From positions 1 to 64,000 of the forward strand of contig CAIPFE010000040.1 in NCBI GenBank assembly GCA_903864275.1: DNA of 64,000 bases, read 5' to 3'. Every line of letters starts with the position of its first letter. The stretch's first letter is position 1. Shown here in pieces: positions 1 to 64,000 of this stretch. Both the position numbers and the translations under genes were made by a program. The stretch comes from an uncultured Mucilaginibacter sp. Lineage in GTDB: Bacteria; Bacteroidota; Bacteroidia; Sphingobacteriales; Sphingobacteriaceae. Below the pieces are notes generated by a model. The model was not told the origin of the DNA and made no database searches. It saw only the letters and a program-made list of their open reading frames with translations.

Positions 1-140
1 AATCAATTTTTATTTAAATTATTTTTATATATATCGTAAACGCGGTAAACGGCGTGCTAACTGTATTTAACAAGTTGTATATTTATATTAAGCATTTTAT
101 TAAATATTTGGATTGAGTACATATAATTGATTTAGTTGTG

Positions 141-172
141 AGGTAGCCGGTGAGTCGGCTACCTTTTTTTTT
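141..172 (+). terminator. Rho-independent terminator-like hairpin
   Basis: AGGTAGCCG-gtgagt-CGGCTACCT stem followed by a T tract; gene upstream lies outside the window. Confidence 0.75.
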
Positions 173-196
173 AAACAGGAATTTATTTTGTATTTC

Positions 197-1378
197 ATGC
201 GCGCCATTTTATTTTTTGCCACAGCTTTTGTTTTAACAATAAGCAGCTGCACCACTAAACAATCCAGTTCAACAAGTACTGCCAAAGTTGATTCATCAGT
301 TAGTTCTGCTGATAGCTGGGCATTACTCCCATTTAAAAAGATCGATAGCGTAAACCCCGTTTTGAAACCCGGCGTGGGGAGTTTCATTGATCCTATCTTA
401 AAAACGGCAGTACTTTGGGAAGCCAAGGATGTTTTTAACCCGGCAATTGTAAATCGTGATGGTAAAATATTTATGTTGTACCGCGCCCAGGATAAAACCG
501 GTAAGCCGGCGGGAACATCCAGGATAGGCTTGGCTGTCAGTAATGATGCAACACATTTTTTGACCATGCCAAAGCCTGTATTTTACCCGGATAATGATGC
601 TTATAAAAAGCTGGAATGGGAGGGAGGATGCGAAGATCCGCGCGTTGTGGAAGATAGTTTGGGCACCTATTATATGACTTACACTGCTTATGATGGCACC
701 ACAGCAAGGTTGCTCGTCGCTACGTCGGCTGACCTTATACACTGGGCAAAGCACGGCAGTGTCTTTGCCCACGCTTACAACGGTAAATATGCCCCCAAGT
801 GGAGCAAATCGGGATCGATAGTATCAACTTATATCAACGGGCGGGTTATTGCCACAAAAATTAATGGCAAATATTGGATGTATTGGGGCGATACACAAAT
901 ATGGAGCGCAACATCCGACGATTTGATTGACTGGACGCCGGTTGAAATGAAATCGGGGGAACAGCCTCCAGTAAAGTTACGATCACAAGCCCTCAACATG
1001 CCGCAGTTAAAGGTTGTATTACCAACCCGGCAGGGTAAGTTTGATAGCGACCTTGTTGAATCCGGCCCGCCGGCTATGCTGACAGATAAGGGAATTTTAT
1101 TGATTTACAATAGTCGTAATAATCGATCGTTCGGCGATACCACATTGTCTGATGGGACTTATGCCGCATCGCAGGTATTGTTTGACAAAAATGACCCCAC
1201 AAAAATTTTGAAACGGATGAATACGTATTTCATAAAGCCCGAAAAGCCCTATGAGTTATCGGGCCAGGTAAACCAGGTTTGTTTTGTAGAGGGACTCACC
1301 AGGTTTAAAAATTCGTGGTATTTATATTATGGCACCGCTGATTCAAAAATAGCCGTGGCATTTACGCCGGCGAAATAG
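197..1378 (+). CDS. Lipoprotein, GH43/GH130-like five-bladed beta-propeller glycosidase family
   Basis: Lipobox-like signal peptide (TISSCTTK); motifs such as WEGGCEDPRVVED, YYMTYTAYDG, SADLIHW; ATG at 197 preferred over TTG at 188. Confidence 0.7.
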   Translation: MRAILFFATAFVLTISSCTTKQSSSTSTAKVDSSVSSADSWALLPFKKIDSVNPVLKPGVGSFIDPILKTAVLWEAKDVFNPAIVNRDGKIFMLYRAQDKTGKPAGTSRIGLAVSNDATHFLTMPKPVFYPDNDAYKKLEWEGGCEDPRVVEDSLGTYYMTYTAYDGTTARLLVATSADLIHWAKHGSVFAHAYNGKYAPKWSKSGSIVSTYINGRVIATKINGKYWMYWGDTQIWSATSDDLIDWTPVEMKSGEQPPVKLRSQALNMPQLKVVLPTRQGKFDSDLVESGPPAMLTDKGILLIYNSRNNRSFGDTTLSDGTYAASQVLFDKNDPTKILKRMNTYFIKPEKPYELSGQVNQVCFVEGLTRFKNSWYLYYGTADSKIAVAFTPAK

Positions 1379-1485
1379 CTTTTCAATGAATTCATGCCCG
1401 GTGACCTGCGAAGTTTTTAAAACTTTGTCGGTTTGAATTGTGATATTTACTGAAATAAAAACCAATTTCGGATATCACTATTATA

Positions 1486-3639
1486 ATGAAGAAGTTTATC
1501 ATTCCGATGATCTCGTTGGCATTAACGGGTCATTTCAGTTTGTATGCCCAGTCCCTCAGGCTACAGGGTAATCTCGGAGAAATGATTGCTGGTCCGACTA
1601 AGCCTGCAGATCGCGAAAAATGGCTTGATTCTTTAAAACAATGGCGGATAGATGAACGGAAAAAGCTGAATTACGATGACAGGGAATATCGCCGGCCCGA
1701 GTTTAACTGGGTTAAAACATCATTTATCTACGCGCAGATGATGGCGCATGAGCGCTATTTTTATGACCCGGTTACAAACAAATATACGGTCGACCGTTAC
1801 CTTAACGACCTTAAAAAGCGTTACGGTGGCCTCGATGCTGTTTTGATATGGCCAACTTATCCGAACATAGGCGTTGATAACCGCAACCAGTTTGACCTGG
1901 TAGCTGATATGCCGGGTGGAAAGGAAGCCGTAAAACAAATGATCAGGGATTTCCACAAAAGGGGTGTGCGGGTTTTCTTCCCGATCATGATATGGGACAA
2001 AGGCACGCGAAAAATAAACGAACACATGGCCAAAGCACTGATGGCCGAAATGAAGGAATTGGGCGCAGATGGTATGAACGGCGATACAATGACCGGTGTA
2101 ACTGAGGACTTCAAGGAAGCGTATACAAAACAGGGTTACCCCGTTGCTTTGCAGCCTGAGGTTAATTTAAGTGACCTGAAAATGGTAGAATGGAACCGAT
2201 TGAGCTGGGGTTACTACTTTCCCGATTGGGGGGCTTTGAGGTTTAACTACTCGCCAGGCGTAAGCCTTTACAAGTGGCTGGAACCCCGTCACCAGGTGGA
2301 TGTTACCGACCGATGGGCGGTTGATAAGACTGATGACCTGCAATATACCTTTTTTAACGGCGTCGGTTACAACGCATGGGAAAATATCTGGGGGATATGG
2401 AACCAGGTGCCTGACAGGTATGCCGAAACGATCCGGAGGATCAGCGCAATTTACAGGCAATTTCCTGACGTTTGGAACAGCCCGGCCTGGGAACCGCATT
2501 TCTCGGTAGTTAAGAATGGGGTATTCGCTACAAAATTTCCCGGTAAGGGCGAAACCGTTTATACCTTGGTAAACAGGGATAGCATCCAAAAAAACGGCCG
2601 ACAGATGGCGCTTCCTTACAAGCCGGGTGTTAAATATTACGATCTGTGGAACGGTGTTGAGCTTAGCCCTAAAAAGGTTAAGGATATGGTGATGCTCAGT
2701 TTTAATATGGAAAGCAGGGGGTATGGAGCGGTACTTGAGCTGGCAGATCAAAAACAGACCGGTGGTTTACCGCCTTTTTTAGCGAAAATACATAAGATGG
2801 CGACCGTGCCTTTAAACAGTCTTTCCGGCACGTCGCAGCCAATTAAACAACATCTTATACCCATTGCCAAAACAAAAACAAGGTCAACAGCGCCTGATGA
2901 CATGATCGCTATTCCTGCCATAGCAAACTATAAGTTTGAAACCAATGGTGTAATGATCGAAGGTGATGATATACCCAACGAGGTAGGTGTTCAATACCCA
3001 TGGGACAGCCATCCGAAGCGGGCGCACAGTAAAACTATGCTGATCGATGCGTTTTATATCGACCGTTACCCGGTTACCAACAAGCAATTCAAGCAATTTA
3101 TGCAGGCCACTAACTATCGGCCAAAAGACAAACATAATTTCTTAAAAGATTGGAAAAACGGCTCTTATCCCGATGGCTGGGGCAATAAACCAGTTACTTG
3201 GGTTTCTTTGGATGATGCCAGGGCTTATGCTGCCTGGGCAGGTAAAAGATTGCCACACGAATGGGAATGGCAGTACGCCGCGCAAGGCAGCGACGGGCGT
3301 TTATATCCCTGGGGCAAAAACCGCGATACCACTATTATACCACCTGCCGACACTACGCGCGCCATGCGGGAGCCCACTGATGTTGACGCTTATCCGAAAG
3401 CGGCGAGTGCGCTTGGCGTAATGGATCTAACCGGTAATGTGTGGCAATGGACGGATGAATATGTAGACGATCACATACGCTCTGCTATTTTAAAGGGTGG
3501 GAGCTATTACCATGCGCAAACTTCGGGCTGGTATTTTCCACAGGCGCAGGAATTAAATAAATACGCGAAATACTTGTTAATGTCGCCGGGGATGGACCGT
3601 GCTGCAACCATCGGGTTCAGGTGCGTGGCGGATCGCTAA
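1486..3639 (+). CDS. Secreted fusion: N-terminal TIM-barrel/glycosidase-like region plus C-terminal formylglycine-generating-enzyme (SUMF1/FGE-sulfatase) domain
   Basis: Signal peptide; C-terminal FIDRYPVTNKQFKQF...AYAAWAGKRLPHEWEWQYAA...GNVWQWT...KGGSYY...GFRCV is characteristic of the FGE-sulfatase fold. Confidence 0.75.
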   Translation: MKKFIIPMISLALTGHFSLYAQSLRLQGNLGEMIAGPTKPADREKWLDSLKQWRIDERKKLNYDDREYRRPEFNWVKTSFIYAQMMAHERYFYDPVTNKYTVDRYLNDLKKRYGGLDAVLIWPTYPNIGVDNRNQFDLVADMPGGKEAVKQMIRDFHKRGVRVFFPIMIWDKGTRKINEHMAKALMAEMKELGADGMNGDTMTGVTEDFKEAYTKQGYPVALQPEVNLSDLKMVEWNRLSWGYYFPDWGALRFNYSPGVSLYKWLEPRHQVDVTDRWAVDKTDDLQYTFFNGVGYNAWENIWGIWNQVPDRYAETIRRISAIYRQFPDVWNSPAWEPHFSVVKNGVFATKFPGKGETVYTLVNRDSIQKNGRQMALPYKPGVKYYDLWNGVELSPKKVKDMVMLSFNMESRGYGAVLELADQKQTGGLPPFLAKIHKMATVPLNSLSGTSQPIKQHLIPIAKTKTRSTAPDDMIAIPAIANYKFETNGVMIEGDDIPNEVGVQYPWDSHPKRAHSKTMLIDAFYIDRYPVTNKQFKQFMQATNYRPKDKHNFLKDWKNGSYPDGWGNKPVTWVSLDDARAYAAWAGKRLPHEWEWQYAAQGSDGRLYPWGKNRDTTIIPPADTTRAMREPTDVDAYPKAASALGVMDLTGNVWQWTDEYVDDHIRSAILKGGSYYHAQTSGWYFPQAQELNKYAKYLLMSPGMDRAATIGFRCVADR

Positions 3640-3640
3640 G

Positions 3641-3717
3641 GAGAGTCGAGAAATCAAGAGCCAAGAAGCAAGATAAATTCGTCATGACTCTTGCTTCTTG
3701 AATTCTTGCCTCTCCTT
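3641..3717. repeat. Heptameric word array, inverted arms (NNCAAGA class), between convergent stops
   Basis: GTCGAGA AATCAAG AGCCAAG AAGCAAG and opposite arm CTCTTGC TTCTTGA ATTCTTG CCTCTCC. Confidence 0.8.
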
Positions 3718-3718
3718 C

Positions 3719-4822
3719 TTACACGTTAAACCTAAAGTGCATTACATCGCCATCCTGCACGATATAAGTTTTACCTTCTATGCTCAGCTTGCCGTTTTCC
3801 TTTATAGTTGCTTCCGATCCGTTGTATTTTACGAAATCGTCGTATTTTATCACTTCTGCCCGGATAAATCCTTTTTCAAAATCGGTATGGATAACCCCAG
3901 CTGCCTGTGGCGCAGTAAAGCCTTTGGTGATGGTCCAGGCGCGTACTTCTTGTACGCCGGCCGTGAAATAAGTAGCCAGGTTAAGTAATTTGTAGGCCGC
4001 TTTTATCAGTTTATTTACCCCCGATTCAGCTAATCCCAGGTCATCCAGGAACATTTGGCGCTCCTCGTAAGTTTCCAGTTGTGCTATTTCCGATTCTATT
4101 TGTGCAGATATGACCAAAACTTCGGCATTTTCATCTTTCACGGCAGCTTTAACTTTATCAACGTATGCATTACCTGTGTTAACCGAAGCTTCATCGACAT
4201 TACATACATACATCACCGGTTTAGCGGTCAGCAGCCATATATCGGCAATATATTCCTTATCTTCTTCAGCAACCGGGGCCGTACGGGCCGATTTCCCCGC
4301 GAGTATATGGTTCCTGTAAATCGTTAATACATCAAATGCTTTTTTGGCCTCTTTGTCGCCGCCGGTTTTAGCCATTTTCTCGATCTTCGATATCTTTTTT
4401 TCTATCGAATCCAAATCTTTTAGCTGCAGTTCGGTATCAATGATCTCTTTATCACGCACTGGATCTACCGAGCCATCCACATGGATCACGTTATCGTTAT
4501 CAAAACACCGTAAAACATGGATGATCGCATTTGTCGAACGGATGTTCGCCAAAAACTGGTTACCCAGGCCTTCGCCCTTGCTAGCGCCTTTTACCAGGCC
4601 TGCTATGTCAACAATCTCAATAACGTTCGGCACAACGTTTTTGGGCTTCACTATCTCCGTAAGCTTTGTTAAACGCTCATCAGGAACGGTAATTACGCCG
4701 ATGTTTGGCTCTATTGTGCAAAACGGAAAGTTTGCCGCCTGTGCTTTGGCGTTTGATAAGCAATTAAAAAGTGTTGATTTACCCACATTCGGCAAACCTA
4801 CTATACCACATTGTAAACCCAT
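3719..4822 (-). CDS. ychF: Redox-regulated ATPase YchF (OBG family GTPase)
   Basis: MGLQCGIVGLPNVGKSTLFNCLSNAKAQAANFPFCTIEPNIG; C-terminal TGS-like domain. Confidence 0.97.
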   Translation of the reverse strand: MGLQCGIVGLPNVGKSTLFNCLSNAKAQAANFPFCTIEPNIGVITVPDERLTKLTEIVKPKNVVPNVIEIVDIAGLVKGASKGEGLGNQFLANIRSTNAIIHVLRCFDNDNVIHVDGSVDPVRDKEIIDTELQLKDLDSIEKKISKIEKMAKTGGDKEAKKAFDVLTIYRNHILAGKSARTAPVAEEDKEYIADIWLLTAKPVMYVCNVDEASVNTGNAYVDKVKAAVKDENAEVLVISAQIESEIAQLETYEERQMFLDDLGLAESGVNKLIKAAYKLLNLATYFTAGVQEVRAWTITKGFTAPQAAGVIHTDFEKGFIRAEVIKYDDFVKYNGSEATIKENGKLSIEGKTYIVQDGDVMHFRFNV

Positions 4823-4831
4823 TGTTTTTTA

Positions 4832-4859
4832 GTTCACGGTTCATGGTTCATGGTTCATA
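4832..4859. repeat. Heptameric word array (GTTCATG x4) upstream of ychF
   Basis: GTTCACG GTTCATG GTTCATG GTTCATA. Confidence 0.85.
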
Positions 4860-4993
4860 GCTGATTGCGCTGTCAGCTGTGTTCAACAAAGCATGAACAA
4901 AATTTTCGCAAAGATAGCAGAAAAAATTACCCGCGTGATTTGCGGGATCAATTAAATGGCATTGATAACAGTCGTCTGCAAAACCATATAAAC

Positions 4994-5019
4994 AAAAAAC
5001 CTGCTCATCGCAGGTTTTT
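4994..5019 (-). terminator. Terminator of DUF3276 gene
   Basis: aaaaaacctgc-tcat-gcaggttttt hairpin with T run in minus sense. Confidence 0.7.
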
Positions 5020-5050
5020 CCAATTATAATATTAGTTTAGATTGTTAGGT

Positions 5051-5380
5051 TCATATTTCAAACGAAAAGTCTTCGTCGGCTGTTTTGGCAACTTCGGGTG
5101 CCTCGCTATATTCGTAGCGCTTTTCAACAACCTCCTGGTTTGCTTTGATATACTCTATGGTATCTTTCAAACCATCAGCAAATTTTTCAAAATCCTCTTT
5201 GTATAAAAAAATCTTGTGTTTAATAAAAACACCATCTTCCAAACGCTTTTTGCTTTCTGTAATCGTAACGTAATAATCATTCGACCTCGTTGCCTTTACA
5301 TCAAAAAAATAAGTTCTCTTCCCGGCTCTCACCTTCTTTGAAAAAACCTCTTCACGCTCTCTGTTTTCAAAATCTCCCAT
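5051..5380 (-). CDS. DUF3276 / PUR-alpha-like protein
   Basis: Short protein with KVRAGKRTYFFDVKATRSNDYYVTITESKK motif typical of Bacteroidota DUF3276. Confidence 0.85.
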   Translation of the reverse strand: MGDFENREREEVFSKKVRAGKRTYFFDVKATRSNDYYVTITESKKRLEDGVFIKHKIFLYKEDFEKFADGLKDTIEYIKANQEVVEKRYEYSEAPEVAKTADEDFSFEI

Positions 5381-5499
5381 GTTAAATAATTGTAATTAGT
5401 TTTTGGTTGGCATAAATATAAATAAATTTTCAAAGTTCAAGTATTAAATCAAATATAATTATACATTTTATATCTATTATAGCATCACAAACGGAGTTT

Positions 5500-7287
5500 T
5501 CAAACGTTTTCTTCTTCTTCGAGCAGCTGTTTTTCGTACAACTCAAAGTAAATGCCTTTTTTGTCCATCAGGTATTGGTGGGTACCCTGTTCAATAATTT
5601 CGCCATTATCCATCACTAATATCTTATCCGCATTTTTTATGGTTGATATGCGGTGGGAGATAAGTATGCTTGTTTTACCAAGCATATTGCGGCCAAGATT
5701 ATTTAATATTTCCTCTTCCGTTTTGGTATCAACCGCCGAAAGACAATCGTCAAAAATCAGTATCTGCGGCTGCTTAACTATCGCCCTTGCGATAGATACC
5801 CGCTGCTTTTGGCCGCCCGAAAGCGTTATGCCGCGTTCCCCGATCAAAGTCTCAAATCCTTTTTCAAGCTCCATAATATTAGCATATACAGCTGCATCTT
5901 TTGCGGCCTGCTCTACTTTTGGCATATCAAGTGTGTCCGCGCTAAACGCGATATTATTTGCGATTGTATCCGAAAACAGGAACACCTCCTGGGGTACAAA
6001 ACCTATTTGCGACCGGTAGCCTTCGAGATTGACCGATTTAACCGACTGCCCGTCGATCAGCAGGTCGCCGCCTGTGCAATCGTACATACGCATAATTAAA
6101 TTGGCGATGGTTGATTTTCCGGCGCCGGTACGTCCGATAATAGCCACCATTTCGCCGGGCTCCACGGTAAACGATACGTTTTTTAAAGCCTGTATCCCTG
6201 TATCGGGATAAATAAAAGATACGTTATCAAATGTTATCAGACCTTTAATATTTTGCTTCGCGACAACAGGGGATATTATCTCAGGCCGCTGGTGTAAAAA
6301 TTCGTTGATCCTTTTTTGGGAGGCAGCTGCGCGCTGCACCAGCGAGGTTACCCATCCTAACGCGATCACGGGGAAAGTAAGCATATTAAGGTACACAATA
6401 AACTCGGCAATATTGCCCGATGTGATATTCCCCTTCATTACCTCAACACCGCCTATGTAAATAGTAATAACATTGCTTAAGCCAACCAGCAGCAGCATGA
6501 AAGGGTAAAACATGGCCTGTACCCTTGCCAGCGCCATGGAGTGTACTTTGTAAGTTTCGCTCTCCGCGGCAAAGCTTTTTCGTACAAACCCCTCGCGCAC
6601 ATATGATTTGATGACCCTTATACCCGAAAAATTCTCCTGCACAAAACTTGACAAAATGGATAGCCTCTCCTGTATTTTTTCGCTCCGGAAGTTTATAATA
6701 TTATTTACATAATAAATAATTACAGCCAAAATCGTCAAGGGTAAAACAGAACAGATCGCAAGCCTTACGTTAACAGTGAGCATAATGTAAATAACCATAA
6801 TGAACAGCACGACAGTATTGATAGTGTACATTACCCCCGGGCCCAGGTACATGCGTACGCGGGTCACATCTTCGGTTACGCGGTTCATCAGGTCGCCTGT
6901 ATTATGGCGCCGGTAAAAGGCCAGCGACAATTCCTGGTAACGATGATAGATCTCGTTTTTAAGGTCATATTCAATATGTCGTGACATTAATATAATGGTT
7001 TGCCGCATAAAAAATAAAAACAATCCACGGATCAAAGCCAGTACCAATACCAATATACCAAATAGCAAAAGGCTGGAGCCAAATATTTCATAGATCATTA
7101 CCTGCCTTTTAAACCCTGAGAAAAGCTGAAAAGTACTGATGTTTTCGGTCACCAGGTCAAATGCAATACGGATTACCGGCCCCTGTAATACCATAAAAAT
7201 ATTGGAAATGACTACGAACAGCACACCCGGAATAAGCCGCCAGCGATATTTGTAAAAAAATTTATTGAGGTAAGCGAGGTCTTTCAT
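5500..7287 (-). CDS. ABC transporter ATP-binding/permease (MsbA/multidrug type exporter)
   Basis: Fused TM and NBD with Walker A GRTGAGKST, signature LSGGQKQR, Walker B ILIFDDCLSAVD; start revised from 7443 to 7287 (MKDLAYLNKFFYKYRW) because the extension is repeat sequence. Confidence 0.93.
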   Translation of the reverse strand: MKDLAYLNKFFYKYRWRLIPGVLFVVISNIFMVLQGPVIRIAFDLVTENISTFQLFSGFKRQVMIYEIFGSSLLLFGILVLVLALIRGLFLFFMRQTIILMSRHIEYDLKNEIYHRYQELSLAFYRRHNTGDLMNRVTEDVTRVRMYLGPGVMYTINTVVLFIMVIYIMLTVNVRLAICSVLPLTILAVIIYYVNNIINFRSEKIQERLSILSSFVQENFSGIRVIKSYVREGFVRKSFAAESETYKVHSMALARVQAMFYPFMLLLVGLSNVITIYIGGVEVMKGNITSGNIAEFIVYLNMLTFPVIALGWVTSLVQRAAASQKRINEFLHQRPEIISPVVAKQNIKGLITFDNVSFIYPDTGIQALKNVSFTVEPGEMVAIIGRTGAGKSTIANLIMRMYDCTGGDLLIDGQSVKSVNLEGYRSQIGFVPQEVFLFSDTIANNIAFSADTLDMPKVEQAAKDAAVYANIMELEKGFETLIGERGITLSGGQKQRVSIARAIVKQPQILIFDDCLSAVDTKTEEEILNNLGRNMLGKTSILISHRISTIKNADKILVMDNGEIIEQGTHQYLMDKKGIYFELYEKQLLEEEENV

Positions 7288-7291
7288 GTTT

Positions 7292-7375
7292 GGGAGTCCG
7301 GAAGTCCGGATCCCGATAGTCCCGATAGCTATCGGGATCGGGACGGAAGTCCGAAAGACCAAAAGTACAAAGAAG
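7292..7375. repeat. Octameric/heptameric word array (AGTCCGGA class) with nested palindrome
   Basis: gagtccggaagtccgga then CCCGATAGCTATCGGG then aagtccgaaagaccaaaagta. Confidence 0.85.
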
Positions 7376-7471
7376 TGGGTAAGACGGCAAGGGGGATTTC
7401 GAAAGAACAAAAGATTACGCATTGTTTTGGCCCTTCCAAACATTTAAGAATACCAGTTTATCGGGCCATCA

Positions 7472-8440
7472 TTATTCCTTTATTACCGTTATTTTCAAAG
7501 TAGTGCCGTTCGTAATCATATTTGATTTATCTACAAATCTTCCATCAATAACTAACTTATATATCCCCTTGTTCAAAAAAGCATTTGTGATTTTTACAGT
7601 GTTATTATTATTATTATTTATAAAATTTAAATCCTTACAAAGTTTGTCATTTATGGTTAATTTAATTGCAGTTGAGATATATGGTGGATTTGCGAGGTCT
7701 ATGAATAAATCTCTTATGGATTTATATTTACCGTTGTTCGCCAATACTATCACTGAATCCTTGTCTTTTGAATAAATATTACTACTAAATACAAAGCCTT
7801 CACTTCTTGATTTGTCATATCTGTCTAAATAAAATTTATCACCTAAAACGTCATAAGCGTGATAAAACTTTACTTTTTTACCAATAGTGTCATAATAGTA
7901 ATAAAAATCCCCATACGGTTTATCATCGACCCAATTTCTTGTGTATTTTAAATTTCCGTCCTCATAATATGCATATTCTGTTCCATTGACTTTATCGTTT
8001 TTTCGAAATGACCTTTGTTCAATTTGTCCATTTTGATAGTAGGCTATTTTAGGCCCTTCGTATTTTCCATCAACAAAGGACTCCTTGCTCTTAATTTTCC
8101 CACTGTTATAATAATTAAATTCTACGCCTTCAATTTTATTGTTTTTAAAATAAGACATGTCTTTTATAACCCCGTTTGGATAATAGTCAGCTGTCCAGCC
8201 GTCAAATAGTCCGTTTTTTAAATTTGCCTTTTGAGTAATTTTGCCATTTACGTACGTATCAACTTCTCCGTCCAATTTACCGTTGCTATTAAAATGAGCT
8301 ATTACCCCACTCTTGTGAAATATAACAATATAGGTCTTCTTTAAAAACGTAAAATTATAAATTACCAATTTTAAAGCTATGATTAAACTTATAAGTAAGA
8401 CTATAAGTACCTTATATTTTGTTTTCATATAATAAAACAT
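7472..8440 (-). CDS. YwqK / MORN-repeat variant protein
   Basis: Repeated blocks such as NLKNGLFDGWTADYYPNGVIKD, FVDGKYEGPKIAYYQNGQIEQ, KVNGTEYAYYEDGNLKY. Confidence 0.75.
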   Translation of the reverse strand: MFYYMKTKYKVLIVLLISLIIALKLVIYNFTFLKKTYIVIFHKSGVIAHFNSNGKLDGEVDTYVNGKITQKANLKNGLFDGWTADYYPNGVIKDMSYFKNNKIEGVEFNYYNSGKIKSKESFVDGKYEGPKIAYYQNGQIEQRSFRKNDKVNGTEYAYYEDGNLKYTRNWVDDKPYGDFYYYYDTIGKKVKFYHAYDVLGDKFYLDRYDKSRSEGFVFSSNIYSKDKDSVIVLANNGKYKSIRDLFIDLANPPYISTAIKLTINDKLCKDLNFINNNNNNTVKITNAFLNKGIYKLVIDGRFVDKSNMITNGTTLKITVIKE

Positions 8441-8463
8441 CTTGCCAACGCAAACTTACAAAT

Positions 8464-8505
8464 CTTTCCATCTTTCGGTCTTCCGGACTTTCCCGACTTT
8501 CCCAC
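8464..8505. repeat. Octameric word array, inverted orientation of the 7292 array
   Basis: CTTTCCAT CTTTCGGT CTTCCGGA CTTTCCCGA CTTTCCCA. Confidence 0.85.
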
Positions 8506-8516
8506 TCAAAATTAAC

Positions 8517-8547
8517 TTTGCCACTATAAAAAAAACACATACTTTTG
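8517..8547 (+). promoter_or_regulatory. Bacteroidota housekeeping sigma promoter (TTTG-N19-TACTTTTG)
   Basis: TTTG at 8517-8520, 19 nt spacer, TACTTTTG at 8540-8547, 34 nt upstream of ATG 8582. Confidence 0.75.
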
Positions 8548-8581
8548 TCGGAGCGCAAAAAAGTTCATTTTTTCACACCTG

Positions 8582-9667
8582 ATGCCTGTACCCAATCCCG
8601 ACGGATCGATATTTAGCCAGCTCGAAGCTTATGGCCATAAAAAGGTTGTTTACTGCAGCGACCCGGACACAGGCTTAAAAGCCATTATTGCTATTCATGA
8701 TACTACCCTCGGCCCTGCTTTTGGAGGTACGCGTATGTGGGCCTATAAAACTGAGGCAGATGCTTTACAGGATGTTTTGCGGCTATCTAAAAGTATGACC
8801 TACAAAGCCGCCATAACCGGGCTTAACCTGGGCGGCGGCAAAGCGGTGATCATTGGCGATGCGCGGAAAGATAAAACCGAACCGCTGTTACGCAAGTTTG
8901 GCCGTTTTATAAAAAACCTTAACGGGGAGTTTATAACTGCAGAAGACGTGGGTACCAACCCAAGGGATATGGAGTATATCAGGATGGAAACGCAGTTTGT
9001 TACCGGCGTGCCCGAAAGCATTGGCGGCAGCGGCGATCCCTCGCCAATTACTGCGTTGGGTGTTTTTATGGGGATAAAAGCATGTGTGAAAGAGCTTTAT
9101 GGTAATGACAATCTAACCGGGAAATCAATTATTGTGCAGGGGATTGGGCATGTTGGCGAAAATCTCGTAAAATTGCTTCGTGATGAAAACGCAAAAGTAT
9201 ACGCCAGTGATATAAATGAAGAGGGTTTAGGGCAGATAGCAAAAAAATATGGCGCCGAAGCGGTATCAAATAGTACAATTTTTGATATTGATGCCGATAT
9301 TTACGCTCCGTGTGCGTTGGGCGCTACAATAAATACACAAACAATAAAAAAACTTAAATGTAGTATCATTGCCGGGTCGGCAAATAACCAGCTGGAGGAT
9401 GAGGTTGTTCATGGTAAAATGCTGCTGGACAAAGGAATTTTGTTTGCGCCCGACTATGTGATCAATGCAGGGGGTGTTATAAATTGTTATTCGGAGTTAA
9501 TGGGTTTTAGCAAAAAACGCACCTTGCAGCTAACAGAAAATATCTACGAGGCAACACGTAATGTTTTAAAACTTTCAAAATCCGAAAATATTTCAACCAT
9601 TGAAGCGGCTAATAAAATTGCCGAAAAAAGAATAGCAGACATAAAAAAAGTTAAATCATCATATTAA
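8582..9667 (+). CDS. Glu/Leu/Phe/Val dehydrogenase (leucine dehydrogenase type)
   Basis: LGPAFGGTRMWAYKTEADALQDVLRLSKSMTYKAAITGLNLGGGKAVIIG. Confidence 0.93.
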   Translation: MPVPNPDGSIFSQLEAYGHKKVVYCSDPDTGLKAIIAIHDTTLGPAFGGTRMWAYKTEADALQDVLRLSKSMTYKAAITGLNLGGGKAVIIGDARKDKTEPLLRKFGRFIKNLNGEFITAEDVGTNPRDMEYIRMETQFVTGVPESIGGSGDPSPITALGVFMGIKACVKELYGNDNLTGKSIIVQGIGHVGENLVKLLRDENAKVYASDINEEGLGQIAKKYGAEAVSNSTIFDIDADIYAPCALGATINTQTIKKLKCSIIAGSANNQLEDEVVHGKMLLDKGILFAPDYVINAGGVINCYSELMGFSKKRTLQLTENIYEATRNVLKLSKSENISTIEAANKIAEKRIADIKKVKSSY

Positions 9668-9680
9668 TTATTTAAACAGA

Positions 9681-9696
9681 TCCGCCGAAAGGCGGA
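9681..9696. repeat. Short palindrome TCCGCC-GAAA-GGCGGA upstream of nusB
   Basis: Perfect 6 bp stem with GAAA tetraloop. Confidence 0.7.
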
Positions 9697-9715
9697 CTAA
9701 ATCGTTCTTACCACA

Positions 9716-10666
9716 ATGTTAAATCGCAGGCACCTACGGGTAAAAGTTTTACAGTCTTTATACGCTTATCATCAATCGCATAGCGGCGACGTAAAACAAC
9801 ATGAAAAAAATTTATTGCAGAGTGTTGATAAGGTATACGAAATGTATATCTGGATGCTGTCGTTAATTTCGGAAGTAGTGGCATATGCTGCCAATGATGC
9901 CCGCGAAAGGGCCAACAAGCACCTGCCCACGGCCGAAGACCTTAATGCGGATGTTAAGATATTAAGCAACAGGTTTATCCTGTCCCTGCTAAAAAATAAA
10001 GAGTATTTAGCTGCATTAAAGAAATATAAGGTGGCCTGGGATTTTGAGCCCGAATTGACCAAATCGTTGTTCATAATTCTGAAAAACTCCGATGATTACA
10101 GTGAGTACCTTAAAAAAACCGGCGATACTATACAGACGGACAAGGACATCATAAAATTCATTTTCAAAAAAGTAATTTTGAAATCGTCATTGGCCGAACA
10201 GGTTTTTGAGGATAAATTTATATACTGGCCTGTTGATAAAGATGTGCTTCAAGCGTTAATTGCAAAAACATTTAAAAACTTTGCCTACGACAACCCGGAA
10301 CAGAATAAACTGGCAGAGGTAACAGGCAACTGGGAAGAAGACCGGGACTTTATAGTAAACCTTTTTGAAGAAAGTATAAGGCATAATGATGAATACCAGG
10401 TAATGATTGGCGATAAAACCCAGAATTGGGAACCCGACCGCATTGCGATGATGGATACTTTATTAATGAAAATGGCCATTGCTGAGTTTGTCAATTTTGC
10501 GTCTATCCCGGTAAAGGTAACGATCAACGAATACCTGGAGATTTCGAAGGAGTTTAGTACGCCAAAGAGTAATTCATTTATAAACGGTATCTTGGACAAG
10601 ATTTTGTCCGATTTAAAAGCGCAGAACAAAATAAATAAAATAGGCAGAGGATTAATAGAAGAATAA
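9716..10666 (+). CDS. nusB: Transcription antitermination factor NusB
   Basis: MLNRRHLRVKVLQSLYAYHQS; C-terminal MDTLLMKMAIAEFVNFASIPVKVTINEYLEISKEFSTPKSNSFINGILDKI. Confidence 0.95.
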   Translation: MLNRRHLRVKVLQSLYAYHQSHSGDVKQHEKNLLQSVDKVYEMYIWMLSLISEVVAYAANDARERANKHLPTAEDLNADVKILSNRFILSLLKNKEYLAALKKYKVAWDFEPELTKSLFIILKNSDDYSEYLKKTGDTIQTDKDIIKFIFKKVILKSSLAEQVFEDKFIYWPVDKDVLQALIAKTFKNFAYDNPEQNKLAEVTGNWEEDRDFIVNLFEESIRHNDEYQVMIGDKTQNWEPDRIAMMDTLLMKMAIAEFVNFASIPVKVTINEYLEISKEFSTPKSNSFINGILDKILSDLKAQNKINKIGRGLIEE

Positions 10667-10668
10667 CA

Positions 10669-11091
10669 ATGAAGAACATTTTTTTTAGCTTAATAGCGGC
10701 AGGGATGTTGTTTTCTGCATGCAATAGTGCCGGTAGTAAAACAGCCGGAAATACAACTGCCAGCGCGGAAAACGCACCGGTAATGAAATTTGAAAAAGAA
10801 AGCCACGATTTTGGTAAGCTGATTGTGGGCAATAAAGTTAGTTACGACTTTAAATTTACCAACACAGGCAAGTCCCCTTTGATCATTACTGATGGTTTCG
10901 CATCATGCGGCTGTACAAAGCCTACATGGCCAAAAACTCCTATCAAACCAGGGGAAAACGGCATCATTCATGTCACTTTTGACAGCAGGGGTAAATCACC
11001 GGGCCTGCAGGATAAACTGATCACCATAACCGCCAATACTACCCCCGCTCAAAACGCGGTACATTTAATTGGCGAATTAACAGCACAATAG
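10669..11091 (+). CDS. DUF1573 domain lipoprotein
   Basis: Lipobox SAC; FEKESHDFGKLIVGNKVSYDFKFTNTGKSPLIITDGFASCGCTKP. Confidence 0.9.
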   Translation: MKNIFFSLIAAGMLFSACNSAGSKTAGNTTASAENAPVMKFEKESHDFGKLIVGNKVSYDFKFTNTGKSPLIITDGFASCGCTKPTWPKTPIKPGENGIIHVTFDSRGKSPGLQDKLITITANTTPAQNAVHLIGELTAQ

Positions 11092-11108
11092 AAATAATAT
11101 AAACAAAA

Positions 11109-11432
11109 ATGATAGCTACTATTTTATTACAGGCCTCTACTGGTTTTGGCGCACAACAAATAATCACATTCGGCTTAATTGCCGTTGTATTTTATTTCTT
11201 TATGATACGCCCGCAGGTCAAAAAGTCAAAAGACCAGAAAAAATATGTCAATGAACTGAAAAAAGGCGACAGGGTGGTAACTACGGCCGGCATACATGGA
11301 AGAATAATCGAGGTTGCTGAAGCTACCTTTTTGGTTGAAGTTGATAACGGCAAGATCCGTTTCGACAAATCAGCGATATCATTGGAAGCTTCGAAAGCGT
11401 TAAATACGCCGCCTGTGGTCACTAAGTCTTAG
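11109..11432 (+). CDS. yajC: Preprotein translocase subunit YajC
   Basis: FGLIAVVFYFFMIRPQVKKSKDQKKYVNELKKGDRVVTTAGIHGRI. Confidence 0.95.
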   Translation: MIATILLQASTGFGAQQIITFGLIAVVFYFFMIRPQVKKSKDQKKYVNELKKGDRVVTTAGIHGRIIEVAEATFLVEVDNGKIRFDKSAISLEASKALNTPPVVTKS

Positions 11433-11519
11433 TTAAGCTGAAAGCCGAAAGCATAAAGCTAAAAACCTGCATAGTATAGCTTTCGGGCTTTATGCTTTCT
11501 CCTTTTTGCTTTTAGCTTA
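11433..11519. repeat. Heptameric word array with inverted arms (GCTGAAA/AGCTTTC class)
   Basis: GCTGAAA GCCGAAA GCATAAA GCTAAAA ... AGCTTTCGGGCTTTATGCTTTCTCCTTTTTGCTTTTAGCTT. Confidence 0.85.
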
Positions 11520-11524
11520 AAAAA

Positions 11525-12472
11525 ATGGCAATAATTAAATTATCTGCAACTGAACGGAGAAGGGTGTCGGCATTTTTTACCTGCATGCTGCTTGCCGTTT
11601 TTGCATGGATAGTTACTGTACTGTCAAATCCCCATCAGTACACGGTCAGGGAAATCTTAGAATTCAGGAACACTCCCCAAAAGCGGGCCTTCCATTCGTT
11701 GCAGTCGGACACGGTTAACGCCATTATTAACGGGACAGGCTGGGATATGCTTTTTTCAAAAATGAATTCCGGGAATAAATCGGTTACGGTTGACCTGCAG
11801 ACACTTGAAGATAAAAGTTATGTAGTATTAGGGTCTCAGCTTGACCAGATCAACAGCAAAAGGGAGAACGGCCAGCAAATAACCAGGTTTATCCCGGATA
11901 CGCTTTATTTTGATTTTTCAAACCGTAAAGTAAAAAGGATACCTGTGCGTTTAATAATGGCTCTAAAATACCAACGCCAGTTTACCCAATCGGGTAACAT
12001 TACCATTAAGCCCGCCTATGTTATCATTAATGGTCCCGCGAATGTTATTGACAAAATAACAGAATGGAGGTCGGACACGTTAAAACTGGATAGCCTGGGT
12101 GAAACGATTAATACCCTCGTGAACTTACAACCCGTTAAGGAGGGGAATCTGAGTGTATACCCAAAAAATGTGCAGGTAACTATACCGGTTGATGAATTTA
12201 CCGAAAAAGTTTTGGAGGTACCGGTTAAATTAATAAATAACCATAGTTACGAGGATGTAAAAGTATTCCCGCAAAAGGTCAAGGTGACATTTACAACCTC
12301 GTTAACCAGGTACGAAGAAATAGATGAAGATTTTTTTGAAGCAACAGCAGACCTGGACCTGTGGCGCCTGCATGGCTATAAGGTATTGCCGGTGGTGCTA
12401 TCGAAGATCCCGGAGTATTGCAGGATAGTGAAGATCGAACCGCAGAATATTGACTTTATCATCAAAAAATAA
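11525..12472 (+). CDS. YbbR-like domain protein
   Basis: Between yajC and coaE; RVSAFFTCMLLAVFAWIVTVLSNP N-terminal TM, repeated YbbR-like beta modules. Confidence 0.8.
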   Translation: MAIIKLSATERRRVSAFFTCMLLAVFAWIVTVLSNPHQYTVREILEFRNTPQKRAFHSLQSDTVNAIINGTGWDMLFSKMNSGNKSVTVDLQTLEDKSYVVLGSQLDQINSKRENGQQITRFIPDTLYFDFSNRKVKRIPVRLIMALKYQRQFTQSGNITIKPAYVIINGPANVIDKITEWRSDTLKLDSLGETINTLVNLQPVKEGNLSVYPKNVQVTIPVDEFTEKVLEVPVKLINNHSYEDVKVFPQKVKVTFTTSLTRYEEIDEDFFEATADLDLWRLHGYKVLPVVLSKIPEYCRIVKIEPQNIDFIIKK

Positions 12473-13065
12473 TGCTTAAAATTGGCATAACCGGGAATAT
12501 TGGCAGCGGAAAAACCACTGTAAGCAAGGTGTTTGAGGTGCTGGGCATTCCTTGTTTTTATGCTGACGACGCCGCAAAAACAGTAATGACAACCGATGAA
12601 ATCCTTATTAAAGGGATAAAATCGACTTTTGGTGAAACTTCGTATTTTAATGATGGCACGTTAAACCGCAAACATATCGCCGGGATCGTTTTTAATGATA
12701 AAAAACAACTCGCCAAATTAAATTCACTGGTTCACCCGGCAACTTTCCGGGCTTTTGATGCATGGGTAAGATCCATCAGCGGCGTGCCTTATGTATTAAA
12801 AGAAGCGGCCTTACTGTTTGAAAGTGACGCGCACAAATTCTGCGATTATACCATTATGGTACAGGCCCCGCTTGAAACCCGCATAAAGCGCGTAATGGAA
12901 AGAGATGCCGTTACACGGGATGAAGTTGAAAAACGGGAGGCAAACCAATTCCCGGAAGAAAAGAAGGCAACAATGGCTAACTATATTATCGTAAATGATG
13001 ATAAGCAACTGGTAATACCCCAGGTTTTGGAATTGCACCGCGTCTTTTGTTCATTGGTTCATTAG
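12472..13065 (+). CDS. coaE: Dephospho-CoA kinase
   Basis: MLKIGITGNIGSGKTTVSKVFEVLGIPCFYADDAAK. Confidence 0.96.
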   Translation: MLKIGITGNIGSGKTTVSKVFEVLGIPCFYADDAAKTVMTTDEILIKGIKSTFGETSYFNDGTLNRKHIAGIVFNDKKQLAKLNSLVHPATFRAFDAWVRSISGVPYVLKEAALLFESDAHKFCDYTIMVQAPLETRIKRVMERDAVTRDEVEKREANQFPEEKKATMANYIIVNDDKQLVIPQVLELHRVFCSLVH

Positions 13066-13250
13066 TTCACTGGTTCATTGGTAGGGGCGCATACCTCTCG
13101 CGGGCATGGCGAACTTCCTTAACAGATCTGGCCAATAAACTAATGAACTTTCTTAACAAAGCAGACCAATGAACTAATGAACCAGTGAACTAATGAACTT
13201 CCCTAACAGGGCAGACCAATGAACCAATGAACCAGTGAACTAATGAACTT
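13049..13250. repeat. Octameric word arrays (GTTCATTA class); arm 1 overlaps coaE 3' end, later arms overlap the exonuclease start
   Basis: GTTCATTG GTTCATTA GTTCACTG GTTCATTG ... CCAATGAA CTAATGAA CCAGTGAA CTAATGAA (two direct longer copies). Confidence 0.9.
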
Positions 13251-14184
13251 GAAAGATGATTTCCTTTCCTTCAATACCAATGGCCTTTACTGTAAATATG
13301 GGGATTTTTATATCGACCCTATACTGCCGGTAAAAACGGCGGTTATCTCCCATGCCCATGCTGATCACGCAATTAGCGGTAACAATACGATTTACTGTAC
13401 CGCCGCAACCCTCGCGTTTATGCAGTTGCGGTATGGGAAAAACATCGGGAAGGTTTTTAATATCATACCTTATCATTCGCCATTTAGCATAGGTGTTGTA
13501 AAAATAACCCTTATACCCGCCGGTCATATCCTTGGTTCGGCGCAGGTGCTGATGGAATATGAAGGAGTAAGATACTTATACACCGGCGATTATAAACTGC
13601 AGGCCGATGCAACTTGTGAACCTATTGAATGGGTAAAAATTGATGTTTTGATAACTGAAAGTACTTTTGCAGATCCTGCGATCATACACCCCGACCCGGT
13701 TATTGAAATAGAAAAGATAAATGCAATTAAATCCAACATATTGCTTGGCGCCTATGGCCTTGGTAAAAGCCAGCGGTTAATCAATATGATCAATACTTAT
13801 GCCCCGCAAAAAAAAATACTGATTCATTTCCGCATTATACCTATTAATGCCATTTACGAAAAAATGGGGTACCCGCCCGGGAAATACCAGATTTACAGCC
13901 GCAAGCTGATGAAAAACCAGGAGGAGTTTGTGTACATTGTGCCGCCATTTACTTTTGACAGTTATATTAAGGCAACTGGCGTCACCCGCCTGTTTGCTTC
14001 CGGATGGAAGGCCCTGCAGGTGAATAAGCAGGACACACTGTTTATTTCGGACCATGTGGATTGGAATGATATTCTGCAAACGGTAAAACATGCCCAACCA
14101 AAACAAATATGGACCCTGCATGGTAACGGCATACATTTAAAGAAGTTTTTTGGTGATAATATTTTTGTGAAACTGCTGAATTAA
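13243..14184 (+). CDS. MBL-fold metallohydrolase, likely ligase-associated DNA exonuclease family
   Basis: VISHAHADHAISGN, IPAGHILGSAQVLMEYEGVRYLYTGDY, FISDHVDWNDIL. Confidence 0.8.
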   Translation: MNLKDDFLSFNTNGLYCKYGDFYIDPILPVKTAVISHAHADHAISGNNTIYCTAATLAFMQLRYGKNIGKVFNIIPYHSPFSIGVVKITLIPAGHILGSAQVLMEYEGVRYLYTGDYKLQADATCEPIEWVKIDVLITESTFADPAIIHPDPVIEIEKINAIKSNILLGAYGLGKSQRLINMINTYAPQKKILIHFRIIPINAIYEKMGYPPGKYQIYSRKLMKNQEEFVYIVPPFTFDSYIKATGVTRLFASGWKALQVNKQDTLFISDHVDWNDILQTVKHAQPKQIWTLHGNGIHLKKFFGDNIFVKLLN

Positions 14185-14378
14185 TGATGGAGGAAGGTGT
14201 TGATTATTACATAAATGAAGACGGTAACTTTGTTTTTACAAAAGAATATCATTTAAAACGCGGATATTGCTGTAAAAACAAATGCCTGCATTGCCCCTGG
14301 GATTATGGCAAGCCCGGGCAGGACAAAGACATTTCGAATAATTCTGATCGGTTCGACGAGTCTGAAGGTTACCGTTAA
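14184..14378 (+). CDS. DUF5522-like small cysteine-rich protein
   Basis: VDYYINEDGNFVFTKEYHLKRGYCCKNKCLHCPWDY; start overlaps upstream stop. Confidence 0.8.
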   Translation: MMEEGVDYYINEDGNFVFTKEYHLKRGYCCKNKCLHCPWDYGKPGQDKDISNNSDRFDESEGYR

Positions 14379-14407
14379 CCACACAATGACTGCTGCCGGA
14401 AGCTCAA

Positions 14408-14440
14408 ATCCGAAATCGAACATCCGAATTCCGAAATAAA
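14408..14440. repeat. Heptameric word array (ATCCGAA class)
   Basis: ATCCGAA ATCGAAC ATCCGAA TTCCGAA ATAAAA. Confidence 0.85.
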
Positions 14441-14462
14441 AGGGGATATTTGTGTTTTAGGA

Positions 14463-14924
14463 TTGAAATTAACTATGCGGATAGACGAGGAAATACAAAG
14501 CAGCAAATTTGAAGATAATTACCATAAACTGGTGATCAACATCGCATATACCGATAGCTGGCTGAGCAATACGTTTCGCTGCAAGTTCGAAAAACATAAC
14601 CTTACGCAGCAGCAGTTTAATATATTAAGGATATTGCGCGGCCAATACCCAAAACCGGCTACTGTTAATTTGTTAAAAGAGCGAATGATCGATAAAATGT
14701 CGGATGCTTCGCGTATTGTTGACCGCCTGGTTCAAAAGGGGCTTGTTTCGCGCTGTACAAATACCAAAGACCGGAGGGCCGTTGATATCCGTATCAGTGA
14801 TGCCGGGATGGAGATACTTGCCAGAATGGACACCGAATTTAAAACGAAGGACCTGTTAGAGAAGAACCTAACAGTTGAAGAAGCAGGACTGATTAGTGAT
14901 CTGTTGGATAAGATGCGGGGATAG
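14463..14924 (+). CDS. MarR-family transcriptional regulator
   Basis: wHTH: LTQQQFNILRILRGQYPKPATVNLLKERMIDKMSDASRIVDRLVQKGLVSR. Confidence 0.88.
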   Translation: MKLTMRIDEEIQSSKFEDNYHKLVINIAYTDSWLSNTFRCKFEKHNLTQQQFNILRILRGQYPKPATVNLLKERMIDKMSDASRIVDRLVQKGLVSRCTNTKDRRAVDIRISDAGMEILARMDTEFKTKDLLEKNLTVEEAGLISDLLDKMRG

Positions 14925-14932
14925 GTACATTT

Positions 14933-14962
14933 ACGAATTACGATTTACGAGTTACGATTTTT
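14933..14962. repeat. Heptameric word array (GATTTAC class), single arm
   Basis: GAATTAC GATTTAC GAGTTAC GATTTTT. Confidence 0.8.
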
Positions 14963-15012
14963 TCTGCCTGGGAGGTAATTTAATATTTTGATATTTTTAG
15001 CCAAAGCAAAAC

Positions 15013-16101
15013 GTGAGCCATCATTTGCGCAAGGACAAAAACTGTCTCAATTGCGGTGCAATTGTAGAGGAGCGTTATTGTTCGCATTGCGGCCAGGAGA
15101 ACACGGAGCCTAAAGACTCTTTCAGGCATCTGCTCGGCCATTTCCTGGCCGATGTTACGCACTACGATTCCCAGTTATTCACCACCATAAAGGATTTGAT
15201 TATTAAGCCCGGTTTCCTCACTCGGGAATACAATGCCGGGCGGCGGGCCAGTTACCTGAACCCGATAAGGATGTATATTTTTATTTCGGCTGTATTTTTC
15301 CTGATTACGTTTTCGCAGAAAAAGGAAGAAAATAACACAAACGCCGTTACAACCACCAACAAGGACGTCAATTTATTCCGGCAGCACCTCGCCGATAGCT
15401 TGCGGGGGATCCGTAAAAGTAAAAAGCCTTTCTCGCGGGGGGATAGCATCGGCAATGCCATATACTCATCTCTTGCCGCTCACCTCGATACCCCCAAATT
15501 GCTAAACGTTGCAGATGAATCCGTGGGGGCAAGCATAGGTGACAATGGCGCGATAACTTTCCGTATAAAGGAAAACAGGTATGCCAATACCATGCAGTAC
15601 GAGACAGCACAACGAAAGCTGCCGGATAGCGCACGGGATGATGTGACTATGCATTATGTCGAAAAAAAAATAATCCGGTTGGTGCATGAACAGGGCCACA
15701 AAGGTGAGCTTGTTATCACCCGGAATATAGAACATGATTTACCAAAGATTATGTTCGTATTGATGCCCTTGTTCGCATTGTTTGTCAGTCTTTTTTATTC
15801 CCGGAAGTTTCTATACAGTCAGCACGTCATTTTTTCGCTGCATTTTCACTCGTTTGTATTTATCGCATTATTAATTGCCGACCTTTTAAGTTTAGTAATG
15901 CCCATCGACAAAGCGTGGCTTATTTTAGTGGGCGCATGGCTGTTTGGCGTTTTTATTTATCTCGCGGCAGCCTTGCATTCAGCGTATAGTGAAGCTTTGT
16001 GGCTATCTGTAATAAAGGCCCTGGGTATTTCTTTTATTTATATAATTACGTTGATCGCAGGCATCCTTCTTTTATTTGTAGTCACTTTCATTTTCCTCTG
16101 A
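15013..16101 (+). CDS. DUF3667 domain membrane protein with N-terminal zinc ribbon
   Basis: CLNCGAIVEERYCSHCGQENTEPKDSFRHLLGHFLADVTHYDSQLFTTIKDLIIKPGFLTREY; GTG start. Confidence 0.85.
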   Translation: MSHHLRKDKNCLNCGAIVEERYCSHCGQENTEPKDSFRHLLGHFLADVTHYDSQLFTTIKDLIIKPGFLTREYNAGRRASYLNPIRMYIFISAVFFLITFSQKKEENNTNAVTTTNKDVNLFRQHLADSLRGIRKSKKPFSRGDSIGNAIYSSLAAHLDTPKLLNVADESVGASIGDNGAITFRIKENRYANTMQYETAQRKLPDSARDDVTMHYVEKKIIRLVHEQGHKGELVITRNIEHDLPKIMFVLMPLFALFVSLFYSRKFLYSQHVIFSLHFHSFVFIALLIADLLSLVMPIDKAWLILVGAWLFGVFIYLAAALHSAYSEALWLSVIKALGISFIYIITLIAGILLLFVVTFIFL

Positions 16102-16725
16102 TATTAAACCCCTTTTTACCCACCTTATGTGCAGTTTCCAAAATAAGCTATAGAACATCCATCCTACCAATATCCCGTAAATAGCCCCGCAAATCACATC
16201 GATGGGAAAATGCACACCTACATACACCTGCGCGAAACTGATTGTGCCGGCCCATAAAATACACCAAAACCATATCCAGTGCCACCTTTTATGAAATAAC
16301 AGGATCAGGAAAAATGCCACCGCAAAATGATCAGTTGCATGGGTGGAAGGGAAACTATAGCCGGTTCCGCAGCTTACGCGGACAATGGCTGTTTTTGAAA
16401 CAACCGGATCCCGGCAGGGGCGTTCCCTTTTTACCAGTGGTTTTATGATGCTTGCACTTGTAAAATCGGCAAAACCCGCTGCCAGGGCTAATAATATAAT
16501 AATCAGAATGCCTTGTTTTCTAAACCTCCATAAACAAAAAACAATGATGAACAGGTAAAGCGGTATCCAGAATTTAGCGTTACGCAAATAAGGCATCACG
16601 AGGTCAAAAAGTGGATTCCCCAGTTCGTGATTGATGAAATGAAATAAATGCCGGTCGAAATGTAAAAGATAATCGGGCATCGGGTATCTGGATGATTCTG
16701 TAAAGTAAAAGTCAAATATAACCAA
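16072..16725 (-). CDS. PAP2-family phosphatase
   Basis: KPLVKRERPCRDP, SFPSTHATDHFAVA, AQVYVGVHFPIDVICGAIYG. Confidence 0.92.
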   Translation of the reverse strand: MVIFDFYFTESSRYPMPDYLLHFDRHLFHFINHELGNPLFDLVMPYLRNAKFWIPLYLFIIVFCLWRFRKQGILIIILLALAAGFADFTSASIIKPLVKRERPCRDPVVSKTAIVRVSCGTGYSFPSTHATDHFAVAFFLILLFHKRWHWIWFWCILWAGTISFAQVYVGVHFPIDVICGAIYGILVGWMFYSLFWKLHIRWVKRGLISEENESDYK

Positions 16726-16804
16726 TAAAATGAGGCTTAAAACAATCCGATTTATACGCTGCTTCGCTTAAATATTTTTATTTTTGCCACAAATATTTTA
16801 CACT

Positions 16805-18187
16805 TTGACATTAATCAAATCAATTTCGGGCATACGGGGCACTATCGGCGGTTCAGCCGGCGAAGGCCTGACACCCGTAGACATCGTAAAATTCGTATCA
16901 GCTTATGGCACCTGGGCAATTAATAAAACAGGCAGAAAAAAAATTATTTTGGGCCGTGACGCGCGCATATCCGGCAATATGGTGAATAGCCTGGTTGTCG
17001 GCACCTTGCAGGGTTTGGGTATTGATGTGGTTGATCTGGGCCTGTCAACTACCCCGACAGTTGAAATAGCGGTCCCTTTGGAGCGGGCGGCCGGCGGGAT
17101 CATATTAACGGCCAGCCATAACCCCAAGCAATGGAATGCGCTCAAATTGTTAAATGCGGATGGCGAATTTATCAGCGATGCTGAAGGGAAAGAGGTACTG
17201 GTAATCGCCGAAAAAGGCGACCTGAAATATGCTGATGTAAACGACCTGGGAAAAGTAAATAATGAAGAGAATTATCTGCAAAAGCATATTGACCTGATAT
17301 TGGCTTTGCCTTTAGTTGATGCCGAAGCGATCGCAAATGCCGATTTCAAAATAGCGATTGATTGTGTTAACTCAACCGGGGGGATTTTTGTTCCTGCTTT
17401 ACTGAAGGCGCTTGGGGTAAAAACGGTATTTGAATTGTATTGCGAACCTGACGGTAATTTTCCGCATAACCCGGAGCCCTTGCCGGAGAATCTTACTGAA
17501 CTTTCAAAGGTGGTATTAAGTAAAAGGGCCGATTTGGGTATTGCTGTTGACCCCGACGTTGACCGCCTTTGCTTTGTTTGTGAAGACGGCAATATGTTTG
17601 GTGAGGAATATACGTTGGTTACCGTGGCCGATTACGTTTTGCAGCATACCAAGGGTAATACAGTTTCGAACTTGTCATCGACCCGCGCTTTAAGGGATGT
17701 GACTGAAAAGGCAGGCGGCGTTTACTATGCTGCAGCAGTAGGGGAGGTGAACGTGGTGAACAAAATGAAGGAAGTAAACGCGGTGATCGGGGGCGAGGGC
17801 AACGGTGGGGTGATATATCCTGACTTGCACTACGGCAGGGACGCCCTGGTGGGAATAGCCCTGTTTTTAACCCATCTTGCAAAATATGGTAAATCCGTTT
17901 CACACTTAAGGAGTACATATCCCGGCTATTTTATCTCAAAAAATAAGATCACGTTAACGCCAGAAATGGATATCGACAGGTTGCTGCTAAAAATTGAAGA
18001 AAAATACAAAAAGCATCCGCACTCCACCATCGATGGCCTGAAAATAGAATTTGACAAAGAATGGGTACATTTGCGCAGGTCAAACACCGAGCCGATTATC
18101 CGTATTTACTCGGAAGGTACGTCGGAAACGGTTGCAAATAATCTTGCAAATAAGATAATTGCCGATATAAAAGAGATTTTAAAGTAG
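16805..18187 (+). CDS. glmM: Phosphoglucosamine mutase
   Basis: (M)TLIKSISGIRGTIGGSAGEGLTP; ILTASHNPKQWNALKLL; TTG start proposed at 16805. Confidence 0.9.
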   Translation: MTLIKSISGIRGTIGGSAGEGLTPVDIVKFVSAYGTWAINKTGRKKIILGRDARISGNMVNSLVVGTLQGLGIDVVDLGLSTTPTVEIAVPLERAAGGIILTASHNPKQWNALKLLNADGEFISDAEGKEVLVIAEKGDLKYADVNDLGKVNNEENYLQKHIDLILALPLVDAEAIANADFKIAIDCVNSTGGIFVPALLKALGVKTVFELYCEPDGNFPHNPEPLPENLTELSKVVLSKRADLGIAVDPDVDRLCFVCEDGNMFGEEYTLVTVADYVLQHTKGNTVSNLSSTRALRDVTEKAGGVYYAAAVGEVNVVNKMKEVNAVIGGEGNGGVIYPDLHYGRDALVGIALFLTHLAKYGKSVSHLRSTYPGYFISKNKITLTPEMDIDRLLLKIEEKYKKHPHSTIDGLKIEFDKEWVHLRRSNTEPIIRIYSEGTSETVANNLANKIIADIKEILK

Positions 18188-18316
18188 TCCGGAAGTCGGA
18201 AAGTCCGTAAGTCCGAAAGAAGCTGCAGCTGACAAGAACTATAGTTCGATTGCAAACGTAAAAATATAGAAAAAAACAATCTTCCGGACTTTCGGACTTT
18301 CCGGACTTTCGGACTC
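18186..18316. repeat. Octameric word array with inverted arms (AGTCCGGA class) between glmM and cysteine desulfurase
   Basis: AGTCCGGA AGTCGGAA AGTCCGTA AGTCCGAA ... TTCCGGAC TTTCGGAC TTTCCGGAC TTTCGGAC. Confidence 0.9.
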
Positions 18317-18328
18317 AATTATTCCCCC

Positions 18329-19465
18329 ATGCGTGTTTATTTTGATAATGCTGCCACTACACCACTCGACCCCGAAGTGATGAAACAAATGTATAAGGTT
18401 ATGGAAAGCAATTATGGCAATCCATCGTCTATTCACGGGCATGGCAGGGAGTCGAGGGCGCTGGTTGAAAAGGCGCGTAAAACAGTTGCTAATTTATTGC
18501 ATACGTCACCTGCCGAGATTTTTTTTACCAGCGGCGGCACAGAAGCCGACAATACTGCTATCCGCTGTGGAATTACCGACAACAATATACAGCATGCCAT
18601 CACAAGCCGCCTCGAACACCACGCAGTTATCCATACGCTGGAGGCAATGCAGAGAGCCGGGAGCATAAAACTGAGCTTTGTAGATGTTGACGGCAAAGGA
18701 AATGTTGATTACCGGCATTTAGAAACATTGCTTAAAGATAATGAACGCAGCTTTGTATCATTAATGCACGCCAACAACGAGATTGGCACAATAACTGACA
18801 TTACGGTTGTAGGCGACCTTTGCGAGCAGTATAACGCCATTTTCCATTGCGACACGGTACAAACTATGGGCCATTACGCGCACGACCTCAGCAAGCTTAA
18901 AATGCATTTTATGGTATGCGCGGCCCACAAATTACATGGGCCCAAAGGTGTTGGATTTTTACATGTCAACCACCGGATAAAAATAAGGCCAATGATCTAT
19001 GGCGGATCGCAGGAACGCAATATGCGCGGCGGTACGGAAAACTTGTATGGCATTGTTGGTTTGGCAAAAGCCCTTGAAATCGCTTATGCCGAAATGGACC
19101 AGCACCAGCAGTACGTCCAGGGATTAAAAACTTACATGGTCGATCAGTTAAAAGAGAAAGTATCCGGCATAGATTTTAACGGCGAAATAGCGGCGGATAA
19201 AAGTTTGTATACTGTATTAAATGTGTCCTTCCCCGAAATGGAAATGGCCGATATGTTATTATTTAATCTTGATATAGCGGGTATTTCGGCCTCAGGGGGC
19301 AGTGCCTGCAGCTCGGGCAGTGATATTGGCTCGCATGTGCTTACTGCAATCGGCGCAAGCCCGTCGAGGCCGTCCGTAAGGTTTTCATTCTCAAAATATA
19401 ACACAAAAGAGGAAGTGGACTATACAGTTGCCAAAGTGCGCGAGTTGTGTTTGGTAAATGCCTGA
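18329..19465 (+). CDS. Cysteine desulfurase (NifS/IscS family)
   Basis: MRVYFDNAATTPLDPEV; HCDTVQTMGHYAHDLSKLKMHFMVCAAHKLHGPKGVGFL; SGGSACSSGS. Confidence 0.95.
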   Translation: MRVYFDNAATTPLDPEVMKQMYKVMESNYGNPSSIHGHGRESRALVEKARKTVANLLHTSPAEIFFTSGGTEADNTAIRCGITDNNIQHAITSRLEHHAVIHTLEAMQRAGSIKLSFVDVDGKGNVDYRHLETLLKDNERSFVSLMHANNEIGTITDITVVGDLCEQYNAIFHCDTVQTMGHYAHDLSKLKMHFMVCAAHKLHGPKGVGFLHVNHRIKIRPMIYGGSQERNMRGGTENLYGIVGLAKALEIAYAEMDQHQQYVQGLKTYMVDQLKEKVSGIDFNGEIAADKSLYTVLNVSFPEMEMADMLLFNLDIAGISASGGSACSSGSDIGSHVLTAIGASPSRPSVRFSFSKYNTKEEVDYTVAKVRELCLVNA

Positions 19466-19594
19466 TTTTTGTAAGTTGGCAGTTTTTAGTGCACGGTTTG
19501 CAGTGGCAACTAACTTTCATAAAACGACATTTTCTTTCGAAATTGGATGGATTGGCATGGATATTGGTTTATTTAATTATAAATTAATAAACCT

Positions 19595-19894
19595 ATGAAA
19601 GCTAAAAATCAAAAAACCGGAAGAAATCAGGAACGCCCAGCCAAGGGACGTCCGAATGAAATTCCTGAAAAGAGGGAATCGGAACACGAAAATTTAGAGT
19701 ACCCGCATGAAACGGAGCAGGAGCAGCAGCAAAGCGGCAGCGATGCTTCTTACAGCGAACAGGCTGGTGTTACTCCGCCAAAACCACATGAATTTCCTGG
19801 AGTAGGTAATGCAAAAGGTGATTTTGTAAGCAAACCGTATGGCCGCACCACCGGCAGGATGGTTGGCTATGAACCGGGAACGGAAAGTATTTAA
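19595..19894 (+). CDS. Small hydrophilic hypothetical protein
   Basis: Complete ORF, Q/E/P/G-rich, likely disordered. Confidence 0.5.
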   Translation: MKAKNQKTGRNQERPAKGRPNEIPEKRESEHENLEYPHETEQEQQQSGSDASYSEQAGVTPPKPHEFPGVGNAKGDFVSKPYGRTTGRMVGYEPGTESI

Positions 19895-19990
19895 GTCTGT
19901 ATGATCAATAAACATTAATTGTTTGGCAAAAGGGCTATCAAATGGATAGCCTTTTTGCTTCAATTCTTATCTGTAAATAAAAATAAGATC

Positions 19991-20203
19991 ATGAAAAATA
20001 GCAATGAAAACCCCGGTAAAAAAGAGGGTCTAAATAAAAACCAGCAATTAGGATCAACCCCTGTAACTAAGGGGGTTTATGCTGATAACGATAAATCAAA
20101 AAACTATAAATATGGCGCTGACAACCCCGAAGGCCCCGACTTTGATAAAGAGAGTAAGGATTCAGACGGCGATACAGGCCAAAATGCGGGTATTTTCAAA
20201 TAA
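19991..20203 (+). CDS. Small hydrophilic hypothetical protein
   Basis: MKNSNENPGKKEGLNKNQQLGSTPVTKGVYADNDKSKNYKYGADNPEGPDFDKESKDSDGDTGQNAGIFK; followed by a strong terminator. Confidence 0.5.
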   Translation: MKNSNENPGKKEGLNKNQQLGSTPVTKGVYADNDKSKNYKYGADNPEGPDFDKESKDSDGDTGQNAGIFK

Positions 20204-20223
20204 ACAATTTCAAATCCTTTATA

Positions 20224-20256
20224 AAACAGGGCTGCCCGACAAAGGCAGCCCTGTTT
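20224..20256 (+). terminator. Strong hairpin terminator
   Basis: AAACAGGGCTGCC-cgacaaa-GGCAGCCCTGTTT. Confidence 0.85.
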
Positions 20257-20405
20257 CGTTTAGACTGATTTTATTGTTGGGCTTTTGAACTTAATGAAGA
20301 TGGGAATAGTAATTTTTTGATTTATAGTATTTTGAAACATAAAATTGTTTACTTTCAAATCGTGTATATCACTGAAAGTTTACATCACAAAATACCTCGC
20401 CGATC

Positions 20406-23400
20406 ATGAATTATTTTTCTTCGTTAACTAAACTGCTGCTGCTAATAGCTATCAGTTTGCCTTTTACAGCGTTAGCCATTGATACAAAAGATACCCGGAT
20501 GCTCTCGCAGCCCGCAATCAGCGCAAACCACATCGCCTTTATATATGCGGAGGACCTGTGGGTTGCCAATACCGACGGCTCACAGCCAAAACGGCTTACG
20601 GTTGATGAAGGTATTGAATCAACCCCGTTTTTTTCGCCTGATGGAAAGCTGATCGCCTTTAGCGCGCAATATGAGGGTAACACCGATGTTTACGTAATTC
20701 CAGTGGATGGCGGTATCCCTAAAAGGCTTACCTGGCACCCTGCTGTTGATTTAGTAAGAGGTTTTACACCCGATGGCAAATCAGTTTTATTTGTTTCGCC
20801 GCGAAACACTTTTTCAAACAGGTACGCTAAGTTATTTACCGTGCCCGTTGCCGGCGGGAACGAAACACAGTTAGAAATCCCAAACGCTTATGATGCCACC
20901 TACTCGCCGGATGGGAAATACATGGCGTATACTCCTTTGAATGAAGTTTTTAAACAATGGAAACATTACAGGGGCGGTTCAATTGCCACAATCCTGCTTT
21001 TTTCGTTTGCCGATAAAGCAGTAGTAAAGATACCCCAGCCTGAGGGCGGCTGTAATGATACCCAGCCGGTTTGGATGGGCGATAAAATATATTTCAGGAG
21101 CGATAGGAACGGGGAGTTTAATTTATTCAGCTATGATATTGCATCCAAAGAAGTTAAGCAATTAACTGAGTATAAAGATTTCCCCGTATTAAATGCTTCC
21201 GGCGGCGACGGAAAGATCGTGTTTGAACAGGCAGGATACCTAAATATTTTCGATCCTGCCGCGGCATCTGCAAAAAAATTAACAATAGGCATAGCAGCCG
21301 ATCTGCTCGAACTACGACCACGCTTTGTAAAGGGAAATAACTATATCCGCTGGGCCGATATCTCACCTTCGGGCTCGCGCGTGGTATTTGATTTTCGGGG
21401 CGATATCATAACGGCCCCTGCCGAAAAAGGCGATTACCGAAATATAACCCAAACGCCGGGCGCCCATGAAAAATTTCCGGCATGGTCTCCGGACGGCAAA
21501 TCTGTTGCCTATTTTTCCGATGCTTCGGGCGAGTACCAATTGTACATCCGGGCGCAGGACGGCAAGGGCGACCCGAAAGTTTTTAATTTAAATGGGGCTG
21601 GTTTTTATGCCTATCCAAAATGGTCGCCGGATAGCAAAAAGATCAATTTTGTTGATAACAGCCGCAGCTTGTATGTACTGGATATAGCGTCAGGGGCCAT
21701 AACAAAGGTTGATGCCGATGACCTTTATACGCCTGATGCCTTCCGTGATATCGCCGGGAATTGGTCGGCAGACAGCAAATGGATAGCTTATACAAAAGTA
21801 CTTTCCACGCAATTTCAGCAGGTTTATCTTTATTCGCTGGCGGAGCAAAAATCGTATCCGGTTACCGACGGGCTTAGCGATGCCTCGGAACCCCGCTTTG
21901 ACCGCACCGGCAAGTATCTCTACTTTTTCGCCTCGACCGATGCCGGGCCTGTAATTAACTGGTTCGATCAGTCGAGTATTGATTTCAGAAAAACAAATTC
22001 TATTTATCTCGTTACACTTCAAAAGCGCACCATTTCGCCATTTGCGAAAGAAAACGATGAAGAAAAAATGAAAGCAGATACTGCGCAGGAAGCTAAAAAG
22101 CCTGCCGATAAAAAAGAACCAGAAGCTGAAAAAAATAAGGATCTTAAAATTGACTGGGATGGGTTGCAGGACAGAATTGTTGACTTACCGCTTAAAGCCG
22201 GCGACTACACCCAATTAGGCGTGGACAATAGCGGAGACCTGCTATATGTAAGCCGCATTGATGGCGGAGCCGGCGCGATGCATAAATATAACTTTAAAAA
22301 ACGTGCAGATAATGAAGTGGTTGATTTAGACAGCTATGTCCTTACCGCTGACGGAAAGAAAATGTTCTATAAAAAGGGCGATAGTTGGACAATAGCCAAT
22401 GCCGGCGACAAAGCCGAACCGGGCAAGGGAATGGTGAATGTGGGAGATCTCGAGGTGAAAATTGACCCGACGGCAGAATGGGCCAATATGTTTGATGAAG
22501 CCTGGCGGGTAAACCGCGATTATTTCTACGATCCCGGAATGCATGGTGTAAACTGGGCCGCTATGAAAAAGAAATATGCTGTTTTTCTTCCTGAACTGGC
22601 TTGCCGGAGTGATTTGAACATTTTAATCCAATGGATGTGCAGCGAATTGTCGGTTGGCCACCACAGGGTTGAGAATTTTGGCGACCGCATGTACACCCCT
22701 AAAGTGATACATGGAGGCTTATTGGGCGTTGACTATGCAGTTGCCAATAACAGGTATCAATTTAAAAAGATATACGGCGGTTTAAACTGGAACCCCAGTT
22801 TACGGTCGCCTTTAACGGAACCCGGTGTTAATGCAAAAGAAGGCGATTACCTGCTTGCAGTTAATGGTGCAAATGTAACCGCAGGTGATAATATTTATCA
22901 ATACTTTGAAAATACTGCTGGTAAGATTGTTGAATTGACAATAGGCCCCAATCCCGGTTACGAAGGTTCGAGGATAGTTAAGGTAGTGCCGGTTGATAAT
23001 GAATTTGCGTTGAGGAACCGTGATTGGGTAGAAAATAACCTGCGTAAAGTTACCGAGGCCACGCACGGACAGGTGGCTTATGTGTATGTGCCTAACACAG
23101 CCGAAGCAGGGCACGACTACTTTAAACGATATTTTTATCCCCAGGCGAATCGGAAGGCTATTATAGTCGACGAGCGTTTTAATGGCGGCGGCGATTTGGC
23201 CGATTACTATATCAACCTACTACTAAACCCTCACCAGGCTTACTGGCACATGCGGTACGGGAAAGATCTGAAGTCGCCTTCTGCATCCATACAAGGCCCA
23301 AAAGTAATGATAACAGATGAAACTGCCGGGTCGGGTGGGGATATGCTCCCCTGGATGTTCCGGAAATTTAAGGTGGGCACGCTGGTCGGCAAACGTACCT

Positions 23401-23672
23401 GGGGAGGATTAGTTGGTATATTAGGCTACCCTGAGTTTATTGATGGCGGCGATGTAACAGCCCCTAACGTAGGCATCTGGACGAAGGATGGCTTCATCGT
23501 CGAAAACGTAGGCATACCGCCGGATATTGAAGTGGAGCAAACCCCGGCGGATGTAATTGCAGGCAAAGACCCGCAATTGGAAAAGGCTATCGAGGTTGCC
23601 TTGCAGCAGCTAAAAGATAACCCGCAAACCGATCCCGTGCGGCCCCCGTTCCCGGTAAAGGTTAAAAACTAA
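20406..23672 (+). CDS. S41-family tricorn-like peptidase with N-terminal WD40-like propeller and PDZ
   Basis: SPDGKLIAFSAQYEG, SPDGKSVAYFSD; C-terminal DERFNGGGDLADYY, TDETAGSGGDMLPWMFRK. Confidence 0.92.
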   Translation: MNYFSSLTKLLLLIAISLPFTALAIDTKDTRMLSQPAISANHIAFIYAEDLWVANTDGSQPKRLTVDEGIESTPFFSPDGKLIAFSAQYEGNTDVYVIPVDGGIPKRLTWHPAVDLVRGFTPDGKSVLFVSPRNTFSNRYAKLFTVPVAGGNETQLEIPNAYDATYSPDGKYMAYTPLNEVFKQWKHYRGGSIATILLFSFADKAVVKIPQPEGGCNDTQPVWMGDKIYFRSDRNGEFNLFSYDIASKEVKQLTEYKDFPVLNASGGDGKIVFEQAGYLNIFDPAAASAKKLTIGIAADLLELRPRFVKGNNYIRWADISPSGSRVVFDFRGDIITAPAEKGDYRNITQTPGAHEKFPAWSPDGKSVAYFSDASGEYQLYIRAQDGKGDPKVFNLNGAGFYAYPKWSPDSKKINFVDNSRSLYVLDIASGAITKVDADDLYTPDAFRDIAGNWSADSKWIAYTKVLSTQFQQVYLYSLAEQKSYPVTDGLSDASEPRFDRTGKYLYFFASTDAGPVINWFDQSSIDFRKTNSIYLVTLQKRTISPFAKENDEEKMKADTAQEAKKPADKKEPEAEKNKDLKIDWDGLQDRIVDLPLKAGDYTQLGVDNSGDLLYVSRIDGGAGAMHKYNFKKRADNEVVDLDSYVLTADGKKMFYKKGDSWTIANAGDKAEPGKGMVNVGDLEVKIDPTAEWANMFDEAWRVNRDYFYDPGMHGVNWAAMKKKYAVFLPELACRSDLNILIQWMCSELSVGHHRVENFGDRMYTPKVIHGGLLGVDYAVANNRYQFKKIYGGLNWNPSLRSPLTEPGVNAKEGDYLLAVNGANVTAGDNIYQYFENTAGKIVELTIGPNPGYEGSRIVKVVPVDNEFALRNRDWVENNLRKVTEATHGQVAYVYVPNTAEAGHDYFKRYFYPQANRKAIIVDERFNGGGDLADYYINLLLNPHQAYWHMRYGKDLKSPSASIQGPKVMITDETAGSGGDMLPWMFRKFKVGTLVGKRTWGGLVGILGYPEFIDGGDVTAPNVGIWTKDGFIVENVGIPPDIEVEQTPADVIAGKDPQLEKAIEVALQQLKDNPQTDPVRPPFPVKVKN

Positions 23673-23789
23673 GGCAATGATTTAACAGGCATTTTCGATC
23701 CGAAAATATTTCTATTTATATTTCAAACGCTATTTATAACTAATCATATTTTAAGCATTAGAGTAATTTTAACTTAAAACCAATCTCAC

Positions 23790-26534
23790 ATGAAAAAATT
23801 TATTTTGCTATTTGCCATTTGTATGCAATGCATGTTGCTTTTTGCACAAACCGCTGTTCCTAAAAAGTATCCCGATATTGATATACCGTACAAAAAATTT
23901 GTTTTGAAAAACGGGCTCAGGCTTATCGTTCATGAGGACCATAAGGCGCCAATAGCAGCTTTCAATGTATGGTATCATGTGGGCTCAAAAAATGAAAAGC
24001 CCGGTAAAACGGGTTTCGCTCATTTATTTGAACATTTAATGTTTGAAGGGAGCGAGCACCATAATGATGGTTACTTTAAGGTAATGGATGCCTTAGGAGC
24101 TACCAATCTGAACGGAACAACCAATAACGACAGGACAAACTATTTTGAAGATTTCCCTGTTTCGGCATTAGACAAAGTTTTGTGGATTGAGAGCGACCGT
24201 ATGGGTTTTATGGTTGGAGTGATAGATAGTGCGAAGCTTAACCAGCAGCGGGGTGTAGTGGAAAATGAAAAGCGACTGGACGAAAATCAACCTTACGCGG
24301 TAGCTGATGAACTTACCGCAAAGGGTACATACCCTTCAAATCACCCATATTCATGGCCTGTAATAGGCGCTATGGAGGATTTGGATGCTGCTTCGATCAA
24401 AGATGTAAAGGATTGGTTTAAAAGTTATTATGGCCCCAACAATGCCGTAATTTGCATAGCCGGGGATGTAAATGCCGACTCGATATACAATAAGGTAAAT
24501 AAATATTTTGGAGACCTGCCCGCCGTTCCACCCATTGCCAGGCCGGCTGCCTGGACCGCTAAAATGACAGGCGTACACGTGGCGGTGGCCGAGGACAGGG
24601 TGCCCCAGGCCAGATTACAAAAAACATGGAATGTTCCGGCCTGGGGAACCAAAGAGATGACCTATCTGAACTTGCTGGGTGATATACTTGCGACCGGTAA
24701 AACGTCAAGACTGTATAAAAAACTTGTTTATGATGACCAGATTGCCAGTAATATTTATTTTTATACAGACGAAAAGGAGATTGGCGGGCAGTTTTACATA
24801 GTTGCCGATGCCAAACCGGGAATATCCCTCGATTCATTAGATCATACGATAAACCGGGAACTTGTAAAGGTTTTTAAACAAGGGGTAACGCCTGAGGAAC
24901 TTGAACGCGCCAAAACCAACTATTTTTCCGGCTTTATAAAAGGTATGGAGCAGATAGGAGGGTTTGGAGGAAAATCAGACATACTTGCACAAAATGAAAC
25001 ATTTGGCGGCGATGCCGACCATTACAAAGTTGTGCAGAATTGGATAAAAAATGCACAGCCATCAGATATTAAAACTGTAGCTGCCGATTGGCTTAGCGAT
25101 GGGGAATTTAAATTAAAAATTTATCCTTACGGCGATTATGCCACAACTGCCACCGTAATAAACCGCAGCCAGCAGCCGCCCCTGGGGCCTTCCCCAGCCG
25201 TTAAATTTCCGGAAGTAAAGGAATTTACTTTAAGCAACGGGATCAAAGTCTCGTTAGTAGAACGCAAGGCTGTTCCGGTTGTTGAAATGTCATTAGTTGT
25301 AGATGCCGGGTATGCGGCCGATAAATCCGGCGTTCCGGGACTTGCGTCAATGACCCTGAAAATGATGAAGGAAGGGACAAAAAACCGCACTTCTTTACAA
25401 ATAAGCGATCAGTTGGCCGACCTGGGCGCATCTATGTACACTTATTCCTCATTGGATCGTTCCTTCCTTTATTTAAGCGCGCTTAAAGTCAACCTTAATT
25501 CTTCGCTTGATCTATTTTCTGATATGTTGTTAAATCCTGTATTTCCCCAAAAGGACTTTGAGCGCGTTCAAAAGCAACAGCTTTTGGGTATCAAGCAGGA
25601 ACAGTCTCAACCGGTTACTATGGGATTGCGTATTTTACCACGCCTGATTTATGGAAGCGGGCATGCTTATAGCAATTCGTACACCGGCACCGGTACCGAA
25701 GCATCCGTTTCGCAAATGAAAAGGGCGGATCTTGAGAAATTTTACGGTACTTGGTTTGCGCCCAATAATGCAATTCTGATAGTTGTTGGCGATATAGATG
25801 AAGCCTCGTTGAAGGCTGCGCTGGAATCTAAATTAGCATTATGGAAAACTAAAAATGTTCCTAAAAAAGATATTGCCCATGTGGAACTTCCTTCAAACCC
25901 ATCTGTTTATATAGTAGACAAACCCGGCGCCTTACAGTCGGTAATTTTTGCCGCTGAATTAAGTCCGTCATCAACTGATCCTGCCTATAAATCAAATGAT
26001 ATGATGAACCGCATATTGGGGGGTGATTTTACTTCGCGTATCAACATGAATTTAAGGGAAGATAAGCACTGGGCTTATGGCGCCTTCTCTATTTTACTGG
26101 ATGCACAGGGGCAAGGTTTTTTTACAGGTTACGCCCCCGTACAAACAGACAAGACCAAAGAGTCAATTGTTGAGATGAGCAAAGAACTGAATAACGTAAT
26201 AACTACGAAACCTATTACTGAAGCTGAATATAAAAAAGTGCAGGGCAGCGCGGTTTTGGAATTACCGGGTATTTGGGAAACCAATGGCGCTGTTTTAAAT
26301 GACTTGCAATCTGCCATTATTTATAACCGTGGTTTAGGTTATTTAAATAATTACGCCGACATGCTACAGCACTTAACCTTAGACAATTTGCAAAAAAGCG
26401 CCGTGAAAATTGTTCAGCCGGACCATCTGACATGGGTAATAGTGGGCGATCGGTCGAAAATTGAACAAGGTATACGCGACCTGAATATCGGGCCGGTACA
26501 AATAATTGATTCGGAAGGAAATAGCGTAAAATAG
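23790..26534 (+). CDS. M16-family (insulinase/pitrilysin) metallopeptidase, two-domain
   Basis: VGSKNEKPGKTGFAHLFEHLMFEGSEHH (HxxEH), GVVENEKR. Confidence 0.95.
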   Translation: MKKFILLFAICMQCMLLFAQTAVPKKYPDIDIPYKKFVLKNGLRLIVHEDHKAPIAAFNVWYHVGSKNEKPGKTGFAHLFEHLMFEGSEHHNDGYFKVMDALGATNLNGTTNNDRTNYFEDFPVSALDKVLWIESDRMGFMVGVIDSAKLNQQRGVVENEKRLDENQPYAVADELTAKGTYPSNHPYSWPVIGAMEDLDAASIKDVKDWFKSYYGPNNAVICIAGDVNADSIYNKVNKYFGDLPAVPPIARPAAWTAKMTGVHVAVAEDRVPQARLQKTWNVPAWGTKEMTYLNLLGDILATGKTSRLYKKLVYDDQIASNIYFYTDEKEIGGQFYIVADAKPGISLDSLDHTINRELVKVFKQGVTPEELERAKTNYFSGFIKGMEQIGGFGGKSDILAQNETFGGDADHYKVVQNWIKNAQPSDIKTVAADWLSDGEFKLKIYPYGDYATTATVINRSQQPPLGPSPAVKFPEVKEFTLSNGIKVSLVERKAVPVVEMSLVVDAGYAADKSGVPGLASMTLKMMKEGTKNRTSLQISDQLADLGASMYTYSSLDRSFLYLSALKVNLNSSLDLFSDMLLNPVFPQKDFERVQKQQLLGIKQEQSQPVTMGLRILPRLIYGSGHAYSNSYTGTGTEASVSQMKRADLEKFYGTWFAPNNAILIVVGDIDEASLKAALESKLALWKTKNVPKKDIAHVELPSNPSVYIVDKPGALQSVIFAAELSPSSTDPAYKSNDMMNRILGGDFTSRINMNLREDKHWAYGAFSILLDAQGQGFFTGYAPVQTDKTKESIVEMSKELNNVITTKPITEAEYKKVQGSAVLELPGIWETNGAVLNDLQSAIIYNRGLGYLNNYADMLQHLTLDNLQKSAVKIVQPDHLTWVIVGDRSKIEQGIRDLNIGPVQIIDSEGNSVK

Positions 26535-26554
26535 TACGGGTATATAATATGCCC

Positions 26555-26587
26555 AAAACCGGCTGCATTTTTCAAGCAGCCGGTTTT
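26555..26587 (+). terminator. Terminator of M16 peptidase
   Basis: AAAACCGGCTGC-atttttcaa-GCAGCCGGTTTT. Confidence 0.8.
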
Positions 26588-26631
26588 GTTTAATGCTATT
26601 CTAAATATTTGAATAAAATCTTTTAACTAAT

Positions 26632-26659
26632 CTCCAACCCCTAATCACTAACTCCCCAT
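26632..26659. repeat. Heptameric word array (AATCACT/AATCTCC class) overlapping the accD stop
   Basis: AATCTCC AACCCCT AATCACT AACTCCC. Confidence 0.8.
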
Positions 26660-27493
26660 CATCTTCAAAAACGAGGTTAACTTTTCCTTCATTTCCCTGC
26701 GGTCGACTATAAAATCAAGGAAACCGTGTTCCTGTACAAATTCAGCGGTTTGAAATCCTTTGGGGAGGTCTTTTTTTATGGTTTCTTTTATTACCCTGGG
26801 GCCTGCAAAACCAATTAATGAGCCGGGTTCGGCAATATTAATATCGCCAAGCATGGCATAGGAGGCAGTTACACCGCCCGTAGTAGGATCAGTAAGTAAG
26901 GATATATAAGGTATTTTAGCCTGCGACAATAAAGCGAGTTTGGCCGAGGTTTTAGCCATTTGCATCAAGGAATAAGCCGCTTCCATCATGCGTGCCCCGC
27001 CTGATTTGGAGATCATTAAAAAGGGAACTTTATTTTGAATGGAGTAATCGATGGAGCGGGCGATCTTTTCGCCGACAACCGAACCCATCGAGCCGCCTAT
27101 AAAATTAAAGTCCATACAGGCAATAACAATGTCCTGGCCGCCCAATTTTCCGTATCCCGCGCGTATAGCATCTTTCAGGCCGGTTTTTTTCATCGTTTCT
27201 TTCAACCGGTCGCTGTATTTTTTGGTATCCTCGAAATGCAGCGGGTCGCCTGAACGCATGTCGGGATACAGTTCGGTAAATTCGTTATTATCAAATAAAA
27301 TGGAGAAGTATTCTTTGGAACCAATGCGCATGTGGTAGCCGCAGTAATGGCAAACGTATTGGTTTTCAACCTGCTCCGAGTAGTGCAACGGTTTTTTACA
27401 TTCAGGGCATTTATTCCAGATCCCGTCAGGGGTTTCTTTCTTTTCCTCGGTAGTCGTAATTATCCCTTTGATTTCCCTTTTAAACCAGGCCAT
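26648..27493 (-). CDS. accD: Acetyl-CoA carboxylase carboxyltransferase subunit beta
   Basis: [57 protein letters not shown]; start revised to 27493. Confidence 0.96.
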
Positions 27494-27551
27494 ATCGATG
27501 TCTAACTCTTTCAAATTAAGTACAAAGAAACGAAATATTTTAGATATGCGG

Positions 27552-27697
27552 GGTTAGATTTGAGATTTGACACGTTAGATATGAGATTTGAGATTTGAGA
27601 TATGAGATTAGTGATAGGAGAAAGGATAGAAAGAGCTAAAAATGCCGAAAACATTTAAAAATCTCGCATCTCATATCTCATATATCGTATCTAAATT
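27552..27697. repeat. Heptameric word array with inverted arms (AGATTTG/ATCTCAT class)
   Basis: AGATATG AGATTTG AGATTTG AGATATG AGATTA ... ATCTCGC ATCTCAT ATCTCAT ATATCGT ATCT. Confidence 0.9.
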
Positions 27698-27723
27698 TTA
27701 ACTTCGCCACACAATTAAAAACA

Positions 27724-28803
27724 ATGGACTTAAAAAACTATAAAGGTGTTTTGCACGGCGACCAGGTGCAGGAACTATTTGAAGCTGCAAAAAAGCACCA
27801 GTTCGCTTTGCCGGCCGTAAATGTAACAGGCACTAATACAATAAATGCGGTAATGGAAACTGCAAAGGCGGTTAATTCGCCGGTAATTATACAACTTTCA
27901 AATGGCGGCGCGCAGTTTTATGCGGGCAAATCGTTAGATAACTCAAAGCTGCAGGCCTGTATTTTAGGTGCGGTTTCGGCTGCAAAACATGTTCATTTAT
28001 TGGCTGAACATTATGGTGTGGCAGTAATATTGCACACGGACCATGCGGCCCTGAAGTTTTTACCGTGGATCGATGGATTGTTAGATAACGGCGAAAAGTT
28101 TTTTGCTGAGACAGGACAGCCATTATTCTCATCGCACATGCTCGACCTTTCGGAAGAGCCATTGCATGAAAATATTGAAATATCAGCCAAATATCTCGTT
28201 CGCATGGCGAAAATGGGTATGACCCTCGAAATAGAGTTAGGCGTTACCGGTGGTGAAGAAGATGGCGTCGATAACTCGGATGTTGACAGCTCACGTTTAT
28301 ATACGCAGCCTGAAGATGTGGCTTACTCCTACGAAGAACTTTCAAAAGTAAGCCCAAGGTTTACCGTGGCTGCTGCTTTTGGTAACGTGCATGGCGTTTA
28401 CAAACCGGGTAATGTAAAACTGCAGCCGGTTATCCTGCATAATTCGCAGGTGTATTTAAAAGAGAAATTTAACCTTGCAGCCGAAAAGCCTATCAATTTT
28501 GTATTTCATGGCGGATCCGGCTCAAGCCAGGCCGAGATCAGGGAGGCTATATCTTACGGCGCTATCAAAATGAATATTGATACCGATATGCAATGGGCTT
28601 TTTGGGAAGGCATTAAAGATTATTACCAATCGAAAGAAGGCTACCTGCAAAGCCAGATCGGCAGCCCCGACGGCGCAGATTCGCCCAATAAAAAATATTA
28701 CGACCCGCGTGTATGGCTACGTAAAGGGGAAGAAAATTTTGTAAAAAGATTAAAAGAAGCCTTTGCAGATCTAAATTGCATTGATGTGAATAGTAAACTG
28801 TAG
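27724..28803 (+). CDS. fbaA: Class II fructose-bisphosphate aldolase
   Basis: FALPAVNVTGTNTINAVMETAKAVNSPVIIQLSNGGAQF; HTDHAALK; NFVFHGGSGSSQAEI. Confidence 0.95.
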   Translation: MDLKNYKGVLHGDQVQELFEAAKKHQFALPAVNVTGTNTINAVMETAKAVNSPVIIQLSNGGAQFYAGKSLDNSKLQACILGAVSAAKHVHLLAEHYGVAVILHTDHAALKFLPWIDGLLDNGEKFFAETGQPLFSSHMLDLSEEPLHENIEISAKYLVRMAKMGMTLEIELGVTGGEEDGVDNSDVDSSRLYTQPEDVAYSYEELSKVSPRFTVAAAFGNVHGVYKPGNVKLQPVILHNSQVYLKEKFNLAAEKPINFVFHGGSGSSQAEIREAISYGAIKMNIDTDMQWAFWEGIKDYYQSKEGYLQSQIGSPDGADSPNKKYYDPRVWLRKGEENFVKRLKEAFADLNCIDVNSKL

Positions 28804-28880
28804 GTAAAAGGTAAAGGGCGAAAGGTAAAAGGTATTTTTTCTTTTTACCTTTCGCCTTTCTCCTTTTACTTTTCATCTTA
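28801..28880. repeat. Heptameric word array with inverted arms (AGGTAAA class)
   Basis: AGGTAAA AGGTAAA GGGCGAA AGGTAAA AGGT ... CTTTTTACCTTTCGCCTTTCTCCTTTTACTTTTC. Confidence 0.9.
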
Positions 28881-28886
28881 ATAATC

Positions 28887-29312
28887 ATGTCACAAAATAT
28901 CCAGGTAAACAAAGTAACCGACCCGGCCTTGCTGGAAAAAGTATTTGCCATACGCCGCGAAGTGTTTGTCAGTGAACAAAACTGTCCGCCTGAACTGGAA
29001 TGGGAATTTGAAGATGAATCAAACCATTTTTTTGCTACCGTTGATGGTGAACCGGCCGGCGCCTCCCGCTGGCGCAAAACGGATAAGGGGTATAAGTTGG
29101 AGCGCTTTGCCGTTTTGAAGAAATTCAGGGGCCTGGGCTTAGGACAGGAACTGGTAAAAGCTGTTTTGGACGATCTGCCCAAGGATGCTGACTATGTATA
29201 TATGCATGCGCAGCTTGCAGCAATACCGCTGTATGAAAAATTTAATTTCGAAAAAATAGGGCTGGAGTTTGAAGAAGCAGGGATTAGGCATTACAAAATG
29301 GTGAGGAAATGA
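28887..29312 (+). CDS. GNAT-family N-acetyltransferase
   Basis: VFAIRREVFVSEQNCPPELEWE...FRGLGLGQELVKAVL. Confidence 0.9.
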   Translation: MSQNIQVNKVTDPALLEKVFAIRREVFVSEQNCPPELEWEFEDESNHFFATVDGEPAGASRWRKTDKGYKLERFAVLKKFRGLGLGQELVKAVLDDLPKDADYVYMHAQLAAIPLYEKFNFEKIGLEFEEAGIRHYKMVRK

Positions 29313-29342
29313 TTTTGGCTTTCACCCAAACTTGTCATTTTT

Positions 29343-30200
29343 TTAAGTCCCCAATATCCTAACCGAATAATCTATAGCCTCCCTCAGTTTGTCATAATCA
29401 AGCCCTATGGGATCATTTTGCGATTCGAGGTAGCCAACCAGGTTTTCGGTAGCTATATTGCCTGTAAGCTCATCTTTTGCCATCGGGCAGCCGCCGTAGC
29501 CTTTTATGGTGGTATCAAACCAGCGGCAGCCATTGGTGTAGGCGGCTTCTATTTTTTCGAACCAGGTATCGGGTGTTGAGTGCAGGTGTAACCTGAATGT
29601 CCGGTCAAATTCTTTCAGCATAGAAAAAACTGAGGTGACTTGATCAGGCGTAGCGCTCCCAACGGTGTCGGCAATGGAAATATCATCGATGCCCGCTCTA
29701 TGCATTTGATCAACCCAATGCATCAAGATTTCTAAATTCCACTCGTCCCCGTAAGGATTGCCAAAGGCCATTGATAAATAGATCAATAGCTTTTTATGCT
29801 TTTTCTCACACAACTCACGAATATTTTCAACCGTTCTAAATGACTCGGACATTGTTGCGTTGGTATTCCGTTTTTGAAAAGTTTCGGATATGGAAAAAGG
29901 GTAGCCCAGGTAAGTTATTTCAGGGTGGTTTGCAGCTTCTTCGGCACCCCTGTGGTTAGCAACTATTGCCAGTAATTTTGATTTGGTATTGCCCATTTCC
30001 AGCTTCTGTAAAACTGCGGCAGTGTCCCTCATTTGCGGGATGGCTTTCGCCGAAACAAAACTGCCAAAATCAAGCGTATCAAAACCAACCTGCAGCAGCA
30101 GGTTAATATAGGCTGCCTTTATTTCTGTAGGAATAAAGTGATGGAGCCCCTGCATGGCATCGCGCGGGCATTCAGTCAGTTTTATTTTTGAGGCTATCAT
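29343..30200 (-). CDS. Hydroxymethylglutaryl-CoA lyase-like protein
   Basis: KLTECPRDAMQGLHHFIPTEIKAAYINLLLQVGFDTLDFGSFVS; GGCPMAKDELTGNIATENLVGYL. Confidence 0.9.
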   Translation of the reverse strand: MIASKIKLTECPRDAMQGLHHFIPTEIKAAYINLLLQVGFDTLDFGSFVSAKAIPQMRDTAAVLQKLEMGNTKSKLLAIVANHRGAEEAANHPEITYLGYPFSISETFQKRNTNATMSESFRTVENIRELCEKKHKKLLIYLSMAFGNPYGDEWNLEILMHWVDQMHRAGIDDISIADTVGSATPDQVTSVFSMLKEFDRTFRLHLHSTPDTWFEKIEAAYTNGCRWFDTTIKGYGGCPMAKDELTGNIATENLVGYLESQNDPIGLDYDKLREAIDYSVRILGT

Positions 30201-30253
30201 GTTTTATAAAGCGGCTCAAATTTAGTTGATTTGATGACAACAATCGCATATGT

Positions 30254-31564
30254 TTAGCCGTCGCCTTCTGGCGAATGACCTTCCGGCACAGCTTCCTGTA
30301 CAAAGCGCCTGATAATAAGCCGCGCGCCGCCGTTATAGGTAAGGTAGCTCAATGTCCAGTTGATAAAAACAACGATCTTGTTTCTGAAGCCCAGCAGTGA
30401 CACCAGGTGCACAAACATCCATATCAGCCAGGCAAAAAATCCCTGGAACTTTAATTTTCCGAGGTCGGCTACTGCTTTATTGCGGCCTATGGTGGCTAAT
30501 GACCCTTTATCAAAATATTTGAATGGCTCCGTTGGTTCCCCATTTATGAGTTGCATAAGCGTTTTAGCTATATAATTGCCTTGTTGTATGGCTACCTGTG
30601 CCACACCGGGGTGCCCTTTGGGCGTGTCCCTGGTGATCATGGCGGCTACATCGCCGATAGCAAAAATATTTGAACTGCCTTCCACGCGGCAAATGCCGTC
30701 AGTCCTGATCCTGTTACCGCGTTCGATAATATCCTTTGATAAACCTTTGGGTACAACGCCCATAACGCCTGCCGACCATATCACATTTTTAGTGCGGATG
30801 CTTTTTCCGTCTTCAAATTTTATTTCATTGCCATCGTAACTTTCCACTTTTTCGCTAACCAATACCTCAACGCCCAATCCCTTCAAAAATTCCTTTGCAG
30901 CATGTGAGGCTTGTGCCGACATTGCCCCTAATACTTTTGGCATAAAATCAACCAGGTAAACCTTCATGTGTTCTTTTTGGAGTTCGGGATAATCCCGGGC
31001 AAGGATATGGTTGCGCAATTCGGCCAATGCCCCGGCAAGTTCAACACCCGTAGGGCCGGCGCCAACCAGTACGAAATTAAGATAAGGCTCCCTTTCCTGC
31101 TTCGTGTTTAACAATACGGCCTCCTCTATATTTTGCAATATCAGCGACCGCAGGTTAAGTGCTTCGGGGATTGATTTCATTGGCATGGCAAAATGCTCAA
31201 CATCTTTATTGCCAAAGAAATTGGTGGTTGAGCCGGTGGCGATCACCAGGTAGTCATAAGATATTTCCCCAATAGTTGTATCGACTGTGTTCTTTTCAGG
31301 ATTTACCTTTGTAATTTCAGTATTCCGGAAATGGAAATTTTTTTGACCGGCAAAATTCTTTCTCAACGAAAAAGCGATAGAATCCGCCTCAAGGCTACCG
31401 ATGGCCACCTGGTACAGCAAAGGTTGGAATGTATGGTAATTATGTTTGTCGAGCATCAACACATCCACAGGCATATCTTTTAGCTTCCGTGCAACCTGCA
31501 TGCCGCCAAAGCCGCCGCCAGCAATTACTACCAATGGAAATTTTGATTTATCTTTTGGCTCCAT
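30254..31564 (-). CDS. Type II NADH dehydrogenase (NAD(P)/FAD-dependent oxidoreductase)
   Basis: LVVIAGGGFGGMQVARKL; LVGAGPTGVELAGALAELRNHIL; IFAIGDVAAM. Confidence 0.93.
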   Translation of the reverse strand: MEPKDKSKFPLVVIAGGGFGGMQVARKLKDMPVDVLMLDKHNYHTFQPLLYQVAIGSLEADSIAFSLRKNFAGQKNFHFRNTEITKVNPEKNTVDTTIGEISYDYLVIATGSTTNFFGNKDVEHFAMPMKSIPEALNLRSLILQNIEEAVLLNTKQEREPYLNFVLVGAGPTGVELAGALAELRNHILARDYPELQKEHMKVYLVDFMPKVLGAMSAQASHAAKEFLKGLGVEVLVSEKVESYDGNEIKFEDGKSIRTKNVIWSAGVMGVVPKGLSKDIIERGNRIRTDGICRVEGSSNIFAIGDVAAMITRDTPKGHPGVAQVAIQQGNYIAKTLMQLINGEPTEPFKYFDKGSLATIGRNKAVADLGKLKFQGFFAWLIWMFVHLVSLLGFRNKIVVFINWTLSYLTYNGGARLIIRRFVQEAVPEGHSPEGDG

Positions 31565-31595
31565 AAAGCATATCGTGTTATGTAATTAAAACAAA

Positions 31596-31624
31596 AAAGG
31601 CCCCAAATGTTCTTTGGGGCCTTT
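31596..31624 (-). terminator. Terminator of secDF
   Basis: AAAGGCCCCAAA-tgttc-TTTGGGGCCTTT, U tract in minus sense. Confidence 0.8.
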
Positions 31625-31642
31625 CAATAAGTTTTGGGTTTT

Positions 31643-34624
31643 CTACCTCAAATCTTTTTTCCCAAAGTCGATAATTACCGGCGTCGCTATACAGATGGAT
31701 GAATATGTTCCGAAACATACCCCGATAAGCAAGGCGAATGAGAACCCGCGGATCACATCGCCGCCGAAAATAAACAGTACCAGCAATATCAACAATACCG
31801 TTAAGGCGGTAATAATGGTACGGCTTAAGGTGTTGTTAATGGCATCGTTGATAACGGTTTTAGGGTCGTCGGTTTTAGCATGATGAAGATTAAGGAATTC
31901 GCGGATACGGTCGAACACCACAACGGTATCGTTAATGGAATAACCTATTACCGTTAATATTGCTGCAATAAACGACTGGTCGATATCAAGCGAAAATGGC
32001 AGTACATCTTTGAACAGCGAGAAAAATGACAGCACCATCAGGGCGTCATGCGCGGTGGCAAACATCGCACCCAAACTAAACTGCCATTTACGGAAGCGGA
32101 TAAGGATGTATGTGGAAATAATGATGATGGCGAATATTACCGTTAACCACGCCGATTTTTTCAGCCCGTTGGCTATAGTAGGGTTAACTTTTTGGGTACC
32201 TAATATATTAGCTTTTGTAATATGAGTTTGCGGGGTTGAGTCCAGCGCCTTTATAAGTGCGTCCTCTACCCTTGCATCAGCATTTGCCGCATTGTCATCA
32301 ATTAAATATTTGGTTGTTATGCTTAATTTATCCGTCCCAAAGGTCTTGATCTCATTACCCGAACCGAAATTTTTCTCGATTATCTTCCGCACATCTTCTA
32401 CACCAACGCTTTTATTATCGAATTTGATGGTGTAAGTGCGGCCTCCGACAAAGTCGACGCCATAATTAAATCCCTGGGTAGCCATTGATATCGCGCCGGC
32501 TAAGATAAACGCGCTCGAGAATATGTAATATTTAAAACGGTTTTTTACGAAAGCGTAATTGGCATTTTTAAAGGTATGCGAGCTCCATGGATTGGAGAAC
32601 TTGATATCCCATCCTTTTTCAAGCATATATTCAAATATCAGCCTTGAGATCAGTAATGAACAGAATAATGAAGTGATGATACCAATCATTAAAGTAATGG
32701 CAAATCCCTGGATGGGGCCGGTACCAAAAACATAAAGTATCAAACCCGTGAGGAACGTACTTATGTTTGAATCGAGAATGGATGACAGCGCATGTTTAAA
32801 ACCATCGTTTACCGATATCCGGATAGACTTTCCAAGCGCGAGCTCTTCACGCACACGTTCATAGATCAGTACGTTCGCATCTACAGATATACCCAGCGTA
32901 AGCACTATACCTGCAACTCCAGGCATGGTTAACACGGCGCCCAGGCTGGTTAAAACGCCCATCAGGAAGAAAATGTTTATAATCACCGCAACAACGGCAA
33001 CGGTACCTGCACGGTTATAATAGGCTATCATAAATACCAACACCACCAGCAAACCAACAAGACTTGATAACAAACCTGCATTAATGGCTTGCTGCCCCAA
33101 CGAAGGGCCGACAACCGCTTCAGCAATGATATGTGCAGGTGCAGGTAAACGGCCTGCCTTTAAAACGTTTGCTAAATCCTTAGCCTCTTCTGTAGTAAAA
33201 TTGCCCGAAATGGAGGAGACACCACCTGAAATAGTATTTTCAACAACGGGTGCTGAATAAACATTATCATCCAGAACAATCGCGATAGACTGCTTATTAT
33301 TCGGATCTGCCGCTGCTGCCTGGGTTATGCTGGCCCATTTTTCCGCGCCGTCCGAATTCATCACCATGATCACTTCAGCGCCGCCTTTTTGGTCAACATC
33401 ATTATGAGCGTCGATCACAACGTCGCCCGACAACACCGGGCCATTTTCAGCGCCGACACGCTTTATTGCGAACAGGTCAAAAGTTTTTGTTTTTGGCGCC
33501 GGTTTTACTGACCACAAAAATTTCATACTCTGTGGGATGGTCGCCTTCACATCCGCGCCGCGCAGGTATTTATTAACCTTAGCGGTATCCTTTACGTCAG
33601 CATGGCCTACAATCGGCCCGGGGGCTAATTGAAGCTGGCCATTCTGGCCCTGGTACATCATCGGCTGCAGTATATTGAATAATGGGTACTGGTCGTTTGA
33701 TTTTGTTTTGGCAGCCAATGACGAGGTATCTTTTGCTGTACTTTTTTGAACCTTGTTCAAGAGAGACAGGCTGCTTTTGGCAGCTGCTGTATCTTTAGCC
33801 GGTATTGCGGCTTTGGCAATAGTTTTTGCAGTATCTTTCGATGCCTTTGACGCCTTGACCTTTGCAGCAATTAAACTATTTATATTTGCCAGTAACTGGT
33901 ACGCTTGTTGATTATCGTAGGTTTGATAAAATTCCAGTTTTGCTGTGCCTGATAAAAGTTTACGTACGCGGTCAGGTTCTTTAACGCCGGGCAGCTCAAT
34001 TAGCACGCGGTCGGTTCCTTTCTGCAGCTGGATATTGGCGTTTGAAACACCAAATTTGTCAATACGGGTGTTCAGGATGGTATATGACTGTTTTACGGCT
34101 GCGCTGGCCTGGTCTTTCAGGTAAGTTTCAACCTCGGCGTTGGTAGCATTAAATTTAAGATGGTCCTGGTTATCCTTGGTTGAGAAGATAGCAGCTAACT
34201 TTCCGTTAGGATTAAGCTTTTCATATTCCTCGATAAACAGGGTAATAAAATCCGACTGGCTTGTTTTAGTATCAGCCTGGGCATTGTTCAGCGCCTGGTT
34301 AAAAACCACATCAGCATTATTATTTGACAATTTTTTAACCAGCTCGTTTAATGAGATCTGCATGGTCACGCTCATGCCGCCTTCAAGGTCCAAACCAAGG
34401 GCAAGTTCCCGTTGTTTAACGTATTGGTAATCGTGTTTTAATATCGGGTATACCGGCTGTGTTGAAATTGAATCCAGATAAGCCTTTTCTTTGGTTGTAT
34501 CTCCCTTGGCATAAGCCCGTGCATTATTTTCAACTTTATGGGCCACCCATGTAAATGATAGCTGGTACAAACATACGACAGCCAGTAATATGGCGAAAAA
34601 TTTAACTACCCCTTTACCTTGCAT
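31643..34624 (-). CDS. secDF: Fused protein translocase subunit SecDF
   Basis: SecD-type LGLDLEGGMSVTMQI; SecF-type FNYGVDFVGGRTYTIKF; single 993-aa ORF. Confidence 0.96.
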   Translation of the reverse strand: MQGKGVVKFFAILLAVVCLYQLSFTWVAHKVENNARAYAKGDTTKEKAYLDSISTQPVYPILKHDYQYVKQRELALGLDLEGGMSVTMQISLNELVKKLSNNNADVVFNQALNNAQADTKTSQSDFITLFIEEYEKLNPNGKLAAIFSTKDNQDHLKFNATNAEVETYLKDQASAAVKQSYTILNTRIDKFGVSNANIQLQKGTDRVLIELPGVKEPDRVRKLLSGTAKLEFYQTYDNQQAYQLLANINSLIAAKVKASKASKDTAKTIAKAAIPAKDTAAAKSSLSLLNKVQKSTAKDTSSLAAKTKSNDQYPLFNILQPMMYQGQNGQLQLAPGPIVGHADVKDTAKVNKYLRGADVKATIPQSMKFLWSVKPAPKTKTFDLFAIKRVGAENGPVLSGDVVIDAHNDVDQKGGAEVIMVMNSDGAEKWASITQAAAADPNNKQSIAIVLDDNVYSAPVVENTISGGVSSISGNFTTEEAKDLANVLKAGRLPAPAHIIAEAVVGPSLGQQAINAGLLSSLVGLLVVLVFMIAYYNRAGTVAVVAVIINIFFLMGVLTSLGAVLTMPGVAGIVLTLGISVDANVLIYERVREELALGKSIRISVNDGFKHALSSILDSNISTFLTGLILYVFGTGPIQGFAITLMIGIITSLFCSLLISRLIFEYMLEKGWDIKFSNPWSSHTFKNANYAFVKNRFKYYIFSSAFILAGAISMATQGFNYGVDFVGGRTYTIKFDNKSVGVEDVRKIIEKNFGSGNEIKTFGTDKLSITTKYLIDDNAANADARVEDALIKALDSTPQTHITKANILGTQKVNPTIANGLKKSAWLTVIFAIIIISTYILIRFRKWQFSLGAMFATAHDALMVLSFFSLFKDVLPFSLDIDQSFIAAILTVIGYSINDTVVVFDRIREFLNLHHAKTDDPKTVINDAINNTLSRTIITALTVLLILLVLFIFGGDVIRGFSFALLIGVCFGTYSSICIATPVIIDFGKKDLR

Positions 34625-34727
34625 TGTGAATTATATATGTAATTAATTAGTTTATAAGCTTTTTAAATAAGACGGCAAATCTAATAAAATTTCCTAAGCA
34701 TGAAATTTTTAATTTAAAACAGTTTTT

Positions 34728-34886
34728 AAGGTGAAAGGCCAAAGGTGAAGGGTAAAAGGTTTCCGCCGTAACTATTTGAATTTCAAAACAGATTTTTAAA
34801 TATATAACAAGAATTTTTTCCTTTGTACAGATGATAAACCGTGCGTTTTTAACCTTTTACTTTTCGCCTTTAACCTTTTACCTTTC
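34728..34886. repeat. Heptameric word array with inverted arms (AGGTGAA/AGGTAAA class)
   Basis: AGGTGAA AGGCCAA AGGTGAA GGGTAAA AGGT ... CTTTTAC TTTTCGC CTTTAAC CTTTTAC CTTTCCC. Confidence 0.9.
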
Positions 34887-35369
34887 CCTGTACCTCTCCA
34901 AAGTAACAAAAGAATAAGGCAAGGAATTTTTCTCATCAGGCTGATGGTCTTCCCGGAAAACTTCTTGCCATTCCTGCTTGCTTATTTCCGGGAAAAAGCT
35001 GTCGCCCTCAAATTGTTTGTGAACGATGGTGAGGTAGATGCGGTTGGTTAAGGGCAGCGCCAGCTTGTAAATTTCGGCGCCGCCAACTATAAATACTTCT
35101 TCTTCGCCTACGCACAAAGCCAAAGCGGCTTCGACAGAATTTACAACTTCACAGCCGGCAATGGTAATAGCCTGCCGGGTAATTATGATGTTTCGGCGTT
35201 TAGGCAGCGGCTTGCCAACGGAGTCGAAGGTTTTGCGGCCCATGATAACCGTATGGCCTGTCGTGATATCTTTAAAATGCTTTAAATCATTGGGAAGGTA
35301 CCAAAGCAACTGGTTGTCTTTGCCTATTACATGGTTTTCGGATATGGCTACTACGGCGGTGACGATCAT
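34878..35369 (-). CDS. folA: Dihydrofolate reductase
   Basis: MIVTAVVAISENHVIGKDNQLLWYLPNDLKHFKDITTGHTVIMGRKTFDS. Confidence 0.97.
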   Translation of the reverse strand: MIVTAVVAISENHVIGKDNQLLWYLPNDLKHFKDITTGHTVIMGRKTFDSVGKPLPKRRNIIITRQAITIAGCEVVNSVEAALALCVGEEEVFIVGGAEIYKLALPLTNRIYLTIVHKQFEGDSFFPEISKQEWQEVFREDHQPDEKNSLPYSFVTLERYRER

Positions 35370-35569
35370 AGTTCAGTGTCGTATTGGGCAAGCCTTCTGA
35401 ATAACTCGCCGTCCTCCTGCAAAATCTGGCTAAAAGATCGTTGTCTGCGAATTTCATCAGTCGAATCAACTTTTAGCCGCTTCAAAACAACTAAAATTTC
35501 CGGCAATATGCTTTCTGGTAGTTGATCAATTTCCTTTACTATTTCTGATTTTATCTCTGCTAACGTCAT
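35366..35569 (-). CDS. Small hypothetical protein, DUF2281/antitoxin-like
   Basis: MTLAEIKSEIVKEIDQLPESILPEILVVLKRLKVD; overlaps folA start by 4 nt. Confidence 0.55.
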   Translation of the reverse strand: MTLAEIKSEIVKEIDQLPESILPEILVVLKRLKVDSTDEIRRQRSFSQILQEDGELFRRLAQYDTEL

Positions 35570-35608
35570 GTACAAAAATACTAATTTCTTAATAAACAAA
35601 TGAATCGA

Positions 35609-36436
35609 TCAAACCGCAACACTTGCCTTTATATGTGGCCACGGATCATAATTTTCCAGAGTAAAATCCTCAAACTTAAACCCAAAAATATCTTTTACAT
35701 CCGGGTTTATTTTCATAGTTGGCAAAGGCCTGGGTTCACGACTTAGCTGGAGTGCGGCCTGTTCCAAATGGTTGTTGTATAAATGCGCATCGCCGAAAGT
35801 ATGTATAAAGTCGCCGTAATCAAGGTCGCATACCTGGGCCATCATCATTGTTAATAGCGCATACGATGCTATATTAAAAGGTACCCCCAAAAATATATCC
35901 GCGCTGCGCTGGTACAGCTGACACGACAACTTGCCTTTTTGCTCCCCCTTTAGGGGGCCGGGGGGCGCGGGTTCCACATAAAACTGGAATAAGCAATGGC
36001 AGGGTGGCAGCGCCATCCGGTTGACATCAGCCACGTTCCACGCCGACACGATCATACGGCGCGAATCGGGATTGGTTTTTATTTGGTTTACCACCTGGCT
36101 CACCTGGTCAATATGCCCGCCATCGGGTGTCGGCCACGAGCGCCATTGATAACCATAAACGGGGCCCAGGTTTCCTTCGGCATTGGCCCACTCATCCCAT
36201 ATACGCACGCCATTGTCTTTAAGATATTTGATATTGGTATCGCCACTTAAAAACCATATCAACTCGTGTATGATGGATTTTAGATGCAATTTTTTGGTGG
36301 TGGCCATAGGGAAACCATCCTGCAGGTTAAAGCGCATCTGGTAGCCAAAAACGCTCAGCGTGCCGGTGCCGGTGCGGTCGTGCTTTTGCGCGCCGGTTTC
36401 CATTACATGGGCCATCAGGTCGAGATATTGTTTCAT
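35609..36436 (-). CDS. thyA: Thymidylate synthase
   Basis: [81 protein letters not shown]. Confidence 0.97.
35936..35972. repeat. GC-rich palindromic element inside thyA
   Basis: ttttgctccccctttagggggccggggggcgcggg; encodes [14 protein letters not shown] between FQFYV and KLSCQ. Confidence 0.75.
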
Positions 36437-36484
36437 TGGTGGTTGTAAATGTTGAAGATGTTGTAATAAGTTGTAAATGTTGTT
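36436..36484. repeat. Nonameric word array (GTTGTAAAT class) upstream of thyA
   Basis: GTTGTAAAT GTTGAAGAT GTTGTAATA AGTTGTAAAT GTTG. Confidence 0.7.
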
Positions 36485-36628
36485 TTCTAACTCTTTGAAC
36501 TTTTTACAACAATTTTTACCTTATATAAAATGCAAATAAAAATAATCTATTTTTGGTATCCTACGGTTGTGTAAAAATACAGGGCATTGTTAGTCGTTTT
36601 AACCGTACCCCCCCCCCAATATTTTAGA

Positions 36629-36825
36629 ATGGAAAATTAATTATATATCCTGTGAACAAAGAGCAATTGACAGCTTTAAAAGTATTTATGAGGGCAATGA
36701 AAGTGGATTTTAAAGTTAAAAAAAGCCCTTATAATGCTGAATTTGTTGCTAAGATTTAACAAAGCCGACGGGAGATTAAACAAGGTAAGGGCGTAAGCAT
36801 TAACGTGGGAGATTTGTGGGATTAG
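36629..36825 (+). pseudogene. Degenerate DUF2683-like antitoxin gene (frameshift plus nonsense)
   Basis: Conceptual ME(K)LIIYPVNKEQLTALKVFMRAMKVDFKVKKSPYNAEFVAKI*QSRREIKQGKGVSINVGDLWD; 1-nt A-run deletion near the start, TAA at 36757-36759. Confidence 0.7.
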
Positions 36826-37364
36826 ATATGACTGTACACAACTTTTACCTTGCAACCTAAGCGATCTTCAAATTCTTTTAGCACTTCATCTTTGAAACTT
36901 GGCCAGTTCCAAAATGTAAAACCAAGATTGCTAAACCCCCAAATGGGGTCAATAACGAAATTATTCAAATCACTTTCTCTTTTGCAAACCGGACAGATGA
37001 ACATTGAGTTGCCTGTGTTGAAATATTCATCAAGAAAACTCCAACCGTCAGATATTATATCTTCATTACATTTAGGGCAGATAAAAGAGTCCATTCCATT
37101 TTGGCCCGTATCATAAATTTGTCGTTCAACAATAACATCTAGCCCATTTGTCATAAGTCTAAAAGGTAAATACTCAACTTCATCAGTTAAATTTTTGGCA
37201 CCAGAATCAATTGGGTATCCAAGGTCAGAACCAAGTACACAATCAGTTTGACTAGATTTCACTGCATGAACATTTACGAGCCAATCAATGATTAACTTTG
37301 CTTTTTGTTTTCTATTTGGAAAATCACCAATTGATGGAACTATGGATAAACTGGTATCACTCAT
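36822..37364 (-). CDS. Hypothetical protein with two CPxC zinc-ribbon motifs
   Basis: FICPKCNEDIISDGW...FICPVCKRESDLNNF; start revised to MSDTSLS. Confidence 0.6.
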   Translation of the reverse strand: MSDTSLSIVPSIGDFPNRKQKAKLIIDWLVNVHAVKSSQTDCVLGSDLGYPIDSGAKNLTDEVEYLPFRLMTNGLDVIVERQIYDTGQNGMDSFICPKCNEDIISDGWSFLDEYFNTGNSMFICPVCKRESDLNNFVIDPIWGFSNLGFTFWNWPSFKDEVLKEFEDRLGCKVKVVYSHI

Positions 37365-37423
37365 TATGTAAAGAATAAAGTTTTTTACCAAGATAAATTA
37401 ATTTTTTAATATTCTCATTCTCT

Positions 37424-38233
37424 ATGATCATCTTTCCCAACGCAAAAATCAATATAGGCCTTAATGTAATTAACCGCCGCCCGGACGGTTATCATGACCT
37501 GGAAACTGTCTTCTATCCAATAAAAATAAACGACGCGCTGGAGATCATTAAAGCTGACAAATTAAGTTTTGAGTCCACCGGGCTGGAGATTCCGGGCAGG
37601 GTAGAGGATAATCTTTGTATTAAAGGCTATCATTTGCTAAAAAAGGACTTTGATTTGCCGCCGGTAAAAATCCACCTGCATAAACATATCCCGATAGGAG
37701 CGGGGCTTGGCGGGGGATCGGCAGATGCGGCGTTTTTTATCCGATTGGTCGATCAAACCTTTAACCTTGGCCTTACGGACGACCGGATGATTGCCTATGC
37801 CAGGCAATTAGGCTCCGACTGCGCTTTCTTTATCAAAAACGAACCTGTATTCGCTTTTGACAGAGGCGATGAGTTTGAACCCATAAAACTCAACCTTTCC
37901 AATTACAAAATAGTGCTGGTAATGCCGCCGGTACATGTCTCCACCAGCGAAGCTTACAGCGGTGTAAAACCCGCGCTTGTTAAACATTCATTAATGGAAT
38001 TAATTTACCGGCCCGTTGTTGAATGGAAAAATTATATAAAAAATGATTTTGAGGACTCCGTGTTTAAAAACCACCCAGAGATCAGGGGCATTAAAGCAGC
38101 ACTCTACGAAGCCGGCGCAATTTATGCGAGTATGAGTGGGAGCGGGGCTTCTGTTTTTGGGATATTTGATAAGACACCAGATATGGAGGTACTGAGGAAA
38201 GAAAATGAAGTGTTTGTCGATTTACGATTTTAG
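37424..38233 (+). CDS. ispE: 4-diphosphocytidyl-2-C-methyl-D-erythritol kinase
   Basis: PNAKINIGLNVINRRPDGYHDLETVFYPI; IPIGAGLGGGSADAAFFI. Confidence 0.96.
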   Translation: MIIFPNAKINIGLNVINRRPDGYHDLETVFYPIKINDALEIIKADKLSFESTGLEIPGRVEDNLCIKGYHLLKKDFDLPPVKIHLHKHIPIGAGLGGGSADAAFFIRLVDQTFNLGLTDDRMIAYARQLGSDCAFFIKNEPVFAFDRGDEFEPIKLNLSNYKIVLVMPPVHVSTSEAYSGVKPALVKHSLMELIYRPVVEWKNYIKNDFEDSVFKNHPEIRGIKAALYEAGAIYASMSGSGASVFGIFDKTPDMEVLRKENEVFVDLRF

Positions 38234-38340
38234 AATTACGATTTACGAATAAGCTTGTCTGACTTATTAAATCCGAAATCGAAATTCTGAAATCCGAAAT
38301 AAAAAAATTCGTAAATCGTAATTCTAAAATCATAAATCAA
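38222..38340. repeat. Heptameric word arrays, inverted arms (GATTTAC and ATCCGAA classes)
   Basis: GATTTTA GAATTAC GATTTAC GAATAAG; ATCCGAA ATCGAAA TTCTGAA ATCCGAA; then AATTCGTAAATCGTAATTCTAAAATC. Confidence 0.9.
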
Positions 38341-38355
38341 ACGCCGGCATCTTCG

Positions 38356-38769
38356 CTAACTCCCCGCGCTATCCCTTCGGCCCGCCGCTTCCGGCCTGCC
38401 GAACACCGGCGCCGCAAGGTATAAGTTGCCCGCTTCCGAATGGCGTTTGGCGAGTAACGTCGAGGTCTCCGGTGATATGGTGCTCATCGAAATGTGTACG
38501 CCGTTTTTTGGTAGTTTTTCAAGGATGCCATCTTTACCCAAAACGGTTTCTCTCAGTGGTTCATCTTCCGATAGCATAGTGATAACTACCTGCATGCCGT
38601 CTGCCGCTTCGGCCGGCGTTTTGCACCTTGTGATGGATGCCTGGTCAAGTTCATTTGCTTTTGACATAGTGCGGTTGTACACCTTTAGATGATAGCCCGC
38701 GCTAATCAAATTTTTAGCCATATTAAGGCCCATGCTCCCGAGCCCGATAAATCCGATTTTCTTTTCCAT
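38356..38769 (-). pseudogene. Truncated 3-hydroxyisobutyrate dehydrogenase-family protein
   Basis: MEKKIGFIGLGSMGLNMAKNLISAGYHLKVYNRT ... LAAPVFGRPEAA then off-family tail; 137 aa versus about 290 aa typical. Confidence 0.75.
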
Positions 38770-38782
38770 AGTACTTTTTTTA

Positions 38783-38869
38783 GGAGGTTAAAAGTTAAAG
38801 TCGAAAGGTAAAAGGAAACGGCAGTTTCTACTAATCTCCGACCTCGAATCACTAACCCTAATCTCTACC
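38783..38869. repeat. Heptameric word arrays (AAGGTAA class and AATCTCC class) between LapA and truncated dehydrogenase
   Basis: GGTTAAAAGTTAAAGTCGAAAGGTAAAAGG; AATCTCC GACCTCG AATCACT AACCCTA ATCTCTA. Confidence 0.85.
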
Positions 38870-39142
38870 GATATAATCTTTATCCTCGTCACTTAGTGTA
38901 TTGGTCTTGCCTTTATCTATATCGCCGTCATTAAAGTCCCCGCCTAAACGCTTAACCCTTTTGGGGCGACCCACAAGCACGCCTAAAATAAAAGCGATCA
39001 AAGCTGTCGACGCAAGCACCACCAGTTTTGATACGCGGAACGTGGCCCATAAAAAGCTGAAATTAACATTGTCGGTATTCTGCATCAGCACCGCAGTTAA
39101 TATAACTGTGATCAGCACGATGATAATTGTTTTTATGCGCAT
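38858..39142 (-). CDS. LapA/DUF1049-like small membrane protein
   Basis: IILVITVILTAVLMQNTDNVNFSFLWATFRVSKLVVLASTALIAFILGVLVGR-type pattern. Confidence 0.8.
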   Translation of the reverse strand: MRIKTIIIVLITVILTAVLMQNTDNVNFSFLWATFRVSKLVVLASTALIAFILGVLVGRPKRVKRLGGDFNDGDIDKGKTNTLSDEDKDYIGRD

Positions 39143-40094
39143 GGCGGTTTACTAAAAGATTTTATACAATATCAGGTTTTTAAATGTGTAATAAAAATGG
39201 TTTGATATTTTAACGAGCATATGAGGGTTAGGGGAGGCCAATTGTTTAGAAATTTTGAGCTATAGATTTCCCTGGTTTTACGGCTCATAACATTGACAGA
39301 AAAAATTTCAAGTGAATTCAGTTTTTAAAACATCAGCTAAAGCTTATATTAAAACAAAATCATTTTCATGAAAGCTGAGCCTCCTTTCAATGCCCGTTTA
39401 ATGTTGAACTTTTGCGATCAGGCAACCCACTCAAATTTGATTCATAGGTTGCTGCAGGCGCGCCAGGAAGCAAAATAATTTATCAATGAATGCCTTTCTG
39501 TATACACGATCCACAAATTCTGTAATTTTAATCACAAGTAATTTTTAAGTTCTGATACACTTACTACCACTTTTTAGCGGGCTAACCATTGACAGACTAA
39601 AGCTTTATTTAATAATAGGTAACTAACTGATTTATAAATAAATGAATTCGATATTCCGAGTCGCTTTTATACAATGCCAAAAATATTAGCAATTAAAAAT
39701 TGGAGGTATACGATATATATGAATTAATAGTTTGAATTAAGCCATGTAAATATTTGATTATTAATTATATAAAAATTTTATGTGTCGGAAATTAATTTGA
39801 CAGGTTTATGAAATTTTAAGCCGTTTTCGAGGTGGAAATCATCTTTAATACACTTTTTTTGTTTCTGCGCCTGGTACACTTAGCATCAACTAATAATTTG
39901 GCCTACACAGCAATAATATCAACGGCAGCATATCTTTACCTGCCCGAAAATAATAATGGTTTATAAAGCCTTAAAATGCGAAATAGGGACATGCATCCTA
40001 TCCCCTACCCCGGGGCTTAGCGAAGGAAAATAGTGCCATTTTATAAAGAAAATGCTTTAGCATGCCGAACAACACAGCAGTTTTACGGTCAGGC

Positions 40095-41015
40095 TTAACT
40101 CGCTTTTCCGGAAGTTTTTCGCCTGCGGACATGTTTGTGGGTAACCGGATAAAGTAAGATCGTTGATAAGATAATGACTGCCCCAACCCAAAAACCTATG
40201 GTCATTTTATTCATGTCCCTAAAGAAAACAAAAGCCAGTAATATGCCATATACGGGCTCGAGGTTGGTGATCAAGGCTACCCTGAATGCCGAGAGCTCGC
40301 GCATTACGGATACCCCTGCAACGTACGCAAGGGAGGTACACACCGTACCTAAAATGAGTAAATAACTAATGTCAGCATTTGAAAGTAACATGGAGCTGTT
40401 AAAGCCATTAGTGAGCAACAAGTAAATTGTTATCCATAAAAAAGCCCCCGCGAGCTCATAAAAGGCAATCACGGGGGCTGCATTTTTTTTCACCAGCTTT
40501 GAGTTGATAATAGCAAAGAGACTGGCACAAACAGCACTTATTAACCCTGCAATGATACCCTTAGTGTATTGTGTTTCAAATTTGAATATCAAGACAATGC
40601 CGGTTATAATTAATGTTCCTGCCAATATTTCGAGTTTCGAGATGCGGGTTTTATTGATCAGCGGCTCAAATATTGCGGTGAATAAGGTGATGGAAGAAAG
40701 GCAAACAAGCGAGACTGCAACAGTTGATAGCTTAATGGATGCGAAGAAAAATATCCAATGCCCGCCCACCAATGCGCCGTTAAATATCAGCTTCATGAGA
40801 GTTCTGCGGTCGATCTTAAAGGCAGTTTTACTAAATTTAAAATAAAGGAATAAAGATACAGCAGCGATAAGCACCCTATACCATACCAGGCTCACTGCAG
40901 ATATAGTTATTAAGGCGCCCAGGATGCCCGTAAAACCCCATATAAAAACGGTAAAATGAAGTATAATAAGATTTTTATTTATTCCACTGGCTAGGGGAGT
41001 ATTGACCTGGTCCAT
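40095..41015 (-). CDS. EamA/DMT-family transporter
   Basis: 10-TM pattern; FIWGFTGILGALITISAVSLVWYRVLIAAVSL, two EamA halves. Confidence 0.9.
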   Translation of the reverse strand: MDQVNTPLASGINKNLIILHFTVFIWGFTGILGALITISAVSLVWYRVLIAAVSLFLYFKFSKTAFKIDRRTLMKLIFNGALVGGHWIFFFASIKLSTVAVSLVCLSSITLFTAIFEPLINKTRISKLEILAGTLIITGIVLIFKFETQYTKGIIAGLISAVCASLFAIINSKLVKKNAAPVIAFYELAGAFLWITIYLLLTNGFNSSMLLSNADISYLLILGTVCTSLAYVAGVSVMRELSAFRVALITNLEPVYGILLAFVFFRDMNKMTIGFWVGAVIILSTILLYPVTHKHVRRRKTSGKAS

Positions 41016-42121
41016 TATTTTGGGGCTTTTGACAGTAAATATAAGCCAACAATAGCAAATAAACCATTAGATAAACATACGGCTATCATAGGAGGAAGGT
41101 CCCCTTTTACTGCAAATACCAATGCAAATTTGTCGACAATAATATAGGCGAAGCAAAGAAAAATACCTATCCCAAGAGGCAGTCCGATCCCCCCTCTTAC
41201 CCTCCGCGATGATATGGATACGCCGATCAGCGTGAGCACGTATGATGATAGCGGATAAACAAAACGCTTGTATTTTTCGTACTTCATTTCTTTTAAAGCC
41301 CCTGTCCCCCGTATTTCTTCTTTAGTAATAGCCTTGCTCAGGTCGCTGGTTGACATGGCTGAATACTGGTTGTCATAAACAATAAAATCAGTAGGGCGCA
41401 TATCTAAAACCGTGTCTAATTGCCTGCCGGCGCCATCTATCCATTTTTCTTTCAGGCCATTCACATATTTGATAGTATAGCCTTTAATTGACCAAATTCT
41501 TTTAAGTGAATCATAAGAAATGGTATTAGCCAGCAATTTCTCCCGTAACTGGTCACCATCAAATTTTTCAAGCACAAATTGATATCCCGTATGTATGGTG
41601 TTATCATACGATTGTACAAATACATAGGTATGTTTATCCAGTTGTATGTGTACTTCGCTTTTGGTAGGATCATCGGCGTTAAATGAATGCGAGTTTTCGT
41701 AGGTTATTTTTAGCCGGTTTGTAAAGGGGATAAGGTAGATATTTGCGAAAAATGATACTACAAATATCAGCGTGGCACAAACAAAATAAGGTCGCAAAAA
41801 ACGGTTAAAACTTACTTTTCCGCTTAAAATCGGCACTATTTCCGTCTGATTGGCCATCTTAGCGGTAAAATAGATGACAGCCAGGAAATTGATAAGCGGC
41901 GATAATAAATTGATGTAAAATGGTATAAAACCAGCATAATATTTAAAGGCGATCTCTTCAATGGTAGAGTGGCTCTTTAAAAAGTTATCGAGGTGTTCAG
42001 AAATATCGAACACCACCGTTACCACCACAAATATCCCGAGCGTAAACACAAAAGTGCCCAGGTATTTTTTTATGAGGTACCGGTCAATAACTTTAAAATA
42101 GCTGTAAAAAAGGGCCTTCAT
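41015..42121 (-). CDS. LptF/LptG (YjgP/YjgQ) family LPS-export permease
   Basis: DRYLIKKYLGTFVFTLGIFVVVTVVFDISEHLDNFLKS...; TM topology. Confidence 0.9.
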   Translation of the reverse strand: MKALFYSYFKVIDRYLIKKYLGTFVFTLGIFVVVTVVFDISEHLDNFLKSHSTIEEIAFKYYAGFIPFYINLLSPLINFLAVIYFTAKMANQTEIVPILSGKVSFNRFLRPYFVCATLIFVVSFFANIYLIPFTNRLKITYENSHSFNADDPTKSEVHIQLDKHTYVFVQSYDNTIHTGYQFVLEKFDGDQLREKLLANTISYDSLKRIWSIKGYTIKYVNGLKEKWIDGAGRQLDTVLDMRPTDFIVYDNQYSAMSTSDLSKAITKEEIRGTGALKEMKYEKYKRFVYPLSSYVLTLIGVSISSRRVRGGIGLPLGIGIFLCFAYIIVDKFALVFAVKGDLPPMIAVCLSNGLFAIVGLYLLSKAPK

Positions 42122-43252
42122 TTATAATCTTTGTCCTAAACGGTTCACCATTGTATTTTTCCAGTTATAAAATTCGCCAGCGATAATTTTTTTGCGGGCT
42201 TCAGTCACCAGCCACAAATAAAAATGCAGGTTATGCAATGTAGCTATCTGCGCGCCTAACATCTCGCCCGAATGAATTAAATGGCGCAAGTAGGCTTTTG
42301 AATATGCGGTATCAGCAAACAGGCTGCTATCGCTTTCTATAGCCGAAAAATCATTTTTCCATTTTTCATTCTTGATATTTATAATACCCTCTTTTGTAAA
42401 AAGCATTCCGTTGCGCGCGTTTCGAGTAGGCATTACACAATCAAACATATCAATTCCTAAAGCAATATTCTCCAATATATTAACCGGTGTACCCACACCC
42501 ATCAAGTAACGCGGTTTTTGCTCCGGTAATATATTGCAAACAATTTCTGTCATCGCGTACATTTCTTCGGCAGGTTCGCCTACGGAAAGGCCGCCGATAG
42601 CATTACCCTCACGCTCATACGATGCAATCACCTCCGCCGACCGTACGCGCAGGTCTTTATACACCGAACCCTGTACAATAGGGAACAAAGTTTGGCTGTA
42701 GCCATACTTTGGCGCTGTACTGTCGAAGCGTTCGCAGCAGCGTTTAAGCCAGCGATGCGTCATTTCAATTGATTTTTTTGCGTACAGGTATTCGCAGGGG
42801 TAGGGTGTACATTCGTCAAAGGCCATGATGATGTCTGCACCGATGATGCGCTGTATATCCATCACATTTTCGGGCGTAAACAAGTGTTTTGAGCCGTCGA
42901 TATGCGACCGGAATGTAACGCCTTCTTCTTTAATTTTCCTCACATCAGTCAGCGAATAAACCTGGTAACCGCCGCTATCCGTTAAAATCGGCCCGTCCCA
43001 GCCCATAAAATGGTGCAGGCCCCCCGCGCCTTCCAGGGTATCTAAACCAGGCCTTAAATATAAATGATAGGTGTTGCCCAGTATGATGTGCGCATCAATA
43101 TCATTTTTAAGCTCGCGCTGGTGTACAGCCTTCACGGTGCCCGCAGTGCCTACCGGCATAAATATGGGTGTTTGTATTATACCGTGGTCGGTTGTAATTT
43201 CACCCGCCCGGGCTTTTGAAAGTGGATCTCGCGCTATTAAGTTGAATTTCAT
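42122..43252 (-). CDS. tgt: Queuine tRNA-ribosyltransferase
   Basis: IQTPIFMPVGTAGTVKAVHQRELKN; GWDGPILTDSGGYQVYSL; NTYHLYLRPG. Confidence 0.97.
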   Translation of the reverse strand: MKFNLIARDPLSKARAGEITTDHGIIQTPIFMPVGTAGTVKAVHQRELKNDIDAHIILGNTYHLYLRPGLDTLEGAGGLHHFMGWDGPILTDSGGYQVYSLTDVRKIKEEGVTFRSHIDGSKHLFTPENVMDIQRIIGADIIMAFDECTPYPCEYLYAKKSIEMTHRWLKRCCERFDSTAPKYGYSQTLFPIVQGSVYKDLRVRSAEVIASYEREGNAIGGLSVGEPAEEMYAMTEIVCNILPEQKPRYLMGVGTPVNILENIALGIDMFDCVMPTRNARNGMLFTKEGIINIKNEKWKNDFSAIESDSSLFADTAYSKAYLRHLIHSGEMLGAQIATLHNLHFYLWLVTEARKKIIAGEFYNWKNTMVNRLGQRL

Positions 43253-43463
43253 CAGAAAGGTTGCAAATTTAGTGATTTTATTTCACCCTTCACGCTACGC
43301 CCTTGTTGGAGTTGTCGGCAACAAGGTCCGAAAAACACTTAAATATTTACTACTTATTCCAATAGAACTTACTCCAACCCTCATCACTTATCATAACCTT
43401 TTCAATACTTACAACATATCTCAACAAAAATTAACAACTTTGCACCTTCATCAATACCAGAAT

Positions 43464-44582
43464 TTGGAAACGTACATACAAGAGGCGCTATTTATTTTAT
43501 TTCAGTTCTGTTTCATAGTTCAGCTATATTTCCTTGTAAATAACCAGAGCAGGCTGACCGGTTATAAGCCTTTGGAAGAGTTACTTCCAGTAAATGTGCC
43601 GGTATCGGTAATCATCAGCGCACGTAATGAAGCTCAAAATTTGAGCGAAAATCTGCCATCGATATTAGAACAAAACTACCCGGATTTTGAAGTGGTTGTT
43701 GTAAATGATTGCTCGTTCGATTCATCCGATATGGTTTTGCTTGAGTTAAGTGACATTTACCCGCGTTTAAAGATCGTAACAATAACAGAGCATGCCCGTT
43801 TTAAAACCGGTAAAAAATTCGCTTTAACGCTTGGGATAAAAGCGGCAAAAAACGAGCACCTTTTGTTTACCGATGCCGATTGCCGGCCCGCGTCTGCCGA
43901 TTGGATCACCCGGATGGCCGCTAACTTTACCGGCCCTGCTGAGATTGTCCTGGGTTATTCGCCTTATAAACGGTCAAAAAATTTCCTGAACCGGTTCATT
44001 CGTTTCGAAACTATAAAAACAGCCATAAATTATTTGTCGGCCGCCATAAACGGTGATGCCTATATGGGCATTGGCCGCAACTTAGCCTATACCAAGACTT
44101 TGTTTTTTAGCGCCAAGGGTTTTGCCGCGCATATGCATGTTTTATCGGGCGATGATGACCTGTTTGTAAATCAAAACGCCACGTCGGACAATACAGCGAT
44201 AGAAATACATCACGATGCATTTACTTATACAGACGCGAAAACTTCATTAACGGATTGGTACCGGCAAAAAAAACGGCACTTTGGCGTCGGGAAGATATAC
44301 AAAAGCAGGCACCGGCGAATGCTTAGTTTGGATGCATTAAGCGGTTTTCTGTTCTACATTTTATTAACATTGTGCCTATTTTTCAACTTTGAAACATTGT
44401 TAGCGCTTGGTTTGTTTATGTTTAGGGTGATTTTCCAGGTAATTATATATCGTAAACTATTTAAGCGTTTAGATGGGAAATATTTGTTATGGTATTTGCC
44501 AATATTGGATATGATTTATTACATTTATTTAAACATTTTTGGACTCACCGGCTCCTTTATAAAAACTACTAAATGGAAATAA
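43464..44582 (+). CDS. Family 2 glycosyltransferase
   Basis: VSVIISARNEAQNLSENLPSILEQNYPDFEVVVVNDCSFDSSD; LFTDADCRPAS; start probably TTG 43464, since the longer ORF start lies inside tgt. Confidence 0.88.
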   Translation: METYIQEALFILFQFCFIVQLYFLVNNQSRLTGYKPLEELLPVNVPVSVIISARNEAQNLSENLPSILEQNYPDFEVVVVNDCSFDSSDMVLLELSDIYPRLKIVTITEHARFKTGKKFALTLGIKAAKNEHLLFTDADCRPASADWITRMAANFTGPAEIVLGYSPYKRSKNFLNRFIRFETIKTAINYLSAAINGDAYMGIGRNLAYTKTLFFSAKGFAAHMHVLSGDDDLFVNQNATSDNTAIEIHHDAFTYTDAKTSLTDWYRQKKRHFGVGKIYKSRHRRMLSLDALSGFLFYILLTLCLFFNFETLLALGLFMFRVIFQVIIYRKLFKRLDGKYLLWYLPILDMIYYIYLNIFGLTGSFIKTTKWK

Positions 44583-45178
44583 ATTCGAATTTTACCGAAA
44601 ACGCCAAAAACGATTTCCACCTTGTTGTTAAAGCCCGCCAGGGTGACCAAAAATCGTACGCCGACCTGATGCACAGGTATAAGGACTCCATTTATTTTAT
44701 GGTGTTGAAAATGGTCAATAACAAAGAGGATGCGATGGACCTTACCGTTGAAACCTTTGCCAAAGCCTTTGAAAAACTGGACAAGTACCAGCCCGATTAC
44801 GCTTTCAGCACCTGGCTGTTCCGCGTTGCCACCAATAATTGTATCGACTTTATCAGGAAAAAAAAATTGAATACAATGTCCATCCACGGGATGATGGATG
44901 ATGATGGCGAAGAAAAACAATTGCAAATAAAGGCAGATGTACTTAACCCCGAAGAAGTTTCTATAAAAAAGCAGCAAACCCAGGAATTAAAATTACTGAT
45001 AGAAAGTTTGCCCCCGCGGTACCGCAACCTGATCACGCTGCGTTATTTCGATGAATTGTCGTACGAGGAGATAGCCCAGCAGCTTGATTTGCCTTTAGGG
45101 ACGGTTAAAGCGCAATTATTCAGGGCGAGGTACCTGCTTGGCAATATCATCAACCGTTTTAACAGGGATGACATCTGA
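44573..45178 (+). CDS. RNA polymerase sigma factor, sigma-70 family (ECF-like)
   Basis: AFSTWLFRVATNNCIDFIRKKK; LPPRYRNLITLRYFDELSYEEIAQQLDLPLGTVKAQLFRAR. Confidence 0.94.
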   Translation: MEINSNFTENAKNDFHLVVKARQGDQKSYADLMHRYKDSIYFMVLKMVNNKEDAMDLTVETFAKAFEKLDKYQPDYAFSTWLFRVATNNCIDFIRKKKLNTMSIHGMMDDDGEEKQLQIKADVLNPEEVSIKKQQTQELKLLIESLPPRYRNLITLRYFDELSYEEIAQQLDLPLGTVKAQLFRARYLLGNIINRFNRDDI

Positions 45179-45794
45179 TATTTTAATAAAATATTTCCCG
45201 TCGCTTACCGCTCAGCAGCTTCAGCAATTTAACCGCTTACCCGAATTATACAGCTACTGGAATAACCAGATCAACGTTATATCCCGCAAGGATATTGATA
45301 TGCTGTTTGAAAGGCATGTACTCCACTCCTTAGGCATTGCAAAAGTTATTTCCTTTTTACCCGGCGAAAAAGTTTTGGACGTAGGTACAGGCGGCGGTTT
45401 CCCCGGCATTCCGCTGGCTATTTTATTCCCGAAGACGCAGTTTCATCTCGTTGATTCAATCGGCAAAAAAATAAAAGTAGTGCAGGAGGTGGCGAAGGCT
45501 TTGGGCTTAAAAAATGTTGAGGCCTCGCATCAGCGTGCTGAAGATATCAATGAAAAATTTGATTTTGTAATATCAAGAGCGGTAACCAGGTTGAAAGAAT
45601 TTTATCCATGGGTAAAAAATAAATTTGACAAAACATCGAAAAATACTTTTCCAAACGGGATATTCTACCTGAAAGGCGGCGATCTTGCCGAAGAAATAGC
45701 TGAATCGGGGTTAAAGGTGCGGCAGTTTTATCTCAAAGATTATTTTGAAGAGGAGTTTTTTGAGACAAAACAGATGGTATATATCGCTTGTTGA
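45168..45794 (+). CDS. rsmG: 16S rRNA (guanine527-N7)-methyltransferase
   Basis: VLDVGTGGGFPGIPLAILFPKTQFHLVDSIGKKIKVVQEVAKALGL; start revised to 45168. Confidence 0.95.
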   Translation: MTSDILIKYFPSLTAQQLQQFNRLPELYSYWNNQINVISRKDIDMLFERHVLHSLGIAKVISFLPGEKVLDVGTGGGFPGIPLAILFPKTQFHLVDSIGKKIKVVQEVAKALGLKNVEASHQRAEDINEKFDFVISRAVTRLKEFYPWVKNKFDKTSKNTFPNGIFYLKGGDLAEEIAESGLKVRQFYLKDYFEEEFFETKQMVYIAC

Positions 45795-45836
45795 TTCCAC
45801 CAATTTTTGTACGGTCACACTGATTTTTGATTTTGA

Positions 45837-46169
45837 TTATACCGATTTTCTCGGGGGCGCCGATGTTTTACTGGTATCCTTTTTCTTTTTCTTAAACAAA
45901 TTTAGCGGATTGGGCGGCGGCGGGGGGCCACCCGGAGGCCCGGCAGGGGCGGGGACTACTTTGGCTGTGTCCTTTTTTTTAATTGAATCCTTACCTTTTT
46001 TATTTTTCTTAAACGGGTTAATCTTATTAAACAACTCGCCAGGCGGCGGCGGGGGCGGCGGAGGTGCCTGGGCAAAGGCTTTTGCCCCTAAAATTGTTAA
46101 ACCAAAACTTAATAAAAGTATGCAGTAATACTTTTTGCTACCGACGGGTTTTTCATTGTTTAACAGCAT
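45837..46169 (-). CDS. Small secreted proline/lysine-rich hypothetical protein
   Basis: Signal-peptide-like N-terminus, AQAPPPPPPPPGELFNKINPFKKNKKGKDSIKKKDT...PPPPPNPLNLFKKKKKDTSKT. Confidence 0.6.
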   Translation of the reverse strand: MLLNNEKPVGSKKYYCILLLSFGLTILGAKAFAQAPPPPPPPPGELFNKINPFKKNKKGKDSIKKKDTAKVVPAPAGPPGGPPPPPNPLNLFKKKKKDTSKTSAPPRKSV

Positions 46170-46371
46170 ATCAATAGTTTTAATGTTATTGTGAATTGCA
46201 GCGGAAAATCAAAACAGGTTAAGTTCATTAAACTATAATCTAAGGTATTAAAAAGGAAATTATTATACAAAAAATTGCAGCGGCAGAATTTACAGGAACT
46301 CCGTCGATTTACCGGGATTAGTATAAATAATTTTTTAACCCACAATTTGGCCCCCATCCTTTATATTATTT

Positions 46372-46408
46372 CGTCTGCACATTTGCATATCCGCACATTT
46401 GCACATTA
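46372..46408. repeat. Octameric word array (TTGCACAT class) upstream of dprA
   Basis: CTGCACAT TTGCATAT CCGCACAT TTGCACAT. Confidence 0.8.
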
Positions 46409-46417
46409 ATTTGTGCT

Positions 46418-47518
46418 ATGTCACAACTTCACCAGGTAGCTTTAACTTTTGTAAAAAACATCGGCCCGACGCTGGCCAAATCCCTGGTTAGCTACTTTGG
46501 CAGCGCCGAAGGAGTTTTTAACGCACCGAGGTCCAAGTGGTTGAAAGTGCCCGGGATTGGCGGGAAGACTGTTGAACAAATGGATATGGGCGCGGCGCTA
46601 AGCAGGGCGGAGGAAGAATTGAAGTTTATCGAGAAGAATAATGTAGAGGTTGTTTTTTATACCGACGGCAGGTATCCAAAGCGGTTAAAAAACTGTAACG
46701 ATTCGCCTGTATTGCTATATGCTAAAGGAAATGCCAACCTGAATTCGCGGCATATTATAAGTGTCGTAGGCACGCGTAACGCTACAGAGTACGGAAAACA
46801 CCTTTGCAAGCAACTGATAGAGGAATTGCAGCCTTATAATGTTTTAATAGTAAGTGGCCTGGCATTAGGGATCGACGTTGCGGCCCACAAAGAATGCTTG
46901 AAATTGAACCTGCCCACGCTGGGTGTGCTCGGCCACGGGCTCGACAGGATATATCCCAGTCAAAACCGTTCAACCGCAGAAAAAATGGTGGAGAATGGTG
47001 GTTTAATAACTGAATACCCTTCAGGCACTATACCCGACCGGGAGAACTTTCCGCAGCGCAATCGGATCGTCGCCGGGATTGCCGACGCCACCATAGTGGT
47101 GGAGGCCAGCATAAAAGGGGGTGCTTTGATCACGGCGGAAATAGCAAACTCCTATAACCGTGATGTTTTTGCCTTTCCGGGCAGAATAGGTGACGATTAT
47201 TCGGAAGGCTGTAATTTTTTGATACGCAATAATAAAGCCGCTTTGCTTACCGGTGCAGCGGACCTGGCTTATATTTTAGGCTGGGAAAAAGCAGACAACA
47301 CAAAACCGGTTGTCGAGCAATTGCTGCTTCCAATTGATCTGTCAACGGATGAACTATTGATATTTGATATTTTAAGGCTGCACAAAACACCATTACCTAT
47401 TGATGACCTTACCATAAAAACCAACATGGCCACCAGTAAATTAGCTATGAATTTGCTGAATATGGAAATGCAGGGCTATATAAGATCATTACCCGGGAAA
47501 ACGTATTGTTTGTGTTAG
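46418..47518 (+). CDS. dprA: DNA processing protein DprA
   Basis: ISVVGTRNATEYGKHLCKQLIEEL; IVSGLALGIDVAAHKECLKLNLPTLGVLGHGLDRIYPSQN; NRIVAGIADATIVVEASIKGGALITAEIA. Confidence 0.96.
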   Translation: MSQLHQVALTFVKNIGPTLAKSLVSYFGSAEGVFNAPRSKWLKVPGIGGKTVEQMDMGAALSRAEEELKFIEKNNVEVVFYTDGRYPKRLKNCNDSPVLLYAKGNANLNSRHIISVVGTRNATEYGKHLCKQLIEELQPYNVLIVSGLALGIDVAAHKECLKLNLPTLGVLGHGLDRIYPSQNRSTAEKMVENGGLITEYPSGTIPDRENFPQRNRIVAGIADATIVVEASIKGGALITAEIANSYNRDVFAFPGRIGDDYSEGCNFLIRNNKAALLTGAADLAYILGWEKADNTKPVVEQLLLPIDLSTDELLIFDILRLHKTPLPIDDLTIKTNMATSKLAMNLLNMEMQGYIRSLPGKTYCLC

Positions 47519-47649
47519 AGATTAGAGACCGGAGATTAGAGATTAGTTGAGTCCGGAAGTCGGAAAGTCCGGAAGAAAAAAATAGCAGTGGGGGTTTTAG
47601 ATTCGATGCCAACTTCAACCAATCTCCAACCTTTGATCACTAACCTCTA
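47516..47649. repeat. Word arrays at convergent dprA/sixA stops (GATTAGA, AGTCCGGA and AATCTCC classes)
   Basis: AGATTAG AGACCGG AGATTAG AGATTAG, then AGTCCGGA AGTCGGAA AGTCCGGA AG, then AATCTCC AACCTTT GATCACT AACCTCT. Confidence 0.9.
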
Positions 47650-48123
47650 TCCCTTTGGCCAACTGAAGTAAACCAATTTGCCGGTGCCGCCGCTTATCGA
47701 CGCCCAATCTTTGGCTTCGAAATCAATTTCTGCTATGGCGCTGGTGTGCACTTCCTTTACTTCACCGGTTAGGTAATAAAGTATCTGGCTTATGCCTGGA
47801 TTATGTCCTACCAGTGCGATAAAATTATATTGAGCAGGTAATTGATTGATAACGCGCAGTAAGGTTTGCTGGCTGGCTTCATAGATTGCCTTATTCAACT
47901 CGGGATCGGGCAGTAAAAGGTGGTCGGCAAATATTTCGGCGGTTGTTTTTGTACGTAATGCGGGGCTGCTTACTATAATTTGCGGGATCCGTGAGTCATC
48001 CTTTAACTTTCCGGCCATAAAAGCAGCGTCCTGTATGCCAATATACTTCAAAGGCCTTTCTATATCCTTAACGGAAGTTTCCTTTTCTGCTTTGGCATGC
48101 CGTATCAATAGCAACTTTTTCAT
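47647..48123 (-). CDS. SixA-like histidine phosphatase
   Basis: KLLLIRHAKAEKETSVKDIERPL; VGHNPGISQIL. Confidence 0.92.
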   Translation of the reverse strand: MKKLLLIRHAKAEKETSVKDIERPLKYIGIQDAAFMAGKLKDDSRIPQIIVSSPALRTKTTAEIFADHLLLPDPELNKAIYEASQQTLLRVINQLPAQYNFIALVGHNPGISQILYYLTGEVKEVHTSAIAEIDFEAKDWASISGGTGKLVYFSWPKG

Positions 48124-48298
48124 GATAGTGATCTGTTTTTAAAGGCATTGAAGCTACCAGGGCTATTCTATTGTTTTTTCAATATCAGCTCACGATGGTT
48201 TCATAAGCTAAATTAAAGAAAAGAGGCCCAATAAATCCCATTTTACCAAAAAATGTTATTAACATAGTTACCATTATCTAAACGCCTGCAGGTGCACA

Positions 48299-49303
48299 TT
48301 AGTTTTTATCAGGGCTAAATTTATCTGTTTGCGAAGCGGCTTCATTATTCGCGAAATCAATTATAGGCGCTACAGGCATGTCGTTCATGCATTTAAAATG
48401 GCCAAGCGGGCATTTTTCCAGGCCAAATTTCGAGCAGGGCCGGCAGGGCAGCTCGATCCCGGCCACTAAAATTTCCTTCACTTTATAAGGCTGCACACCC
48501 AATAGTTCAGGTACCGTGCCGCCCCAGATGGACGCTATGGGTTTGTCAAAAGCTTCGGCAATATGGGTTAAACCGGTATCAAAACCGATCACGCTGCTGG
48601 CTTTTGATACCAGGAAAACAGATTCATCCAGTGTAGTTATGCCACAGGCATTGTAAACATTGCTTGTTTTTGATGCGATTTCATCCCCGTTAGCTTTTAC
48701 ATCATTCCCACCGAGCAAAACAACTGGAAGGTTCAAGCCCTTGCATATGGCAACGATCTTTTCATTAGGCATACGCTTGGTGAAATGCGTTGCGCCAATG
48801 ATAAAAACAGCATAGTTAGTTTGGTGGGAGGGCGGCAACAACTTGCTTAGCTTGTGGTCGGTTTTAATGTAATAATCAATGGGCTGCTCATCATTTTTTA
48901 CGCCTAAAAAGGTAACTGCCTGCATGTAGCGTTCAACCAAATGAACCGGCGGCACAAGCCTCAAATTAAATTTTAAACTAAGCCATTTGCGTATGCGCTG
49001 TTTTTTATACGTTGAGGATTTTGCATGTACATTTAATTTTATGAGTGCAGTACGTAAATTATTATGCAGGTCGATGATATAATCGTAGTTCTCGGCTTTT
49101 AAATCGGCAATAGTTTCGGCAAGGGTCTGCTTTAGCAGAAGCAGCTTATCAACGTAAGGGTTGTTATCATAAATATATTTAAAGGCTGCTTTGGTTAAAA
49201 AGTGAACCTCGGCCCCAGGCAATTGCTTTTTCAGGCAGCGTACAACGGGAGTAGTATAAATAATATCACCCATTGAACTAAAGCGGATCACCAATATCTT
49301 CAT
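48299..49303 (-). CDS. Glycosyltransferase family 9 (ADP-heptose:LPS heptosyltransferase-like)
   Basis: MKILVIRFSSMGDIIYTTPVVRCLKKQLPGAEVHFLTK; GFDTGLTHIAEAFDKPIASIWGGT. Confidence 0.9.
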   Translation of the reverse strand: MKILVIRFSSMGDIIYTTPVVRCLKKQLPGAEVHFLTKAAFKYIYDNNPYVDKLLLLKQTLAETIADLKAENYDYIIDLHNNLRTALIKLNVHAKSSTYKKQRIRKWLSLKFNLRLVPPVHLVERYMQAVTFLGVKNDEQPIDYYIKTDHKLSKLLPPSHQTNYAVFIIGATHFTKRMPNEKIVAICKGLNLPVVLLGGNDVKANGDEIASKTSNVYNACGITTLDESVFLVSKASSVIGFDTGLTHIAEAFDKPIASIWGGTVPELLGVQPYKVKEILVAGIELPCRPCSKFGLEKCPLGHFKCMNDMPVAPIIDFANNEAASQTDKFSPDKN

Positions 49304-49319
49304 GGCAGAATTTTATTTG

Positions 49320-49826
49320 TCAGGTGATCTGGTTCCTGATCTTTTCGATGATAGATGTGGAAGAATATCCCTCAACAAAGTTAATGGTTTTAACCTCACC
49401 GCCATTGGCGACAACTTCCTTAGCGCCAACAATATTTTCAACGGAATAATCAGATCCTTTCACGAGTACATCAGGCATTAAAGTGCTAATCAGGTTAAGG
49501 GGCGTATCATCTTCAAAAACAACAACCGCATCAACAAAAAACAAGGCGGCCAATAAGGCAGCACGATTGTTTTGATCATTCACCGGGCGGTCTTCGCCTT
49601 TTATGCGTTTTACCGAACTGTCAGAATTAAGCCCAATGATAAGTTTATCACCCATTTCCGATGCTTTTGCGAGGTAAGTGATATGGCCAATGTGCAACAG
49701 ATCGAAAACACCATTAGTAAAAACCACCTTTTTACCTTCTTTTTGCCACGCAGCGGCCTTACTTTTTAGTGAAAGCAGGTCAGTTATTTTACTTAACAGC
49801 GTTTTTTCAATATCGCTTCTCATCAT
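49320..49826 (-). CDS. rfaE2: D-glycero-beta-D-manno-heptose 1-phosphate adenylyltransferase
   Basis: KKVVFTNGVFDLLHIGHITYLAKASEMGDKLIIGLNSDSSVKRIKGEDRPV. Confidence 0.92.
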   Translation of the reverse strand: MMRSDIEKTLLSKITDLLSLKSKAAAWQKEGKKVVFTNGVFDLLHIGHITYLAKASEMGDKLIIGLNSDSSVKRIKGEDRPVNDQNNRAALLAALFFVDAVVVFEDDTPLNLISTLMPDVLVKGSDYSVENIVGAKEVVANGGEVKTINFVEGYSSTSIIEKIRNQIT

Positions 49827-49841
49827 TGAAAGGTTTAGACT

Positions 49842-49876
49842 TACGAAGTCTCGAAGACTTCGTAAGTCTGGTGGGA
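49842..49876. repeat. Near-perfect palindrome
   Basis: agacttacgaagtct cga agacttcgtaagtct. Confidence 0.75.
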
Positions 49877-49879
49877 ATG

Positions 49880-50434
49880 CTAAAACAATTCGTCAACAGC
49901 TTTACAAAGTATATGACCTATCAGGATGTGCATTTCCTGTATCCGGGCAGTTACGTCAGAAGGTACAACAATGTTCAAATCGCAGATACCATTCATTTTA
50001 CCGCCATCCCTGCCCGAAAAGCCCAAAGTTTTACAGCCCATTTTTTTTGCAGCTTCAATAGCATTCAATATCCCCTGGCTATTGCCGCTGGTTGATATAC
50101 CTATAAATAAATCACCCGGTTGTGCCAAAGCCTCCACCTGCCGCGAAAATACATGATTATACCCGTAATCGTTGGCTATGGCGGTTAGGGCGGAGGTATC
50201 AACAGTTAAAGCAATACCCGGGAGCGCCTTACGCTCCTTTACGAAGCGACCGCTTAGTTCAGCCGCGATATGTTGCGCATCCGCGGCACTGCCCCCGTTA
50301 CCGGCCAGCAGTACCTTACGACCATTTTTTATAGCGGCGGTAATAAGCTCACAACCCTTTTCAATATCGCCGCCAAGCAGGTCAATTACTTTTTGTATCA
50401 GCTGCTGATGTTCTTTAAGTTCTTCGATAACCAT
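49880..50434 (-). CDS. gmhA: SIS-domain D-sedoheptulose-7-phosphate isomerase
   Basis: VLLAGNGGSAADAQHIAAELSGRFVKERKALPGIALTVDTSALTAIANDYGYNHVFSRQVEAL. Confidence 0.93.
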   Translation of the reverse strand: MVIEELKEHQQLIQKVIDLLGGDIEKGCELITAAIKNGRKVLLAGNGGSAADAQHIAAELSGRFVKERKALPGIALTVDTSALTAIANDYGYNHVFSRQVEALAQPGDLFIGISTSGNSQGILNAIEAAKKMGCKTLGFSGRDGGKMNGICDLNIVVPSDVTARIQEMHILIGHILCKAVDELF

Positions 50435-50436
50435 TT

Positions 50437-50622
50437 TTTTGAATTTCGGATTTCGGAATTTCGTCCCGATAGCTATCGGGATCGGATTTATTTTATATTT
50501 CGGATTTGGGAATCTCGTCCCGATAGCTATCGGGATCGGATTTGTTATTTATTTGGATTTTTATTTTGTTAATTACCAATGACTTAATGACCAAATTACC
50601 AATGACTAATGACTAATGCCCC
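50437..50622. repeat. Word arrays (ATTTCGG class; AATGACT class) plus two copies of the CCCGATAGCTATCGGG palindrome
   Basis: aatttcggatttcggaatttcgt[CCCGATAGCTATCGGG]atcgga repeated with 54 bp offset (50465-50480, 50519-50534); then aatgacttaatgaccaaattaccaatgactaatgactaatg. Confidence 0.88.
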
Positions 50623-51596
50623 CCCATGTTTTTTATGATTTCATCAATAGTAGTGGTAGCGCTTCCAATATGCCTTATTACAATAGCGGCGGCGTGGTTG
50701 GCCAGTTCGCAGGCCTCGTCAACCGGCAGGCCCAGAGCTATAAAATAAGCAATCGCCGCAATAACCGTGTCGCCTGCACCTGTCACGTCAAAAACTTCTG
50801 TAGCTTTTACCGGCAGTAATTTACTGGTTTGTTCGGTAACAATTGCCATACCTTCTTCGGATAGTGTAACGATCAGGTAAGTTGCCCCGGTTTGCTGAAA
50901 AATGGTTTTGGCCGCATGTTGCAGATCGGCAATACCGCTTATTTTTTCGGTTTTAGCAGCCTCAGCAAGCTCTTTCCGGTTGGGTTTTATGATATAGGCG
51001 CCCCTGTATTTTTCGTAATTTAAACCTTTTGGATCAATAACTACCTTTTTCCCACGCTCATTTGCAATTTTGATCAATCGTTGCGTTAGCCCGGGTGCAA
51101 ATAATCCTTTGTTGTAATCGGACAAGATCACTATATCGGAACTATCAATATTTGCGCCTAGCTTTTCTATCAGTTCATCTTCAAATTCCTGCGAAACTGC
51201 GTCCGTAACCTCCCTATCCACCCTTACCACTTGATGGCTGCCAACCAAAATACGGGTTTTAACGGTCGTCGACCGGGTATTATCCTTAATTATGGTATCG
51301 GTCTTAACGCCTTCGCTTTCCAGTATTTCAATAAGCTGGTTACCTGCTGCATCATCACCAATTACGCCCGCCACGGTAACTTTCGCGCCAAGCGCAACCA
51401 AATTTTGAACAACGTTCCCTGCGCCACCCAATGTAGTCGACTCATTTTTTACATTCACGATAGGCACAGGCGCTTCCGCGGATAACCTGGTTGCGCTGCC
51501 CCAAATATAATGGTCGATCATAAAGTCGCCGATAACCAGTACCGAAGGCTGTTTTTGTGCTAACTGGATGGATCGTACTTTATCTATCAGGTTCAT
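50613..51596 (-). CDS. rfaE1: D-glycero-beta-D-manno-heptose-7-phosphate kinase (PfkB family)
   Basis: VLVIGDFMIDHYIWGSATRLSAEAPVPIVNV; FDVTGAGDTVIAAIAYFIALG. Confidence 0.92.
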   Translation of the reverse strand: MNLIDKVRSIQLAQKQPSVLVIGDFMIDHYIWGSATRLSAEAPVPIVNVKNESTTLGGAGNVVQNLVALGAKVTVAGVIGDDAAGNQLIEILESEGVKTDTIIKDNTRSTTVKTRILVGSHQVVRVDREVTDAVSQEFEDELIEKLGANIDSSDIVILSDYNKGLFAPGLTQRLIKIANERGKKVVIDPKGLNYEKYRGAYIIKPNRKELAEAAKTEKISGIADLQHAAKTIFQQTGATYLIVTLSEEGMAIVTEQTSKLLPVKATEVFDVTGAGDTVIAAIAYFIALGLPVDEACELANHAAAIVIRHIGSATTTIDEIIKNMGGH

Positions 51597-51705
51597 TAGT
51601 TCACTAGTTCATTAGTTCATTGGTGGGTTGGTCATTAGTCAACGGTCATTAGATTTGCTACGAATCTTTAGCTTTCTGCTTTCAGCTTTCACCTCCCGCC
51701 CTTCG
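51593..51705. repeat. Octameric (GTTCATTA) array at the rfaE1 start and heptameric (AGCTTTC) array at the PolX stop
   Basis: GTTCATTA GTTCACTA GTTCATTA GTTCATTG GTGGGTTG GTCATTAG; GCTTTCT GCTTTCA GCTTTCA. Confidence 0.9.
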
Positions 51706-53368
51706 CTTTCTCAAAAAACGCCGTAATTTCCTGCAATGATAACGCATTCAGGCATCTTTCCTTGTATAAGCCGCCCTTTCGCGCTGCTAATATACCATAA
51801 TGCATATCTAAAAACCCTTCGCGGCGGTGGGCATCGGGGTTGACGGATAACCAAACCCCTTTATCAAGTGCATATTGGTGCCAGCGCCAGTCGAGGTCGA
51901 GCCGCAGCGGGTTGGCATTGATCTCTATCACCACATTATTTACCGCGCAGGCATCAATTACTTTTTTATAGTTGATAGGATAACCGCTCCGGCTCAGCAA
52001 CAACCTGCCGGTCGGATGCCCGAGGATGGTTGTATATGGGTTTTCAATTGCTTTTATAAGACGCGAAGTCGCTTTTTCTTCCTCCATTTTCAGGATGGAA
52101 TGTACCGAAGCTACAATAAAATCAAAGCGTTTCAATATTTCGTCCGGGTAATCCAGCGAGCCATCGTATAAAATATCTGACTCGATACCTTTAAATATAT
52201 GGAACCCGTTTAATTTTTTATTGAGATGGTCAATTTCTTCCTGTTGCTGCAATACCTGTTCAATACTAAGCCCCTTCGCATAAAAAGCGCTTTTGCTGTG
52301 ATCGCACATGCCCAGGTATTCCAGCTTCAAATCATCCCGGCAATAAAGGGCCATTTCCTCAACGGTGTTTATCCCGTCGCTCCAGGTGCTGTGGTTGTGC
52401 AGGCTGCCTTTTAGGTCGTGGTAAGTAACCAGGTGCGGTAAAGTTTTCTTTTCTGCCTTTTCAATAAATACAATCCCTTCGCGCAGTTCGGGCTGTACAA
52501 AATCCATGCTTGCTTTTTCGTAGATATGTTCTTCGCTGATGGGCTGGTCTATCGTATCAACTGCCCTGGTCAAAACAGCCTTTACGTGTTCTTCATCGCC
52601 GGTTTGTGCAAACAATTCGCTGTAAAAGTGCCGTTTATCTATGCAAATAATATCAACCAATAGCCCATTTTCAAGCTCACCCGAAATATGGTTTTCGTTC
52701 GTGCTTATGTTGCGGATGAGCTCAGATTGCCGAAGTGTATTAAAGGCAATTTCCTCATCGCGGCTACCGAGAACTATCGTCAGTTCGCTGATGATCTCGC
52801 AGCATCTGCGGAACTCGCCGGCAAATTCCACCAGTGCACCGGGGAAAATACCTTTTATCTCGTCGATCAGCTTTTTAGCTTCCGGCTGAACCTGGGCGTA
52901 CAAAAACTTGCCATTGCTCGCCATCCTGAACTCGATGGCCTTGCGAATATCATCCTGTGTTTTTAAGCCGAAACCTTTTGCTTCCACCAGGCGGTTCTCG
53001 TTGCAGGCATAAAAAAGCTCACCCACGTTCTCAATGCCAAGCTCACGCCATATTATTTCTACCTTTTTTGGCCCGATGCCTTTAATGCCCATCATTTCGA
53101 CCACGCCTTCGGGGGTTTGGGCAAGCAGGGTTTCCATTTCGGCAATGGTGCCCGTTTGCAACAGCTCGGTAATTTTAGCTGCGGTGCTTTTGCCGATCCC
53201 ATCAATTTTCTCCAACTCTTCAAAAGATTTGCTTGCTGCAGGGTAGGGCAGTTTATCAACTTTAAAAGCCGCATTTGCAAGCGACCGTATTTTAAACGGA
53301 TTCTCGTTATGCAGTTCCATCAGTTGCGACAACAAGCGAAGCTTACGGGCTATGGGTTTATTTTCCAT
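51689..53368 (-). CDS. PolX-type DNA polymerase/3'-5' exonuclease (pol-beta-like domain + PHP domain)
   Basis: HhH: IDGIGKSTAAKI, MGIKGIGPKKVEIIWRELGI; PHP: LHNHSTWSDGINTVEEMALYC, CDHSKSAFYAKGLS. Confidence 0.93.
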   Translation of the reverse strand: MENKPIARKLRLLSQLMELHNENPFKIRSLANAAFKVDKLPYPAASKSFEELEKIDGIGKSTAAKITELLQTGTIAEMETLLAQTPEGVVEMMGIKGIGPKKVEIIWRELGIENVGELFYACNENRLVEAKGFGLKTQDDIRKAIEFRMASNGKFLYAQVQPEAKKLIDEIKGIFPGALVEFAGEFRRCCEIISELTIVLGSRDEEIAFNTLRQSELIRNISTNENHISGELENGLLVDIICIDKRHFYSELFAQTGDEEHVKAVLTRAVDTIDQPISEEHIYEKASMDFVQPELREGIVFIEKAEKKTLPHLVTYHDLKGSLHNHSTWSDGINTVEEMALYCRDDLKLEYLGMCDHSKSAFYAKGLSIEQVLQQQEEIDHLNKKLNGFHIFKGIESDILYDGSLDYPDEILKRFDFIVASVHSILKMEEEKATSRLIKAIENPYTTILGHPTGRLLLSRSGYPINYKKVIDACAVNNVVIEINANPLRLDLDWRWHQYALDKGVWLSVNPDAHRREGFLDMHYGILAARKGGLYKERCLNALSLQEITAFFEKAKGGR

Positions 53369-53431
53369 ATTATAATTGAAGGCGTAAAAATACAAAAGCG
53401 GGACGGATTGGCGGAATTTGTGGGCGGTTAT

Positions 53432-53461
53432 TTTGTGGCGAAGTAATATTCAATAATTTTG
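53432..53461 (+). promoter_or_regulatory. Bacteroidota-type promoter (TTTG-N18-TAATTTTG)
   Basis: TTTG 53432-53435, 18 nt spacer, TAATTTTG 53454-53461, upstream of ATG 53488. Confidence 0.45.
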
Positions 53462-53487
53462 TAATTATTAATTGCATAAAAATTAAG

Positions 53488-53670
53488 ATGGAAAAGGTAT
53501 TTATAATATCAACAGATAAAAACTACAATGAAACCATGATGGCTATTTATGAATTAATGAATAAAGGAGAGTCGTCTCTAACGCCAGAAGAAATTGAACA
53601 GTTGGGAATTATGGCTATTGCAGCTGAAAGATATGAAGGCGAAATACTGCATCTTAAGCAAGTTAAATAA
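53488..53670 (+). CDS. HigA-like antitoxin N-terminal region only (no HTH)
   Basis: MEKVFIISTDKNYNETMMAIYELMNKGESSLTPEEIEQLGIMAIAAERYE; stops before an XRE HTH would begin. Confidence 0.55.
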   Translation: MEKVFIISTDKNYNETMMAIYELMNKGESSLTPEEIEQLGIMAIAAERYEGEILHLKQVK

Positions 53671-53683
53671 TGCCTCTTTTATA

Positions 53684-54154
53684 TCAACTGGCAGCCCGGC
53701 TATATCTTTTCAAAACTTTTCTTTCCGTCGCGATGCCTGGCCAAATCTCTATCTGATAAAAATCGTCACCGTTATCATCTACGACAGATGCAAGGTTGAT
53801 GGAATAAACCCTAACTCTATAACGTCCCGGAATAACCTTAATTTCCTGTTCAATAGATGAATTTGGGCAATCAAGAATTTGAATGGTGCCTGACTTGACT
53901 TCTAATCCGGCTTCAACAATATGATCGTATTGATCCAAATTTATATAATTCCTGGGTTCCGACAATAAATGCAATTCCCCTTTAACCAGACCATAACACT
54001 CTGTAAAAACTGCTAAAATTCCATCCCACACGGCCAATCGATCACTAAGTGCATCCTCACTCCAGAATCCCTTAGCGCTCGTATCTCCATCTGAGTTTTT
54101 GTCGTAGACATAGAATTGACCATGTGATGTGCGAAAGTTTAACGAATATTGCAT
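53684..54154 (-). CDS. Hypothetical protein
   Basis: Complete ORF MQYSLNFRTSHGQFYVYDKNSDGDTSAKGFWSEDALSDRLAVW; no confident family. Confidence 0.55.
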   Translation of the reverse strand: MQYSLNFRTSHGQFYVYDKNSDGDTSAKGFWSEDALSDRLAVWDGILAVFTECYGLVKGELHLLSEPRNYINLDQYDHIVEAGLEVKSGTIQILDCPNSSIEQEIKVIPGRYRVRVYSINLASVVDDNGDDFYQIEIWPGIATERKVLKRYSRAAS

Positions 54155-54227
54155 AGTCAATAACTTTTTTAAAAATACAAAAGCCATCCCAAACAGAACG
54201 GCTTCCACATCGAAATATATTCAAAAC

Positions 54228-55997
54228 CTAATTGATCGCGATATCATAAGGCAGCCTGGCCTGCGGGGTGCGCATCATTTGGGTTACGCCTTTTATCTGC
54301 TCGTAGTATTTAAAATTGTCGCCAAGTTCTGATTTCATGAAATGCGCTTTCATTTGAGCCGTTAAGCCCTGGCCAAATTTGGTAAATATGCTTTTTTGTT
54401 CAGGATAGGCTACCAACTTGTAATTTTTGATCTTCGCTTCCTTTGCCGCTGATTTTACAGCATCATTAATATTGCCAAGCCGGTCGACCAAGCCTATTTT
54501 AACTGCCTGTTCGCCTGTCCACACGCGGCCCTGGCCAATACTGTTGATGTAGGCCTGTGTTTTATGTCGGCCATCTGCTACTGCTTTTGTAAAATCATCA
54601 TAGCCGTGGTTAACTTCACTTTGCAATATGGATTTTTCTTCGGGGGTTAAGGGCCTACTTACGTCGCCCAAGTCGGCATATTTGCCGGTTTTTACGCCAT
54701 CGAAAGTTATACCCAGTTTGTCATTAAAAAACTTTTGCATGTTGGGCAGGATAGCGAAAATCCCGATGGAACCCGTAATTGTATTAGGTTCGGCAATGAT
54801 GGAATCAGCTGCGCAGGATATATAATAACCGCCTGATGCAGCCAGGTCGCCCATGGAAACGATAATAGGCTTTACTTTTTTTGTAAGCATAACTTCGCGC
54901 CAGATCACATCCGAGGCCAGTGAGCTCCCGCCCGGTGAGTTTACGCGGAAAACCACCGCTTTTACTTTATCGTCCAGTCGTGCCTGGCGCAGCGCTTTCG
55001 AAATTCTTTCACTCCCGATGGTGTTATCATCACCATCGCCGCCATTAATTTCGCCCGAAGCATACACAACTGCTATGCGGTTTTTCGATTCCTTCTTTTC
55101 GCTTTCTTTTTTTGTTTCACCCTTGGTATAATCAGCCAATTCAACGCTTTTGAGGTCATCTTTTGAATCAGCTCCGGTAAGTTGCTTAAGCTCGGCTAAA
55201 ATCTCATCTTTATATTTCAGGCCGTCAACCAGCTTGTATTTTAGTGCATCTTCAGGAAGCCGGATCTTTAACTCGTTAGCGTAGTTAAAAAGCGAGTCCT
55301 TATTAATATTGCGGCTCGCGCTGATTTGCGTTAAGAAATGGTCGTAAAGCGAACCTAAGTACGAATTAACCTGCAAACGGTTGGCATCGCTCATTTTGGT
55401 AAGGAAAAAAGGCTCGACGGCACTTTTATAGGTACCTACTTTTATGATCTGCACGTCGATGCCCAATTTATCAAGGGCGCCTTTTAAAAAGGTGATCTCG
55501 GAGCTAAAGCCATGAAATTCAAAAATGCCTTTTGGGTTTATATAAACCTTGTCGGCCACCGATGCCAGGTAATAAAAGCTCTGTGTATAAATTTCGGAAT
55601 AGGCAATAACGAATTTACCTGATTTTTTAAAGTCGATAAGCGCATTGCGAATTTCTTCTGTTGTTGCCTGACCGGCTATCACATAGCTCTGATCGAGGAA
55701 TATACCTTTAATATTACTATCAGTTTTTGCTTTTTTAATATTAGCGAGTATATCGTTAAGTCCGATGGTTTTATCCCCGTCTATACCCAAAAAACTGAGG
55801 CCGGAGAGGGGGTTATCAGGGGTGCGTTCAGTTATCGGGTAGTTGAGTGATATTTGCAAAACTGAATTTGGCTCAACCTCAACAGTTTTCTCGCTACTTG
55901 CCGCAACAATAATACCGATAACTATAAATATGAGTATTGCACTTATTATAAGGACCCCAACCATGCTGGCCAGGACAAATTTGAAGAATTGTTTCAT
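54228..55997 (-). CDS. sppA: Signal peptide peptidase SppA, 67K type
   Basis: FRVNSPGGSSLASDVIWREV, MGDLAASGGYYISCAADSIIAEPNTITGSIGI. Confidence 0.96.
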   Translation of the reverse strand: MKQFFKFVLASMVGVLIISAILIFIVIGIIVAASSEKTVEVEPNSVLQISLNYPITERTPDNPLSGLSFLGIDGDKTIGLNDILANIKKAKTDSNIKGIFLDQSYVIAGQATTEEIRNALIDFKKSGKFVIAYSEIYTQSFYYLASVADKVYINPKGIFEFHGFSSEITFLKGALDKLGIDVQIIKVGTYKSAVEPFFLTKMSDANRLQVNSYLGSLYDHFLTQISASRNINKDSLFNYANELKIRLPEDALKYKLVDGLKYKDEILAELKQLTGADSKDDLKSVELADYTKGETKKESEKKESKNRIAVVYASGEINGGDGDDNTIGSERISKALRQARLDDKVKAVVFRVNSPGGSSLASDVIWREVMLTKKVKPIIVSMGDLAASGGYYISCAADSIIAEPNTITGSIGIFAILPNMQKFFNDKLGITFDGVKTGKYADLGDVSRPLTPEEKSILQSEVNHGYDDFTKAVADGRHKTQAYINSIGQGRVWTGEQAVKIGLVDRLGNINDAVKSAAKEAKIKNYKLVAYPEQKSIFTKFGQGLTAQMKAHFMKSELGDNFKYYEQIKGVTQMMRTPQARLPYDIAIN

Positions 55998-56084
55998 TAA
56001 ATGTTATAAATCTGTTAACTATGCAAACTTAGTAATTCAACATGGTATAACATTAAGAGCCTTGTCGATAATATTTGTTACAAC

Positions 56085-56564
56085 ATGATTAATGTTTTTT
56101 TATTGCTGGGAAGTAACTTGGGCAACAGGCATTTGTTTCTAAAAGAGGCAATTGAGCATATCGAAAAAGATATTTCCCCGGTGTTAAAAATCTCGTCGGT
56201 ATATGAAACACAATCATGGGGTAAAACGGATGCGCCGGATTATCTTAACCAGGTGGTGATGTTGCAAACCGATCTGCCTGCGCAAATAATTCTTCAAAAA
56301 ATACTGAACATTGAGCGTGTATTGGGGAGAAGCCGCGGTGAGAAATGGGGGTCGCGTACTATTGATATTGATATTTTGTTTTACGGAGACGCCATTATTA
56401 ATGAGCCGGGCCTTCAAATCCCTCATCCTGAATTGCATAATAGACTGTTCACATTGGCGCCCCTGGCCGAAATTGCGCCCGGTTTAGTGCATCCGGTGCT
56501 AAAAAGTAACATTTTACACCTTAAAAAGCAACTTAAAGGTGGCTTAATCGTAAAAAAATTATAA
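56085..56564 (+). CDS. folK: 2-amino-4-hydroxy-6-hydroxymethyldihydropteridine pyrophosphokinase
   Basis: VFLLLGSNLGNRHLFLKEAIEHIEKDI; VLGRSRGEKWGSRTIDIDILFYGD; IPHPELHNRLFTLAPLAEI. Confidence 0.95.
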   Translation: MINVFLLLGSNLGNRHLFLKEAIEHIEKDISPVLKISSVYETQSWGKTDAPDYLNQVVMLQTDLPAQIILQKILNIERVLGRSRGEKWGSRTIDIDILFYGDAIINEPGLQIPHPELHNRLFTLAPLAEIAPGLVHPVLKSNILHLKKQLKGGLIVKKL

Positions 56565-56588
56565 TTTTGGAAAATTATAAATCCTTAT

Positions 56589-56966
56589 ATGTCACACATT
56601 TTACCGGGGCAAGATCTCGATCTTTCGTTTTTATATGATATTGCCGATGGCAGTAATGAGTTTGTCGTTGAATCAATTGATATGTTCCTGCACCACACGC
56701 CCGAGATGCTGCAAACGATCACCACAGCATTGGCTGATAAGGACTGGCCGCTTGCCGCCCAGGTTTCGCATAAATTAAAACCCAATCTTGGTTTTTTTGG
56801 CATGCCGGTAAGCCAGGCAACAATGCAGGAAATTGAACTGATGGCAAAGGCTGGCGCCCCGGACCCGGAATTGCTATTGTCAAAATTTTATGAAGTAAAA
56901 GAAGTGATCTCCACCAATATAGTTACGCTCGAAAAAATAAAGGCGGATCTGGAGGTTGGTGGTTAG
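56589..56966 (+). CDS. Stand-alone HPt (histidine phosphotransfer) domain protein
   Basis: AAQVSHKLKPNLGFFGMPVSQATMQEIELMAK: helical HPt fold with H-K motif. Confidence 0.8.
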   Translation: MSHILPGQDLDLSFLYDIADGSNEFVVESIDMFLHHTPEMLQTITTALADKDWPLAAQVSHKLKPNLGFFGMPVSQATMQEIELMAKAGAPDPELLLSKFYEVKEVISTNIVTLEKIKADLEVGG

Positions 56967-57160
56967 AGATCAGTGATTAGTCCGGAAGTCCGAAAGAAGC
57001 TGCTATAGATGTTTTGGTAAAAAATAACTTAGCTATATAGAAGAGATTAATATACTGTCCGAAAATAAAGTAATGGTCATCTGTTACAGCTTTAAGCTTT
57101 TTGCTTTAAACTTTTAGCTAATCACTAACCACTAATCTCCAATCACTAATCTCTAAACCC
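56963..57160. repeat. Word arrays at convergent HPt/purS stops (GATTAG, AGTCCGGA, GCTTTAA and AATCACT classes)
   Basis: TTAGAGATCAGTGATTAGTCCGGAAGTCCGAAAG; GCTTTAA GCTTTTT GCTTTAA; AATCACT AACCACT AATCTCC AATCACT AATCTCT AA. Confidence 0.9.
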
Positions 57161-57413
57161 CAACTTCCTCCACCCTAAAACTATAGCTTTCCATAATAAG
57201 GTTTGCCAATAGGTTTTTGCAGGCCTGGTCTATTTTGCTGTGGGCGGTTTCGGCATTATCGGCTTCAATTTCAAGAGTGATATGTTTACCGATACGCACA
57301 TTTTGTATTTCGGCTAAGCCGAGGTTTTTCATACTCCCGGTTACTGCTTTTCCCTGCGGGTCGAGTATTTCTTTTTTTGGCATTACGTCTATTTCGGCCT
57401 GGAACGTTTTCAT
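57153..57413 (-). CDS. purS: Phosphoribosylformylglycinamidine synthase subunit PurS
   Basis: MKTFQAEIDVMPKKEILDPQGKAVTGSMKNLGLAEIQNVRIGKHITLEI; start revised to 57413. Confidence 0.92.
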   Translation of the reverse strand: MKTFQAEIDVMPKKEILDPQGKAVTGSMKNLGLAEIQNVRIGKHITLEIEADNAETAHSKIDQACKNLLANLIMESYSFRVEEVGV

Positions 57414-57489
57414 TATATGGTTTTGTTTTTGTGTACAAATTGTTTTATCGCTGTCAACAGCCAGATATTTCATTTTACAGGCCACCAGC

Positions 57490-58251
57490 TCAGGCAGGGC
57501 TATCATGAGCATTGTTTATGCTATTGCTGCTCATAATGGGGTCATGCGCGAATTTGAATTGGACTATTGATAAGATAATATAGATCAATATCACTACCGG
57601 TACCGCCGCAAATTTAAAAAATAGTATTAAAATCGCCGAAAAGAGCAGCAATAAATAGCGATAAATGTTTTTATTAAAATCTTTGTTTTTAAATTTTAAT
57701 GACATCATTGGCATTTCGAGTACCAGTAAAGTGCACATTACAATTACAAAGCATGAGAGCACATAGGGATTTAATAAATAGGGTGTGTAATACCTGTTAT
57801 GATGCCCGATAATAATAGGAAACGAAGCAATCAGGATGGCGTTGGCCGGAGTTGGCATTCCAATAAAATTTTCGGCCTGCCGTGTATCTACATTAAATTT
57901 TGCCAGCCTTAATGCCGAAAATACAGGTATTAAAAATGCAATGAAGTTTAACCAGGGGCTTACATTATCAATTTGACGGGCCTGTAAGAAAAGTTGGTAC
58001 ATGATCACCGCCGGCAGCACCCCGAAACTTACCATATCGGCCAGTGAATCGAGGTCTTTACCTATACCTGAGAATGACTTAAGCACACGCGACGCGAGAC
58101 CATCAAAAAAATCAAAAATAGCCGAAAGGAAAATTGCATAAGCGGCTGCAATAAGCTCGCCTTTGAACGCTAAAACGATCCCTATGCACCCGCTAAAAAG
58201 GTTTGCGCAGGTAATTGCATTGGGCAAGTGTTTTTTGAGGCGTGAGTTCAT
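57490..58251 (-). CDS. pssA: CDP-diacylglycerol-serine O-phosphatidyltransferase
   Basis: PNAITCANLFSGCIGIVLAF; FDFFDGLASRVLKSFSGIGKDLDSLADMVSFGVLPA. Confidence 0.95.
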   Translation of the reverse strand: MNSRLKKHLPNAITCANLFSGCIGIVLAFKGELIAAAYAIFLSAIFDFFDGLASRVLKSFSGIGKDLDSLADMVSFGVLPAVIMYQLFLQARQIDNVSPWLNFIAFLIPVFSALRLAKFNVDTRQAENFIGMPTPANAILIASFPIIIGHHNRYYTPYLLNPYVLSCFVIVMCTLLVLEMPMMSLKFKNKDFNKNIYRYLLLLFSAILILFFKFAAVPVVILIYIILSIVQFKFAHDPIMSSNSINNAHDSPA

Positions 58252-58269
58252 CCCGGTATGAAGGTATTA

Positions 58270-58420
58270 AGATTTTTTCGATTTCGGATTTCTGACTTTT
58301 TTCGATTTCGGATTTTGTTTTTTACTTAAGAACGTATTCCGTGATTTATATATTATATAATACACAAAATCTGAAATAATGTTCTTCTCCTAAATCCGAA
58401 ATCGAAACTCCGAAATCAAT
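58270..58420. repeat. Word arrays with inverted arms (ATTTCGG / ATCCGAA class)
   Basis: TTCGATTTCGGATTTCTGAC TTTTTTCGATTTCGGATTTTG ... ATCCGAA ATCGAAA CTCCGAA ATC. Confidence 0.85.
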
Positions 58421-60036
58421 TAAGAGTTCATAGAGATCAGGAACTCTTCATTCGTTTTGGTACCTCTTATCTGGGATTGCAAAAATTCCATTGCCTCCTG
58501 CGAGTTCATATCCGCAAGGTGATTGCGAAGTATCCAAACACGCTGCAATGTATCGCGGTCAAGCAGCAGGTCATCGCGGCGTGTACTTGATGCGGTGATA
58601 TCAATGGCAGGGAATATACGTTTATTTGATAATTTACGGTCGAGTTGAAGTTCCATATTACCGGTGCCTTTAAACTCTTCAAATATAACCTCATCCATTT
58701 TCGAGCCGGTTTCTGTAAGGGCTGTGGCGATGATGGTTAATGAGCCGCCGTCTTCAATATTACGGGCTGCACCAAAAAAGCGCTTTGGTTTATGCAATGC
58801 GTTAGCGTCGACACCACCAGATAATATTTTACCTGATGCCGGTGCAACCGTATTATAGGCCCTGGCAAGGCGGGTAATTGAGTCTAAAAGAATAACTACG
58901 TCATGGCCGCACTCGACCATACGTTTTGCTTTTTCCAAAACGATGTTAGCAATTTTCACGTGGCGCTCCGCAGGTTCGTCAAATGTCGACGATACCACTT
59001 CAGCACGAACGCTACGGGCCATATCCGTTACTTCTTCCGGCCGTTCATCAATCAGTAATATGATCAGGTAAACTTCGGGGTGGTTCCTGGCAATAGCGTT
59101 GGCCACATCTTTTAGCAGCATTGTTTTACCGGTTTTAGGCTGCGCAACAATTAAACCGCGCTGACCTTTGCCTATTGGTGAAAAAAGGTCCATAATGCGG
59201 GTTGAATAATTGCCGGCATCAGTAAACAGGCTTAATTTTTCTGACGGGAAAAGCGGCGTTAAGTGATCAAAGGGGACGCGGTCACGCACCTCGGCGGGTA
59301 CGCGGCTGTTGATAGCTTCAACACGCACTAAAGGAAAGTATTTTTCACCTTCTTTAGGTGGCCTGATGCTGCCGCGCACGGTATCACCTGTTTTTAAGCC
59401 AAATAGCTTTATTTGCGATTGAGACACATAAATATCATCGGGCGATGTAAGATAATTATAATCGGATGAGCGCAAAAAGCCGTAACCATCAGGCATAATT
59501 TCCAATACGCCTTCGTTTACAATAACATTATCAAAATCAAGGTTTATTGGCGGCTCCTGGTTTTTTTGCTGTGAGGTTTGATTATTTACGCGCCTCTCAA
59601 TTTTTTGCGGACGGACTTCGGATGATTCTTCTTCGGATTTCATGCCGTCCTCGCCGGCCTGCGCTAACGACCCATCTTCTTCTGTTATTTCCGGTATTAC
59701 ATCATCCGCTTCATCCACCGGTTCGTCATCCTGCATATCAAACAAATTGGTGTCATCTAAAGGGACTTCTATCCGTGGCTCATTACTGTTTTTTATGGTA
59801 CGTATTCTTTTACGGACTTTTTCTGTGGTTTCAGCCGGTGCGGCGTTTTTTGGCGTGTAAATGGTGTTTACAGTTTTTTGCTGGGTCCGGGCTGCTTCGA
59901 TCAACTGCTCCTGCTCAACAATTTTGCTGATCAGTGAAGCTTTTCTAAGATCGTCAGCTTCGGCTATACCTAAATTTTTTGCAATTTCGCGCAACTCTGA
60001 AACGAGTTTGTCGTTCAATTCGTTTGTATCAAACAT
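58420..60036 (-). CDS. rho: Transcription termination factor Rho
   Basis: [51 protein letters not shown]; low-complexity Bacteroidota-type insertion. Confidence 0.97.
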
Positions 60037-60454
60037 ATTATGAATTATAATTCAAAAGGATTTTCTAATTAGAATATTTTTTTGTGGCCGTATTTATTTT
60101 CAACAGTACTCAAGGATTGTGCCGTTTTTAAACGGCTTTTAAGCTTTCTGCTTGTGTGCAGGATTTCAATATCTTTCAGCAAATTTTATTTATATGGTTA
60201 CACATGGATGTGTTTATATGAAAGAAATTTGTTTTGCAGCTTTGTTTATGCAACATCTAAACCCATGTAAAATAATTAATAAAATAACCTGGAGTTTTAA
60301 ATTGTTTCTTTAGTGCAAGAAAAATTCAACGGAAAACACTGCAATTGTAAACAATTAATTTAGAAATTCAAACTATTTAAAAAAATATCCTGGATAAGCT
60401 AGCACTTAAGCTAATTTTTAGTTTTTTTGTGCATTCACAAAATTAACCGCATTA

Positions 60455-61288
60455 ATGATTTCCCGCCTGCAGCTAATCAACCAGATCAAACAAAAAAAAT
60501 CATTCTTATGTGTGGGCCTTGATACCGATATCGAAAAGATCCCTGCATTTTTAAAAGAATATCCTGATCCGGTATTGGAGTTTAACAAGCGGATCATAGA
60601 CGCAACCAATGACCTTTGCGTTGCCTACAAACCCAATGCAGCGTTTTACGAGAGCAGGGGCGTAAAAGGTCTGCAAAGTTTGATTGATACCTGGAAATAC
60701 CTGCCAAAAGATTGTTTAAGCATAATAGATGCCAAACGCGGCGATATGGGCAATACCTCTGAAATGTATGCCAAAGCTTTTTTTGATGAAAGAGCCTCGG
60801 GTATGAGTTTTGACGCGATAACCGTTTCGCCTTATATGGGACATGACGCGGTTACTTCCTATTTAGCCTACCCCGGTAAATGGGTGGTCCTGCTGGCGCT
60901 TACCTCGTCCGCAGGCAGTAAGGACTTTCAATACCTAACAACCGACCGGGGATTGTTATACGAGGCCGTTATAAAGAAGGCAAATACCTGGGCCAGCGCT
61001 GACCGGATAATGTATGTGGTAGGTGCTACCAAAAGCACCGAGTTTACAAACATCCGAAAATACGCGCCGGATAATTTTTTACTGGTTCCCGGCATAGGGG
61101 CACAAGGCGGCAGCCTCGCCGATGTTTGCCATTATGGTATGAATAAGGATTGCGGGTTAATCGTAAATGCATCCCGTTCGATCATCTATGCGTCGAACGG
61201 CGAAGATTTTGCCGAAGCGGCACGGGCCGAGGCCCTGAATATGCGGCAACAGATGCAAGCGGAATTGGAAAAAGCTGGAGTGGTCTGA
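60455..61288 (+). CDS. pyrF: Orotidine 5'-phosphate decarboxylase
   Basis: FLCVGLDTDIEKIPAFL; IIDAKRGDMGNTSEMYAKAFF. Confidence 0.96.
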   Translation: MISRLQLINQIKQKKSFLCVGLDTDIEKIPAFLKEYPDPVLEFNKRIIDATNDLCVAYKPNAAFYESRGVKGLQSLIDTWKYLPKDCLSIIDAKRGDMGNTSEMYAKAFFDERASGMSFDAITVSPYMGHDAVTSYLAYPGKWVVLLALTSSAGSKDFQYLTTDRGLLYEAVIKKANTWASADRIMYVVGATKSTEFTNIRKYAPDNFLLVPGIGAQGGSLADVCHYGMNKDCGLIVNASRSIIYASNGEDFAEAARAEALNMRQQMQAELEKAGVV

Positions 61289-61318
61289 ATTACGAATTTA
61301 GATTTACGATTTACGAAT
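61286..61318. repeat. Heptameric word array (GATTTAC class), single arm, starting on the pyrF stop
   Basis: TGAATTAC GAATTTA GATTTAC GATTTAC GAATCGG. Confidence 0.9.
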
Positions 61319-61470
61319 CGGCACAGAGACTTAGGAAGTTTAATTCGGATAATATTTGTTTTTCAGAGACCCCGTGGGGGCTTCGCCATTTAAAACTAAG
61401 TTTTTATAGTTAGCATTGGCTTTTTTCGTGGTAATTGCTAAATTACAACCTCTTACGATTTGATAAAAAA

Positions 61471-63444
61471 ATGAAGAAACACTTACTGCTTATCACAGCT
61501 TTGTTTGCCGCTTGTTTTACCTTCGCCCAGCAAACCAAAAAACCAATACAGCCGACTGATGTTTACCGTATCCCAACGCTGGGCAGCCCCCAGGTTTCGC
61601 CGGATGGCAAATGGGTTGCGTATGACCTTTCGGAGGTTGACACCGCCAAAGACGGCCGGGTATCGCATCTATGGATGCAAAGCTGGGATGGTACGCAATC
61701 CATCCAGCTTACTTACGGCGACGAACCGGCTTCATCGCCAAAATGGAGCCCCGATGGCAAATACCTTTCGTTTATTTCCTCGCGCGATTCAAAAAACGGT
61801 TCACAGATATGGCTGATGGACCGCAGGGGCGGAGAAGGAAAAAAGCTTAGTGATATAAAAGGCGATATTAACGACTATTTGTGGTCGCCTGATGCGGGTA
61901 AGCTTTTGCTAACGATTAATGACCCGGAAAATGGCGGTAAAAAAGAACCGAAAACTCCAGACCCTATAAAAATTGACCGTTATCATTTTAAGCAAGATGT
62001 GGAAGGCTATTTGCTGCACCGGCATCCGCATTTATACTTGTTTGATATCGGCACAAAAAAACTGGATACACTGACAAAAGGCGACACCGATGAGGGCGCA
62101 GCAGAGTGGTCGCCCGATGGTAAGCAAATTGTTTTTGTAAGTAACCATTCCGCCGGTCCCGAAAGGAATGACAATGACGATATTTTTGTGATCGATGCCA
62201 AACCCAAGGCTGTGGCCAGCCAGTTTACCACATGGAAGGGTCGTGACGGGGCGCCGCACTGGAGCCCGGACGGTAAATACATTGCCTATTTACGATCTAC
62301 CAGCGATGCCGACTACATGATGTATGACCAGGAAATTTTATGTGTGATGGATGCCGACGGAAAAAATAACAAGCTGGTTACGCAACAACTCGACAGGCCG
62401 GTTACATCTTTCAGATGGAGCAAGGATAGTAAAACGATTGCCTTTTTAGTGGCTGATGACCGCGCAAGGTACGTGGATGCTTATGATGTGGCAAGCGGCA
62501 AAATGGCACCTGTTATAAAAGGGGAGTACTCGGTTGGCGGTATAGAAGCAAATCCGGACGGCAACTGGCTGATAGAAATGAGCAATCCCTATACACCTGC
62601 AGAATTGTATGCGCTTGAAAACGGTAAGACTCGCCGGTTGACTTTCCATCAGCAGCAATGGCTAAGTACTGTTAGCCTTGCGCATGTGGAAGGCTTTCAG
62701 TCAAGAAGCAATGACGGCACGCACGTTTCGGGATTGGTTTATACGCCCGACAGCGTGAATCGCAAAAAGCTGCCCATGATATTGTTTATTCATGGCGGGC
62801 CGGTTGGGCAGGATGAATTTAGTTTCGACCCTACCCGGCAAATATTATCGTCGGCAGGTTTCACGGTCATTGGTGTTAATTATCGCGGCAGCAATGGGCG
62901 CGGCCTCGATTATTGCAAGGCAATATATGCGGATTGGGGCAATAAGGAAGTTAAGGACCTGTTAGGCGCGGTTGATGAGGTGGTAAAAGAAGGGATTGCG
63001 GATCCCGACCATCTAGGTATTGGCGGCTGGAGCTACGGCGGCATACTTACCAATTACACCATAGCTTCAGATACGCGTTTTAAAGCCGCGGCCAGCGGCG
63101 CGGGCAGCAGCCTGCAAACTACCATGTACGGTATTGACCAATATGTTTTGCAGTATGACAACGAGATTGGCGCCCCATGGAAAAACCAGGACAAATGGAT
63201 AAAATTATCTTACCCGTTTTTTCATGCCGACAGGATAAAAACACCTGTGCTGTTTATGTCGGGTCTAAAGGATTTTAACGTACCTACCGCAGGGAGCGAA
63301 CAAATGTACCAGGCCCTTAAATCACAGGGTATAACTACCGAATTGATACTTTACCCGAATAGCTTCCATGGCATTAGTAAACCAAGTTATCAGGTTGACC
63401 GATTGCAGCGGTATATTGCATGGTATGATAAGTATTTGAAATAG
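61471..63444 (+). CDS. S9-family prolyl oligopeptidase / acylaminoacyl peptidase
   Basis: Signal peptide; SPDGKWVAYDLS propeller; catalytic GGWSYGGILTNY; FIHGGPVGQDEFSF. Confidence 0.94.
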   Translation: MKKHLLLITALFAACFTFAQQTKKPIQPTDVYRIPTLGSPQVSPDGKWVAYDLSEVDTAKDGRVSHLWMQSWDGTQSIQLTYGDEPASSPKWSPDGKYLSFISSRDSKNGSQIWLMDRRGGEGKKLSDIKGDINDYLWSPDAGKLLLTINDPENGGKKEPKTPDPIKIDRYHFKQDVEGYLLHRHPHLYLFDIGTKKLDTLTKGDTDEGAAEWSPDGKQIVFVSNHSAGPERNDNDDIFVIDAKPKAVASQFTTWKGRDGAPHWSPDGKYIAYLRSTSDADYMMYDQEILCVMDADGKNNKLVTQQLDRPVTSFRWSKDSKTIAFLVADDRARYVDAYDVASGKMAPVIKGEYSVGGIEANPDGNWLIEMSNPYTPAELYALENGKTRRLTFHQQQWLSTVSLAHVEGFQSRSNDGTHVSGLVYTPDSVNRKKLPMILFIHGGPVGQDEFSFDPTRQILSSAGFTVIGVNYRGSNGRGLDYCKAIYADWGNKEVKDLLGAVDEVVKEGIADPDHLGIGGWSYGGILTNYTIASDTRFKAAASGAGSSLQTTMYGIDQYVLQYDNEIGAPWKNQDKWIKLSYPFFHADRIKTPVLFMSGLKDFNVPTAGSEQMYQALKSQGITTELILYPNSFHGISKPSYQVDRLQRYIAWYDKYLK

Positions 63445-63513
63445 GGGTTAGAGATTAGAAACAGAAACTTTAAGTTTTTTTCGGTCCTTTTTAGAATTGA
63501 TAGCCATTGTTTT

Positions 63514-64000
63514 ATGAAGAAATTTTTACTCTTTGTCTTTATCACCTCTTTAAGTAATCATGCCTTTGGACAAACGACCCAAAAGCCATTTGCACCATCC
63601 GATTTAAACTTTATCCCAACCCTAAGCAACCCGGCGCTTTCGCCGGATGGTAAATGGGTAGCTTATGAACTGGCTGGCGTAGATACCGCCAAAAATAAAA
63701 GCGTTACCCATTTATGGATGCAAAGCTGGGACGGAAAGGAAAGTATTGAGCTAACCCACGGAACTGAGTCGGCAACAGCCCCCAAATGGAGCCCGGATAA
63801 TAAATATTTGTCTTTTTTATCGGAAAGAGAATCAACTAACGGCTCGCAGGTTTGGTTGATGGACAGGAGGGGAGGTGAAGGGAAAAAGCTGACCGATATA
63901 AAAGGTGAGCTGGCGGATTATGCTTGGTCGCCTGATGCTTCAAAGTTGGTGTTGGCCATAAAAGAGCCTGAAAATGGCGGTAAAACTGAACCTAAAACGC
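63514..64000 (+). CDS. Second S9-family peptidase, truncated by window end
   Basis: MKKFLLFVFITSLSNHAFGQTTQKPFAPSDLNFIPTLSNPALSPDGKWVAYELAGVDTAKNKSVTHLWMQSWDGKES closely parallels the upstream S9 protein. Confidence 0.9.
   Translation, partial: MKKFLLFVFITSLSNHAFGQTTQKPFAPSDLNFIPTLSNPALSPDGKWVAYELAGVDTAKNKSVTHLWMQSWDGKESIELTHGTESATAPKWSPDNKYLSFLSERESTNGSQVWLMDRRGGEGKKLTDIKGELADYAWSPDASKLVLAIKEPENGGKTEPKT

Follow-up and report, generated by a model that had tools for sequence, protein, structure and literature searches.

Degenerate tandem arrays of short units are scattered through the intergenic DNA of this Mucilaginibacter sp., and they raise the question of how a nearly constant unit length is maintained while the word changes from site to site. 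The window considered here is the whole analyzed stretch of 64,000 nucleotides. Based on the current evidence, the arrays are quite probably the terminal inverted repeats of small selfish elements of the S23 type, most copies of which are gene-less and would spread in trans.

Degenerate Arrays of Constant Period

An earlier note on this DNA described degenerate intergenic arrays with a period of 7-8 nt and many words, and it called for autocorrelation against dinucleotide-preserving controls. Both the description and the predicted excess are borne out. In the intergenic DNA of the window, autocorrelation exceeds that of dinucleotide shuffles at lags 7, 8, 14, and 21 (z = 7.9, 6.1, 6.6, and 4.8), and the corresponding values for the intergenic DNA in 864 kb of the same genome are 12.3, 8.1, 7.0, and 10.2. 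At a score of at least 10, about 100 kb of intergenic DNA yield 44 arrays of period 7, 31 of period 8, 13 of period 9, and 51 of period 14 against an expectation of 0.3-1.1, and counts at periods 4-6, like those at 10-13, come close to chance. The 764 kb of coding DNA contain just 7 arrays of period 7 and 4 of period 8. The arrays of the window are also listed by TRF. The claim of a constant period of 7-8 nt with a changing word thus stands, with the qualification that there is an additional excess at lag 9.

As had been noted, individual words reappear at sites far apart. The word AGTCCGGA is found at all five places named for it (7295, 8463-8503 as the reverse complement, 18186, 47550, and 56979), and the 14-mer AGTCCGGAAGTCCG occurs 34 times genome-wide, while its reversed control does not occur. 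The arrays are neither microsatellites nor CRISPR, for which spacers are lacking, and no Rfam family was matched in the window. Two features had escaped the earlier note, namely the inverted pairing of the arrays and the S23 genes that lie between inverted arrays.

Most arrays form one arm of an inverted pair within the same gap and so make a hairpin, an architecture that is observed directly. In 864 kb of the genome, 496 gaps contain 61 such hairpins. Their arms are fairly constant in length, at about 30 bp or four units, and G exceeds C in the 5' arm of 55 of the 61. When arms of the same word from different loci are compared, register agreement is 0.85 vs. 0.77 after a shift of one unit. 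Hairpins occupy 17 of 79 gaps between convergent genes vs. 7 of 104 between divergent genes, and the median distance from arm to stop codon is 5 nt. Selection on the arms at the RNA level was rejected because G-U pairs are not favored among arm mismatches when the transcribed strand is considered (82 vs. 84).

Hairpins of the Window

The window hairpins themselves contain no S23 gene, but many of their arms match those of S23 loci by Smith-Waterman (SW) score. The first, 3641..3716 (word CAAGAAT/CAAGAGC), is gene-less, lies in an 80-bp gap between the convergent FGE-sulfatase gene and ychF, folds with z = -3.8, and matches an S23 arm of L302 (SW 17). Adjoining the start of ychF is an array of GTTCATG at 4832..4858 on the + strand (L297, SW 19.5), and orthologous gaps have full hairpins with GTTCATA (G021) or CAAGAAT (G004). 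A left arm with the word AGTCCGGA at 7295..7310 (+) is partnered by a right arm at 8463..8503 (-), with the word AGTCCGAA (reverse complement on the + strand); both correspond to the S23 arm L271, the latter with SW 23. The gene between these arms (7472-8440) has no match in the syntenic stretches of five relatives. The hairpin at 11432..11520 has the word AAAGCTG/AAAGCCG, and the orthologous word is AAAGC in G004 and AAAGGTA in G014, G023, and G021. The hairpin at 13049..13250 (word GTTCATTG), with its right part duplicated, matches S23 arms with SW 29 and 34. It also has the non-array sequence TTAACAAAGCAGACC in common with L096, one of this genome's own S23 elements (52 nt at 96%), and is thus a derivative of that element; the counterpart gap is 17-20 bp in G021 and G004. 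An arm of ATTTCGG (reverse complement on the + strand) at 14406..14441 (-) is 94% identical over 36 nt to the S23 element L099, and a single-arm array of GATTTACG/AATTACG is found at 14929..14960 (+). Among the S23 arms compared, no cognate was found for either the AAAGC word or GATTTACG.

Co-directional genes lie on either side of the AGTCCGGA hairpin at 18186..18315 (z = -6.0; L271, SW 26.5 and 31). The GAGATTT/GAGATAT hairpin at 27556..27694 matches L101 (SW 28.5) and L091 (SW 21), and G014 retains only traces there, either degenerate or with another word (AGTCCGAA). Directly 3' of the aldolase stop codon is an AAGGTAA hairpin at 28802..28869 (z = -8.1; L276, SW 27), which has an AAAGC hairpin as its counterpart in G014, and upstream of secDF an AAGGTGA hairpin at 34728..34885 is absent from G021 and G004. 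A single-arm array of GTTGTAA with period 9 follows at 36442..36483 (+; L094, SW 22.5). The GATTTACG hairpin at 38218..38338 (z = -5.0) has an ATTTCGG arm inside its loop (38269-38300; L099, SW 24.5). Upstream of dprA, an array of TGTGCAAA with period 8 lies at 46376..46407 (-; L312, SW 14).

Several of the remaining sites contain more than one word. The GAGATTA hairpin at 47515..47649 encloses a AGTCCGGA arm (47550-47574), with matches to L128, L304, and L271; in an 80-locus panel, the gap is either empty or occupied by hairpins of AATTTGAA, GTCATTG, AGTCCGAA, or GAGATTA. The site 50441..50618 combines arms of ATTTCGG (50441-50463; L099, SW 16) and GTCATTA (50570-50618, reverse; L289, SW 25), and 51591..51691 has arms of three words, GTTCATTA (51591-51621), GTCATTA, and AAAGCTG (51666-51691, reverse), with S23 arm matches to L096 (SW 28.5) and L306 (SW 13). 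At the 3' end of purS, the GAGATTA hairpin at 56951..57167 (L128, SW 21.5; L271, SW 18) encloses arms of AGTCCGGA (56979-57001) and AAAGCTT (57088-57119), and is the site with the most word swaps among relatives. The ATTTCGG hairpin at 58252..58419 corresponds in relatives to ATTTCGG, GTTCATA, or AGTATCA hairpins, or to none. The last two features are a single-arm ATTTACG array at 61288..61316 (+), found by TRF and with no cognate S23, and a short GAGATTA array at 63445..63460 (+; L128, SW 13).

S23 Genes between Inverted Arrays

The genome has 10 S23 genes (PF05635/TIGR02436, four helix bundle protein), with L096 and L095 at 94-96 bits. At a threshold of SW at least 14, inverted arrays with a word particular to the gene flank nine of the 10; elsewhere in this genome, about 1% of the 727 remaining genes score above 16. 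The same arrangement is found at 24 of 28 S23 loci from the genus, 42 of 44 in five genomes, and 19 of 30 across Bacteroidota. When the loci of this genome and the genus are pooled, terminal inverted repeats surround the S23 ORF in 75 of 82, and the gene inside the repeats is S23, with no transposase. An origin as a MITE of an IS element was rejected on this ground. In S23-flanking arms G exceeds C in 79 of 83, a polarity common to the gene-less hairpins. The S23 loci of this genome have protein genes or a tRNA on one or both sides, and none is in a 23S rRNA gene.

Of 148 Bacteroidota genomes sampled, 116 contain the S23 family. Outside this phylum, inverted arrays occur at 14 of 21 S23 loci, compared with a cross-locus null of 5%, and most S23 genes of cyanobacteria, Gemmatimonadota, and Azospirillum also lie within them. 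The arrays at the cyanobacterial loci are degenerate heptamers. Outside the genus, arms are weak or absent at about a third of S23 loci, and a search for S23 in phages gave no match.

We know of no catalytic motif in S23. Its structure model, which is uneven when built from one sequence (pLDDT of 80 for the best of five and 45-68 for the others), matches 2gsc and 2rld, each deposited with 5 chains, and Avd (4dwl), with TM 0.77-0.90. The 2gsc entry is XCC0516, an S23 protein from X. campestris ATCC 33913. Avd, the accessory protein of diversity-generating retroelements, shares the fold (TM 0.77) and has a weak sequence match. Those retroelements encode a reverse transcriptase, but RVT_1 is missing from this genome and from 28 of 61 genomes of the genus. 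A reverse transcriptase partner was therefore rejected, and the enzyme is not needed for the element.

Linkage of Word and Protein

The linkage between word and protein is a direct observation. At unrelated sites the word tracks the S23 lineage (Mantel r 0.42, 0 of 2000 permutations), and non-orthologous S23 pairs share a word in 15 of 15 cases at a protein similarity of at least 0.8, in 48% at 0.6-0.8, and in about 0.1% below 0.5. Of the 61 gene-less hairpins, 45 match an S23 arm from the genus and 23 one from the same genome, vs. 1 and 0 for shuffled arms. Moreover, the words of a genome's own S23 genes are dispersed in it at 0.52 per 100 kb vs. 0.14 for the words of other genomes (p = 3e-9).

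Whole genomes give a similar picture. In each of the 12 genomes for which an AGTATCA S23 is known, AGTATCA arrays occur at 5 or more sites, and the median in the other 49 is 0 (Fisher p = 6e-6). The reversed pattern of this count is itself an S23 word (GTTCATA) and was treated as a word, not as a chance control. AGTATCA arrays are present in G021, where an AGTATCA S23 gene was not seen. Array density correlates moderately with S23 number in 20 genomes (Spearman 0.51, p = 0.02), with clear exceptions such as G074, where 80 kb contain no array despite 10 S23 genes, and G014, where arrays are many and S23 genes number 2. The linkage would also arise if arms and gene merely traveled together without recognition.

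Turnover at Orthologous Sites

Presence and absence of hairpins at given sites are likewise seen directly. The alignment of orthologous gaps that the earlier note had proposed reveals both empty sites and swaps of an entire hairpin for one of another word, and related species have hairpin-free gaps of 2-35 bp at the same gene ends. Filled and empty sites are too diverged for element ends or a target-site duplication to be delimited. In one clear case the loop of a hairpin already in place has received an inserted AGTATCA hairpin (L207/L264 vs. L205, L218-L225), which indicates that hairpin loops are used as targets. Canonical T-tailed terminators occur beside or inside hairpins.

Origin and Spread of the Arrays

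Judging from sequence comparison, the elements are probably mobile. A full element would consist of a word array, an S23 gene (PF05635/TIGR02436), and the reverse-complement array, with ends of about 30 bp that comprise some four degenerate units of 7-8 nt and are rich in G on the 5' side. Many lineages would exist side by side, one word to each, and most copies, having lost or never possessed the S23 gene, would persist as bare, MITE-like hairpins. The repeated units may be recognized by an S23 oligomer; with one subunit to every ~7 nt, the period would stay constant while the word drifts. Hairpins with a matching word could then spread in trans with host enzymes through a putative cut-and-copy step, and gene 3' ends, away from promoters, would be the tolerated sites.

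The earlier note had suggested either copying in steps of about 7 nt or a structural constraint, and the latter is favored. Stepwise copying is disfavored because arms have about four units in partly fixed order, occur as inverted pairs, and carry words that follow the S23 lineage. Single-unit steps do happen, as in the five extra 8-nt units in one arm that separate L199 and L209, but they change arms and do not generate word families. This length change between close relatives, the degenerate units, and the same word on both arms would also fit an origin by mutation alone, in which ~7-nt slippage and template switching in imperfect palindromes make and homogenize paired arrays anywhere. Such a process is most improbable, since it leaves unexplained the recurrence of words at distant sites, their identity with S23-flanking words and tracking of S23 lineage, the partly fixed unit order, and the arm length of about four units. 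It is also unlikely that the S23 genes are passengers that favor insertion into the loops of an independent hairpin family moved by other means. The AGTATCA insertion into a resident loop and the nested words at 38.2, 47.5, and 57.0 kb of the window point that way, but the word is retained without exception among closely related S23 proteins at unrelated sites, and hairpins of a word are more numerous where the genome has an S23 of that word.

The position of the hairpins bears on two functional explanations. Their enrichment in convergent gaps and proximity to stop codons would suit bidirectional transcription terminators or stabilizers of mRNA 3' ends, but selection against promoter insertions would give the same distribution without such a role. 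Because the same gene ends lack hairpins in related species, canonical terminators coexist with the hairpins, and the transcribed strand has no G-U preference, a terminator role is very unlikely. The arrays might instead be operator sites of a regulatory DNA- or RNA-binding protein, as proposed for TAACTGA in Beggiatoaceae; repeats could bind oligomeric proteins, and S23 might be such a regulator (precedent in PMC4679880). However, the sites lie close to the 3' ends of genes, not to their starts, and are freely lost or swapped between species, which makes this very unlikely.

Comparison with Known Systems

Dispersed non-autonomous hairpins with a gene between copies are also known as REP/REPIN with RAYT (PMC3116915, PMC3733652). 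S23, however, is not an HUH nuclease, and the ends here are heptamer arrays with many words per genome. The earlier note knew of no equivalent multi-word description for Bacteroidota, but TAACTGA direct repeats have been reported from Beggiatoaceae, cyanobacteria, and five Bacteroidetes (PMC4679880). They share the heptamer unit and a patchy distribution across phyla, but form direct sets 5' of start codons with almost no inverted pairs, and a regulatory role was proposed.

The nearest known relatives are, as the earlier note had recognized, the cyanobacterial STRR heptanucleotide repeats (Mazel 1990, cited in PMC2670836), along with the GGGAATC and GGGGA(C/T)T repeats known from Xanthomonas and Nostoc (PMC4692102). 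Like the present arrays, they are intergenic degenerate heptamers that prefer four units, form many inverted pairs near stop codons, and avoid gaps between divergent genes; STRRs likewise comprise several word families, although the words here differ. The Xanthomonas authors saw generally no association with mobile elements (PMC4692102), and none of the papers found connects either group with S23 genes. Cyanobacterial STRRs are probably the same kind of element.

Literature searches for the words and for TIGR02436 gave nothing relevant, and there is no published precedent that we could find for a link between S23 and heptamer repeats. To our knowledge, no function outside rRNA has been described for S23, the "23S rRNA intervening sequence protein." Heptamer repeats have been known in bacteria since 1990 with no owner assigned to them; linking them with S23 provides an origin for the repeats and a candidate substrate for the protein. 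Both become testable, since each S23 gene predicts its own binding word, and the many natural protein-word pairs provide material for decoding a rule of nucleic-acid recognition.

The S23-type elements are best read as related to the intervening sequences (IVSs) of 23S rRNA genes. In Coxiella burnetii, the IVS has a 28-bp terminal stem with an S23 ORF in the loop (PMC4990558). IVSs and the present elements thus share an S23 ORF within an inverted-repeat stem of about 30 bp and insertion into hairpin loops, and IVS mobility has long been suspected (PMC4990558). In contrast, the present elements occupy hundreds of non-rRNA sites, are mostly gene-less, and have arms of 7-8-nt word arrays that track the S23 lineage. 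A broader proposal, which we advance tentatively and at somewhat less than even confidence, is that S23 proteins act as pentameric, sequence-specific readers of tandem 7-8-nt words, their specificity drifting along with the word, and drive mobile elements that have no catalytic protein of their own and occur in Bacteroidota and cyanobacteria as well as elsewhere. On this view, one and the same element would take the form of IVSs in rRNA, of STRRs in cyanobacteria, and of GGGAATC repeats in Xanthomonas.

Intergenic arrays and their inverted partners

The earlier note proposed that intergenic arrays keep a fixed period of 7-8 nt while the repeated word changes, and the words it named are found where it placed them. 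The lag autocorrelation that it suggested reveals, in the intergenic DNA of this genome (6.03 Mb in 63 contigs, the window being contig C40), an excess of self-similarity at lags 7, 8, 14, and 21. A conserved protein places the relatives of this genome in Mucilaginibacter. Intergenic arrays with periods of 7, 8, 9, and 14 lie 10- to 170-fold above the dinucleotide-shuffled expectation, and those with periods of 4-6 and 10-13 are at about chance level against the same control. With genes called by a simple longest-ORF rule, arrays are nearly absent from coding DNA.

While the arrays are present as that note described, their pairing with their own reverse complement was overlooked. When whole gaps are read across, the usual layout is an array followed by its own reverse complement, as in CAAGA...TCTTG at 3.6 kb, AGTCCGGA...TCCGGACT at 18.2 kb, AAGGTAA...TTACCTT at 28.8 kb, and GATTTACG...CGTAAATC at 38.2 kb. 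Compared with shuffled controls, several of these hairpins are far more stably folded (z -8.1 to -2.7), though the 47.5-kb hairpin is not (z -0.5). Across 864 kb, 496 gaps contain 61 array hairpins, 55 of which have a G-rich 5' arm. They are most frequent between convergent genes (17/79 gaps) and least frequent between divergent genes (7/104), and the median distance from stop codon to arm start is 5 nt.

A palindrome of a different dispersed type, TCCCGATAGCTATCGGGA, has two copies adjoining ATTTCGG arms at window 50441-50560 and a partial copy adjoining AGTCCGGA at 7311-7330. In addition, a MORN-repeat gene (window 7472-8440) lies between AGTCCGGA arms 1.2 kb apart and has no match in the syntenic stretches of five relatives; it could be cargo or be there by chance.

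S23 genes between inverted arrays

In some gaps of relatives, the inverted arrays flank a small gene whose product is a four helix bundle protein (S23, PF05635). This genome has 10 PF05635 genes, and nine are flanked by inverted arrays, each with a distinct word: GAGATRT, GGTTCATA, GGTCGATA, GGTTGTAA, GGTGAGT, GGTTCATT, AATTTGAA, ATTTCGG, and ATATCGA. Smith-Waterman scores of the upstream flank against the reverse-complemented downstream flank are 18-35.5 for these nine, compared with a 99th percentile of 16 for 727 other genes. For the tenth (L097), a GTGTGAG hairpin is present on the upstream side alone.

The family is present in 60 of 61 genomes of the genus, where inverted arrays (score of at least 14) occur at 24 of 28 usable S23 loci. 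They also occur at 42/44 loci of five additional gene-rich genomes, at 19/30 loci of a Bacteroidota-wide sample, and at 14/21 loci of cyanobacteria, Gemmatirosa, and Azospirillum plasmids (cross-locus null 5%), all counted on best-scoring or per-genome matches with truncated loci excluded and on catalogues complete for few genomes only. Plasmid words include GGGAGTA, GGGAAAA, GGGTGTA, AGGTGAC, AAAGCTA, and AGGAGGGC. S23-flanking and gene-less arms share the same polarity, 79 of 83 5' arms being G-rich at the S23 loci of the Bacteroidota set.

The nrdB-nrdA gap holds an S23 element both in this genome (L095) and in a Nostoc edaphicum plasmid (L354). Three other elements on cyanobacterial plasmids (L357, L359, L363) lie within CRISPR-associated gene clusters of types III-B and I-D.

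Words follow the protein lineage

Among S23 loci at non-orthologous positions, word sharing rises with protein similarity: about 0.1% of pairs share a word when similarity is low, 48% do so at 0.6-0.8, and all 15 pairs above 0.8 do. The Mantel r between word and protein is 0.42, and 0.1 was reached in none of 2000 permutations.

Gene-less hairpins carry these words too. For 45 of the 61, a matching S23 arm exists in the genus (shuffled arms, 1), and for 23 in this genome (shuffled arms, 0). S23 words are 3.8 times more dispersed in the genome that holds their gene than are the words of other genomes. AGTATCA sites were counted across 61 whole genomes: each of the 12 in which an AGTATCA S23 gene is known has 5-79, and the remaining 49 have a median of 0. 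The association between S23 number and arrays is moderate, and for two window words no S23 partner has been found so far. The 13-kb GTTCATTG hairpin has 52 nt in common with L096, an S23 element, and the shared part takes in the non-array stretch TTAACAAAGCAGACC; this hairpin, at least, thus derives from a full element.

One near-complete Mucilaginibacter (G052) lacks any PF05635 gene and retains 6 AGTATCA sites, providing a natural control for hairpin decay in the absence of S23.

Orthologous sites and arm anatomy

The comparison that the earlier note called for, drawing on five relatives with conserved synteny and a panel of 80 named loci, yields both empty gaps and word swaps. Where an orthologous gap holds a hairpin of another word, the two arms have been swapped jointly. 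At the purS 3' end, the word is GAGATTA, AAGGTAA, AAGCTGA, AAGTCCG, AAGTCTTA, or AAGATTC, and many other species have only 2-26 bp there. Across the whole panel, the divergent promoter gap (55997-56085) measures 73-112 bp, and no arrays were found there. Five additional 8-nt units in one arm are the sole difference between L199 and L209. A resident hairpin whose loop is empty in L205 and L218-L225 carries an AGTATCA hairpin within that loop in L207 and L264.

Other dispersed hairpins, of the GTAGAGACGCATCACATGCGTCTC and CCCCTAACCCCCTGAAGGGG types, occur in L225 and L264 (the gap orthologous to window 49826-49880) and in L266. Downstream of a class-V aminotransferase gene, window 19595-20203 and its orthologous gaps encode small, acidic, repeat-rich hypothetical proteins whose length varies strongly among species.

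S23 arms have a median of 31 bp (4.4 units) and gene-less arms one of 30 bp (3.9 units); a four-unit preference has been reported independently in Xanthomonas and Nostoc (PMC4692102). Same-word arms from unrelated loci agree at 0.85 in register vs 0.77 when shifted one unit, and units within an arm agree at 0.71, below the in-register agreement between loci. The arms are terminal repeats of degenerate units more than free arrays.

Possible mechanism and known systems

The comparisons demonstrate architecture, polarity, word-lineage linkage, co-occurrence, and presence or absence. S23 probably binds its word. A structural model of one S23 protein (L240) matches XCC0516 (2gsc) with a TM of 0.83-0.89, Avd (4dwl) with 0.77, and also BT_0352 (2rld); depositions 2gsc and 2rld contain five chains. 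Hypothetically, an S23 ring in which each subunit touches one unit of about 7 nt would fix the period while the word drifts. No reverse transcriptase is detectable in this genome, indicating that copy movement would need none, and no sign of RNA-level maintenance of arm pairing was found.

Published heptamers (PMC4692102, PMC4679880, STRRs) are the same kind of repeat, often in inverted pairs close to stop codons, but the S23 link is absent from those descriptions. No paper making this link was found in the open-access literature, and an earlier description may exist among subscription papers.

The 23S rRNA IVS of Coxiella is 428-444 nt long, with a 28-bp terminal stem and an S23 ORF in the loop, and its host helices originally ended in tetraloops (PMC4990558). 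Its architecture equals that of the S23 elements found here. However, the latter differ in location, their arms resemble arrays, and gene-less copies are in excess; for these reasons they are not called IVS.
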